Translations under genes and position numbers: made by a program | Shown here: in pieces, positions 1 to 64,000 of the stretch | How positions within the stretch are numbered: position 1 is the stretch's first letter | Layout of the letters: each line of letters opens with the position of its first letter | The notes under the pieces: model-generated | Told to the model about the DNA's origin: nothing | Databases searched by the model: none | The model's input: the letters and a program-made list of their open reading frames with translations, nothing else | Origin: Branchiostoma floridae | Lineage: Eukaryota > Chordata > Leptocardii > Amphioxiformes > Branchiostomatidae | NCBI RefSeq assembly: GCF_000003815.2 | Contig: NC_049980.1 | Coordinates: 20,347,916-20,411,915 of the forward strand | Direction of reading: 5' to 3' | DNA: 64,000 nucleotides

Positions 1-36
1 AATGATATTCAATGGCAGGCCTTGGCTGATCAATAC

Positions 37-130
37 CTGACAACGAGGAAGGTGTCTACTCCCATATTGAAGGAATCGATGACAAAGAACGGCCATTTTT
101 GGTAACGACCATAGAACTCGGGCCTGTTGG
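37..130 (-). CDS. NRF-like gene, exon 7
   Basis: The acceptor is TTCCCTTTAG and the donor GTATTG (36-31). It encodes NRPEFYGRYQ and FNMGVDTFLVV, matching the VDxFFxxSG helix start of acyltransferase-3 domains. It ends in phase 2; the following exons are left of position 1. Confidence 0.8.
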
Positions 131-3100
131 CTAAAGGGAATTTTGTCTCGTTAAAAAAATGTCTCTCCGAATTCATTTCATGCACTTGTATATCTATACA
201 TTCGTTAACGTTATCTACCCAAATGAACTACAGATGTTGCCCTATTGGATATTGCTGTAGGACGGTAGATGTTTTATGTCAATACAAATATATGATTGCC
301 TCAAAGCGTGATCAGACGAATCAGATTCTATCAGAAAATATAATTCTCGATGGAACAGCTGGGCAGTCCTGCAATTTAACCAACTCCCAGCGGGACCGAC
401 ATCACCCAAGACGAGGGGTGTACTAGTAGTATTCACCTATATTGAAAAAGTTGGCGTAATAATCCACGTGACCGAGGATGATCCATAGACAGCTCAAGAC
501 CCGGATCCCGTGGAGCTCTGAGAGTTGACCAGGCAACTGGCGGGTGTTAAACACTTTCTTTGTGTTTGAGTACACCGAGAAACACACGAGGAAACGACCG
601 CATTTGGCTAGAGAGGGGAAAAAGAACAGAATAGGCCATAACAAAGAAAATGTAACAATTACTAAAATATCAAACGCGTGGTATAAGAAAAAGACACGTC
701 ATTCCAGTCAGCTAAAAGGCTCTGTCGTTATCTTGATATCAATGATCATATTCCTATTCCTTTCCTTTCCTTTTATGGATAAAACACAACACATTTTTCG
801 GTGGATTTCCGCATATTCTAAACACACGCATGCGTTGGACGGGACGTCATTGGTTGCATTGGACCAGTTACAATTGAAAGGCACACTTGCGTTGGACAAA
901 TTACATGTAATTCTCTGTGAAACCTCAAACAGAAAGTCATAGAGCTCGTTTACATACAAGCCATCAAAGATCTCTTCCTCTCCTCTGTGTAGTACACAGT
1001 GACGATGAATTCGTACATTGTACCAACAATGACGATGGATAAGGCAGCTATCCTGAAAAGAAAATATACAATTAGCATGAAATGTCAAGAAATGATTGAA
1101 AAAAAAGATTGCTATGGAACAAGTAAACAGTTGTCAACATCTAAGAAGAGAAGTACCCCTCCCCATGCTATTTCTCATTAGTAATGGAGCACGTGCCATT
1201 AAAAGTATGGCCCGCCGGAGTTTGGACCCTCGACCTTCCGAATGTAAAACTCTTCCCAATAGGTTTGATAGTCCAAGTTAGGGCTTGGTGAAAGAATCGA
1301 CTACTTACCATCACAGTTCCATGTTAATGATGGATAAACAAACAATAGAATGGCAAATTTATGTAATCGTATCAAAGTTCAGAATGTTCAGTTTATCTAC
1401 CCTGGAATGATCGACATAGCTCCCCAGCTTCCCCCATCATCTTCAATCCTCTCACAGTCTACATCTCTTGGTGTCCATGACGGGTTTGGCTTGATGCCAA
1501 GCAGGCCTGGAAGGTTAAAGATAAGGCTTTGACGTGCAATACTGTAGTATGACTTCTCACGTGTTCGCGTTCGGACAGAAAGAGCTATGGGCCGACGTCA
1601 TTATCACATCGCTGACGGCCAAACCAATAGAAAACCCTTCACGACAGTTTACGTGAACTGTTTTGTCTAGCACATAGTAGAGGGTCAAAGGCATAAAAGC
1701 AGTAAATGTAGATGTTGGGCTCCAGTACAGTACCATTGTCTGAAAGGAAAAACAGTTAGTAGAAATCATGTCTGTGATTTAGTGACACGCTCCGGGAGTG
1801 TGGAGATCAACGCTTTGAATTTTATGTTACCATCTTTCATAACTATCTACAGCGCACGTACATACACAAGTGTACAACAAAAGTGTATATATTGCTTATG
1901 TCAATGGTTCTTTGGGCAGAAGAGCGGGAACGAAGTGGCAGCCAAAGCTGAATTGTTTCCTGGACTTCACAACAAGTTCAAAGTAGAACAAGGGAATTAT
2001 TGCAATGCTTTGTTTTATCTAAGGCGCCGAAAGCCCGGATGTTGGGTCCCAGTGCTACGGTAGGGAAGTAAACCATACCGTATGGACTATAATTTTCCAG
2101 AATGTTCCACTGTCGGCTTGTTAGATTTAGTATGCATACCTGTCTTTACAAGAAGCGCTACTTCCATTTCACTGCANNNNNNNNNNNNNNNNNNNNNNNN
2201 NNNNNNNNNNNNNNNNNNNNNNNNNNNNNNNNNNNNNNNNNNNNNNNNNNNNNNNNNNNNNNNNNNNNNNNNNNNNNNNNNNNNNNNNNNNNNNNNNNNN
2301 NNNNNNNNNNNNNNNNNNNNNNNNNNNNNNNNNNNNNNNNNNNNNNNNNNNNNNNNNNNNNNNNNNNNNNNNNNNNNNNNNNNNNNNNNNNNNNNNNNNN
2401 NNNNNNNNNNNNNNNNNNNNNNNNNNNNNNNNNNNNNNNNNNNNNNNNNNNNNNNNNNNNNNNNNNNNNNNNNNNNNNNNNNNNNNNNNNNNNNNNNNNN
2501 NNNNNNNNNNNNNNNNNNNNNNNNNNNNNNNNNNNNNNNNNNNNNNNNNNNNNNNNNNNNNNNNNNNNNNNNNNNNNNNNNNNNNNNNNNNNNNNNNNNN
2601 NNNNNNNNNNNNNNNNNNNNNNNNNNNNNNNNNNNNNNNNNNNNNNNNNNNNNNNNNNNNNNNNNNNNNNNNNNNNNNNNNNNTCGGTAGGGAAGTAAAC
2701 CATACCGTATGGACTATAATTTTCCAGAATGTTCCACTGTCGGCTTGTTAGATTTAGTATGCATACCTGTCTTTACAAGAAGCGCTACTTCCATTTCACT
2801 GCACGACATAGGAGCGCAAAGTCCTTGCCGGCGAGCATCACTGGAGTTGGACACCTAGAAACAGTACAGAGAACATGGATGATAAACACATGACAATAGA
2901 TGAAAATCAGTAGATGACTAAAAAAGAAACACTTCCTAAAAAGGCGTGCAGTTCACCCACATCCATGCTGTTTTTTTCCATATGGATTGTTATTTTGTGT
3001 TATTTTGTGATTGTTTGGGAAATGGAGCTAGTCATGTTGGAGGCTCAAACCAAACCAGACCGCTAACAACGAATTGCGAATTTGTAAAAATATTTTTCAC

Positions 3101-4869
3101 AAGCAGACAGACTCCATGTGCGCGCAAGTTGTCAATGAAAATAAGTATTGTGAAGTTCACCTTTGGTTTCTCTGTCCAGCTCACGGTGCAGTACATCGCC
3201 TGATGCATTGCTGCAACGTTGCATTCCGAAAAATTGTCATGATCAACCAATCCTTCTTCTTGGTCATCAGCTCTACCTGTGTTGTTCATCGCTGTCAGGG
3301 AGATAGTATAGGTAACCTTTGTAAAAGATCATATGGTACAAGTAGCCAACAGCCGACATGATACTCGTATGATCTGAGTGGTGTATAGCAAATGAAGCTG
3401 TAACTTTATGGGCAAAGGTTTTACAAAAAAAACTTTCCTCATTAAAAATCAAATATCATATTGACTCATTTCAGTTCTTCGGAGAACTAGACATCACCTT
3501 CTCTGAAGGCTCTCGGTGACATGCGCTGTTTGGAGGAGTAGATTAGCAGAACTTAAATAATCTATGGCAGTGCACTGTAGCCACATACTGTAATGTAATG
3601 GAAAACCCGGCCCCGCTACGAAGCGCCAGTCGGAAACTACTCACTCGGTAATCGGCAAGGGTGCAACAAACGGACAGAACAGCCCGCGTGATCAACTGTC
3701 AGTGAATCTAAACCGTATCAACCCTCAAAATACGTACAACCGCAGTACAAGTTTTATACCATGGTGTTATAAAGTAGGTCGCATGGAGAAATGAATGGGT
3801 GCGAACTAACAACAAATTCGTCGTAACAAGTACTTAAAACATTTCATTAGATCTATTATGNNNNNNNNNNNNNNNNNNNNNNNNNNNNNNNNNNNNNNNN
3901 NNNNNNNNNNNNNNNNNNNNNNNNNNNNNNNNNNNNNNNNNNNNNNNNNNNNNNNNNNNNTACATGTAGCGAGAAAAATTAAGCGAGCGGTAGACAGGAG
4001 GAAAACGTTTTGAGTTCGCGGTGACGTGGCGACCGCGAAAACCGCGAACATTGAACCACCGCGAAAGTTTCTACATTTATCTGCTTGGCAATTGGGGTAA
4101 TACCATCTCAGACTAGTTAGAGGCGCAGTTGCCAAAAATCTTAAGACAAAGCGTCTGGGAGGACTTTGACTCTTGCCCGCCTTTCGGGAAACATCTGGTG
4201 GCCTTCCTTGTCAACATGCATGATCATGAACAACTGCCATCCTGGGTCAATGCAAGCTAAGGCCACCAGCAAGACTTGAATAGGATTTTCTCTAGTCGAA
4301 TAATTTAACTATTGAAGCACTTTGTCTTGCTTACAAGTCCAGGTCAAAAGATACAAAAAATCGAAGTTCTGCTGTAGTACCAAGGTCACACACCAGGGGC
4401 CCCAAAATTGACCCTGACCTTCGCCTTCCCAACACCTACCCACATACCAAATATCATTACAATCCACCAAGAGGCTCTAGAGTTATGCTGACCACAAATA
4501 TGCGGAAACACAGCCAGACAGACCGACAGACAGACAGACGAAAACTATACCTCCATTTTTCACTGAGGTAATGATTGGGTAGGGTTTCACACCGCTTTTG
4601 TACTTACCGTTGCCAGCGTACGTTTCGGAGTCCACCGTGTTGTTGAATAGCGAGTAGGCGTCTTGGAAACACAACAGGCTAACGGCATCACCGAGCCTTT
4701 CCCAAGAGGCAGTCCAGTTGATTGGAATGTTCTCCGCTGGTCCATGGGAACTTTCCATTAACATTAACGTTGTGTTGGAGAGTGAGTTGTCAGGAACACT
4801 TGCCCGTGTGGTTTTCGCGTAGAATATCAATGATAGGAGGGTGGCTAAGACTGCTACTTTGCCAGCCAT
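37..4869 (-). CDS. NRF-6-like membrane O-acyltransferase, N-terminal part (seven exons, continues left of window)
   Basis: Multi-exon gene on the minus strand. Exons in order: 4869-4608, 3291-3161, 2854-2767, 1506-1401, 1052-958, 607-437 and 130-37; every junction is GT-AG and every phase agrees, giving 315 residues before the window edge. Residues 1-23 look like a signal peptide (start MAGKVAVLATLLSL). A Cys-rich, N-glycosylatable extracellular NRF region follows, with pairs such as GLCAPMSCSEMEVALL. Then comes a first membrane segment (IPGIAALSIVIVGTMYEF) and the start of an acyltransferase-3 domain: FSVYSNTKKVF, LHGIRVLSCLWIILGH with the Arg and His typical of that family, and GVDTFLVV. 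Family knowledge: C. elegans NRF-6 type proteins are multipass membrane proteins implicated in lipid and drug transport; the exact substrate is unknown. An in-frame ATG at 4920 exists, but 4869 places the hydrophobic signal at the N-terminus. The catalytic half is off-window. Confidence 0.85.
437..607 (-). CDS. NRF-like gene, exon 6 (start of acyltransferase-3 domain)
   Basis: The acceptor is TTTTTCCCCTCTCTAG and the donor GTGAAT; two bases, 56 codons and one base. It encodes FLVCFSVYSNTKKVF, then LHGIRVLSCLWIILGHVDYY. The Arg in HGIR and the terminal His of the helix match the conserved pair of acyltransferase-3 proteins. This is the clearest family diagnostic of the gene. Confidence 0.88.
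958..1052 (-). CDS. NRF-like gene, exon 5 (first membrane helix)
   Basis: The acceptor is TTCTTTTCAG and the donor GTATGT. The exon encodes IAALSIVIVGTMYEFIVTVY, a hydrophobic helix aligned with the VVVGTxYD helix of the family, then a basic cytoplasmic stretch (EERKRS). Confidence 0.8.
1401..1506 (-). CDS. NRF-like gene, exon 4
   Basis: The acceptor is AACCTTCCAG and the donor GTAGAT; two bases, 34 codons and two bases. It encodes GIKPNPSWTPRDVDCER and GGSWGAMSIIP, the juxtamembrane part that precedes the first membrane helix. Confidence 0.8.
2058..2176 (+). repeat. 119-bp segment repeated across the N gap, left copy
   Basis: Identical over 119 bases to 2685-2803 on the other side of the gap. 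It contains the exon 3 donor and 37 bases of exon 3 of the minus-strand gene. Most likely two contig ends that overlap but were not merged. Confidence 0.9.
2177..2683. other. Assembly gap (507 N)
   Basis: Run of undetermined bases inside an intron of the NRF-like gene. It is bounded by the 119-bp identical segments, so it may not exist in the real chromosome. Confidence 0.99.
2685..2803 (+). repeat. 119-bp segment repeated across the N gap, right copy
   Basis: Identical partner of 2058-2176. This copy holds the complete junction between exon 3 and its downstream intron, continuous with the rest of exon 3. Confidence 0.9.
2767..2854 (-). CDS. NRF-like gene, exon 3
   Basis: The acceptor is TTTCTAG and the donor GTATGC; 29 codons plus one base. 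It encodes the diagnostic GLCAPMSCSEMEVALLVKT stretch (NRF proteins have G-C-P-S-C-x-x-D-V/L-x-x-L here). The distal 37 bases plus the donor are repeated on the other side of the nearby N gap. Confidence 0.8.
3161..3291 (-). CDS. NRF-like gene, exon 2
   Basis: The acceptor follows a CTCCCTGACAG tract. Two bases complete the split codon from exon 1, then 43 codons follow, including NNTGRA, DNFSECNV and MYCTVSW. The Cys spacing matches the FDEC...YC pattern of NRF extracellular domains. The donor is GTGAAC. Confidence 0.8.
3861..3960. other. Assembly gap (100 N)
   Basis: Exactly 100 N, the usual placeholder for a gap of unknown size. It lies in the first intron of the NRF-like gene (3292-4607). 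Confidence 0.99.
4009..4068. repeat. TTCGCGGT-rich dispersed repeat
   Basis: Short CpG-rich stretch built from GTTCGCGGT and its complement, partly self-complementary. Related sequence occurs at 52851-52918, in the opposite orientation for the GGTGGTT part. It is a dispersed repeat rather than gene sequence. Confidence 0.5.
4367..4571. repeat. Dispersed repeat, copy 1 (partner at 5366-5535)
   Basis: The pair shares TTCTGCTG.AGTACCAAGGTCAC, CATACCAAATATCAT, GACCACAAAT.TGCGGAAACAC, a run of CAGACAGAC units and AACTATACCTCCATTT. The CAGACAGA tail followed by a fixed 3' end suggests the end of a SINE or LINE. This copy ends about 30 bases from the donor of exon 1 of the NRF-like gene. Confidence 0.6.
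4608..4869 (-). CDS. NRF-like gene, exon 1 (signal peptide)
   Basis: Coding part of the first exon, 87 codons plus one base. It begins with a hydrophobic leader and carries several N-glycosylation sequons (NTT, NWT, NNT) and the segment SWERLGDAVSLLCFQDAYSL, which resembles the start of NRF domains. The donor read on the minus strand is GTAAGT (4607-4602), a perfect consensus. Confidence 0.8.
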
Positions 4870-5300
4870 TGCGGATACGTATTTCTGAAGAGATATCAGG
4901 CTTCCTTTGACTTCCTTCAAGACTTGTCAGGGTCGGATAACATCACCTCTTGGAGAGTCTCAAAGGGTCAGTGGGGGGCACAGAATGACGGACCTTTTTT
5001 TTTGCAAGGGCGGATCATCAGAGTGGGGGCTGCGGTATTTGGGAGGGGGTGATAACGATAAATAATTTGTAAAAGTTTGTTTTTGGCGAGTATTATTCAG
5101 TATGTGTTCGTTAGTTTTCAATGGACTCACATAGGTACCCCCACCCTCATTTTGATAGGATATTCCGCAACTGACAATCAAAGAACGTAAACATGGAGCC
5201 TTGACCTGGGCCTGACATCTGACATGTTTTGGTACCGGGCCAGATGGGGAGAAGATGTGTTTACCAGTTGATTCTTGCCATTTCAGACACATGAGGTTAC

Positions 5301-5344
5301 TGATACTATCCGATTTCTACCGGGGCTCCTTGCACTTGTTACCC
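5301..5344. repeat. Solo end of the TACCGGGGCTCC foldback family
   Basis: Matches one arm of the foldback element at 35374-35472 (ATCCGATTTCTACCGGGGCT followed by CC, then an ACTTGTTACCC stretch). No opposing arm was seen nearby. Confidence 0.5.
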
Positions 5345-5365
5345 GACTGAAGACCTAAAAAAGTT

Positions 5366-5535
5366 CTGCTGCAGTACCAAGGTCACATACCAGGGGGGCC
5401 AAAATCGAGTCTTCCCAACCTCTACCAACATACCAAATATCATCCTAATACATCCAGAGACCACAAATTTGCGGAAACACAAACACAAACAGACACACAG
5501 ACAGAAAGACATACCAAAAACTATACCTCCATTTC
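5366..5535. repeat. Dispersed repeat, copy 2 (partner at 4367-4571)
   Basis: Same order of blocks as copy 1, including the CAGACA tail and the ACTATACCTCCATTTCC end, with small deletions. The two copies are in direct orientation about 1 kb apart. Confidence 0.6.
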
Positions 5536-6406
5536 CTTCACCGGCTTCTCTGTGGGCCTTGGCGTAAGTTTTGGGGGTAGGGGGCTGGCGGTGGATTTTC
5601 GGGGCGGTGACGGGGGAGGTTGATTTTTGATCGGGAATACGCCGGGAAAGGAATTTATGCCGGGAAAGGAATATATGTCGGAAAGCTTAGAGCTGGCCCA
5701 CAGCGATATTACGTCCATGTTACAATCAAAGGTTTATCTATTAAAATACATTAGGAATATGAATGAGATCTGGAGATTATTAGATTTTGGGCCCCCTAGC
5801 AGCTTGTTATTGCAGCTTTGCTTTGTATCTTTTTATCTGAAGATGCTACACTCACAAAATTAGAGTGGTAGATAATCCTAATAAAGAAGAGGTTGAGCCT
5901 CCTGCAAAGCAAACATTAGTCTGCATTGATTAGCCAATTCATCATATTCCAAAAATCAGCATCCATATCGCAAGGTTGGCACTTAGCTGCAATTATACTT
6001 CATTTCGCAGAATAATAGTGGCGTCGTTGTACCGCAGAGAGCTGAAGAAGAGATATAAAACGCTCAGAAGATTGGAAGCGGTTTAATTTGGCATATTTCA
6101 ATGCGCTATTGCTTCTAGAACTTCTAGAAGTACAAGTGTGAAAAATGATGCTGACCATCCAACTCCATATGAGTTTTGATCCGCCACAAAGGTGTCTGCA
6201 GCTGTTTCTTATGGGAATTGTATAGTATAGTGCCCTCATTTTTGTGAAATCCTGTAGCCACCAATGCATAGCAAATGTGTTGCCAAATTTGTTAGGGAGC
6301 ATTTTACTCATTTGGGAGCAAGCTCTCACTAGGCCTATACCGTGATGAGCACCACACTAAATCATTTACTGTAAAGGAAATCTCAACATTTCGACTGACA
6401 ATGTCT

Positions 6407-6457
6407 CTCACACACACGCGCGCACGCACATACACACACACACATACGCACACTAAA
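6407..6457. repeat. CA/CG microsatellite
   Basis: Interrupted (CA)n tract with CGCG and TACA interruptions. It produces a spurious Val/Cys-rich frame on the minus strand. Confidence 0.9.
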
Positions 6458-6800
6458 ATGCACGCACAAACAAACAAATAGACTTGAAAATATATTTGGC
6501 AACAGGGCCTTCTGCGCAAAGCAGGTGTACGTATTGCTATTCCTGTGTGCAGTATGCTATATAACCGCTAGAGTACGCTTTTACTCCATCATCACCGTCT
6601 CACACGAGCACCTGAGCGGTCTAGGACGGGAGACCTAATCTCCAACCAGATCCACGGTGCGTAATGTATAGTACTTGTATCAAACTTCCCGAAGGTGCCC
6701 GTTTGACTCCCTTAGCCGGTTATACTCCCTGGCCAGCTTTGATACTATCTTACCGTAGGATCTCCTTGGAGATTAGGGAGACCTGTTGCAGGGGCAATCC

Positions 6801-6985
6801 TACTCTCCAAGCAGAGGTTAGGCTCCCGGCTGTTTTTTTAAACGTTTTTAAAGTCATTTCTATCGGGCTTTCTATTTTGTATTTTATGTTGCTGTGTCAA
6901 AATATATATGGCGTACTTCAAGAAAAATGACAAAATAGAAAGCCCGATAAAAAACAGCCGGAGCCTAACCTCTGCTTGGAGAGTA
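6801..6985. mobile_element. Foldback MITE, Mutator-like family, copy 1
   Basis: Near-palindromic element starting TACTCTCCAAGCAGAGGTTA and ending with the complement (TCTGCTTGGAGAGTA). The inner arms pair around ATCGGGCTTTCTATTTTGT and its complement. Flanking 9-mers are GGGCAATCC and GGGCAATCT (8 of 9). There is no open frame, so it is non-autonomous. Confidence 0.9.
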
Positions 6986-8299
6986 GGGCAATCTCATTCT
7001 GACTCTCTCAGCAGAAAGAACCTGGGTCCAGTGGCACGGAGACCGTTACGCCTTGAGGTCATTATCATGATACCGTGCACGATAAAGCCCTATTACGCAA
7101 TGTAGTAGAATGCCTTAGCCTACTGAACTGCCAGGAACCTCGTACACTATCAATTTGTGATTTTTTTCCCATTTAGCTGCTGTTTAGCCTCATGGTCTAA
7201 AACTCGTGCCAGGGAAAACGTCAGAGTGAAGTTGGAACCAGATTGAAGCTTATGTTACAATTGCACTTCCTTTGATTCATCTTTATTGTACGCTACGCTA
7301 GAAGTTTAAAGTACTCTTGTCGTAACAGTTCGCTGTGTGTCCGACCCAGTTTCCTGTAATGGCCATTTAGATACATGTATAACGTTGTAATCAAATTCAA
7401 AAGGCTAGTCCCAAATACCATCCTCTCTTACCAGAGCTGCCGCTCGTAACTGTATTATAGGTGATAGTACGTTTAGATGAAGCAAGTTTGTCTCAAATAA
7501 CGAACGGATGTAGTTTTTTTTTTTTGACAGTTAGTCGCCATTGGAAACCCAACAGGAAAATGTCAGGTTTAGCGTCCGCTCACTGGGCTCGTTTGTATGT
7601 GAAAAAGAACAACTGAAGAGACAAAATGGGGTGGAACGACTACGGCTTTGTAAAAAATACTGTCCAATCTAAAACGCGTTTGCATAGCTATGACTAATCT
7701 CGAAGCAGGTGTAAGTGAGAGGCATGAATAGTGATACATGTGGAGTGGTGGGCAGCTGTGAGGTTATGTGACCTCATCAGCCCTGCCATCGGTCACGCCG
7801 TCCCCTGGTCTAGGATCAACCTGTTTAATTTGATACACGTTTCGATGTAAATCCCTTAAGGGGAATGGCATAATCTTACCTGGCCTGGACAAAAAAAATG
7901 AATTCTTGTAATTCTAAAATTCTCACGACATATTGTGATAGCTGGATAGACTGCAAAAGACTGACTGAGATCCCCTGGCAACTTATTTGTCCCTATTTGG
8001 CTAAACTCATCAAACTCTTTTTTCTCATACAGCTGACAAGTCTGTTTGGAGACTAAATTATCTTGTGGATGCCTTGTTCGACTCAGTGTTTTAGGTGCGT
8101 TTGTAACCTCACCTCACCTCACCAAGTCCCATCCCCATCAAGAGGGGGAGCGTGTTAATAACAATGTTTTTTTCCAGTGGTCCTCTTCACCTATTTAGCA
8201 GTGTAGAGATTGTACTGACAAGCACATTCAATGCCGGGACGTCTGTCGTCATCCGGCCCAAGTTCTCTAGTTTGTGTCCACACAGTCCTACTGCCCCTC

Positions 8300-8515
8300 T
8301 ACTCTCCAAGCAGAGGTTAGGCTACGGCTGTTTTTTAACGTTTTTTTTTGTCGTTTTTATCGGGCTTTCTATTTCTTTTTATATCTTGCTGTGTCAAAAC
8401 CTAACTTTTGTTTGGCTGGCGTACTTCAAGAAAAATGACAAAATAGAAAGCCCGATAAAAACGATTTAAAAAACGTTAAAAAAACAGCCGGAGCCTAACC
8501 TCTGCTTGGAGAGTA
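8300..8515. mobile_element. Foldback MITE, Mutator-like family, copy 2
   Basis: Same termini and arms as copy 1. It is flanked by a perfect 9-bp duplication, CTGCCCCTC, at 8291-8299 and 8516-8524. Its centre carries CTGTGTCAAAACCTAAC and GGCGTACTTCAAG, shared with other full copies. Confidence 0.93.
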
Positions 8516-11251
8516 CTGCCCCTCATCATCTGTCCTCCGTGCCCGGCTGTCCCCGGGTTGGGTGAAAGGTCCCACCTTTGTCCTAGAGGAGAGTCCTTCA
8601 CTTTATAACAACTGTGTACTCATCAAGTGCTACATTATCGGTCATGTGGTGTATGAAGGTGTCGCCGTGTCGGGCGTCTAACATAGGAGATTTATGGTGT
8701 GGATCAGTGCTATGGATGTTGTTGTTGGTTTTCTCTCTCTGTGTGTTGACAGTAGCTAGATTGAAACCAAACGTTCAACATCCGCGTGAGCTCGCGTTAG
8801 TTCTTTGTCCCGGCGAACAAAGACGTCTGCACCAAACATACCAGCGCGCCGACCTGTTTTGTTCGTAAAACCGTATCCTGGACCATAGCCAAGTCTTTTG
8901 CTTGCCAGCTTCAGGCCGCTCGCGTGCCCGACTCACAATCTGGAAAAGTCTGAATAGCTTTCTTCAAGAGACCACCTGTATGCAAATGAAGTTAGTGCCC
9001 TTAAGCAAACCAATTCTTGCCACTGTTTTGAAGTCCCGTGTTTACTTTTCTACAAAATTAAACACTGTAACGTTAAACGATCGACACAACGCAGATGTTT
9101 TGCGCGTTTCTGGGGGGATAATTGTTAGTTCGTGTGTGTCATGACGCGGTATGGGGGAGTTTTGGTGAGGAGATTGGCTGCTTAATTTCCAAGTCTGATT
9201 GTCGCGTGCGTGGCACGGTGTCAGGCCTCGGGGATTTAAACTGTATAATAACCTCGGAGTTTTAATCAAACCTCCGAACAAAGGGGTGGCCAGAAATACC
9301 TCTGCCATATGGCGCGCCAAAACTTGCTGATCTTTCAAAACATGACGATCCGCTGAAAGTAAGTTCTGTGTACAATCGCTATTGTCGGGACGACATCCAG
9401 CCCACTGCGATTCAAAGAACATACAAATCGTAACTCACTCTTAAGGCTCAAGTCTAATGCAACAATGTGTCACAATGCTACCAGTGTCACACGGAGCAAT
9501 GGCTGCATGTGACACTGGTTGTTCTGTCAACTGAAACTACGTCAAACAGATATGTCGCTCGGGATTGTCTTGTGGATCTCTTGAGGTCTTTTCTATTTCT
9601 TTGTGTCTCTCGATTGGAGAGATATTATATACTTATTTTATAGAAATACAAAAGCAAAGCTTCAAAACTGACAAAAGCATTCGACTGAACCACAAAAACA
9701 AACACGCTCGATACTTCTGCTTGACGACCCAGTGACCGTGACATACAGCAAGCAAAGAGCACAGACCCAAAGGCCTCCAATAGAACAATAGCGAGCGTTT
9801 TTCGATATTGTCACAAGTCACCCTGTTTATTTAAATACCCAAGGACGATTACGCAACAATTGGATGCTTCCCGTGCGTGCGTGTTGTGGGGACGCGCCCC
9901 GGATATCATCCACAGCAGGTGCAGAAGTGTTGACAAACCCCCGGGCCCTAGCGATGCGTACCAGAACTCCTGTCATTCAAACCACCTGCCAATAAACACG
10001 TGCTTTGTTCACACGCTAGTTAAATGTCTTCCACGTAATTTCACTGACATTCTCAAGGCTGTGATGACAGTAATTTACAGATATGGACGCGTGGTTAGAA
10101 CCCTTCATCACAAAGGGGCGCCGATGTACCAACACATGACACGCGACACAAGTCTGTTGTGATGTTTCTGTTACACTGTCTTGCTTTTGTTTGGCCTCTG
10201 AGATGGTCATGTCACTTGTCAGATGGATTTATATCAAATACATGACAATGTATCGGGATTTCTTACCATTATCTTACAGTTTATACATTATATAGTTTGC
10301 AATTTTGCGATTTCAATACTATCCACGATCTGGAGGTAAGCCCGGCTTGTTTTTAGGCTTTGTTGTTGGGTTTTTTATTTTGTCAGTCTGGTGACATGAG
10401 TGTTTGTTACTAGTGGCATAAAAATATCAACAGAACAGTGTCGTCGAACATTTGATACCACACAAATACATGTATACCACAAATTATTTGATGTCTTATG
10501 ATTTGTTGCAAAAGAAAATGAGATGATGAAGTAATTTCAGCGCAGTAGGAGAAATCTCATCAGACAAAGTGGTGATTTGCCGGGCCGTTTAGCGGGAAAG
10601 TTGCTCCGAAATTGGAGGCGGAACGTTGTGGAGATTAGATTACCGTGGTTAAAACATGATGTCAATAACAGATATTATACAGAAAAATTGCCAGAAAATT
10701 GAACCCCTGGTGGCCTGGGAAAGACTAGTGGTTTCATCGTCTGTGCGCATCAAAGCCTCCTTCGAAGACTCTAGAAGTCTGGGGCGGAGACATTCTAAGT
10801 CTTTGAAATTTCAAACCCGGATATCACTAGAGAAACGTCCAAAATGCCGCAAATATCGTATTAAACAGGCTTAAACCATACATCTGCTTGAATACTCTTG
10901 AATGAAATCTACTTAGTGTGACCCGCCTGTCCAGAATGGCAACGTGCAACATTGAAAGGATTGCTCGACATAGGGTTCCTATATACTTGAGTGGCATGTC
11001 CCGATCCGGTACCTAACAACTTGTCAGACTTTTTGTCACACAGACGAGATGTTCGCGCCTTTATAACAGGACATGAAGTTCAAAGCGGTTCAAGCCGGTG
11101 TTGTTGACTGGAGTTTGACCAGGCTCACTATGAGCAAACACTCCGTAACAGACGAGTTTGTGAATGTTACTTAAGATCAAACAAGAATAGAAGGGCGTGA
11201 GTTACCAGCTACCAGGAGAGGTAAACTTTGGGCCGGTTACTCTATATCACA

Positions 11252-11264
11252 TTTTGGCGGGAAA
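11252..11264 (-). promoter_or_regulatory. E2F-type 13-mer (TTTCCCGCCAAAA)
   Basis: The plus strand reads TTTTGGCGGGAAA. It matches the classical E2F/DP site TTTSSCGC. It shares three more flanking bases (CAC) with the copy at 12934. Confidence 0.4.
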
Positions 11265-12933
11265 GTGAAACCGTCTTTCACATTTCCCAACATGTGATTA
11301 GAGATGACCGTCCCAAAACATGGGATTCGGCCGCGAATGGAAAAGGGAGACGTTAAATGGGCCACCAACTTCTTCCTGGCGAACTCCTTATTTCGTAAAC
11401 AATGCGTTAGGTCTTGATCCACTGTATTGAAGTTGAGGACTGTACGCAGTGTATGGTGGTGTTATATACATGTACTTATATGACTATGAAAAGCGCACCA
11501 TAGAACGCGTACGACGTATCGCACCTGGTTAAATTCCTCTATTAGATAAAGCACGGAGGTTAGAGACTACAATTATCTAGAATTTGGTTTGATAACAGTG
11601 AAACATTATTGGAGCATAGCTTGGATTACCTTGAACAGCGGCCACATGCCAAAGTAGCAACGTTAGTAAATGAAATATGCTATCAATTTACATTCCTTGC
11701 CAGAATCACGCCATCTTGGCTTCAGAAGTAGTAGTTCTTCGAATCCCTGATCCAGTATCGCCGCCTTGGGTCAACTACTCCACAGACAGGCGACACTTTC
11801 CTAATGCGCCGTCGCTGGCTCATGTTTGCGTGTGACTCTCCAGACTGGCCCAGGTTAAGCAAGGGTCACCAGATAAGTAGCCACGGATCAGTCATGGGCC
11901 AGTTAAGATCAGAGAAAAAAGGTTTGTTCACGAGAACCTTGGGCCAGTTTTCTACAGAAACCACATCCAACCGTACATTTTCATATTTTGATTCCCAGTT
12001 TCTTTCTCCATTTTAATATTTATATCGCGCCAACTCTTTCATCTTTGCGAACCCATCTTTGTCCTGAGGTCACCCTGCCGTTACCCACTCGAACTACCGG
12101 GTCTTTCGGCCCCTTTCAGACGACGTCTGAGTGAACATTTGGAGAGTCAAGTGCTCGCCACACCGGGGTCGAGAGCTACTCGTTGCCAGGAGCGACCTTG
12201 GAACGAGACGCCCATTGCCTGCTTCTGACCCTGACGGAAACTTTGATCTTACATATGATTGACAGCATGTTATCAAGGTCACGATTTCTTCCCTTATGTT
12301 TTCTTGACTAATTACTGCACCCTTCATGTGCATGATTAGTTGTCGGATGGGGGATTAAAGACTAGTGATAGTTATCAACTTTCTGTTGAAGGGTCTTGCA
12401 GCAATCTCCAAGCAGATGCGGGGGTCCTATTGTTTTGCTCTTCTCTTGTCTGTCGTTTTCTGAATCTCGCTAGTGGAAAACAAATGTATGCTATCTATTC
12501 CTTGCGTACCACCATGTTCTCTTGATACTGAATTTGTTACGCTGTTTCGCGTTAGTGGTTTTGGCAGGTGTATGCCCCAAGATCGCTGGTAGGTTATTTA
12601 TCTTCAAGATTTAAGACGACGTATTTTTTTCTCTTCAAATTTCCGGCCATTTTCGCACATCCCACCCCTCCGACGTCAATGATACCCCTAAACGGTATAG
12701 CACACTTCTGTTATCATGAAATGCTATACGGAACTATTGGTACTTTGTACGTTGAGCTAAGCCTTCCGCCGTCCCTGGTAGACCCTTATTTGCCCTTTAT
12801 CTGCCACAGTAGCTGGAAGTGGCCACTGTTTCCGTAGCCACTAACACGTTTAGATTACAAACAGGTTGTTTTTCAGGTACTTCAGGCGACAGAATGACGT
12901 CAGGAATACGAAATGCACGATATCACCTTCCAC

Positions 12934-12946
12934 TTTCCCGCCAAAA
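12934..12946 (+). promoter_or_regulatory. E2F-type 13-mer with nearby CACGTG
   Basis: Reads TTTCCCGCCAAAA, with a CACGTG E-box 23 bases downstream (12969-12974). No transcript start is evident beside it. Confidence 0.4.
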
Positions 12947-15900
12947 CCACCTGTTCGCCTCCCACCGCCACGTGAACATGTCGTGATCGTCAAACCAACA
13001 CTGGCCTGAATTGAAAACTCAATTGTTCTAACCAATCAAATGGAAGGAGGGAACAGCAACCAACAAGCTAGAGCTCTATCGTCATTATTTTCCACCTTAT
13101 CTATGCTTGACGACAGCTACCTGTAAACACTTTGCCAACGGTCATGTGCGGCAAGCGCGAATATGATGATGTAGTCACTTAGCTCTAGTAAATTAGTCAT
13201 ATTCGTGACTGGAAAAGTCCTCACCATCAAGGTGATGATATATCAAATCATATAACAACTTTGAAGGCACGGAAAGTCTGTATGAAGCCGACTTCTGTCA
13301 AGTTGTTTAAATTTTTAATCATTGACGACTTCTGTACTTGTGAGGCCATTCAATCACTATGACCTTGGCACTACAGTAAAATGCTGGAGAAATACCTGTT
13401 ATTGCCTTCTATACAAACAACGATGGTACCAAACACGTGTTTGTAATATCATACATCCAGAGAAACACTTCAGAAATGCGTACATCCGTCCCCGGGTTCT
13501 ATCCGGGTCACCCATATTTATAGTTTCCGTACCCTGGGTTACTGATTCGGCTTAGAAGGATTGCGATAAAAACTGCACACAAATGATATGTTTGTCCACA
13601 TATATTACGTCCAAGGCATTATCATAGAGACAATTAGTTTTGTTAGGTCTTTCATATACGTTATGTGTATATGTGTGTGGTAGTGGGTAAATACTTACTA
13701 ATAGTAATCACCCTTTCCATGCATCCGGCCAGTAATCGCTTCCGAACATATTCTATAAGATTAATTCAAATCAGGAAACCTTAAGATCTACAGGAGACGG
13801 GAAAGAGACTTCCTGTAAGTAGTCACACTACCCCTAAATTTCTCAGAAATGAACTCGTGCCCACATCTAACAAAGTGCCAAGTCGTCTTGACTCTGTGCC
13901 ATTTGTAAGACCGTTGGTATGCAAGTCAGTGTCAGGGGAAACCTGGAGATGACTTGTGAACACAGTCAGCAGTAAAGCTTGACCCGGAAGTGTGCCTGTT
14001 GTTGCTCTGTAGAGCCAACAAACTCCTCGGGTGGGCGGGGCAGTACTAAATCCGCATAGCCAGGCAATTACCGGGATCTACCATTACTTGTCTACTTGGT
14101 AGTAATATTTTGCAGTACAACCACTCGAACGAAGAAAACTGAAAAAAGAACAAAGAAAAGATCGATCAGAAAACGATTCCTCACCCCAACATCTGCTTGA
14201 AAATGAATATATTTTGCCTTTATAATACAATGTAGTTTGGCTTATTCTGGGAGTTTTCACTTACTAATACTCAAATCGTCGAAATTGTCGAAGTCCAGCA
14301 CAGCATTTCTTGTGGGATACACCAATGATGATTTGGGGCGCGGGAAAACCTAGGGTCTTTTTATAATACTTGACCCTACATCTGCTTTGAGGTTTATAGA
14401 CTCGGAAAGCAAGTTTTTAGTTCTGAAGACCGGAATATTATCTGCTATCATAGAGGGTGGCTGGTGTGTCGTGGTGGTGATGGCTTGGTCACACGCATGC
14501 AGCATTACATTGTCTGATTCTGTGAGTTGAAAGGAAAGAAGGGTATGCCGAAAGTGTGTGGGCGGTGGAATGTGGCGGTTTCGGGCGAGGCAGGAAGTTC
14601 AGGCGTGAGGAGCGCGTCCCCTGCGATTTGAACCTGTCAGAAATCTGTCAATAAATCCTTCTCTAAACAAGGACATCCAAGCAGATGAAGGGAAGTCGTG
14701 GGTAATGGTTGACTTACATTCTTTGCAGGCTTTCTTCCCAAGCACAGCCAGCGAAACAGATTAGGGGGTGTGTCAGTCACCCAGTTTTGCGACCACGCCT
14801 ACCTGCCGTCCCTGGCTTACATGTTGAAATTGCTTTCGGGTATGGTTTAAAAAATACTTTTAGCATACCTCAGCTGAATCTAATTATGAAATCATGATCA
14901 AGATATATTGTATCTTTTCATGTTGATTTCTATTCATGTTGTTGTCTTTCCTGAACCGCACGAGTGCACACCGAACTTGCAGTCGGACAAGTTCGTTATA
15001 ACCACCGAAGATTGTTCGTTGTGTATGGTTGGCATAACAGACGACAAGGTATGCAAGATAACGATGTGAACGACAGAAAATTACGCCCAAGACTGCTATC
15101 GTGTACAAGTGTTCTTCCAGTTGAAGTGTGGCTTCGTGTAACTCTTTCCGCTTTTCCTGGAAGCGTTTGCTCTAATTTCCGACCAATGTGATTAGCACTT
15201 GGCACCGCGGCACTGTTGGCACTCCTTCGGGCCAAGAAGAGACATCTCCTATATAGTAGACTGGAACAGCGGCTGACCTTCAACTTCCGTAGACTCGCAG
15301 TTGTCCTTTTGGTCTTGAAAATCAGATAAACGTTCCGAACTGACACATAACATGTGAGCATGCCTCATTTTCGGGCCGAATTGGTCAATGACAGCATATT
15401 AAAGAGTAAGATGTGTTTATTACCCTCGCCAGAAAGTTATATTTTCAGCATTAAGTTGTCATAGTGGAGTGACTGTGTTTGCGGGCGATCATGTCATGAT
15501 TTGTGTTACGTAAATTACTGCTGGAGAGATTGAGTATCAGGAAGGTCAAAAAAGGAGAATTGAGTTAGTCCGTCACTTATAAGACTAGTTACTCTTCAAG
15601 CAGAGGTTCGGCTCCAACAGTTGTTCACGAGAAAAAATTCACGCTTCTAACGTCACTATTTTTTTCATGGTGGTATTCCTTATTTCACAATCTACTCGAA
15701 ACGAACATGTGAAAATTCTGCTCACTGCTCACCCCGTTGTTAATATTGACCGGAAAATCCCCCTGGAGGCCATTCTGATGACGTCACTCAGGTGTTTCCA
15801 GGTGAGTTGGTGAGAGGTCAGTCACTGGGCCGTGTATCCTGGCAAGGCATTCCTGGCGTACCTTCGGCTTTTAGATAATCTACTCTTCTCGAACTGGCAG

Positions 15901-16639
15901 AGAAGCCTACTGATCCTATCTCAGGAGCACAGGTGTTTGTGGCACTCGCCGGTGTGCATTCAACTATCGGTGTGAATTCCATAGAAGCGAAAATTGGCCT
16001 CCCAAAACTCTCAGTGATCTCGCTGGTCTTCCAGTGATATCTCAATGTTCTTCCAATGATCGTTCACTGTCCCTTCACTGACCTCCAATGTCTTCCAATA
16101 TCTCTTGATGATTTTGTTCCAATTATCTCATCGACCAATGACTGTTGGTCGCTCATTGGTTTGTCTAAACACATGATTATAACATAAACATTCATAAGTC
16201 AAAGTCTTTTGTGTTGAACCAACCAGCATGGCGAATGTAACGTCACGTGTAAACACCCTTAAACAGTTATTTCAAATTTGTATCTTGATTCCTGTGCTAT
16301 CTCCCAAAGTACACAGTGTAAGGTTTGACCGTGGTCTTTTTGGTCAGGAGTGTATCGATGGATTTTCTGCATGATCCTTTGCTTATGATTATGAGTCTTC
16401 TATCAAAGCTTTTCATTTTGGGGTGTAAACTGCTACAAACTCTTGTCAAAAACTCCAGCCGACCCGAACGGCCGTCTGGGTTTCACCTTACAACCTGTCT
16501 GTCCTGAGCAGGCACTGAGAAAGGAGACGGAATTCCCCTGTTTTTACAGTAATTATGGGGAATGTTGCAGGTATTTTAGAAAGTTGTGTTTTGCATAGTT
16601 GGGTGCCGTGTGGTTTCCTGATCAATACAAAGGTAGGAT

Positions 16640-16685
16640 AGAATAGACAGATAGATAGATGGATGGATGAATGAATAAATGAATG
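16640..16685. repeat. GATA/GATG/GAAT simple repeat
   Basis: Degenerate tetranucleotide tract (GATAGATGGATGGATGAATG and similar). It creates a Ser/Ile/Tyr-rich minus-strand open frame that is not a gene. Confidence 0.85.
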
Positions 16686-19600
16686 ACCTCATGAATGAAC
16701 AGATGATCAAAGAAAATAACAGAACCAAACTAAAAAAAAGGTAAAAAAAGAAGGATAAAGGAAGACATTGTAAATTCAAACAACAAAAGAAATAGATAGA
16801 AATAGCAGTTTTCTGACATGATGGCAAAGTTACAGATGTAAACATGATATAAACGAAGCAGCAAAGATACGATAAAGCCAGTGCAAGAACATCTGCGACA
16901 AGCATCTCCAGGGCGCACAGTGCTACACGAGTATACATATCAACAATGAACATCAACAGCGGACCAAGAATGTTTAGGACATGTCAGGAATGTGGAGAAA
17001 TGACTGACGGTTTTAATATACAGAGGAAACGGAGTGTGCTGTTCAACAGTTGCTGTTCTACAGAGCACTGTACAGTGTACATGGTTCCTTTTGTCAACTG
17101 GACCCACGGCTTTCTGTTTGTACTGGGTGTTTTCTTCCGGTGATTCACATTTAGTACAAAGTGAGTAACACGAAGCTGGGTTAGAATCACCGACAATAAC
17201 AGACATGCCGAACCCTCCTCCGAAGTTACAGAGAAGACTTCCGACACCTTACAGATCCTTACACGAACTTTACACAATACTGTACATATGTTGTCAATCA
17301 AATCCCCCACAATCAAATCCCCCACACCCCTGTTGGCACTGCCCTATCGTCCCATTGAACTTCTGACCAGTATGGCGTAGCCTCGTCTCCGAAGGCCCTC
17401 AACCTCAACATCGGGATATGGTTTTACTGTCAAATCCCGATTTCGCACATCCTGCTCAGAACAGCTGATGAGCAACAGATGAGAGGTACGGGGGTATGCG
17501 AGTAGCAGTTGAAACATTAGGCTTTGTAGAGACTAGAGGGTTCATTGACCTTGCACACTTCAGAGCAAATACACTGGCTTCACGCCCTGAAGTTCTGCCA
17601 ATCAATTTTGTCCCCAGCTGACCCCATTGGGACGTCAGACTCATGCCTGACGTATTTCCGCAACAGCAGGTGCTCCCAATAACTCAAGACACAAATTCCT
17701 TCCTCGGCAAGTCATTTCCCCGTCCCAAAAAGCAATGTAAATCAAAGGTCTCAATTAGATTTGTCGAGATCTAGAGAAGCAATTTATTTCGACTCAATCT
17801 TCATGGCCATCGCTATCTTGCAATGAATCATTTCCTTTCCGGGAGGTTAATATTATCGTGCCGCACGGGCGTTTATGACGGTAGAAAGTCTACAGACTCA
17901 CTTCCATGTTTGTCAAGCCCCTCTGAGATCACGATACAAAATCTGTCTTAAATCATTAAGTTAGTAATAACATGGGAAGTTTAGTCACAATTCTTCAATA
18001 ATGTTGAAGGAAGCGTATTTCTTTCTTGTGGTCTGCCAGATCTACTCATCTGCCATATGTCTTCTGGTGATAGACTTATGTAGTATCTGTCTTCTCTGGG
18101 TTCCTCGGTAGTCGCAAGTTCTGTCTTTTCTAGCTTCAAGCAAATGATACTATGTCACCAAATATCTTAAGTAGAAATAGATTTAAACTAGACCCTATTT
18201 CTCTTTTGATTTATCTATAGTTCCCATTTTCCTTCTCTTATACAATTATGTATACTACTACTTTACTTTGTCAGCAATTAGCATGAACTTACAATAAAGA
18301 TTATTATTATGTCCAGTCTTGGCCACTAGATACAAAGCTCCATATGTCGAATGTGAAGGGTACATGATGGCGCAATGGCGGGGATGCGCCATGCGCAATG
18401 GCGGGGAGGACTTAAATCGAAGTCATTGTCAATGACAGGAAAGTGATCATGAGATACGTAACAGGACTATCGCGTAATTGCTAGTTGCATAGAAATTAGA
18501 AATAGCTTAGTTTACCAGACGATTGATTAGATTCTGGATAGCATAGATGTAGTTCGCCCAGTGCCATTGTTATTGCACTGCCAAAAAGCTGCAATAACTG
18601 TTTCCTCTTATTCGCCCCCTCATTTCCTCAAACTGTTTCCTTTTGACGACTTTAATACTCTTTCAGACAACTTGAAAATGTTTTTTCCATATCCCACATT
18701 CTTCGATTTATGTAAAAAGTCAGTTATTTGTATACAACCAGTGTCTGCTTCAAAGACTGTTTTCTTTGAGATCCTGCTACATTGTTTCCCGTGATAATCC
18801 TTGTTGTCGTTATGTGTAACCTGTTGACGTAGCTATAGAATGTAGGTACAAGTCCTTATTGTTCACATTTCTGTGACATCTACCATGAGTAACACGTTGA
18901 CGGTGTCAATTGTTAACCGATTTAACCTAAGTTGCCTAGGTTGATAACACAATAACTTATCTATAAATGATACCCTACAACAGAAACTCTGTCCTTTATC
19001 CAGCAAACACCGCCGCACCGGGATTCTGCGAGGTTAATGCAGTTTCTTAGAAGTCACTTTGCTCATCTCTATAAGAAAGCTAAGTTACAAAAGCCGCCTT
19101 AACGCCGGAGAAAAACAAAGCTACGAGTACAGAGTGTTTTGTTTTGGGATGACTGAAGGGTTGACCGTTTCCGCAGGTGGGCAGTCCAGTTCCGCCATGA
19201 CCACCTTCTTGACGCCTTCTTGTGGAAATTAATCTTCTTACACCGGCTCTCCGCTCTCTGGAAGAAACTCATAACCGGAAGTTGACTCGATCTCCAGTCG
19301 TCTTTTCAGCTCCAGTAATCACAACATGTACAGTGTATTCTGTAGGAGCTGTCATTTTGATCGGGTGCAGGCAACGTTGATTGAGGAAGTTCATTTTTTT
19401 TTACGCAAGTTCGGGCTCGAAACAGTCACCCTTTCCTACGTCCCTGCACATTTCCTCTTTACCAGGGGGTCAATGAACTCTGGACAGAAACTTCAGCAAG
19501 AAAACACAACCCGTATCTCTGTTTGCCTAGTGTTTTGTCTTTAGGAAGTGTTCCTCTTTTGTTTCCACACATCAGAGTGTGACGGACATTATGTAAACAG

Positions 19601-19998
19601 GCATTCGACACTGAAAGACCTGTCAGTGCAGTTACGTTCCTTATTGGCAATGTCACAAAAGTTGACCATACAGAACTGGTATTTAGCTGGGGCATGGTTT
19701 ACAATAGAATACAATAGCAACAGCCAACAATAATCATGTCCGTCACAAGAGAGATGAATTCATCATGAGTTGCAAAAGTTCGCAACCAATTTTCCCAATA
19801 GCGACTTTTGAAAGTCACAATGGTCGTGCGATCTCGCTTTGCACAAAGACGTTACATTACACTGTACATGATATATTGGGAGTATTTGTGGTCCAGCCGT
19901 AAACGTCTTTGACGGAAAATTTTGACCTAGTGGTACATGTAGTACTGTAGGTCACTTTTGTCGACGGTCGGGTCTAAAGGTTGAATATCGGACTTGGT

Positions 19999-20120
19999 AT
20001 CGAAGCAGATGTTGGGGATGGTAAGATCGTTTCTGGCTGCAGAGTTTTTTTCTGACACGCACCCAAGGCAAAACGCGGCAGCCAGAAAACTTCTGCGTCC
20101 CCAACGTCTGCTTGGAGATT
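19999..20120. mobile_element. Foldback element, second type
   Basis: Two inverted arms of about 42 bases: TCGAAGCAGATGTTGGGGAT...CTGGCTGC on the left, and GGCAGCCAG...TCCCCAACGTCTGCTTGGAGA on the right. The terminal CCAAGCAGA word is shared with the Mutator-like family, but the inner sequence differs. No clear target duplication was found. Confidence 0.7.
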
Positions 20121-21316
20121 AACTAATGCTAGTGACAAACTCCATAGAAAGAAACTAAAGCACATAACGTAAATTTGGCGATCATTTTATGTCAGGACAA
20201 AGAATTAGGAAACAAAGTTTTTCTGTCTAACTGATAAATTGAAGGAGTTGGAAAAAAAGGAACAAAAAGTCTCACACTGTGTGACAATGGAAAGGTGCCG
20301 TAAGCGGTAGTAGCGAGTAACAGGTGGGTTTTCACACGGTGATTTCTAGGGGAAAACCCTGATATGGGTATCATGTGCAACTGATAGGTAACGTTATAGA
20401 TTGGGAAGACTTCGTTCCAACAGGCGATTTTTGTCGTATAAGCTATGGTAGAGTGTTCAGTGAATCTGTAACAGAACCGGTCATAGATCCATGACGTCGA
20501 CGTTCATTTCTGGAAAGCTGGATTTTGTACGACACATCCAAGACTGACTCTGGCCCCCAGTCCATGTCACATGCGCAAACATCTGGAACGAACATAGTAT
20601 GAAATTGGTTACGCTTGCTGACCCTTAAAACTTCGTGTACGTATCTTATGTTAGTGTTAATTTTTGACGAGGTTTGTCGAAGCTCTTGGCGCGTTCCTGA
20701 CGCCATCCGATGTTACTGGGTTACCTGGGCTGAGGCGTGGGAGGGGGCGTGTACTTGTTACGACTGATCTGTTTTCAGTGATGTCTGTAAAGTGCAACAT
20801 TGCTTTAACTGTTTGTTTCAAGGCAAGGAGGATAAAAAACGTCGTGTGAGTACATTGTATGTACGTATTAGTGATCAGTACAGTTCACCATGTCAGTCAG
20901 TTAGAAACAACGGGTTTTTCTTTGCACCATGTTACGTAACCCAATTGCCGTGTACTAAGCGGTATCAGCAAGCTTACAAGTCAAGCTAAACGCGGTCCTC
21001 AAATTGTGATTGTCGTGTCGTATGAGTCCAGAGTACAAAGGTCTGTTTTGTGCGCCACGTCGACGCAAACATTTTCGGACGCTGTGTCAACAAACTGATG
21101 TGGCGACCAACGCGAAAGCACACAAACTACAACATTAAACCTGATAAATAGTTTCCTAACAAGATTTACCGAGTAAGCAGAGGTGTGACTCCCTCTCTTA
21201 TCCCACCCTGTTGGTACCCCTTTCATGTCGCCGCCGGTAGACAGGGCGAGTGATTGTGCACGTGTTGCAGAGGTCAGTGAACAACAACACCTAAATTGAC
21301 CCTGCCCCCTTGTTCC

Positions 21317-21329
21317 TTTCCCGCCAAAA
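21317..21329 (+). promoter_or_regulatory. E2F-type 13-mer with nearby CACGTG
   Basis: Reads TTTCCCGCCAAAA, with CACGTG at 21339-21344, the same pairing as at 12934 with closer spacing. Confidence 0.4.
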
Positions 21330-23504
21330 ATCTTCGGTCACGTGAGGGGCAAGACGGTGGGCGTCGTCTAAGTCCTGCTTCTCCATTGGCCAGGCTGAAC
21401 AAAAGAGGACGCAATTCATCAACTACACATAGAGGAGAGGCTTGGAGGCCAATTTATATAGACCTGTATGTATACAAGCAGGTTGTATCACCTCCTTGAT
21501 GTTCTGTAGAGTATATGACGTATTTCTCCGAGTCAAGGCAGGCAGTCAAAAGCAATCATCAGAGAATTGGCAAATATTGAAATAGATAATGAAGCAAATT
21601 TGCTTTGCTTTTCTCCACAGGCCGAGGAGGTGCATCACATATGATATATCAGCCAAGTCAGGATGCGTAATTACATAACAGGAAAGACATAATAATGGTA
21701 TTGCCATTAAATATACATGTCCTTTCCAACTTAAACTTGATTGATAAGTTATAGATCAAAAGTCGAGACAGACATAAAGTTGATAGGAGGACCATACCTA
21801 AATGGGACGACCCCAGACCGACACACACTACTAGTAAACAGCTTGACAAATCTGTAGCTGAAAAGCAGGTAAACACGTTCTACCAAGGAGGTTGAATCTA
21901 CTTATTATGTAACGTTCATCAATCGACACACCGTTATGTTGACTAAGTGATTGAAAACTTCCCGTGCTTATAACTAACGTTATGGTATTTGCCTTACTTC
22001 AAGAGGTGCTACAACGGGTTGTTGTGTGTTTAGTTTACATTCGTGGGGCAGTACCGGGGGCGGTGTTCCTACAACTTCCTGACTCTCCCAGGTTTGACAA
22101 CAATTGAGGGTGAAAAATAATGAGTTGTGATGTTTGCAGTGTCTCTGTGTCCAAGTGAGCGAAATGTACACAATAGGGTGTGGCCGTCACGTCACAACGC
22201 ACACAGACCCTCGGTAGTTCTACCACACAGAGGTCTACCCTGACCCTGTCGCCGTCACCCTGCCCGTACTCTTGCAGTTATCATAATATGTTTATGGTGG
22301 CACCCTTCAGGCAGAGTTCCAGAATTATTACTAAATATACACACACATGATAAAGCATAAGCTATGATTTTACTGTGATATTCTGGGGAAAAAGAGTTTT
22401 GTCTACTACTATAGTACTAGTAATATCTCGTTTGTTCTGACCGGCTGATTATTTATGCAACGCGGCTGGCGCTTTCGACACTATGTAACATGTTTGGCAG
22501 TTCTATGAAAAATGCTGACAGTTGAACCACAAACTGTCAAATACCAAACAGTCAATATTTTTACACGAGCGCTTCCTTTCTCCTTACTGCCTACATATTC
22601 ATGATACTTTTCTCGGTGTGTTTGTCAAACAAACAAAAGTGTAGGCGAATTGTTTTGAATCCGCGTTCCAGTGGTCTGTCGCCCCCTCGTCGCACCTCCA
22701 CGTTACCTTACGTTTTCTTTTTCAAAATAAACAATTTCATTGAAGGTGTTTCTTTTGTCCACCTGTCGTACAGTGTATACGATCAATGAGCTTTAAAGAA
22801 AGCTCCTTGATACGACAGAAAATCAACAGCATTACATCGTGTCGTGAGTGTTTTGTCTCATAGATATCCACTTTCCACTGAAGCAATGGCCGTTGATCGA
22901 CCAAGGCCATAACTTGCAGTTCAAATTACTTTTATTGATAGAGAACTGTGCTTTTGCAATTTTTGTAAGTCTTGTATGCTCGTCTGTCAAATCATATTTT
23001 TCATTTTGGTCAACGATAACTCAACGGTTTCAATCCAAAGGAAAAGAGACCTGTCCAATTTCATCAAGAAGGCTGAATAGAACTTCCTTGCTTTCATAAA
23101 CTACCCTGGACCAAGGAGTAAACGGAAAAAGGTTATTAGCCTTAACTTATCTTCATCTCGCCACTTACTTTTGTTCAGCTGTAACGTACTCCAAACGTGT
23201 CCTCGCTGGTCACAAACACTGAAGTCTTTACACAGAGCTGGTCACACACGGAGAAGAATGAAGTTTGTATTGGTTTAAGTACACTAGAGAGATGCCGACA
23301 GGATAACGACGTTCAAATGTTCTTATCATGTCGTTTTGTCTGGTAGAGAACAAATGGACACCGGACGCTGAGGACAAAGGGAAAGCATAATAGGACACAG
23401 CGTGAATGAAATGTGCGAAGCGAAGTAGGAAGGGATATTTGTATGTGTGTAGGCAAAAGCTCATTGGTGTATGCAAAAACGTTATATAACGTCCTTGATG
23501 TATG

Positions 23505-23545
23505 TATGCATGTGTGTGTGTATGTGTGTGTGTGCGCGCGCTCGC
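23505..23545. repeat. TG microsatellite
   Basis: Interrupted (TG)n tract with TATG and GCGC interruptions. Confidence 0.9.
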
Positions 23546-23670
23546 CGTGTTGTGTTCAGGAAATTACTTCCATACGTTTTTGCAGAGAGGCCAGTGTAGT
23601 TACGTCTGTGCTTTTCTTAACCTCATTGATCTGTGCACTGTTTCTTACTTGTGTGTTTCTTCGGTGAATC

Positions 23671-23701
23671 AAGGAGCTTTTATCACTGATAAAAGCTCCT
23701 T
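23671..23701. repeat. Perfect 31-bp palindrome
   Basis: Arms of 15 bases (AAGGAGCTTTTATCA and its complement) separated by one base. Confidence 0.9.
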
Positions 23702-26534
23702 GGGTGAATTTAACTAATTTAGTTGAAGTTCTTGAACATGTGTGTGATTGTGTGTTTTGGGAGGGGTGGGCGTTTTGACTTTGAGCTGGTGAAAGTTGCA
23801 TTCATTTTTCACCGGTAGCTCATCCTCCTGACAGTGTGTGTCAGCTTAAATGATATTCAAAGTTCCTTGGTTCTATAACAAAACGACTGAAAATGTGCCT
23901 CCAACTTAAAGAAGCGATACGGCGTCGAGTCAGACAAGGGTGTTTTCTTGTGTATTAAGAATACAAAAGAAAAACGAAGAAGAAGGAGAAGAGATCTTCT
24001 CGGTGTGTTAATCCGCGCATGGGACAGCTCTGACAGGTGTTTCCGTCAGGTTTACCGTCTGCGTATCGTCTGCGCAAATCCACCTGTCTCCCTCTTAACA
24101 ATCATTTCTGTGGCTGTGCATAATCTGCTAGGAGATCTTGGGAGGAAAGATTGGGATCGACTTTACTCCTGCTTTGACGTGACAGGCCGCTGGACCGATC
24201 TAGAGCGTTCTCTTGTAGCGTCATTCTAGCATCAAAAGCAGGCGGGCTCCTGCGTTTTGATAATGTTGGAAACAGGCACAGGTAAAAAGCAGAGGGAAAC
24301 AGGGAAGCTGCTGATAGACCACGAAAAAACAGTACAGATCTCTGCATGGAATGGCAATGAATTAAATCATACGTAGCTACAAAAGAGCCCGCTTCGTGCG
24401 ATGGAACGGTAAGCAATCATTCCTCCCAAGACTTTGCTTGGAGATAATCTGTGCACAAACAAACTCTTATGCCAACAAGGATTAGTTGCGTCTCAGTGAG
24501 ACCAGTCTGAGAGTGACTGCAAATGGTAGATTCAAAAGAAGTATCGCGCCGCGTAGAAAGATCTGGAAAGTGCGAAACATTGTATGTATCTGTAACAAAG
24601 GATGACAGGCCAGTATGTGTAAATGTAGACGTCTTTAGTTGCACACAGTCCCCGCTCCAGTCCCTTCAAGGGCTAATGAAATAAAATGAAATAGGTACTA
24701 GTTTTTAGGAAAAGCATGTCTAGCTAAGTTCTCGATGTTCTCGGTGTTCCCACAGTTCGGCATGACAGATGCATTAATCACTGCTACCACTGGCATTCAA
24801 ACAGTCCTCTGATTGGCGGTCACACATATCTCTTGTAATGCAAAAGCCTCGCCACTCAGACCATTGTTATGATTTCAATCATTGTAGTCTGAATACTGAC
24901 GATTGTTAAATTGAAGCATTATATCCTGAGTGACTGACTATTGTTCTTCCCGTGAGACCTGATTAGTGTCAAGGACCTCCTTGTGTGGGGCAATTTGCTG
25001 CAGAAAACAAAAACTAGACTCTAGAGAGGTAGTGATCAGGAGCAAGGACAATAGGCCAACATTGTTGGCCTTTTGAACTTAGAATCCGTAACTACATTCC
25101 TACGGACAGTTGTGACACTTTTTTGTCCGCAGGGTAGACGGCAACATGAAAGTATTCTATCCTTTTGTTTATATACCTGGTGTCACCTGGTTGCCTCATT
25201 AACTGCCTGGCTTTTTGGTTCAGTCTATCAGCCTATGTATCATCAAGATATAACGTCATTGGTGTCATTGTGAACTTTTTGTCACAAAGCTACGCGCTGT
25301 TATCGTTTCCTGCCGATGTAGCTTCATCAACTCAACTCTGCTGAATACTTCCGGTTTCTTTTTTGTTGCCTGTCGTATTTGTTGCAAAGGGAAAGGGAAA
25401 AGTAACTAGTAAGGGAAGAGACACTCAGCGCGAGCAGCTAGCCGGTCATTCATGATTGAGTGAGGCATCGACTCCTGCCGAGGAAGATGTCTCAGAGGAC
25501 TCCGACACGTTTGATTGACAGCGCGCGTTGACGATACCAGTACACTTGGGTTGAGCTGTCCTGACTGAAATATGACTTTTGTTCTTGTAGCGATCCGCCC
25601 CACAGCTCTTGAAAGGTCAATCAGGTCGAGTTTGGGGTTACCTTGGCAACGCAAGCTGTTGGAGCAGACGACTTTTTTTTGAATGGGTGGCATTGTTGTT
25701 GGCTCGTACGAGTTGCGAGGGCGCAGCCTGAGTCAACATGTCAGCCGTCCCACTCCGGACAAGGCGAGCGAGTAGTTGTTCGAGAAAAGAGGTTAGAGAA
25801 GAGTGGGTAATTATGCGACAGCTGTGCTGGTTTCAGTCACAATTTCAACGTCCAGGCAAGATGTGGCGGCAACTGCGCGGGTCGGGATTCGTCTGCACCC
25901 GCGGGTGTCCATGCGTAAAAGTATGCATCATTTTACACCTGCCCGCCTTCTGTAAAAGGATGCCCCGGGCAGGGTATAATTTGACAAGATCCGGAATCAG
26001 ACATGTGTAATAAATGCTGACTTCACGCGCTAGCTGACAAGGGAGACAATGAGATCGTTTGAGACGTAGTTTGGTTGAAAATTCCAGAAAACGCCATCCT
26101 AACTTCCAGAAACTCTAATTCATTTTAACAAATTACCACCAGATCAATTTGGTCAAGGAATGCCCTTGGTCTGGCCAAGTTGATTTTTTTAGCAATGGCC
26201 AAGTTGATTTTTTGAGCAAATGCCACTTCACTTTTATGGATTCGAACTCACATCAAGGACGTTACACGTCCTTGCTCACATGAATGACACCAGTTGACCA
26301 ATTTTCTCAAGAGATTCAGTCTAGGAGTAAGAGCAGACGCCGTTTACAAATTTCCAAGAATGCAATACAATCTAGTTAATACGTCTCCCCATTTGAGACT
26401 ACTTTCTTCGTGGCGATGTCTCAAAACGACTTTGCTCCCAGGATCACTTGAAAGTTGAACGAACCGTCCATGCTATGCGGGTGGCACGCGTTTGAAATTT
26501 TTTACCAGCTGATTGTAATGGGGGTGTTACCCCA

Positions 26535-26640
26535 GCACATGTGCGATTGGTCAGCAGGTGCAACAGCAGCCATGCCCCGCCCACAATTTTTTCGCGCCTG
26601 AATATCTAAGTAGGCGGAGTGGGTACTACGTATAACTTTC
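26535..26640 (+). promoter_or_regulatory. Candidate Myc promoter
   Basis: Within about 100 bases lie an E-box CACATGTG (26536), an inverted CCAAT box (ATTGG, 26546-26550), a GC box CCCCGCCCA (26575-26583), an E2F site TTTCGCGC (26590-26597) and a TATA-like TATAACT (26631). A start near 26660 would give a 5' leader of up to 650 bases before the first coding exon. This is inferred from motif clustering and position; no transcript evidence is available. Confidence 0.5.
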
Positions 26641-27250
26641 CGCCTGCACAAACAGAATATAGTCCGTTGACAAGTCTGACTTGTTCTTTTTAGTACGCGA
26701 ATGATTTTAGTAACTTGCTCAGTTGTGAATCAAAGTAGTCTATCTTGATGTAGTATGTTGTGTCAACTTTTAGAAATATTGTTTCAGGACTAAGTTATCA
26801 TCGCTACCGGCATCTGGTGACCTGGCGGAGTGATCCACATTTGTAAGTTGTATGTCATCCGCCCGTCGCTCATTTCACGGGGTTTCCGCAGCAATCTTTA
26901 CTCAGTCAACGCTCTGAATTATCGAGTGCGGGAGTGCGTATATTCCTCCCCGTCTTTCTTCCTTAGAATTTTTCTTGGATTTCCCCTGCTGGAGTGAGAG
27001 TACTTTGACAGAGTATATTCTACTGTGCCAGGGAACCTTGTGACGTCTTGCCGCTGTAAGTATTTCGTAGTTTACGAGCGGGGGCCCCGCGCAGGATTTT
27101 AAATGTCTGGGTGATGTTGCAACACCGACCCGTAAAACGTAGTAGTGCCACAATCTCGTTGAAATGTTGCATAACATGTTACGAAAATTAAGAAGTGTCA
27201 GTCGTGTAACAATATTTGTTGCTTTTCTGTCAGGTTTTTCTGAGTGCTGA

Positions 27251-27306
27251 ATGGGAGAGTTACTGCTCAAGGATTTCCTGCTCAAAGACGGACTTTATCT
27301 GAAAAG
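27251..27306 (+). CDS. MYC: Myc 5' exon with in-frame ATG (N-terminal extension)
   Basis: ATG at 27251 directly follows an in-frame TGA. Eighteen codons and two bases run to the consensus donor GTAAGC (27307). Joined to exon 2 they add [18 protein letters not shown] plus two Ser before the canonical Met. The exon may begin at 27234 after the strong acceptor TTGCTTTTCTGTCAG, with GTAAGT at 26843 as a possible partner donor; otherwise it is one long first exon. The -3 base is T at both ATGs, so context does not decide which start is used. Confidence 0.6.
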
Positions 27307-30300
27307 GTAAGCGGACTGGGACTCGGTCAGGGTGTGGGGGCAGTTCAGCCGGCGAATGAGTCATGTTCTTACCGTTGCTGTACCGGCATTTTACCGATAC
27401 TTCGACACTGTCACTTCTTACAAAAGCTAGTTGTGGTAACACTGTGCTTACGGTTCTTAATTCAGTGCTTTATCAACTGCCACATCCAGGTATGACGATT
27501 AAAGGCGTTAAATGTAGTCTCTTTTACTATTCCAGCTCCATGCCGGGAATTAATGCACATCACGCGGTTACCGTACCGAGCTCCAAGCACTACGACTTCG
27601 AGTCCTTACAGCCGTACTTCTACGAGGAGACAGATGATCCTGCCCGGGAGGATGACTTCTACTCCACACCGAGCCCGTCCGTACCGCCCTCCGAGGACAT
27701 CTGGAAGAAGTTCGAGTTGTTGCCGACACCGCCTCGGTCGCCCTCGCACCCTGCCCCGAAGTCTTTCATTCCCACGGTCGCCGAGAAGCTGGAGATGGTC
27801 TCGGAGCTGCTCGACGAAGACGCGGTGAACCAGAGCTTCATTTTCCCACTGGACACGCAATCTTTGAAGTCGAAGCTCATCCAAGATTGCATGTGGAGTG
27901 GGTACACCAACGAGGAGAAGGTGGAGAAGGCAGCCCAGGCACAAGAGGCGACCCCGCCGCCCATGGATTACACCAGCACCGACTGCGTGGATCCCATGGC
28001 CGTGTTCCCCTACCCGCTCAGCGAGACAACACCGAAAGAGAACCCCCAACGTCTCGGTACACAGACCCCGTCCGACTCAGGTAGGCATAGAGTTTGTGTA
28101 TTGGTCCCAGTCTATGTTACATTATAAAATTGGCGTGCATGATAGTTCACATAGTAAACTGTGAAGGTATGATACCATAGTGAAAATGTCTCATGTTTTT
28201 TGTACACTTCGCTTTCATCATGGTAACTGTAGCCACAGTCATATACCTACTAGTACCATTTTATAACCACACCGGCCAGGTGAATAATTTTGTTACTGCA
28301 ATTCATAGCGTAAAGCTCAGATCCATGCGTACCCTACGCATGGTTCCTCTTCCGGGTGGCTTCTTCATACAAAGGGAGATTTCTTGGTTTTGTGCCAGAA
28401 TTGTGTAGCGCCGGCTATGTCGTACTTGTTTCACTCGAAAATCAGATTCCTACACCTGTTACAAATCTGTTATCCTTAAAACCAACATGCGTTAATTGTT
28501 TGATTAATCTAAGCATAATTTTATTATCACGGGCTTTCCATATTTTATCGTATCCCCGAAAGTCCCTGCCAGACAGAGGGTAAACCCTGGGCGCCCAGCC
28601 GAGACAATTACCCCCGCTGGCCCCTTCTCGCATTCCCTTTGTCCCCTTCGCCAAATCCCAAAAGACTTGGATTGTGACAGGGGCTAGGCTTTTTCATCGT
28701 CAGAATTCAGTCGGGTTGGCATAATTAGGTCTAGCTTTAATGTCTCAAAATTGATAATATTCCAGAAAGAAATTTACATACATTTCCTAATGCCGGTAGA
28801 GGGGCGCAGTAGGGGGATTGCAGATATGCAGAGGGAAGTGGTGCGAAGTGCCGACGCAGAACAAAGACTAGCGCAGTAACTTCAAGGAGAATCGAAAGTG
28901 TAATTTTAGAGCTTCTTTTAATTGCCTTTTTCCTGTTCCTCGACACTACGCAGTTGCAGTTCTTGCTGCTAGTTAGTTCCTAATTTCCGTGTTTCTTTTA
29001 CCAAGCCGCCCTCACAAACCCAGAGCTAGTCTTCCTGCTTTCAATTTCCCAGCTGTAGGTCCCAAATTTTGGTGATTCAAAGGAAATGTCACTTTCAAAA
29101 GCGTCGGTAGGGGGCAAATGGTGGCACAGGTTCAAATAATAAACGGGGAATGACGGTTATTCAAAGCTATTAAAACTGTAAAATAATTGTAAGTTGTCAC
29201 ATGTCGCTTTGAAGGCCCATATCATGTAGATATCATGATTTGTGAAACATGTATATACCCGAGATGAGTATGACCAATTCATTGCTGGGCTGATAGAACT
29301 ATCACTTTTCCCCGCTATTCATCCCAGTTCACAACTGTTTGCGTTTAGCGCTTGTTGCTAACAAACTGCCGTCGCATTCTTTTGTGTGCCTACCTCGCAT
29401 ATATTGTGAATGGTCTATTTGGTGTCGCCTGGGTGAGAACTCATCCCCCACGCTGATCTTGTAGGGCAGGAATTTTTATGTGATTTTTATTTCTCCGCCC
29501 TTGTGAAGCGCCGGTCAAGCTTGTAGGAAGCCAGTTAGTGGCCACCCTCATTACATTTTGGATAATTCAATAGAATCTGTTGGAAAAGATTAGGGACATG
29601 AATTTTGAAGCAGATATTTGTTGGAGGGGGGGGGGGGTATATAACTGTTGCATAGTCCATCCAAGTTTGGTCAGGAAACTTAGAAGATTTAAGAAATAAA
29701 AGGAACTTCTGCTCCAGATCAACTTGGAGATAGAAAGTGTGTGTGGGAAAACACATGATTAATGAGCTGTGACCCACTTCCATGTGAGAGTGCCAAATGG
29801 GATCATATGTGACCCATACCATCCAGTGTAATAGGATATGTACAGACATGTTTCATTGGGTGTTACATCTATTAAAGCCATTTTCATGTATTTTGTTTTA
29901 CAGAAGAGGAAATTGATGTTGTGACGGTGGAAAAGATGCATCCAAAGAGGAGGATAAGCAGTGCTGTAGTCCATCACAACTACTGTGCCACCCTGCCGGT
30001 CAAGCGCTCCAGATCATCCACACCTAGCAGCAGTCCACAGCACAGCCCATCTCTTGTTAAGCGACTTAAGTCGGTCAACGTTAGCGAGTTGAAGGCCGCT
30101 ATCCAGCCGTACGTCAGAAAAAGCTCCTCAAATCCTGGAAGTCGAGCCAACAGTCGCCCATGTAGTCGCCCCAGCAGTGCTCCCACTAGTGATTCTGAGG
30201 ACAGTGAGTCAAAGCGTTCAACACACAACATCTTGGAGAGAAAGCGACGCAATGACCTGAAGGCAAGTTTCATCACACTGAGGGATAGCGTACCAGAATT

Positions 30301-30472
30301 GAAGGACAATGAGCGCGCACCAAAGGTCAATATCTTGAGAAAGGCTACGGACTATATCCAGTCACTAGATAAGGAGATGAAGAAACTAAATCGGGAAAAA
30401 GATGCCGAACAGAAGAGGCAGCAACACCTGTTACAACGACTTCAGACTCTGCAGAAACTCTGCAGACAATGA
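27251..30472 (+). CDS. MYC: Myc transcription factor (complete coding sequence, three exons)
   Basis: Exons 27251-27306, 27536-28080 and 29904-30472. From the ATG at 27540, which matches the canonical vertebrate start, the product is 369 residues; from the in-frame ATG in the 5' exon it is 389. Domains by 369-residue numbering: MYC box 0 at 18-28 ([11 protein letters not shown]); box I at 58-69 with the Thr63/Ser67 phosphodegron ([10 protein letters not shown]); box II at 113-131 ([15 protein letters not shown]); box IIIa at 147-161 ([15 protein letters not shown]); box IIIb at 181-191 ([11 protein letters not shown]); a basic nuclear-localisation region near 213-236; bHLH at 284-336 with the His288, Glu292, Arg296 E-box contacts; and a leucine zipper to 366. 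Family knowledge: it dimerises with MAX, binds CACGTG and drives growth and ribosome biogenesis. Human MYC is 439 residues and MYCL 364. It is the only Myc gene in the window. Confidence 0.97.
27536..28080 (+). CDS. MYC: Myc exon 2 (transactivation region)
   Basis: The acceptor follows TCTCTTTTACTATTCCAG. The canonical ATG is at 27540, four bases into the exon, as in vertebrate MYC. It encodes boxes 0, I, II and IIIa. The donor is GTAGGC at 28081; the exon ends in phase 1. It is clearly richer in G+C than the flanking DNA. Confidence 0.95.
28081..29903 (+). other. Myc intron 2
   Basis: GT-AG intron of 1823 bases ending TTTTGTTTTACAG. It contains a run of about a dozen G (29625-29637). No gene, repeat element or conserved motif stands out. 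Confidence 0.9.
29904..30472 (+). CDS. MYC: Myc exon 3 (MBIIIb, NLS, bHLH-zipper)
   Basis: Phase 1 entry restores Glu at the junction (DSEEEIDVV). The exon carries the WDR5-binding type box [11 protein letters not shown], a Ser-rich linker, VKRLK, the basic region [11 protein letters not shown], helix-loop-helix and zipper, and ends in TGA at 30470-30472. The exon boundary before EEIDVV is the same as in vertebrate MYC genes. Confidence 0.97.
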
Positions 30473-30969
30473 CACTGAAACTCGAAAAAGACATTTGAAA
30501 GATTTATGTTAGTGGCTTTACACCTGTGTAAAGGTGTATGGTTGGAACTGAATGACAGAACTTTTGCTTCAGATTATTCCGGTTACTTTTGTTGTCAGAA
30601 GAGAAAAGGGATGAAAACAGTTGTGGTTTGCAGGAATGAGAAACTGCATATTGGTCACAAAGTGAAACTGGTGAACCAGTGAAAAAATCGTTTGTAAATA
30701 ATATTTTGGTTGTCCTTGTGTTAGCTGTACAGCTAGTGGCCAGGAGGGCCACACTAAGTTCCCTTGTACATTTTGTAACTTGACATTAAGGTTTATATAG
30801 TTTACTTAAGTGCTTGAAGACTAAAATATTCTATATTTTCAGTTCTATTCTTGAGAGTTGAAGAAAAGCAGCCATTTTGATATGTTGTAACACCAATCAT
30901 GCTACGATTGACAAGTAAAGCTTGCACATGATTTTGTATTCTTGGTACTTCAGAGATGAATTTTTGTAC

Positions 30970-30975
30970 AATAAA
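30970..30975 (+). terminator. Poly(A) signal of Myc (AATAAA)
   Basis: Canonical hexamer about 500 bases after the stop, followed by a GT-rich stretch (TGTGAGCTTGTGGT from 31000). This is the expected end of a roughly 520-base 3' UTR. Confidence 0.75.
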
Positions 30976-31909
30976 CAACAAAAACGTTTACTATCCCTTG
31001 TGAGCTTGTGGTCTTTACAATACGAGCCAACGGATGGACTCATTTAGATAGGCTGTTCTGAATCAGAAGTTTCTTGAGCGGAATGCAGGAAGTGGTTTTG
31101 TTGTTCCCTGTGGGCTTTGTGCAGATGTAAGGTCATTCATTCTGAAGTCTTTGGTTACACTTCATTTGCATAAAGCCCGCGAAACTGGTGAATAGTTGCC
31201 CCGCCCACATTGTCTAATGGTATGTGGGTCAATGCAGGGAACGCCTCGGGCGACTGGTCAACAGAATTTATTGTGGTGTCAATCGGTAGATTTTTCTCGT
31301 TTATCTCAGTGACGTTATTCAGTTTTTTGATTGGCCATGCATAGAGACTAGTACTCGCAAACTAAAACATTAAGCTTCTTAGTTATATCCTGAATTTCTA
31401 TTTACGTAAGAATCAATGCAGTTGCAATAGCAATTGATTAGCAAAGGAACGTAGGACATGGTCTCGTGAGTCGTAGGGAGAATGTTTTATTGCAACCTCT
31501 TTGATTACAGACGTGTAGGATCCATAGCACCCCCTGCTGAAGGCCTCTTTTCCCTCTGTTCACACCCCAACCGCCGTGCCCATATATGGAAGAAAGCCCG
31601 CGAAAATCCAGCATGGGTGATTTCGCAATCAGTTTACCTCAGGGAACGCTTAGGACGGGCTCTGTTTGTGAATGAGCCGTCTGTATGAATAGGCTGGGTT
31701 ACACTAGAGTGTGCTGAGGGCCGAAGGTGTGTACCTGCCGAACAAAGGTCGAAATCCCAACGGGATTTTACTGGTTTTTACTGTCGACAAATAGGGTGCT
31801 GGTGATAGTGGGAAGATATATCGATCAATGTCCGGGGTTGGGACAGTTGGATAAACATGCGTACCGACACGTGTTCCCGTTTCACGTTGGCCGTAACGTT
31901 ATATAGTGT

Positions 31910-32105
31910 TACTCTCCAAGCAGAGGTTAGGCCCCTGCTGTTTTTTTTAAAACTTTTTTTAGTCGTTTTTATCGGGCTTTCTGTTTTCTATTTTATCTTG
32001 CTGTGTCAAAACCTAACTGGCTGGCGTACAAGAAAAATTACAAAATAGAAAGCCCGATAAAACGACTAAAAAAACAGCCGGAGCCTAACCTCTGCTTGGA
32101 GAGTA
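31910..32105. mobile_element. Foldback MITE, Mutator-like family, copy 3
   Basis: Same termini and arms as the others. Flanking 9-mers are ATATAGTGT and ATTAAGTGT (7 of 9), suggesting an older insertion. It lies about 0.9 kb beyond the Myc poly(A) signal. Confidence 0.88.
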
Positions 32106-32495
32106 ATTAAGTGTAGCAGCGCACAGTGGTGGCAACGTTTGTGTTTCATTTCTGTACATTTTCTATACATTTTAAACTCAATATCGCACTTGTTTTCCAA
32201 CAGTGCTTCCTTGGCCCAAAGTGTGCTAGTAATATTGTAGAGCTTCCTTCGAATCCTTGACCGTGGGAAGAAATCCCGGCCACAACTATTTTCTCCGTCA
32301 GTAACAATATGGGTTGTATGATTCTAAATGCTAATGTTAAAGAAACTCATATGGGTAATTTGGGTACATTGTCAAACTCATGTGGGCTCCCACTATCGCT
32401 GGCAATTCCCTGTGCTGCATTGTTAAATTGTCGAATGTGTCCGTATTTCTGCAATACACGGGTTACGTGTGGAAATGCACAAAGGAGCGTATTGA

Positions 32496-32569
32496 TACTC
32501 TCCAAGCAGAGGTTGAATCGTGCAGATATAATAAGTAGCAGTCGGAAAAATTACACTCTTCGCCCGTAC
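32496..32569. mobile_element. Possible internally deleted relative of the foldback MITE
   Basis: Starts TACTCTCCAAGCAGAGGTTG. The word CGTATTGA lies just before it and again at about 32570. The right terminus is not recognisable, so this is tentative. Confidence 0.35.
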
Positions 32570-33648
32570 GTATTGATAGTGGCAGGGCTTCCACAGAAAA
32601 AAATATTAGCACAGTACTGATTGTACTAACAACCAATTGAGAGCTCGTTGCTTTCTCTTCCTTCAGTGCTGAGAATATATAGACCACCCGTCAAGTTCAT
32701 AGGCGCACACAAGGGAATTTTGAACGGGATCGGTTTGATCAATTTACGGCGCTCAAAAGGCCAGCTATAAAGACGGGCTGACAGAAATATCTAGTCATAA
32801 ATAATGTCGTCATCAGAAACTTCGGACAACCATCAACCGTTCCATTCTTTATGACTGGCCAACTCTTCCGGGAAATAAGTACTAGTATATGGACAATTTC
32901 TCAAGTCAAGTAGAGTGCAAAATCTGGAAACCCCAGCCAGGTAGGGACTGTAGAAATCAGTACAGTTTGGGCTGCTCTTCTCGTGTTTTTCTGCCACCAA
33001 AAGGATACTTTTGAAGGGTCGAAGTACGAGGGTACCCTCGTACCTTGTGAAATGTACCTCTGTTCAAACATCGCTAGTTGTCAACGTTTGGCAGCGGACG
33101 GACACAGTGGACATATGTACTCTTCCATTGATTCATTCAACCTTCTTGATTCATTTGATCAACGACAGTGCTAGACCTGGTGTTACGCAAGGGTGTCACC
33201 ACTTTTGTAATCTTTACACCAGAACACAGTACCCTGGATATCGTATGATGCAACATGTGAGGTAGGCGTGGCTCGAATCTTAAGGTGTCATCATACAACC
33301 TCCTTGCATCATACAAAGGGGGTGTGGCTAAGTATGTTTGTCTTTCTGGTAACACTTTGTACGAAGTCGATTGCTCGAACAAAGCATTTCGGTTTTCAGT
33401 AAACAAAGGATGAGAAAATTGGGTCACTTACAGAACACCTCCATGACTAGACTAGCCCTGTCACTCTCATAACCACTAAATGAAAAGAGCCAAAGGACTA
33501 TTCTTCTTCTAGAAATATCTATTACGTCAAGGGTTTAGGGTCAAACCTTATAAAACCCACAGTATGAAAACATTTGTTGCAGATTATCTGAAGTGGAATA
33601 CAAACGACCCTGTTTCACGGTTTGTAACAATTTACAGTCTTTTCTCAG

Positions 33649-33822
33649 AAGTATAATGTGTTACCAGACTGTCCCTTGAGGGACGGGGAAGTGCGGACAG
33701 CCAGCAGGGGCCCGGACGTACGGGATGACACGGCCGACAATGGAGAGATGGGATCGCCACGGGAGGGCGAGTACCGTGGGATCGCCCTGGTCGCCAGCAC
33801 ATCAATTGAACATCCCAAGGAG
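33649..33822 (+). CDS. Orphan exon-like segment, unknown protein
   Basis: A 174-base open stretch (58 codons, phase 0 at both ends) between a good acceptor (TACAGTCTTTTCTCAG) and a donor GTAGAT. Codons are G/C-rich at third positions and differ from the AT-rich surroundings. It includes KYNVLPDCPLRDGEVRTASR and EYRGIALVASTSIEHPKE. Read through, it stops at 33853. I do not recognise it and found no partner exons between Myc and TRIT1. It may be an exon of an unrecognised gene or a captured fragment. Confidence 0.3.
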
Positions 33823-34224
33823 GTAGATATACTACTTAAGGGCCCAAGGAGATGAACATGGATGTCATTCTATTATCATATACTAATAGGGTAAAGTGAT
33901 AGTATGGCGAACATAATTCAGCCCTTTTGCAAAGTGTGTAACCATTATTATCATCATTATTCAAGCATTTCGCCCAATGAACAAGGAGGATAAAAAGGAC
34001 AAGTGGTCAGGACTTGTATGTTCCATATGTATCCATAGGTTGTTTCGGACGGACGTCCGGACGGGCGGCGCGGTCAGTAGTGTCAAATCAAATATCAAAC
34101 TCCCTTCTCAGCGTCCTCACATTCCTACGTAATCCCCCAGGGTTTACCCAGTTCAGTCCGGTTCGTGAAAATGTCCGGAAACTGGGCCATAGAGCTTGCG
34201 AATGATGACTTTGACATGTACCTT

Positions 34225-34353
34225 GCCTCCAAGCAGATATGATATCCGACGTTACTAGTGTTTTTGCTGCATTATTGCGGCCCGTCCCGGGTGATCAGAA
34301 GAAATACCTGAAGAAGAAGCAGCAGCTCCGACTTCAACCTCTGCTTGGCGAGA
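34225..34353. mobile_element. Short foldback element with CCAAGCAGA ends
   Basis: Begins CCTCCAAGCAGATATGATAT and ends CTCTGCTTGGCGAG, an inverted pair of the terminal word used by the other foldback elements. Only the outer 12-15 bases pair well. Confidence 0.45.
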
Positions 34354-34549
34354 TCGAGTTGTCAGTTGATGGTGGCAGGCCGGGGTTCATTTTTCATTTT
34401 TCTCAGTCACAGCGATAAAGTAGAATCAGTGCCGTATTCGGTGTCATTGTATTTAGATATTCCGTCTTTGTAGCCGGAAAATTCCTTAAAAAAAAGAAGA
34501 AGACTATTGAAGGTGAAGGAATTCTTGCCGTGTGGCCTTACACCACCCT

Positions 34550-34580
34550 ACTGGGGTCATACTGGGGTCATACTGGGGTC
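34550..34580. repeat. TACTGGGGTCA x3 tandem repeat
   Basis: Three near-exact 11-base units. Confidence 0.9.
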
Positions 34581-35278
34581 AGCGTCCTGTCAGACACTGC
34601 GGCTGTGAATCCGTCTCTCTGCGCTAACCCTATCTTCAACCTTTGGGTCAGAGGAGCGGCGGTGTAATTTTGCCGACTACTACTATATCTACGCGACTCA
34701 ACGTCCTCTGCTTGGAGAGTAGCAATCTCCACTAAATTGGACCTGCAGAAAGATTACTGGAGCAGAGGCAGATTGCTAGCCGGCTTGACATTGCTAACTC
34801 CAGTACAGATAAAGAACCACGAGTCGACACATCCATATCGCACGTCCACATGACCACCGCATGCTGTATTTGACCTATCAGACATACTATTTCAGCTGCT
34901 GGCTCCCTCAACGATCATGACCTTGCTTTTTCACGACGTAACACTTGCTAATTTTAAACCACATTGCCATGGCACAAGTCTGTCCGACCTCCAGGGCTGG
35001 AAGCCCAGCCACATTCCAGGAGTCCCTTGCGTTGTTCGCCGTCTGGTTTATGGTACCCTGGGTAGGTTAGGGTGAACTTTTCTCTCCCGGCCGGGGGAAT
35101 CCGGGGGGATCCCCAGCTGTAGGATGACGAAATCACTTCGGAGCTAGACTAGACTAGTTAGCTCACATTTGAAAGTTAGCAGAATCCAACGCTATCAGGC
35201 CGAGGGTGCTGTAGTATTGCAACTTGCAAGCATAGAGTTTCATACGATATGCTCGTATACGAACAGGATATATGATTT

Positions 35279-35766
35279 TGTATTCTCCAATCTGAGGTTT
35301 CGGTTTTAGATGTGGCCGCGATTTTTACGTCAAGCTATTTCCACAATGGAGAAAATCATTCCATATAATCTTAACCTGGGTACCATCCGATTGCTACCGG
35401 GGCTACTTACAATCGCCTAAAAAGGGTAGCGAGTGTAAGGAGCCCCGGTAGAAATCGGATGGTACCCAGGCTAATATAATCTTGTAAAGCATTGGAATTG
35501 TCCTATGGATTTTGAGGTTCAACGGTGGTTGTGCCAATTTTACTTTGCATTTGTGCTCATCAGAGGATCTTGCTGTAAACATTTAGAAATTTAACAAATG
35601 CATTGAGACTAGGAGTAGAAATGTGGTTTTTAGATAGTACCCCGAAACTCGTGAACTCGACACAGACGTACTTATCATTATTGTTTGAGAACGAACCGCC
35701 CCTTCTCGAAAGATCAAAGTCAGGCACCGGTTCATGGTATTGGTCCCTCAGCCATCGCGCGGTGTC
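35279..35766. repeat. Duplicated module A, copy 1 (contains a foldback insertion)
   Basis: Matches 36641-37011 from TATTCTCCAATCT to CCATCGCGCGGTGTC, apart from the insertion at 35374-35472 and small indels. Direct orientation, 1.36 kb apart. Confidence 0.85.
35374..35472. mobile_element. Foldback MITE of the TACCGGGGCTCC type
   Basis: Inverted arms CCTGGGTACCATCCGATT...CTACCGGGGCT and complement, about 98 bases in all. ATATAATCTT occurs on both sides, and the uninterrupted sequence is present in the other copy of module A (near 36739), which serves as an empty site. Confidence 0.85.
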
Positions 35767-35811
35767 GCCAATTATAGCCCCATTCCCAGACGTCTGGGGA
35801 TCACCGGGTCA

Positions 35812-36605
35812 CGACCTCCGCGCGACCTTACAGGAGGTTAAAGAGATTTGCCTCACCTCTAAATACTTCAGAGGGGCTGAAGGGACGAGCATCGAGGAGC
35901 TACTTAAAATTGCGATGAAATAAAATAGATTGATCACTTATAACAATGACAATGACAATGTCAATTTGTGAAATCAAGGACGTTTGGTCGAACATCATGG
36001 CCCCATCATATATTGTGCATGGAATGATGGATAACGTATAGTACTCTCTCTATGTACGTACACCGCCTATTTGCATTCTATACATGGCGTGCATTTCACG
36101 TTTATAACTATATGTACCTAAAGTTACAAGTTGGTACCCTTGTATAAATGTGCGGATTGCCATGCTTTGACAACTATGCATCAACAGTCCTGAAGTGATG
36201 TATTCCCACATTCACAAAAGCCGGACATGAACCAACCTCAAAATCAAACTCATTACAAAACTTTCAGTGTCTCAAATAAGATTTATAGAAGGGCATTGTT
36301 CTTGTTTAAAAATAGTTTGAGGATACCATATTGTCGCAAGGACATTTAGATTTATGTTGGGCGCCTCAAGCACAAACGCACTGCAATTCAAGTTTTGTAG
36401 CTGCTGGCTCATTGCCATATCGAAAGCAGGTGTTTCCCCGCTGGTCTGGGGGAAGACCACACCTGTGCAGCTGCATGGCACACCTGATTACTCGCCAGGT
36501 ACAGCGAGGCTGTGTCAGGCAACCTTTATTTAATGCCACATCGTGTTTGGAAACACACAATAATGGGTAGGGCACAACCGTCAGGTCACGGGCAGAGTAC
36601 CTGTA
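35812..36605. repeat. Duplicated module Y, copy 1
   Basis: Matches 40128-40890 over most of its length, with indels. Near its left end a frame reads EVKEICLTSKYFRGAEGTS and then ends ELLKIAMK-stop, preceded by CTTACAG, which could be an acceptor. The stop overlaps an AATAAA hexamer. I do not recognise the peptide. Confidence 0.8.
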
Positions 36606-36640
36606 CCTTCGGCCTGAGAGCGTTGGATTCTGCTGGCCTA

Positions 36641-37011
36641 TGATTTTTTTTTGGTTGTATTCTCCAATCTCAGGTTTCGGTTTTAGATGTGGACGCGATT
36701 TTTACGTCAAGCTCCCTCCACAATGGAGAATAACTTTCCATATATAATCTTATAAAGCATTGGAATTGTCCTATAGATTTTGAGGTTGTGGTTGTGCCAA
36801 TTTTTACTTTGCATTTGTGCTCATCAGAGGATCTTGCTGTAAACATTCAGAAATTTAACAAATTGAGACTAGGAGTAGAATGGTGGTTTTAGTACCCCGA
36901 AACTCTTGAACTCGATACAGACCTATTACGAACCACTCCTTCTCTGAAGATCAAAGTCAGGCACCGGTTCATGGGTTCATGGTATTGGTCCCTCAGCCAT
37001 CGCGCGGTGTC
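36641..37011. repeat. Duplicated module A, copy 2 (empty site)
   Basis: Direct repeat of 35279-35766 lacking the foldback insertion. It abuts module Z copy 1 exactly at its right end. Confidence 0.85.
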
Positions 37012-37193
37012 TTATTCAGTCACGTGATCCGCCCCATAGCAACTAACTGGCCGCCATAGCAACGAGCGAAATCGGCCATCTTGGGGTGCAGTTTTGAGTA
37101 GCGCCCAAAGCAGCTCTCCGTAAAAATTGTAAATAGTTCCGAATCAATGCACAATTTCCCTTCAAACCTTTAGTTTCGTGATCACGGTGTTTT
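37012..37193. repeat. Duplicated module Z, copy 1
   Basis: Starts TTATTCAGTCACGTGATCC and ends near TTTCGTGATCACGGTGTTTT; partner at 38423-38608. It contains CACGTGA, two CATAGCAAC (RFX half-site-like) words and GGCCATCTTGG (YY1-like), so it resembles promoter DNA. Confidence 0.75.
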
Positions 37194-38085
37194 GCCGTTT
37201 GGTCAAGTTGACCAACAGGACAATAGATGGAACACGCCTACACTAACATATATCCCGCACAAAACAGCCAATTCAAACCTTCCGCCCAACCAAAACCCTT
37301 TCCTTCCCAGACTTGCCCTGTTTAATATTGGTTTTCATTCAGAAGGGATTGAAGAAGACGCCATGAAATTTGATGCAAGGAAAGTCGAGTTGTGTATTTT
37401 TTAATTTTTTTTTCTAGGAATGGCCATATCTAGATGTTACCTAACTTCGACACAATGTAGATTAAGTTCTTCAACTGGGCCGATCTGCCGATAAAACCAA
37501 ATTCTAGGCCAATTTGTCGTCAACATAAGGCCGGAAACCCCGTGATCGGGCGAGTTGAAGATCTTTTGCAGGTCTAAGAGTGCCATTTCGGCTTCCTCCA
37601 TCATTGATGCATAGCTTGTTGCAGAAATGTGCACTCTTAGAAGTAATTTGCATTTATTTGTGCATATGTTCACTTCCTTGGTTACAATTTCCAACTCACA
37701 GCTACTCTTATTGGAGCCAGATTACGGGAGTCGGATGGCCCGCGCGGCCCCGAGCTCGGTCCGGCTTGCCACGCGGGGCTTATCACTGGGAGTAAAAGCC
37801 CCGCGACACCTTTTCTGTCCAGAATAACATACAGCGTGCATAATTTCTTTTTGGGAGGGAGGCTGGATGCCTTCCCACAAAGAAAATTGTCCGATTTTAG
37901 CAGGTAGGATGAACTGAACTGATAACAAATCCACCGCCGGGAGCAAATGTCTCAATGGCGCCATTTTTTATGTTTCCCTGCCTATAATGGCTGTCAGCAC
38001 GCACTGCGTTTTTCCCGTCGTTTTTGCCTTTAAACGTAAGACTGTGCTCAATTTTGGGACCAAACCATGTCAAAATGTAACTTAC

Positions 38086-38216
38086 CACTCGTAGGACACC
38101 TTGTGCGCATAGCCCACCACCACGGCTTTAAATATCCCTCCCGGATTGGAGACGTGTGCAAATTTTTGCACACGGCACGCTGACCTTCTGCTTCCAAGAT
38201 GGCGGAATGCCTCACA
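38086..38216 (-). CDS. Unassigned exon-like segment on the minus strand
   Basis: One frame stays open up to the consensus donor GTAAGT (38085-38080) and reads, in part, FAHVSNPGGIFKAVVVGYAH followed by KVSYEW. The upstream boundary is uncertain: the possible acceptor near 38217 lacks a pyrimidine tract, and CCGCCATCTTGG near 38200 is a YY1-like promoter word instead. It lies between the two module Z copies, so a decayed transposon gene is possible. I do not recognise the protein. Confidence 0.25.
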
Positions 38217-38422
38217 CTGAACCTATTATGATATTCGTTGCACGATTCGTATCAAGCAAACATCCAAAAAAAGAGAATATGGATAAAATAACATTTTTAC
38301 AGACATGAAAAAATAGTATTGTTGAATATATGCGTATCTACCTTGTTGTCGTAAAGATGTCGATGGATTGAGGGCGCGAACAAAGTGCTTTGTTACAGGC
38401 AACGCAGAAGGATGTACAGGGC

Positions 38423-38608
38423 TTATTCAGTCACGTGATCCACATGCAAGACGAGTGAGTGAGTGAGTCACGTGATCCACCATCTTAGGAGCAGTTTTGA
38501 AAGATCTTTTGAGTAGCACCCAATGCAGCTCTCCGTGAAAATTGTAAATAGTTCCGAATCAGTGCACGTTTTCCTTCAAACCTTCTAGTTTCGTGATCAC
38601 GGTGTTTT
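38423..38608. repeat. Duplicated module Z, copy 2
   Basis: Direct repeat of 37012-37193, with a GAGTGAGTGAGT expansion and a second GTCACGTGATCC near its left end. Confidence 0.75.
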
Positions 38609-39225
38609 GTCTGGTGGTGGGATGTTCAGGTTCAGGAATGATGGTTCAGGAATAATAAATGGCACAACAATCGGGTAACGTGTTAATTGTAAGGTTTGAT
38701 TAGAATTTCTCGTGTGATAACTAGCAAAGCCGGAAACAAACATACGAAGGGAAAAGACCATGTACTGCTATGTCTCTGACGATCTGGACAGTGGATTTCA
38801 AAGGGAGGATGTCTTCTAGTTCTGTGATGAATGTCTATAATGCTAGCTATATGTGAACAACTAGCCGTACTACAGCCGCGGCACGACCCGTCCTTGACTA
38901 ACGCAGCACGGCAGGCCGAGGGCCAGGTCCCGTCGTCGTTCAATTTTTGAGGTCTTTTTTTGTCGAACTTGCCCGATCACAACGTACTTTCTGTCAACTA
39001 AATTCCATCTTACTAGTGTTTATCCAGATACTTCGTGGTTCGTGGCCGCTATAAAAAGCTACCTGTCCACGAGAGATTTTGTATATATTGCTCAATGAAT
39101 GCGGTGGAAAGTGAAATACATTTCATTAGTTAGTGTCCTCACTATGAGGTTGATAGAAACAGATTATTCCAAACAATCGCTACAATTTCACCCAGTTTTT
39201 GCAATCTAGGACATCACCAAAAGAC

Positions 39226-39427
39226 TACTCTCCAAGCAGAGGTTAGGCTCCGACTGTTTTTTAACGTTTTTTTAGTCGTTTTTATCGGGCTTTCTATTTT
39301 GTCATTTTTTTCTCGCTGTGTCCCTTAGGTTTTGACACAGCAAGATATAATACAAAATAGAAAGCCCGATAAAAACGACTAAAAAACGTTAAAAAACAGC
39401 CTGAGCCTAACCTCTGCTTGGAGAGTA
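39226..39427. mobile_element. Foldback MITE, Mutator-like family, copy 4
   Basis: One of the best-preserved palindromes of the family. CAAAAGAC (8 bp) repeats directly at both edges (39218-39225, 39428-39435). Confidence 0.93.
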
Positions 39428-40127
39428 CAAAAGACTACATTTTTACTGAAGTCACCAAACCCACTTATTTTGCAGAGTGTTGGACAGTTCATTAACCACT
39501 GCCTTCTAAGAAGAAGTCAAATCCAATAATAGATGCAGCTTTCAGCTGACTAGATATTAGTGCTAATACTGCTATGTACTATTTTGTTTCCCTCGAGAAA
39601 GTTCCTGCAATTAGCCTTCGGGCATGATTTCGCAAATAAATTCAATTAAATTATTGAGTTTATAGAGAGACGTTAATTCTATTATGTCTAGATTTTAATC
39701 TGATCGCTGTCGAATTTTTAAAAGTTGTATTTATGCATCAATTTTTAACGTCAACTGTATCACTGTCAAGCGATTCTGTGACTGATGGCGCATTTCATGT
39801 GTATTTTGTATCTCATATTGAATATCACATGCCGAGTCAATCAGAAATAAAGCTGAATCTGAACAAAATATTAAACAGACAAGGACTCTGCTGTCATAGT
39901 TCCCGTGTTCGTAGACTGGATCAAACTTTCCCTCGGATAAAAGATAGGTAATTTCCATTCGACTTTTGTAGTAAACATAGACGTGAGGTTGGAGGCTTGT
40001 TGCATAGTCAAACAGGGAAAACGACCTCACTTTCCCCGGAAATTTAGAGACGGACTCCGAGAAACTTCGCTGCATGGATGGACCCCAAGATGGTCGCTTA
40101 CGGAGGGCAGGGGTGATGACGTCATGA

Positions 40128-40890
40128 GCCTCACGACCTCCCGTGAGACCTTACAGGAGGTTAAAGAGATTTGCCTCACCTCTAAATACTTCAGAGGGGC
40201 TGAAGGGACGAGCATCGAGGAGCTACTTAAAATTCCGATGAAATAAAATAGATTGATCACGTGAACGTTGAAGGAACACTTAAAACAATGTCAATTTGTG
40301 AACTCAAGGACTTTTGGTCGAACATCATTTATTACTACGATATCTTTACACGCACACCGCATATTTGCATTCTATACATGACGTGAAGTGTACGTTTGTA
40401 ACTACCTGCATGTTGGTACACTTGCATAAATGTACGGATTGATGTAAACAAGTTTTGACGACTACATGTAACGTTATCAACAGTCCTGAAGTGATGTATT
40501 GCCTTCCCACATTGCCAAAAGCCGGACATGAACCAACTTCAAAATCAAACTCACTACAAACCTTTCAGTGTCTCAAATAAGATTTAAAGAAGGACATTAG
40601 TTTGAGAATATCATATTGCTGCAATGACATTTAGATTTATTTTGGGCGCCGCAAGCACAAACGCACTGCAATTTGTTTTTGGCTTCTGGCTCATTGCCAT
40701 ATCGAAAGCAGGTGTTTCCCTGCTGGCCTGGGGGGAGACCACACCTGTGCAGCTGCATGGCACACCTGATTACTCGCCAGGTACAGCAAGGCTGTGTCAG
40801 GCAACCTTTATTTAATGTCACATCGTGTTTGGAAACACACAATAATGGGTGGGGCACAACCGTCAGGTCACGGGCAGAGTACCCGTACCT
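40128..40890. repeat. Duplicated module Y, copy 2
   Basis: Partner of 35812-36605. The conserved peptide end is the same except that Ala becomes Pro (ELLKIPMK-stop). Confidence 0.8.
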
Positions 40891-41435
40891 AGGTACCTAA
40901 GGGCACGACATGACGCATTATTTGTCCTCGTGAGGACATAGCTGTAAAGCACTGATCTCTAAGCAGATTTTAGAAAGTAAAATCGTCAATTTTTCCTTGT
41001 CGGTGGCATCGTGTGGTGCTATTGGTATGGTGTTTGGCCCAAAACCCAGAGGTCCCTGCTTCAAAACAGTCCCGATTATACCTTGGGGAAGGCAGTTGTG
41101 TACGTAATGACTTTCCTCACTTCACTTATGTGAAAACTGAAACTGAGTACATAGCTTCGGCTAGAACTCCTGTAGGATAGGATAGGACATGAAATGCCCT
41201 GTGGTAGGGAGGTGAAAGAACCCGCCACACATATCAAAAAGAGTAGGGGTCCTTCCCGATGTGAGTGGATCAAAACTGACAGTCTGGTCTCCCGGTTGAC
41301 ACATTGAAAAGGTAATAGTCACCTGTTATGTCAGTCCTTCCTAAAGTAGTAAATGAATACTAGTAAATAAATAGATAAATGTAGCCCTTTTCAGTCACAA
41401 AACTGCCTTACCAGCTCCGAAACGGGCTGCTCCAA

Positions 41436-41476
41436 AAAAAAAAAAAAAAACATTAGTTCTAGTTCTAGTTCTAGTC
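41436..41476. repeat. Poly-A run and (GTTCTA)n simple repeat
   Basis: About 17 A followed after a few bases by four TAGTTC units. Confidence 0.9.
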
Positions 41477-43214
41477 CATAGTCTGCAAACCTCCTGGTAG
41501 GAATGTCATGAGTCTTCTTTTCTGTATGGCTACCCACGCCAAGGACTCCAGTCTTAGTGTTTGATTTGTGCAAGGAGGTTTGTGGCAGGTCAATTGCAAG
41601 TTGGTCGAAGTAGTTGTGCCATCAAAGAGAACTTCGGAAAACCTATGAAAATGGAATGGAAATGACAATTTTGGCATTGAGTGACACACTGCAATTTGCA
41701 AGTGCAACGCTTGGCCCACCCCTCTCAAGACCTCTTGGTATAGTCTTTGTCCTGCACGTTCTTAGAAAAAGAACGGAAGTCTTTTCTTATAAAGTATTAA
41801 GGACCGACATGTGTGAATCTACCGACACATTCTTCCACACAAGACAAAGCGAACTTTCCTAGAGAGGGAAGTATCACGTTCCTTCAAATATCTGACTGTT
41901 CAACGCTACCGGAAGTCAAATTTCCTGGGAAACAGACAGTGCAAAGTTTCAGTGTTTGATGCGTGTCCTGAGTAACTAGTAGAGCACCTCAGTTAATTGA
42001 ATATTAGTCGGTGCTTTACCCGGACGACACGGGAGCCCCTAAGTCTAAGTCTAAGTTACCCATTACATCTGCTTGGGGATTACCCTTTGCCGTGCAAATC
42101 ACGCGCACAACTTGAATGAACCTCATCCAACGACTGATTCCTGATTGGTAGCCGCTGAACAACAAGTCTTACATGTCCATCATCGATGCATCATATACAT
42201 GAAATGAGAAGTACCAAGGGATCATGTCTAGCGGAATAATAGACGTTAAACAAGGACATCAACAACAACAACAACTTGATCATATAGATCTACTAAATAT
42301 GATATGTAGTAGTATTATGTACTGATAAGTGCTATCCAAGCAGAGGTTGATGGCGGGTGGTGGGTAAATTTGATCATGACCTTTTTTCCCATAAACATGC
42401 CGTTTTTCTGTCAGCCGACGACAGTACAGGTGGGCTTGGCACCGTTGGCTGATGAAAAAAGGCATATAAGAAAAAGCAAAAGGTCACGATTTCCCCATCA
42501 ACCTATTTCTCTGCTAGAATCTAGGAGAGAATTGGCGGTCCCAATTTTCTCACACTTTTCAGTGTGTGCATTATTTTCAGCTTGGGTGGCCAGATCAAAC
42601 ATTGCGAAGTGATATATTGATGATCTAAACTAATGTTGTGATCGTGTCAATTACAGAGCAACCAACAGACGCTGTTTGTGTTTCACGTGTAAACATCTTC
42701 TTCATGGCGCGAGATGAGGAAATGGAGAGTCTCGCACAATCACGTGTACCGTCGGTTGTTGGAATTTTCCCATCACAGCGGTATTTGGGGAATGTCCAAG
42801 TAGATGTAGGTAGGTTGGTACCCTGGAGCAAGTGGAGTTCCTACAGGCGTAGGTGTACAAAATACCCCCAAGCTCATTGGAGATAAATGTGGGTGACAGT
42901 GACTTGGTGTTGTTGAATATCTGGCTGTCACCGTTAGAAAAAGACAGCAGATTTTCAGACCCCGAAAAATCCTTTCCAGTCGAGCTGCCATACAGTGTCA
43001 GACGACAATGATCTGTACACATAGTAGACTAATCCATCTTCAATGTTGCTGGATCTCAAGCACGATGTCCATATAGAAAATTTGACGACGAGTGTTGACA
43101 GGTAGATTTAGGGCTTATTTTAAAATGATGCACGGATCCGCGGAGAACGCCACTTCCACGTCTTGGTCAAACCAAACCATTAACTTTGGAGCACGTCCTA
43201 CTGCTAGCTCCAGT

Positions 43215-43350
43215 CTCATTTGACCCGCCGGCAATTTGACCCAAAGTTTATATATGACCCAATCATAGTAAACGTAAGACCCGATCACAATCATGTTTGA
43301 CCCGACCTCAATTATGTACATGTACAGGCCCAATCATAATCATGTTAGAA
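43215..43350. repeat. Degenerate TTGACCC...CAATCAT tandem repeat
   Basis: Five to six irregular units of roughly 20-30 bases, each with GACCC or GCCC and most with AATCAT or AATTAT. Confidence 0.5.
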
Positions 43351-44280
43351 CCAACCAGGCGTACCCAGTCACCTTTACGTTAACTGTACATCATATCCCA
43401 GCAATTTGCCATGGCATTCCTGTAAAATCCCTCACTAATAGCTACTTCCAGGAATTGCTCAACATTACCCATATGATGACCCAAATTCTGATGTAACATT
43501 CCCATATCGCTTCGCTACATTTGTATAGCCTGATATTTTTAGCCGTCTTTTGTTGATTTATGTCTACCATTTGGTTTCGCACGTCATAGGTCTAATGGAC
43601 CTTGAAAAAATTCCTAGAAAATATTTCGGTAGTGGTACCCATTCCAGTAAAGACGCGTTCCGTTTTAAGAGCAATACCTTCGAAATACAAACAACGTTAG
43701 CATATTTGCATAGAATGTCACACAGAGGTCATTTTGGTTCAACGTGTTGTAATGTGCACATACATAACATGGCATTTTACTGCAACATGAAATGTCTCCG
43801 ACCGTCTCATACAACCATAGAAATTCTCTTATTTTAGTTTCAGCAAATATATAATAGACTTGGTAGATTATCTGTTCATATTACATGTTATATGGTAGAA
43901 TCTAGTTATGTCCGATTGGCCAACTTCAAGGCTCAGCCTTAGTGAGGATTTTTTTTTTCTTCAAAAATCATAAATTTGCGCCCTTCGTTTTCTTTGGCAG
44001 GCTGCCTACTGCCTAAGTGCAGTACTGTCTCTATTACAAAACTTTCATATTACAAAAATATCATATGAAGCTCAGGTTACAGACAGGAGGTCTGTCTGAG
44101 AGATTCCATGACGCCTGCTGAAGTCGACGGACGCTGCAATGCCAAGGGCGATTTCGGGACACTGATAGATCCAGTCGAAACAGGTGTAATGTGACATGTA
44201 GCTTTAGGATCATTGACAGGAACGTATTACGTAATCATATAATGTCAGTGGAATGTTTTTTTTTCCTAACCCATACTTTT

Positions 44281-44334
44281 AACTATTTTCGTCAGGTTTC
44301 AGACTTAAAAGTCTGAAACCTGACGAAAATAGTT
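44281..44334. repeat. 25-bp perfect inverted repeat upstream of TRIT1
   Basis: Arms 44281-44305 and 44310-44334 (AACTATTTTCGTCAGGTTTC... and complement) with a 4-base spacer. It is centred about 350 bases before the TRIT1 start codon. Confidence 0.95.
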
Positions 44335-44654
44335 TTCGTGTTTTCCAAATCCTGATAGCCTGTATTAGCTCCTGAGTTCTGTACTCCCTAAATACTATAA
44401 ATTTGTTTAAAATCTTGTTTTCCCTCTTTTACCCAAAAAACGCATGAGAAACCTCATGTCAAAAAGGAATAGGATGAAAATACCCCCAAAAAGAAGAAAA
44501 AAAACTATATTGGATTTTGGTTTTAATGCTTTTGTTGGTATTCATTTTGTACAAGTAACGTTACTACTGGACGGCATGGGTGCCAGGCCAGGTCAGACAA
44601 ATGAAAGTGACGAAGGGCTGTTCAGGCGGAGGCGCTTCATCATCATCGCACAAA

Positions 44655-44795
44655 ATGGCAGCCAGCGTCCGCAAAGTCGCGACTCGCCTGCCCGTTGTAG
44701 TGATTCTAGGAGCTACTGGCGCCGGGAAATCCAAACTGGCCATAGATATTGGAACTAGGATGAACGGAGAAATCATCAGTGCAGATTCCATGCAG
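44655..44795 (+). CDS. TRIT1: TRIT1 exon 1
   Basis: 47 codons, phase 0, ending SADSMQ. It contains the P-loop. The donor is GTACGA at 44796. Confidence 0.95.
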
Positions 44796-47700
44796 GTACG
44801 AGGTCAGTTATTGGAGAAAACGTTAAAATTCTGTGTGATGTGATATTCGGGAAGGGGGAGGGGGGCATACACGTGCTCATCGCTAAACCTAATATTTGAA
44901 CGTTTAATATCTCTTTGTTCTCGTAATCGGATAAAGTCTTGAACTTGGATTTGTCACTTGTGCTGCAAAAGTAATTTCTCAGAGCTAGAAGCTGGGTGCT
45001 TTGCATTGCTCAACATTGTTGGTGGGTGTTGCACAAAAAATTAGTAAGTACGACGTTACCTCTGCCCCTTCTTCTTCAAATTATGTTAATGAGCTTAATC
45101 CTAAGAGAATGGAATGAAAAAGGAATGAAAATGGAAAATGTGATAACATGGGTATCCCACACCTTGTCTATACTAGTATGTAGCTAGAGGTCCTCAGTAA
45201 ACTTCCTTCATAATTTTACTTTTTAGGCAAAGTGTGGACCAGTCTTTGTCTAACATACAAGAGACAAAACGCCATGCAGGTTAAAGGTACAGAGGTAGCA
45301 AAATATAATATTAGATGTAAACAAGAGCTCCCTAAATCAGAAATTTTTTTTCAGTGTGCAAATGACAGCGCTTTTTTGGTGAAGTCCATATGCAAAGCAC
45401 TCACTTGCTCGCTCACTCACTCACTCATTCACTCACTCACTCACTCGTCCTCTTGCACGTGGTGTGTTAAGACGACACCGACTGGAAGTATTAGGACTGT
45501 ATTCAAATCACTAGCCTGATTTAATCGCGCTTCTCAGGCCCGTCGTACATTGCGGGGAGGAGTCTACAAGCTCCGGATAGCGGAGTTTGCGTTACACAGA
45601 CTAGCAAATCACATGCAAAATTTTTTTAGGTAAAAAAACTTATAAGAACCATTTTAGGACATTTTTTCACGTGTGCATTGTTTGTTGTGATCCCTAGCAA
45701 TCTTGTATCTTTTGTATCTCTGCATTATACTATGTCAACAGAGCCTAATGGTCTTCGATCTGCACTGAACGACTGTCTTGTTGAAGCTGTGCCTTCCCTC
45801 ATGGCCTTGGAAATTTCATTGAAAACTTGGTTTAGATATACCTGGTTTAGATATACCTGGTTTAGATATACCCCATCAAGTTTCTTCTGCATCTCCTGAT
45901 CCCCCCAGATACATATCAGTAGTGCCAACAATGAGAGCTCGAGTTGACGGCCATAACAAGACTTTGTGATAAAAAAAAAACAACCAAAATATTAGTAACT
46001 AGATTCACATTCACCTCGCGAGGAGGTCCCGAAAAATCTGTCCTGTATCCAAAACGAAGCGTTCATGATGGTGACAAATTTATCCGTTTCAGTTTGCCAA
46101 AGGGATAGAACCATTTGATTTTTTTCATCATGAAATGAGGAGGTTGCAGGAGGGCAGAACAGTGAGTTGGTATGTCGAGTCATGGGATGAAATAACCAAG
46201 CAGATGTTGGGATTGAACATTGTTCTGTAACAGTGCTTTCAGATTTGAACTCTGGCCTGGAAGTCTGGAACCGTAAGCAACCCTACTATAAATCCATAAT
46301 ATAAATATTGCTTGGTCACCATTGACAATATAATTATATACTGACCCCAAAATGAGTCCCTATGTGTCATCCCATTATTCTGACTCCAGAACCACTACCC
46401 ATTTCTAAGATTTTCTTACACCAGTTCACACACCTGATTTGTTCCCTGTTGTCCAATCTGATGGTACATATTTCACCAGAGTATCCTGGGGTCTTACATC
46501 ACTAATACAGTATAAGAGTATTAGATACTTGCCAAGCAGAGGTTCTGCTCTGGCTGTTTTTTATATGTTTTTAGGTGCTTTTGTCAGGCTTCCTATTTTG
46601 TACCGTTTTCCTCATAGAAAGCCAAAAATAAGGTGCCTAAAACGTAAAAAATCGGCCAAATCCAAACTTGGAGAGTAAGTATTATAGAAAGAAATAACAT
46701 AACTGTCTCTGAGCTGTCATTTTTCCAAAGCTACAAATGATTACTGCAGGTTCATGTCACAGGTTTGAAATACACTTCGAAGCAAATGCATCACAACTTT
46801 GAACCATAACTGGATTTACAGTTAAATGCATGGACAGGGAAGAACTCGGTCAAGAAAACAAAACTTGCAGCTTTAGAATAGTTTTGTCATTTCTATTACA
46901 TGTTCCATTTTAATTTTTGTCTCTCATCCATTAAGTATATAGTTTGTTTGCTTTGTAATTGACCCTCAGCCAGGTATGGATTTATGCCCCAATTATTCAA
47001 TAATAAAAGTTATCATTAAAACATTAGCTGTCACACCCTCCCTTCCGTTTACATACAAAGACAGACTCTATTTCATTACTTGCCTATCTCCTGCTGAGAT
47101 CCTCAAACAATGGGGATTTTTTTGTAATTGTTTCCTATTAGGCAGTCATTCATACAATGATAACTGCAGGGGGATCAGCTTGGCGTGATGGTGCTAAGAT
47201 AACGTACTGTGCTAACACTGGTTAATCCCATCCAAGGAGCAGGATTATCCCTTTGGTAATCACTGGTACCCATTAGAGCATCGTTAACTCATTCCTATCT
47301 AATCATGTATGATAAACTGCAATACAAGTATATACTCTCCAAGCTAAGGTTAGGCTCCGGCTGTTTTTTACTGTTTTTTTAGTTGTTTTTATCGGGCTTT
47401 CTATTTTGTCATTTTTCTTGAAGTACGCCACCCAAACGCCAGTTAGTTTTGACACAGCAAGATAAAATACCAAATAGAAAGCCCGATAAAAACGACTAAA
47501 AAAAGTTTAAATAACAGTTGGAGCCTAACCTCTGCTTGGAGAGTAACAAGTATATGTGTATGTGTATGTGTATGTGTATGTGTGTGTGGAGGGTTGGGTG
47601 GCAGGAGGCCAATCACAATTGCGCATATAATACTATATACTACTAAATTTCATGTATCATTTTCAACCTTAGGCTCGGTACAAAAGAAAATTGAGATTTC

Positions 47701-50700
47701 ATTTAATGAATATGAGTCTCAGATTTATTTTGCAGCTTGCTAGTGAAAGACAAAGGAAGGTCAAAGGTTGTATTTTGAAGTTTGTGGAGGAAAAGAAGTA
47801 GGAAGTGAAGCCTTAGGCCCAATCTAGACACAGTTTTTACCGATATCTGTGGAGATGTCGGGAGGGATCTGGAACGTGGGGGGCGGGACACCCGTGGCGC
47901 TTACAGTCATAAACAGCTGTATAGTCTAATTAGCCCGCGTTGTATGCTAAATAGTAATGATCCCTCCCGAAGTTGGGACGCATCTACACGTGCACGGAAG
48001 TGGTCAGGGACCCCTGCTAAGCTATCGGGCGAATGGTCCGGACCTTTCGGGAGAAATTTTGCCGATATTGTAATGGCGATATTGTAGTTCCATCTAGACG
48101 CTGAAAAAAAGCTTTCGGCGAGAGGTTGTCGCAGGTATTGGGAAAAACGGTATCTAGATTGTGCCTTAGTTTCTCCAAACCATTATTGGTCAATAAACAT
48201 TTGGTACCACATCAGGTGTGCTTTCAGGTGTGAGTAAGTGGTGTTAGTACTGGAGCCATTTTGATGGGAGGATAGAGCAGGGATTCATTATTCATTATGG
48301 AGTTGTTAGGTGATTACACTGCTGCAGCCAGGCTGATTATACTGTCTGTGGTTATTGAAAAAAGATTGACTGCCTTGTGTGGGATTTAAGGCAGTAACAT
48401 TACTATTTCCATGCTATTCTCAAAACAGAGGTTGGTTCGGAAGTTTATGACCTTCCCTTCATGTCCCATTTTTTCTCCAACAGCCCTACCCTCTGCTTCA
48501 GTGGCAGTGGAACAGTGGCTTTTAAAATCAAAGTGACAGAAAGATTTTCTACAAATTGCAAGTAAAATGTCAGAAAAGGTACAATACTGAAGTTTACAGG
48601 GAAAATGGAGCCCTGTACCTGTTACAATTAATCATAGCTCTAACTATACGGTTATAATAATGATTTAAGATTATCATTATCTTGGGTGAACTTTTAAAAG
48701 TAAAATAATAAGCCTATTGTTTGACTCCAGTCCTGACTCCTTCCACAGATGCTAGTTGGCTCAGAGGCTTTTGGTCCAACTGCCGCAGCCTTTGTCATAC
48801 ATAACTGCAGAATCCAGCTGCCTGATTAAATCCCTCTTATACCTGAAGTGGGCCGTCCAAAATCCAGCCGGCAGGATGGGCCAGTTACAGCCCTGGACAG
48901 CGGAGTTTACATACATAGACTACATCGGGAACGGGTTTTCTTCGCGTGGAGAATTTGCGCGTGCCCGTGAAAAATTTGCGCGTGAAAAAATAAAGTTCCT
49001 GAAATATGTCAGAAAATGTGCAGCAAGGAATTCTAAGGCAGAAAAATTTGAACTTATGATATAATTTCTCATCTGTTACGTGAATTTTGGCTTTGAAAAA
49101 ACCCTGATTTTTAGATCCCTTGGGAATAGGTTAATTTGCATATTTTGGACATTTCAAAATCACATGAATCTGACAGAAATACATGGAAAAATTACTCATA
49201 ATGAGGTTTAATATTGTAAAATGTAACAATTTGAGCATTTTCCCCATTCTAGAAGTTTCATTTCATCTTTTTTGCGCGTGAAAACTTAACATTCAAAAAT
49301 CACTTGAAAATCACTCAGATCTAGATTTTGTACTCTATAATGCAACAATATGATACTAAATTCCATTTTGTGCCATCTTGTTTGAGCTTTTAAGTATAAA
49401 ACTGCAAAAACTTTTTGAATCCCTTGGGAATCAGCTAATTTGCATATTGTCACGCGCAGATTTTTCACGCGCAACTTTTCACGCGCAACTTTTTCACGCG
49501 CACAAAACCCCATCCCACTACATCACCTACTCTCCAAGCAGAGTTAGGTTTTGACACAGCAAGATAAAATGCAAAATAGAAAGCCTGATAAAAACGACTA
49601 AAAAAAAACACGTTAAAAAAACAGCCGGAGCCTAATCTCTGCTTGGAAAGTATACATAACCCTGTTACCTACTCAAGTTTGTTTTGACCGATTGAATCAA
49701 TTATTGTGACCAATCATGAGTCAGATTACTGGCACCTGTGTGCTGAGTCAGCACTTACTCACCCATTGTTGTTTTGTAGTCAGTCCTTTTATAGATATTG
49801 TGTTATGCATATGACGTATCAATCTGTAGATAAATTTTTTATTAAGCATGTCTTATGGGTATATCAAGTAGTGGATGAATAATTATGATGTTATGGTCTA
49901 TAGATATTGGACCTGTCATTTCTGGTATGTCTAAGTATCATGTCAGAAAATATTGATGTTGATAATGTGATTCATGTGAAGATGAAGTCGATTCAAAGTG
50001 AGAGGGACAAATTCCAGGAGATCATGTCCATTTTTGGATATAACCATCTATGTTTATTTTTACATGTCTAAGTTCTTGTGCATGTTTGAAAGCTCTAATG
50101 ACTCTTCAAAGGGAGAAAAATGCTGAAAAGATGGATGAACAGATGGCTGTAGTGCATGTGCTTCTTTGATTGTTTCTATTCCTTACTTAGTAAGTATGAA
50201 ATGAGCAGCCCTGGAAATGGGTTACTCTGGATATCAGACTGTTTCCAGGGTCTACACAGACCCTTAAAACCATGATAGATATTATTGAAATCAGGTTGGA
50301 AACCAGGATAGAAATTGTTATTACTGTGCAGCAGCAGCAGCAGCATCTTACACAGAACCTCCAAGGGACGTGAATATGTCTGATACATGACTATAGCTAT
50401 AACAATGACTGAGTCAGTAGCCCTGTTTAGGCTTAGCCATGTACCTTGTATACGTTTTGCCTATTCAATAGGCTATTGTAGAGTCTAAGCAGATGTAGGA
50501 TCAGGGTCAGTGTTTTACACATGTTGGCATGTGTTTCTCTTTCTTCCCACATATTAGTATGATATCCTCAACTGAAATGAAGCATACCTTAATAATATCG
50601 GTGGATGTCCACAACACTGGGAATAACATGTCAAGTGGTCTTGAAGAGCTTTAGAGAAGTTGAAAATATTTTCAGTTTCTTTTTACACACAACAGTACAA

Positions 50701-53700
50701 AACATGTACTCCTTACTTGAAGTATGTTCCATGTAATACCAGCTGCAGGTTGTCTGATATCAATATCCTGTACTAGTTTACATCCTGACTGGGCCAACCA
50801 GCTACTGAACAACTGTCATAACATGTGCTTCCCAGGAAAGGGATCCTAACAAAGGGGCATTCATATGTATGTAACGTTATGTATGTATGTATGTATGTAT
50901 GTTAGGGCTCCAAGTACAACAAGCATACAGGTTTATAAAATTGCAGCAGTGCAGGTATTTCTGATGTGTACCTGCACTGGTGTATGATAAAAACTGACCA
51001 GGGACAATGGCTGATGCCGACGGCCGAAGGCTGATGCGGAATACACCGTGTTGTATTTTATTTATGTCATACCCACCTGAGAAAACCACTGTTTTGATGT
51101 GAAATGCGCCAGAAGTTGAACAAATTTGTTGCCCTCGAAAAAAAAGCGTTGCAACAGTAATGTTCCAACGTCCGAATCAGGTATTCGAACTTTCAATGGC
51201 GCCGTACTCGGCCCACTCGAAACAGTTCGATTTATTCGAATGGAGCCTGTGTGATAACCCCGGGCCGTATGGAAAGTTACCAGCCGGTCCGGAACACCCG
51301 TATCGAACGTTTTCGCGTCACAGGTATGACATAAAAATGGTTCTTGCAGCCTGTAATATATTCCGACATACTACATGTAGGCGGCGGTCGAAGTAAGCGA
51401 TTGTTGGGGGAGGAATAGGCTGGCACCTGGCTCACGGCGATTAACTGAGGCCGGGAGAAACAGCCTACAAGTATCTAACACGGACTATGGCGACGTTTCA
51501 TATTCTTAGATCAAATATCTTCACCTTTTATTCTCCTTTTCTACCATTGGGTGGACAAACTCCAACTCCATCGTAGTTCTTCAGACGAATTTCCGTCAAA
51601 CTTGGGAAGCGCTATTTATTAGTGACCTGTAATGACCTCGTACCAGCTTGATAGCATCATATCAAACATTTTTGACGAAGAATAAAAATATACTGTCATT
51701 CATCAAAAATATATATTGATAACAAGTTACATAAACCAATAAATAAATATAATGATATATGCATACAAAGTGCACGCACGTGCACGCGACCGTCGGAATC
51801 GGGTCGGCGTTCAGGAAGGGTATCAGAACCTTAGTTTGTGGGTGTGAGCTTAGTACGAGTAGTATAGACTTGAATACCATCCACGTTATATATGCATGAT
51901 TATATATTTCAGAACATAGAGATTTCGGAACATAGAGATTTCGGAACATAGACATGTAACGGGGTTTGGTAACCAGGCTGATGAGCTAGAAGTTCCCTAG
52001 AAGCAAAAGAAAAGGGTGCTAAAGAAAAACTTTATTTTTTAGAAAACTATAGCACTATGTATCCATGTGCTGTGGTGTGTAGAATATCAGTAGTGAAGTT
52101 ATCATTCAGATATTGACTTCAGGTTTAGACACACACACTCAAACATATGGAACTCCTACAATGCCCTGCAAACGTCTGGAAAGTATTGGGAAGATGTATG
52201 ATGAAAGAAGCACTTTGGATGAAAAAGGACAAGTTTGGACATGATGCCTCTTCTTTAATAGATCCAGCAGATGCGTGACTAACAGGTCCTTAAGTGTCTT
52301 TCTGTCTCTGCCAGTGGCTGTGTTATTTCAGGTGTGGTCTACTGTGTGCTGCACCTTGATTGACAGTTGAGGAACAGATGAGACAGTTGTGGGGGACTCT
52401 ACAATCAGGGCAACCAGACATGTTTAACTTAAGAGGGTGTGAAAAGGTGTTTAAGACCACTGGCGACAAGACTTTTCTTTTTTGGTGGTGGTGGTGGTGT
52501 GAGCATTTTCTAAGAGTGTTTGGTTGCTGATGGGTTTTGCCAGTGTTTAAGGTCACAATAGATCGTTTTCACAGAACGTTCGAAAACCGTTCGATCACGC
52601 TTGGGCGCCATGTTGGATGATAACCTGGATGACTAGAACACAGAACGGCGCTGTCAAAGTTTAACTTGCGGGTTCAAGTGTGCTGTTTTGTCTCCATTCT
52701 GTGAATCATTAAGTGATGTAGCCAACGTTGCAATAATCAGGACAAAGTTGCAATAATACGTCTTGATTTATAAACTTTTAAAATGGCAATTTTTTCAACG
52801 ATCTAATGCTGGTGCCGATCGCGAGGATTTACTTTTGCGGTAGCGGGAAATGGAGTGTTCGCGGTGGTTTAGAGTTCGCGGTGAAGCGGCCTCGCAAAAA
52901 ACCGCGATCATTCACTGTACCTGGCCTGCTACCCTGGGTGATATTTTTTTTGCTGACAGGTCACGTGCAGAGGAATAGATAACAATCCCCACCGCATGCG
53001 CGCACGAGCTGGCCCTCACTGTCCACTTGCCTAACAAGGGGCAAGATTTAGCACTTCCCCGACCCTAACTCCGTGAGGCAAGCGGATAGTGGGGACCAGC
53101 GGGATAGTGGTATTAAATAAGTTCGTGCGCGCGTCTTTTTTCCGTATTTTGGCTTTGTCAACATGTGTATTAGAAAGGTCTGTTTACAAAATTACAATTC
53201 AGTTGATCAACTAACGTTAAACATACGAATCAGGGCTGCTAGCGCTGACGTTATTGCGACAGACTGTAACGTTGCACTTAATACTGAAAATTCAAACTCT
53301 GAGAATGCTTAGCACATGTTTAGTCAGATGCCAAATTGCGTTTAGTGCCCGTCGCGGCATGGAGGTGACAGAACTCGACCAGACTTGTAGAAACTTCCCT
53401 CGCCACAAGCGCAAAGCTCGCTGGAAGACACACCACACTTTGTCGATTCAATACTAAAATCGTGCGAGATTCGGTCAAAGTTTTGTGTAAGGGTGCCGTC
53501 ACACGTGCGTATATCTGTTGTACATGTAGGACTTACGAAAGTCTCTGTACCTTTGTCGTGTCTCAATAAAGAATCTTTATCAAAGTTCATATGAGGTCCC
53601 TACGCTATGGACTATTTGTCTCTATCAGGCTTCACATGTCTCACTGGGAAAAAGCAGGAATTAAACAAATATAGACACTCAGATAACATGCTAGAGAAGT

Positions 53701-56700
53701 TAGTTGGCCGAGGGAGTATGTTTGCGACCTAGCTAACTCCTCTGGCATGTTATCTGTATATATTTGTCCAATTTTATTTTCCCAGCGACCTGTGGAGCAC
53801 GGTGGGGGCTAAGAATTTCATACGAACCTCATACGGACTTGAATGTATACGCATGTGTGACCGCATCCTTCAGGTGCAGTCACACGAGCGTATATATCAA
53901 GTCCATATGAGGTCCGTATTGACATTTTTCTTCATATGATCATGTACCAGTCGTATGCACAATACACACCTCACCTCATACTTTTAGGTAAGCGTACTGG
54001 GCCGTGCTGAGCGTAAAACTGACACAACGATTGAGATGCGCGTGAGGGTTGTATTGACATGTTTTGTCTTGCCTTAGGTAAAGTTTGCAACTGAAGAAAT
54101 TTTTGTTTTGTTCTACCAGCTACACAATCGTGGGTAAAAAAAGTTTGAATTTCGTTCCTCGTGAACAAGCCAAACAATTTTTAATCCTCGCTTGATTATC
54201 GACAGAACATCGGGGGCAGTAATGGTGAAAATATCATTCACAGCTCAGGAGGCGATGTGCCGTGTTTTATGAAGAAGAAATAGAACAAGCTTGCTGACAT
54301 TTTCGTGTAACATGGTATACGTCTATGACATACCCTGTACCAGAAACCAACTTTCTCCCAAAAAATAAAAGAAAGCATGCACAAACTCCGCGGCAGGGCT
54401 ACTGTTGGTGGGCTGGTAGGAGAGTGGTTTAGTCAAGTTATTGAAAAGCCGGAGAACTGTAGGTAATATTGTTGAATAGAAACGGCGAGTAGGCCGTGTC
54501 CTGTGTTTATGGAACTCGCAGTTAGCACGGCAAACATCCAGTCTGTTTCTGAATTTAAAAAAAAGGCTTCTTTCCACGTACGAGTCCACCACGTGCACAC
54601 ACAGCCGTGTGGAGATCGAGCCGCTTATCATCCAACATGGCCGTTCGAACGTTCGAACGCGACTGTGACGTCATTGTGAAAACGATCTATACAGTATTTT
54701 GATTATGATGATATGGTCAAGCATTTGTCTGATTGATACTTTCCCGAGCCCTGAACGAGTTGCCAAGGTATTTTGATTCCGATTGAATCTATGTAATCCC
54801 AGCCTCTGTATGTGTACTCTTTTTACATCCCATGTTGAAGGTCGTGTGTTACGCTATGATTTGTAGGGAAAAATTTTAGTATGTTTGATTTCATACTTTT
54901 TAAAATTGTTCTGAATTTAGCCTCATTCTTTGGCACCACTTCTGAGTTTAGCTGAATTGTTGTTGTCGGGACACCCCATACAGGCCCCATAGTTGCCTGG
55001 ATACCCCATCACACTCTTGCAATGCCTGCTTGTTCTTTTGATGACTTGGCAGTATTGAAATCCCACTTGACATGACCCCTTTCGACAGGTGTATGAACAT
55101 TTCCTGAGTGATAGTAACCTATGAAACTCTAGTATGGGTCAGATCTTGTTTTACATTTAGGGAAAGTGGAATGGTCAGAGTTTAGAATGGACACTGTTAG
55201 ATCTATCCTACAAAACCTGTCTCAGTTCCACTTGTGGTGATACCCTGTTAAAGTAAACAGGAAAAGGATTTTTCTATGAACCTTTATCTATTTATTATGT
55301 GCATAAATTTGCATTCAATGATAGGTAGTATAACAAAGAGAGCTTCTGAGTGGGCTGATGACAAGGATAGATTACCAAGGGATATATGCATGGACATATA
55401 AGGCCATGTGAAGTCTGAAGCTCAGTGGCAAGTGTGATATCTCACAACAGATGTAGAGTTAGGGATGGGGTGCAACAGTGGTACATGTGCATCTCCCGTG
55501 TGGTCGGGGGAGAGTTTGCAGCTATCTGACTCCTTTTACAGCTGCATTCCTCAACCATGTATGGAAAAAATGGAAGACTGGTAGATGCAGAAGTGTTATG
55601 TGGAATTTTGCTGTACAGTTTAGTGTGATTTTTGTAGAAAGACTTGCAACCATCTGTTTTCCTCTGTGGTCCAAGGAGTGGCCAAGCAAAGTACAGTAGG
55701 CATCCTTCCATCTTTGCAGATGGAAGCAAAGATGGCCAAGCAAAGTACAGTGATTCTTAGATAAAAACACAACAGCTAGTAACTGATGACGGCTACAGTA
55801 GAGTGAAGCCTGCAATGTCCCCTAATTTGGTTGGAATACACTCTGACAACAGGTGTGGACAGTGTGGTGGGATCTGAAATGTGCTCTGAGAATATGAATT
55901 GAATTCAAATGATTTCAAAAGTTTAGTGTTTTTGCCTACCTCAATTTTTGTTTGAAAAGGATAAAGACTGGCCATGAGTTGGAAATTATTTGCAGTTTGA
56001 GCTTTTCCAAAAGATGTAGAAAATACACTGTAAAGAACTGTTTGTGCTTTAAGTTTCCAACTGCCCAAATCTATAGCAAGGGTAACGGTAAGAATGCAGT
56101 GATACATTTGAATGAATATGGGTATTGCCCTTTGGGTGTACCTGCAGAAAGTCAACAAACAAATTGGAGATAACAAATAACTTCCCTGGCTTCCTTTGTC
56201 TTTTTTGCCACAAGGTCAACTTAAGTAAGATCATGGTGAAATATTTTTCTTGAAGGCAAGTTGTAGCCCAAAGGCACATACTGCCATGCGACTGAAGTGT
56301 CACATTGGCCTTGCTTGGTCCCAGGTGTTCTCTTATCTGGTGGTGTTGATCACCCTGCTAATTCTCTCCTGCCATAAAAGGAGTTTTTGTGAGCTTTATC
56401 CTGTACTTTGGAGAAACAGCTGGTCATCCCTGGGGTTAGGACATCTGTGGACAGATTAATTCAGGGACAAACCTTACATGTACATGGAACCCCTACATAG
56501 CAACTCCCAAACCAAAATTGGGTATCAAGAAGGTAACTCATTTTTGTACATTAGCAAGGGGAGTTTGGACAAAGGTAGATTTTTTCAGTTTAATAGATTC
56601 GTTTGTAGTGACAGTCAAATCCTCTTTGTGACCACTTAATGGACTTGGAGACAAATCACCACAGACAAGAGGTTAAAGTCACTGCCACAGACCAGTGGTC

Positions 56701-59700
56701 TCCATCGACTTCCATGTTTGAGGGTTATGTAGTAGTGCATTCACAACATAGATTAAGATTGTGCCATTTTATGGTCATATATTTTTCAACCAAGTTATGA
56801 CAGTATTGACTTTTTCTGTCACAAGACAGCTGATGTCTGTGCACATCCACACCTGTGTATGTATGATGACAGGCTTGAGGGAGAACTTGACAGCGCCTCC
56901 TACAGGATATTCCCCAGCCTGGTACTGCAGTGTTTGCTCAGGGATTTGAGTGTTGTTCTACAATAGTCTAGAGCAGCAGGATGAATTTCTCACTTCCTTC
57001 TTGGAACTGGGAAAGAAGGAAATCGTTCTCTTGCCGCTGATGTATGAGTGGTTGTTGTGTTTGTACTCCCTCAAGCGGCAGTATAGCTGTGACATATTAA
57101 CTTCACCTTTATCTGAAGGGGTAACCTATATATGTTGTTAAGTTTTTAGGGATATAAAGTTGACGGTCGGCGGTTTCAAACTATAAGAAGATTTTGAAAA
57201 TATTATATAGATATCTTCTCCTGCAAGGTAGAATTTCTCCTCACTACAGAAAACAATGACAATGACAACAACAACAATTAAGGACAAATATTTATACTGC
57301 TAGGAGCTATAATGTTGCATTTTATCTTTAAAAATTATCTTATTTTAATGGTCCATCTTTCTAGATATAGATAGCCAAAGGGTAGGAAGTAGGGATTGGC
57401 CTAATATAACTTACATTTAGTTAACATAGACATAAACACAGACACAAACTACAACAGTACTGCAAACATAACATTTGGACAAGTGTTTTTACTCAGTGCA
57501 GGAAGTGACTACAGCAGGACTGTCTCCAGCTTTTCTGTCCCACTCATTGTTTTGGAGCCTATATGTTGGGATTTTGTTTTAGCTGGTGTGGTCTTTTTCT
57601 TCTTCCCTCTTTTTCTGCCAGTTTTTACTCATACACAATACTATATGGTGAGCCTAATGTTATAGTGTTGTGTGCGAGTACTGTAGCTTGACAAAAGGCT
57701 ATGGGGAAAACATTCTGCATTATCGCAAAAATGTTGCATTTGTAGTTGAATTGTATATTTCATGCTTGCAGAAATACATTGCAATCAATTTCATGTCATG
57801 AAGTTCAAATTGTTTATACAGCATAAACTTTCTGTCCTTCTCAATGGGCAAATTGGGATGGAGTTACAGCAATAAAGGTCCTGGAAATATCCTTGGAATA
57901 CAGTTGCATATAGTGATGTAGAATATTTTCTTGCACTTAATTGTCATCTTCAACCTGTTGTTCTTCTCCCTGTCAGGTGTACAAGGGACTAGACATCATT
58001 ACAAACAAGGTAACAGAGGAGGAACAGCGGGCATGTGTGCATCACGTGCTGGACGTTGTCAGCCCACTACGACGCTTTACCGTGGTGGACTTCAGAAACA
58101 GGGCGCTTCCCATCATATCCTTGTTCCATGTTTAAAACAGTCATCCCTACTTGTACATCACAAGAATACAATTTTTCCACTTTTTATTTGAGGACTTTAA
58201 CATAAATTTCATTCCCTCATTCACTAGAGAGAAAAAGCAGATATTTACTTCCATAAACAATGTCGAATTGTTGCTGACCTTGACCTTTTCACCTTGAAGA
58301 CATCCTGGACAGACAAAGACTGCCCATCATTGTTGGGGGAACCAACTATTACATTGAGTCTCTGCTGTGGAAGGTGCTCATCAGCCCACCGGTAGGTCAG
58401 TTGCCATATTCATGGGCATCAGAGAGGCTGATGTTCACCTTATGTTTGTCTTTGTTGGTTGTACCACATCTTGATATAGGGGAGATTGTTTTGCACATGC
58501 TTTTCGTAAGTTTTAAAGAAGAAAATCTAAAGCTCTAAAATAGGTGTGATTAATCAAGATGTCCATTTGTTCTCCCTGTGTTGGCATGGTAACCAGGAGG
58601 ATCAGGAGGAGAGCGGCCTGCTGTTTGACCGTGAGGATGCAGCAGATGAGATGATGACAGATGCAGACCTCCACTCCCAGCTGGCAGCAGTGGACCCTGC
58701 CATGGCTGATCGGCTCCACCCCAACGACAGGAGGAAAGTGGCCAGGTGAGGTAATGTGAGTGGTCCAAAACTTATTCTGTTTGAACAGCACCTTTAAGAG
58801 TAATGTATGTCCATGAAGAAAACTGATGGTGGACAGTGATGGTTCAGCCACCACTGCTGTTGCAGCCATCACAAGATGACCTTAACTTTTGTTTCAGTTA
58901 GTGCAAACATCCTTTATATTTGTAGCCTGAGTACCATCCTCCGTAGTGACCACTGGCTCAGTACCATCCTCCGTAGTGACCGCTGGCTCAGTGCACTAAC
59001 TGAAACAAAAGTTAAGGTCATCTTGTGATGGCTGCAATGCTATATCTGGCCCACAGCACAACTCTGGAACATGTTTTTGAATAGACATTTTGTTCAAATT
59101 GTTGTCAAAATTTTAGCAACTGTCAATCATCAAACCAATGGATAGGAATGGAAAAATCCAGACAAAAAAAACCCCTAATGTTTGATATTTCCTTGTTCTG
59201 CCTGTAGGAGTCTGCAGGTGTTCCAACAGACAGGTGTTCCCCACAGCACCCTTCTACAGGAACAGTCCATGCAGGAGGGGGGTGGGCCTCTGGGGGGGCC
59301 CCTCAGGTACACCAACACTTGCATCCTCTACCTCTCCTGCCGGCAGGAAGGTCAGTACTTTAAATTTGTTTCTTCCTTTCTGAAGAAAGATGAAATTAGG
59401 ATATAGATTATTTTGTTTAATCAAAGTTATCTATCTCTTATGTATTAATTTAAAACTCTGCCTGTTATTTTCAGTTTTAGATGAACGCCTTGACAAGCGT
59501 GTGTACACCATGTTGGAACAAGGCTTACTGGATGAGCTTGCTCATTTCCATTCGGAATACAACAAGGAGATAGTTGATGCAAACAGGTAGGACTTGTGGT
59601 TGGAGTAGTTGATTTTCGCATAGTAATTTGTGTTTTAGCCCATACAAACTCCTCTGGATGGATCTACGGAAATCCCACATTTGATGTGAGTGCATGTAGA

Positions 59701-62700
59701 AAAAGGAACAAAAGAAATTTTAAAAGACCACTCGACTTGTAACATCACTGTAACAATCACTGCCGACCACGTGCTACATCTGACTGTCTGTTGGTGACAC
59801 AAGGTGCTGGCTAGTGTTTGCCTGCGTGTGACCCACGTCCTGCCCTGACCAACAACACTGCCTCAGCACAAGTGTCATTAGGACAATGAGTTGACTACTT
59901 GATAGCTCACTTCCCCCACCCCAGACTACATTCAGTCGGCTGGGAAAAACACACACTGCAAGAAAAAAATCAATTCGCAGTGTTTAATTATACAATGGGA
60001 GGGGTGGGAAAGTCGTAATAACAGGCCTTGTATACTATTAGCAGCTGAAGAGGTTGACTCAGATTTTGTCAGCCAAAAATGTGCAGTAATCAATGGAGAA
60101 AATGTCATTTTAGCAGAATAAAGGTTTATGTCACTCATATTTGCAAGGTCTTTCAAAATTTGTGGGTTCTCAGTTTTACATTTTCCCTTGTATATATCTG
60201 TATTGGGTAAGGCCTCATGTTATCTAGAAGTAGAACATATTGTATGTACATTGTGACTGCACTCTAAACAGCACTGGTTCATAAGGTTTGTTGATTTATC
60301 TTCACAGCCACTTTAAATTTCATGTAAGGAGTTTTAAAGTACATTTTTATAGACTTGCGGATCATTTTGCAGTCCTTTGTGAAAGTGTTCTTGTTTCTTA
60401 CAGAAGCTAGTCATCCTGTTTAATGTGTCTCCTTGAATCTTTCATCACATCCTCTAAACTGTATCACTTCCACTGGAATCTTGAAGTGTCTGAGAGCACT
60501 TGAGTCGACATTCCACCTAACGACCATCTCTTAAGGCTGGCCCTTCAGATGTCTTCACATACTTCTCACAGCCTTCCTATTCAAAGTCCTGACAGTGCAT
60601 GTGTCAATATAAAGTCCAAGGGGAATGGGGACATGCAGGGACAGCCCCTTTGGAATACAATGTAGACATTAGTTAAAAGATATTCTTAGATGGAAGACAG
60701 GAACCTTCAGAATGTTTCTTGCCTATCATGTTTTGTAGATTTTGGTTTACAGTGTTTCTAGAATCTTGATTGTGTGCGACATCTACTATGGATGGATTTC
60801 CATGTACAAGCTTGTAGAATATTCAGTGTGTAAGAGAGAATTACCTCAACCATGGAGGTTATATACTCCTTGCCTTAACTGTAAAGCCTGTTATCCCAAC
60901 AGCAGGTCTTGTATTGTAAATATTTGTGTACAACTGGGAGACAAGTTGATACTAGTCCTTACCTGATGCAATGTCTCACAATTATCCTGATCCTAATCCT
61001 ATCCTAATCCTAATCCTGACTGATCCTTTCCCACCCCTGCAACTCCTGTACAGGACTGCTCTGGTTATAACTTATAGCGACACTTGACCTGGCAGGAGAA
61101 CGTTGTTTGTGAAGGGGAATCCCTTTTGTTATTGTTCGGCCTTTTTTCAGGCCTGTTTGAAGTTAATCCCCTGGGAGAGTCCTTTGTGTTGCTTCATGGT
61201 TTTGTTAACCTTCAAAGTAAAGCGACATTCTGCCGACAGAGTCCTGTATTGTTGGAGCATTGGTTTTACCTGTAATGGCGCAGTAGAAAGTTACACTACT
61301 GTATTGGTTGGGTGTTCCCTTAGTACTCAATAGGGCAGCCACTATACTCAAGTAGTGTATTGTTTGTCAAGAGTGGAGGGGTGGGGAATATGCTGTTTCT
61401 TGGAAAAGGGGGGACTAACAGGGTTCCCTTGGTATAATAATATAAGAAATTTATATGCAAAAGGAAACAGGAATTGTTGTATAATGTTCTGATGCAATTG
61501 TCATCTGAAAAAGAGACATAGTTTGTAACTTACAATATATTTCCACCATTAAGTGCAGTAGTGAGATTGGATTACCTTCACGGCATTTGTCTGTAACCCA
61601 ACATTGGAATCAACCCTACTTCAAACAGTAGAAGATGAAAAGGTCCACACCGACTTGTTCAATAACAGTTTTACATTGAAAAGCAAGGGAGAGGTTTGAT
61701 AACCCGATTAGATACTTCTCCTTTTTAAGTGCAAATTGATTCGCCGAATGAGTCTGGGATGGAACAAATTTCATGTTTCTTTTAGCCAGCATTGACCTTA
61801 CTCTTCTGTATTAAAGTTGTTGAGCCAGTACAATACTGGTAAGATTTAAAAACTTAATCAAGATAGAATGAATAAATACTTAACACTTTTCGGTATAGAA
61901 TGACCGATCATGCTCATCTGTTTCTATAGCCCTTGGGCCACACAGGCAACTACAGTAAGGGGCAATAGCTACATGGAGTTCACTATTAGTGGAGTGTGTT
62001 CAACTCCCATACTCTTTGTATGACATCTTTTGTTAGTGCTGAGTGCTAGAAGAGAAAGCAGTGTCCATTTCTTATTTGGTATGAACACCCTACACTCTGA
62101 ATGCAAGGTGAACACTAGGCTATTGCCCCTGAAGCACATTACAAGCATACAAGTTAAATTGGCCATTGTCTCATACCAATGTCTAGACCTACTTGTAACA
62201 TTTCCAAAGTAAAACATCACTATCTTTGGTTATAATTTTATGGTTATGATTATCAATGTCATATTTGCCATAATTCTGGTGTCAAGTACAGTATGGAGGT
62301 TCTCTCTCAACCGTCCTGTCAAATTAGAATTGCAAGGAGATATAGATAAATGCAAAGCTTCAGATTACTGTAGTTTTTTGGGCTGCAGCCATGTAACCCT
62401 TGCCCTATACTTGTAAGTATAACATGTGGTAGATGGCTTAGTGAAGTTAAGTAGATTACATATGGGTTAAGTTTCAGCTATGCCAGAGAGGGGTTGGTTT
62501 TGTTTCATTGTTGATACATTACAGTCCATGTTTTTGTAGGTGAGATTTTGACCCATAAACTTGTGGTCGTTTGTCTTAAGTGACAGAGAAAGGTTGTGGT
62601 GACATTGTAGCAGGTTTCAGTTCCTCCCAGTAGGGCTTTGTAGAAGTTTTCGGTTGAAACAAGTCGGTAGGCGGGCAGAAGACAGAACAAGCATTTTTGC

Positions 62701-63306
62701 AGAGGTTTCAAAAGGTGTACATAAGCAAGCATGGATTATGTAGATGTGCAAGTCATTTGCATAATTAAAATATGTGTGGAGAAACAATTTTTTTTACATA
62801 GTTTCAATCTGGGTCTTTCCTTTGTAGTAAGCTTTACTTTTGCTTGTTCCATCTGCCATGTTTGGAGTTTACTGTTGAAACAATGTTCGTAGAAAAGAGA
62901 TACAACGTTTGGATACCAGGCTATGGCAGTTGAACACTTGTATCCAACCAACTTGAAATTCAAACACAGTTATTATAAGTGTCATGAAGATAGCAGTGTA
63001 GAAAAGACAAATAGCAGCCTAGTGCTCATAGTACAAAATATATGTGGAAAAAGATTTAAAAAAAGACAATGACATGGTTATGTTTTAATGTCTTTCTCTG
63101 CGCCTTTTTCAGACAAGACTACACACGAGGTATTTTCCAGTCTATTGGATTTAAGGAGTTCCACAAGTACCTGTTGCTGGAGGAAGGACAGAGATCATCG
63201 GACATCGGTCAGCAGCTTCTGCAGGAGGGTGTCGCTGCGCTGAAGACGGTCACCCGACGCTACGCTCGCCGACAAATCAAATGGATCAGAAACAGATTTC
63301 TAAAAC
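44655..63306 (+). CDS. TRIT1: TRIT1, tRNA (adenosine-37) dimethylallyltransferase (seven exons, C-terminus off-window)
   Basis: Exons 44655-44795, 57977-58114, 58293-58391, 58597-58745, 59208-59350, 59475-59586 and 63113-63306 give 325 residues, collinear with human TRIT1 as I remember it. The P-loop is GATGAGKS (19-26); Asp44 in SADSMQVY is the expected catalytic Asp; [68 protein letters not shown] and [17 protein letters not shown] follow in order. Family knowledge: it transfers dimethylallyl from DMAPP to A37 of certain cytosolic and mitochondrial tRNAs. The Arg/Lys-containing N-terminus could be a mitochondrial signal. The ATG at 44655 has a strong context (A at -3, G at +4); a weaker in-frame ATG lies at 44601. 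The zinc-finger C-terminus, present in the human protein, would be beyond 64000. Confidence 0.96.
45398..45447. repeat. (ACTC)n microsatellite
   Basis: About ten CACT units with minor interruptions. Confidence 0.9.
45830..45875. repeat. 15-bp tandem repeat x3
   Basis: Unit TGGTTTAGATATACC, three nearly exact copies. Confidence 0.95.
46526..46677. mobile_element. Foldback MITE, Mutator-like family, copy 5 (diverged)
   Basis: Begins TACTTGCCAAGCAGAGGTTC and ends AACTTGGAGAGTA. The inner arms are diverged and shortened. Flanking 9-mers are AGTATTAGA and AGTATTATA (8 of 9). Confidence 0.85.
47333..47545. mobile_element. Foldback MITE, Mutator-like family, copy 6
   Basis: Full-length copy flanked by a perfect 9-bp duplication, ACAAGTATA (47324-47332 and 47546-47554). 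A TGTATG microsatellite begins in the right duplication. Confidence 0.93.
47550..47590. repeat. (GTGTAT)n microsatellite
   Basis: TATGTG units directly beside MITE copy 6. Confidence 0.9.
48933..49511. mobile_element. Foldback element with GCGCGTGAAAA subrepeats
   Basis: The left end (GGGTTTTCTTCGCGTG) and right end (CACGCGCACAAAACCCC) are inverted. Each arm contains several TTGCGCGTGAAAA units. Two internal copies of CCCTTGGGAAT...TAATTTGCATATT lie at about 49116 and 49417. No open frame. Confidence 0.65.
49528..49652. mobile_element. Foldback MITE, Mutator-like family, copy 7 (left arm truncated)
   Basis: Left terminus TACTCTCCAAGCAGAGTTAG, then an internal jump to GTTTTGACACAGCAAGATAA; the right arm is intact. 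Flanking 9-mers are TACATCACC and TACATAACC (8 of 9). Confidence 0.88.
50872..50902. repeat. (ATGT)n microsatellite
   Basis: Six or more TATG units. Confidence 0.9.
51050..51340. repeat. Dispersed element with inverted GGTATGACATAAA
   Basis: The left edge reads TTTATGTCATACCCACCTGA and the right edge CAGGTATGACATAAAAATGG, an inverted pair around 230 bases of higher G+C. Probably a repeat insertion; the enclosed open frame is discounted. Confidence 0.4.
51907..51955. repeat. GAACATAGAGATTTCG tandem repeat
   Basis: Two full units and a partial one, slightly diverged. Confidence 0.9.
52561..54687. mobile_element. 2.1 kb element with terminal inverted repeats in TRIT1 intron 1
   Basis: The left end GATCGTTTTCACA and the block GCCATGTTGGATGATAA (ending 52622) are mirrored at the right (TTATCATCCAACATGGC from 54625, TGTGAAAACGATC ending 54687). 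The element is flanked by TA on both sides. The segments between the mirrored blocks contain GTTCGAACG-type words and differ in length. No intact transposase was found. A minus-strand frame at 54323-54631 may be a remnant of mobile-element coding sequence. Confidence 0.65.
52851..52918. repeat. TTCGCGGT-rich dispersed repeat, second copy
   Basis: GTTCGCGGTGGTTTAGAGTT followed by CGCGGT and a complement block; related to 4009-4068. Confidence 0.5.
57977..58114 (+). CDS. TRIT1: TRIT1 exon 2
   Basis: 46 codons, phase 0 on both sides: [18 protein letters not shown] through FRNRALPI. It is followed by ATATCCTT rather than GT. Confidence 0.95.
58115..58292 (+). other. TRIT1 intron 2, U12-type AT-AC
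   Basis: The 5' end reads ATATCCTTG, the U12 AT-AC donor consensus. The 3' end is TTTTCAC, with CCTTGAC (58278-58284) as a branch-site match about nine bases upstream. Splicing AT to AC gives [13 protein letters not shown], the same length as the human protein here; no GT-AG choice keeps the frame. Length 178 bases. Confidence 0.88.
58293..58391 (+). CDS. TRIT1: TRIT1 exon 3
   Basis: 33 codons, [20 protein letters not shown] through KVLISPP. The donor is GTAGGT. Confidence 0.95.
58597..58745 (+). CDS. TRIT1: TRIT1 exon 4
   Basis: Acidic [18 protein letters not shown], then [20 protein letters not shown] and RKVA. The acceptor AACCAG is weak in pyrimidines but is the in-phase choice; a slightly different start is possible. 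The donor is GTGAGG. Confidence 0.88.
58860..59037. repeat. 46-bp perfect inverted repeat in TRIT1 intron 4
   Basis: Arms 58860-58905 and 58992-59037 (TTGCAGCCATCACAAGATGA... and complement) around an 86-base loop. The loop holds a 30-base tandem duplication (58931-58960 and 58961-58990; one mismatch). Confidence 0.97.
59208..59350 (+). CDS. TRIT1: TRIT1 exon 5
   Basis: [39 protein letters not shown]. The acceptor is CTGCCTGTAG and the donor GTCAGT. Phase 2 in, phase 1 out. Confidence 0.95.
59475..59586 (+). CDS. TRIT1: TRIT1 exon 6
   Basis: [20 protein letters not shown] through EIVDAN. The acceptor is TTATTTTCAG and the donor GTAGGA. Confidence 0.95.
59587..63112 (+). other. TRIT1 intron 6 (3.5 kb)
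   Basis: GT-AG intron ending GCGCCTTTTTCAG. It contains a (TCCTAA)n tract near 60984-61022. Nothing else is recognisable. Confidence 0.9.
60984..61022. repeat. (CCTAAT)n simple repeat
   Basis: Irregular ATCCTAATCCT units. Confidence 0.8.
63113..63306 (+). CDS. TRIT1: TRIT1 exon 7
   Basis: [20 protein letters not shown], then [20 protein letters not shown] and LK. It ends in phase 1 at a GTGAAT donor. No following exon is recognisable up to 64000. Confidence 0.93.
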
Positions 63307-64000
63307 GTGAATATGATTCCTTTTTGTCATCTTTTGTAACCATTATTCTACTTATGTTGTAATGTTTTTTTCTTGACCCTGTAATCTAAGAGGATAGATG
63401 GTCCAGCACACTTTAAAGTTGTGTGTATTCATAACTAAATGTTCCTGATGTCCTGCCAGGTGATTTCCTTTCCCCTTGACAATTTTACTATCAACGACTA
63501 ATGGTTAGCTAAAATGGGACCTGTCAGTTTCATTTTCAATTTGCTTTTCGGATTTGTAACTTCAAATTTGTGTGACAGATACATTAGCGTCCTGGTATTG
63601 GTCATTCTGAGATGAGCTAGGGATAATGGCAAACGTAATGGCTTGTGCCTTTGAAAGTTTCCATTTTCAATTTCCATGACGTATAGGACGTTGCCGTACT
63701 CGTACATGTAATCCTCAAGTGTTGGAAATCAGATCAGAAAGTCTTTCATATCCTAGCAAAGATTTAGACCATTTGACTAAGAGCTTTTCTCAATACATTA
63801 ACAGATTTGGAAGAGGTTTACCTATGTCCAGGTTTAATTCCCAGCATAATGAAAGGGCACAGTGGGAACGTCAATTCTTTGATGACATCACTCGACTAAA
63901 GTGGAATTTCTTGTTTCATTGTTTGAACCCGTTATATATCCTGGAAAGTATTCGACTCCTTTGTTATACAGCTCTTTGGGAATTGAGGGCAAAACTTATG
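63307..64000 (+). other. TRIT1 intron 7, incomplete
   Basis: Non-coding to the window edge. The expected continuation (Pro-rich linker and C2H2-like zinc finger) is not found here. Confidence 0.75.

Follow-up and report, generated by a model that had tools for sequence, protein, structure and literature searches.

The single detected Myc gene of amphioxus adjoins TRIT1 in what is very probably a Myc neighbourhood older than the vertebrate genome duplications

Based on the analysis of a window of 64,000 nucleotides from Branchiostoma floridae (C2:20347916-20411915; the window is this whole stretch, and positions are counted from its first letter) we found that the sole detected Myc gene of amphioxus adjoins the sole detected TRIT1 gene in 513.4 Mb. 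Both genes are on the plus strand, with Myc first and TRIT1 downstream, at a distance of about 14 kb. The locus unites neighbours that are split in human between MYCL, which has TRIT1, and MYC and MYCN, which have CYRI. It very probably represents the Myc neighbourhood as it was before the vertebrate duplications, later split by reciprocal loss in vertebrates.

The coding sequence of Myc is divided between two exons, 27540-28080 and 29904-30472, whose splice sites are GT-AG, and the spliced product of 369 amino acids matched the Pfam families Myc_N (3.5e-47) and HLH (1e-15). A probably non-coding exon 1 is predicted from the sequence at 27251-27306, with the start given by the original prediction and a donor AAAAG/GTAAGC at 27307. 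Exon 2 (27536-28080; acceptor TTCCAG/CTCCATG, donor TCAG/GTAGGC) has its ATG at 27540 and encodes MB0, MBI, MBII and MBIIIa, and the coding part of exon 3 (29904-30472; acceptor TTTTACAG/AAGAGG) encodes MBIIIb, an MBIV-like stretch, the bHLHZ region with the HLH match and the stop. An AATAAA at 30970-30975 is the likely polyadenylation signal. All the boxes from MB0 to the MBIV-like stretch were placeable with the letters of the human Myc-box motifs; the presence of MBI and MBII in the N-terminal region is based on the Myc_N match as well as on this placement, and the 12-residue core of MBIIIa was placed in the same way at 27984-28019. In human c-Myc, MBIIIa is given as residues 188-199 in the available text of PMC11558822. 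The best solved relatives of amphioxus Myc were Myc proto-oncogene bHLHZ chains (2.6e-21), and as residues 281-367 align along the MYC bHLHZ chain, the C-terminal bHLH-leucine zipper is present. The N-terminal matches in solved structures were an N-Myc peptide (6.8e-10) and a Myc degron peptide (5.2e-05). The intron between exons 2 and 3 interrupts the protein at SDS/E, which corresponds to the intron position of human MYC.

For TRIT1, the seven exons inside the window encode 325 amino acids that matched Pfam IPPT at 9e-68, with an IPP transferase domain and its P-loop, and the nearest solved structure was 3eph, named tRNA isopentenyltransferase (4.7e-49). These exons, all on the plus strand, lie at 44655-44795 (exon 1, with the ATG at 44655 and the P-loop GATGAGKS), 57977-58114 (exon 2), 58293-58391 (exon 3), 58597-58745 (exon 4), 59208-59350 (exon 5), 59475-59586 (exon 6) and 63113-63306 (exon 7, the last inside the window). 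Read against the U12 intron consensus, intron 2 (58115-58292) is probably a U12-type AT-AC intron, with the donor ATATCCTT, a CCTTGAC branch-like box and the end TTTTCAC; its junction was picked by eye and keeps the frame, and no frame-keeping GT-AG junction was seen. An open-access literature search found nothing on a minor intron in TRIT1. The end of the window cuts the gene, and two plus-strand exons beyond it, found by a codon-usage scan and then read, supply most of the C-terminus: a 3' exon at window-coordinates 83872-83984 and the final exon at 84729-84901, with the stop near 84901. By eye these two exons resemble the eukaryotic zinc-finger extension, but the pieces had no Pfam match. 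At least one further exon is expected between them because the zinc-finger cysteines are missing, and a motif search of both flanks did not find this cysteine exon.

The genome that was searched has 513,431,437 bases in 431 contigs, with C2 measuring 35.1 Mb, and families were searched genome-wide exon by exon, the best candidates alone being scored. The Myc_N profile gave one match among 5 candidates scored. With the Myc exon-3 protein, 5 of the 40 scored candidates matched, namely the gene itself (7.9e-115) and four others at E 0.0015-0.0085 with 32-39% identity, a level as expected for other bHLH proteins. Both IPP transferase matches (2 of 5 scored) were TRIT1's own exons, 2 and 7. The claim of the original prediction that Myc is single was upheld, as a second Myc gene was looked for in this way throughout the genome and not found.

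It had also been claimed that no supportable gene lies between Myc and the TRIT1 gene that follows it on the same strand, and this was confirmed, the absence of a gene in the 14 kb spacer being established at the limited sensitivity of Pfam on the longest ORFs and of the codon-usage scan. The Pfam scan took the 120 longest (at least 50 amino acids) of about 199 stop-to-stop ORFs of at least 40 amino acids and gave four weak matches, one protein each, with a best E of 0.0055; the ORF counts were made between spacer edges that differ by 10-40 bases. The codon-usage scan was trained on the same Myc and TRIT1 exons and covered the window and 100 kb on each side; among the 110 segments that it listed, both Myc exons and 4 of the 7 TRIT1 exons in the window were recovered. 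Seven separate segments were found in the spacer, with scores of 8.9-16.9. Two of these represent a single repeat, and the highest-scoring segment, at 33673-33822, had no Pfam match. Because the segment scores overlap those of the listed TRIT1 exons (9.3-20.0) and four of the seven exons were recovered, the scan leaves room for a small or novel gene in the spacer. About 22% of the spacer and 8.7% of TRIT1 intron 1 recur within the surrounding 264 kb, and for the spacer this recurrence suits mobile-element debris. Rfam gave 0 matches at the gathering cut-off, 0 tRNA genes were found, and the minus-strand ORF at 4486-4926 of the window was without a Pfam match.

In the wider neighbourhood, the presence of CYRI (FAM49) near Myc was predicted before the search. 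Of the 9 CYRI candidates scored, 8 matched, and every match fell within C2:20523100-20526968, on the strand of Myc and at a distance of about 148 kb from it; by eye the exons read as CYRI through to the C-terminus. FAM110 gave 1 match of 2 scored at C2:20493671, 118 kb from Myc (Pfam 3.4e-21). Between TRIT1 and FAM110, 35-39 kb past the end of TRIT1, there are NOL10-like segments with a NUC153 match (5.1e-12) and a NOL10 propeller match (8.4e-06, below the Pfam cut-off). FAM110 and NOL10 were noticed post hoc in the codon-usage scan and had not been predicted. Myc, TRIT1, FAM110 and CYRI have one detected locus each, all within about 151 kb. In human, CYRIB lies beside MYC and CYRIA beside MYCN, with NBAS also beside MYCN and NOL10 at 2p25.1. 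NBAS gave 2 matches of 3 scored in amphioxus, both on C2 at 19.07 Mb, 1.3 Mb from Myc.

Upstream of Myc there are also a LIM-homeobox gene of the Islet type (LIM 4.4e-16, homeodomain 3.9e-13), FKRP (FKRP_N 1.2e-23) and a PMF1-like exon (Nnf1 2.4e-05), and downstream of TRIT1 a JMJD7-like gene (Cupin_8 2.6e-43) and, as a separate item, a weak F-box match below cut-off. The names of Islet, JMJD7, NOL10, a second piece of FKRP and an SLC16-like transporter in the flanks were given by eye, and the transporter pieces had no convincing Pfam match. From the PMF1-like exon to Myc, a distance of about 55 kb that is partly N, no gene was recognised by Pfam on positions 1-27300 and by the weak codon-usage scan on the rest. 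This Pfam scan took the 148 longest (at least 56 amino acids) of about 362 ORFs of at least 40 amino acids; the eight matches that came out, with one protein each, were all weak (best E 0.0057) and were taken as chance.

Of the five families chosen from human neighbours for which the search gave a result, CYRI and NBAS alone were found within 1.5 Mb of Myc. The PPT family gave 6 matches of 11 scored, three at C2 13.90 Mb (6.5 Mb from Myc) and three on C8, and the CAP family 1 match of 5 scored, on C17; PPT1 and CAP1 are presumably genes of the human MYCL region. None of the 20 matches of the LRAT family (25 scored) was on C2, and the human members LRATD1 and LRATD2 flank MYCN and MYC. By eye, none of the 110 segments that the codon-usage scan gave for the window and 100 kb on each side was recognised as MFSD2A, which adjoins human MYCL, as HPCAL4 or as another MYCL neighbour, and FKRP, PMF1 and Islet are not known as neighbours of human MYCL. 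Further neighbours of MYCL were not found in a conserved order, and outside the Myc-TRIT1 pair local order is not conserved. The C17 placement of CAP would be compatible with common ancestry should C17 correspond to BFL17, a chromosome that has CLGJ ancestry in common with BFL2 according to the available part of PMC7269912. In the same source, BFL2 is an alternation of CLGJ and CLGC, and CLGJ is described as contributing to GGA2 (PMC7269912). FAM110A-D are placed at human 20p13, 8q12.1, 2p25.3 and 1p36.11 in PMC6585022, the available text of which argues against whole-genome duplication for the Hsa1/2/8/20 paralogon, and syndecan-1, -2 and -3, of the family classically linked with myc, are described as syntenic with three myc genes in mouse (PMC1464127).

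In the available texts on vertebrates, TRIT1, MYCL1 and MFSD2A lie together in human 1p34 within a 106-kb block (PMC3155907; PMC2846890), a 0.09-Mb amplified interval at 1p34.2 has the genes TRIT1 and MYCL1 (PMC3806277), and on chicken chromosome 23 HPCAL4, TRIT1 and MYCL are given for one region of 30 kb (PMC6062655). With these human and chicken pairs the linkage of Myc and TRIT1 most likely predates the vertebrate duplications, as the original prediction had proposed, since descent is the best explanation for the two genes lying side by side in all three of amphioxus, chicken and human. We infer common descent of this linkage with that of MYCL and TRIT1, and likewise reciprocal loss, from amphioxus and these two published vertebrate neighbourhoods. 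The papers bear out the human linkage that had been claimed. As background, both human genes are on the minus strand with TRIT1 downstream of MYCL, and chicken MYC is on GGA2. If vertebrates have TRIT1 in a single copy, no more than one MYC locus can hold it. TRIT1 and CYRI at one locus would be expected of an unduplicated ancestor whose copies later underwent reciprocal loss. The idea that the locus is specially of MYCL type was not supported, because the same locus holds MYCL's companion TRIT1 and the companion of MYC and MYCN, CYRI: the MYC and MYCN regions kept CYRI and FAM110, at human positions that we presume for the former and that are published for the latter, and each copy kept a different subset. 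That an undegraded protein is paired here with MYCL-type linkage held as far as MBIIIa is present, but MBIIIa has no demonstrated bearing on linkage.

In the proposed course of events, the chordate ancestor would have carried a single Myc gene, followed immediately by TRIT1 in the same orientation, and its CYRI, FAM110 and other genes would have lain on that chromosome too. Amphioxus, with its genome unduplicated, would have retained the pair, with every gene in one copy. Copying of the region in vertebrates, probably fourfold, would have left Myc as MYC (8q24.21), MYCN (2p24.3) and MYCL (1p34.2), TRIT1 beside MYCL alone, CYRI beside MYC and MYCN alone, and FAM110 on each of the four copies. 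By analogy with their families, Myc is presumably a Max-partnered E-box regulator and TRIT1 presumably a tRNA i6A37 isopentenyltransferase, and there is no evidence of joint function of the two.

The persistence of the pair may be due to gene-order inertia or to cis-regulatory interlocking, with Myc elements in the long TRIT1 introns. It is possible, though we hold it tentatively, that cis-regulation keeps the pair together, with Myc enhancers in the spacer and in the long introns of TRIT1, so that breaks are selected against. The TRIT1 introns are long (13.2 kb for intron 1, and 20.6 kb, partly N, for the intron after exon 7) as compared to the NOL10-like segments, which all fall within about 4.3 kb, and the roughly 55 kb upstream of Myc is without a recognised gene (partly N; 27 kb of this stretch was scanned with Pfam). 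However, repeat insertion is another source of long introns, as the recurring parts of intron 1 and of the spacer illustrate, and plain inertia accounts equally for the long introns and the gene-poor upstream stretch. This reading, of the bystander or genomic regulatory block kind, is compatible with the ancestral one, to which it adds a reason for persistence. A stronger form, which we consider doubtful, is that TRIT1 has been an obligate bystander of Myc, locked in since before the vertebrate duplications, and that the MYCL copy inherited the part of the control in the TRIT1 introns and the MYC and MYCN copies the part on the CYRI side.

An alternative is that Myc and TRIT1 came to adjoin each other twice, once in amphioxus and once in the lineage of MYCL; extensive rearrangement of gene order inside amphioxus chromosomes is described in the available part of PMC7269912. 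Such convergence is very improbable, as two single loci in 513 Mb have the same order and strand as in human, with CYRI and FAM110 nearby; chance adjacency is about 1 in 10^4 to 10^5 by a rough mental estimate, uncorrected for the pair having been noticed first. Least credible of all is that amphioxus Myc is the orthologue of MYCL specifically and that its adjacency to TRIT1 reflects this, since MBIIIa, the absence of which would mark a strict MYCL orthologue, is present in amphioxus Myc and lacking from MYCL in the available text of PMC8688507, CYRI and FAM110 connect this neighbourhood with the regions of MYC and MYCN as well, and the amphioxus genome is described as being without large-scale duplication (PMC7269912).

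With the locus read as ancestral, amphioxus can serve as a direct outgroup in tracing the control regions that went to each copy of the MYC oncogenes. TRIT1 and MYCL1 are reported as co-amplified in small cell lung cancer, in 6 tumours or lines (PMC3806277), and if the linkage is ancestral, this co-amplification follows from a very old adjacency. No prior report of the amphioxus Myc-TRIT1 pair or of MYCL-TRIT1 synteny was found among the open-access papers listed, some of which were judged by title. Nothing in the result overturns present understanding: the pair is a neat but ordinary instance of ancient microsynteny, and it is consistent with the known vertebrate genome duplication.

Similar to human 1p34.2, where order and strand also agree, and to chicken chromosome 23, amphioxus has a Myc-family gene with TRIT1 alongside. 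However, the human block has MFSD2A and the chicken block HPCAL4, whereas upstream of the amphioxus pair there are FKRP and the PMF1-like exon, and the JMJD7-like gene, the NOL10-like segments, FAM110 and CYRI downstream of TRIT1 are unlike the human and chicken MYCL blocks. Vertebrate MYCL also differs in being without the MBIIIa that amphioxus Myc has. The tetra-paralogon of Hsa1/2/8/20 and the linkage of syndecan, matrilin and myc genes are comparable in that the FAM110 and Myc families are spread over those chromosomes; these are the vertebrate copies, whereas amphioxus has a single unduplicated locus. As in the ancient metazoan microsynteny pairs and genomic regulatory blocks, the amphioxus pair consists of neighbouring unrelated genes that stayed together in both amphioxus and vertebrates. 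Genomic regulatory blocks have conserved non-coding elements in the introns of the bystander that act on the target gene, whereas the amphioxus Myc-TRIT1 locus is known here from its genes.

Intron 2 of TRIT1 (58115-58292, + strand) looks like a U12-type AT-AC intron, judging by its donor ATATCCTT, its CCTTGAC box and its AC end. Inspection of 58115-58292 by eye revealed no GT-AG junction that would keep the frame, and no report joining TRIT1 with a minor intron was found in the open-access literature.

In the spacer between Myc and TRIT1 we identified two + strand copies of a repeat (35809-35899 and 40131-40222) encoding LQEVKEICLTSKYFRGAEGTSIEELLKI, both of which sit inside longer repeated blocks. 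An open frame of 147 aa on the - strand (4486-4926), which begins with hydrophobic residues and carries several sites resembling those for N-glycosylation, gave no match when searched against Pfam and could represent an exon from an unknown gene.

Based on a codon-usage scan and Pfam, pieces of FKRP were located on the - strand of the upstream flanking stretch (L015:6782-7852, at roughly -33.2 to -32.1 kb in window coordinates). One piece, the first, matched FKRP_N (1.2e-23, Pfam), and the second was judged FKRP-like by eye only. Downstream of TRIT1, a Pfam match and a genome-wide search placed FAM110 on the + strand (L010:1021-2067, window-coordinate 145021-146067), 118 kb from Myc, as the single gene of this family detected genome-wide. 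A genome-wide search for CYRI (FAM49) detected a single locus (G000:C2:20523100-20526968, + strand), about 148 kb from Myc.
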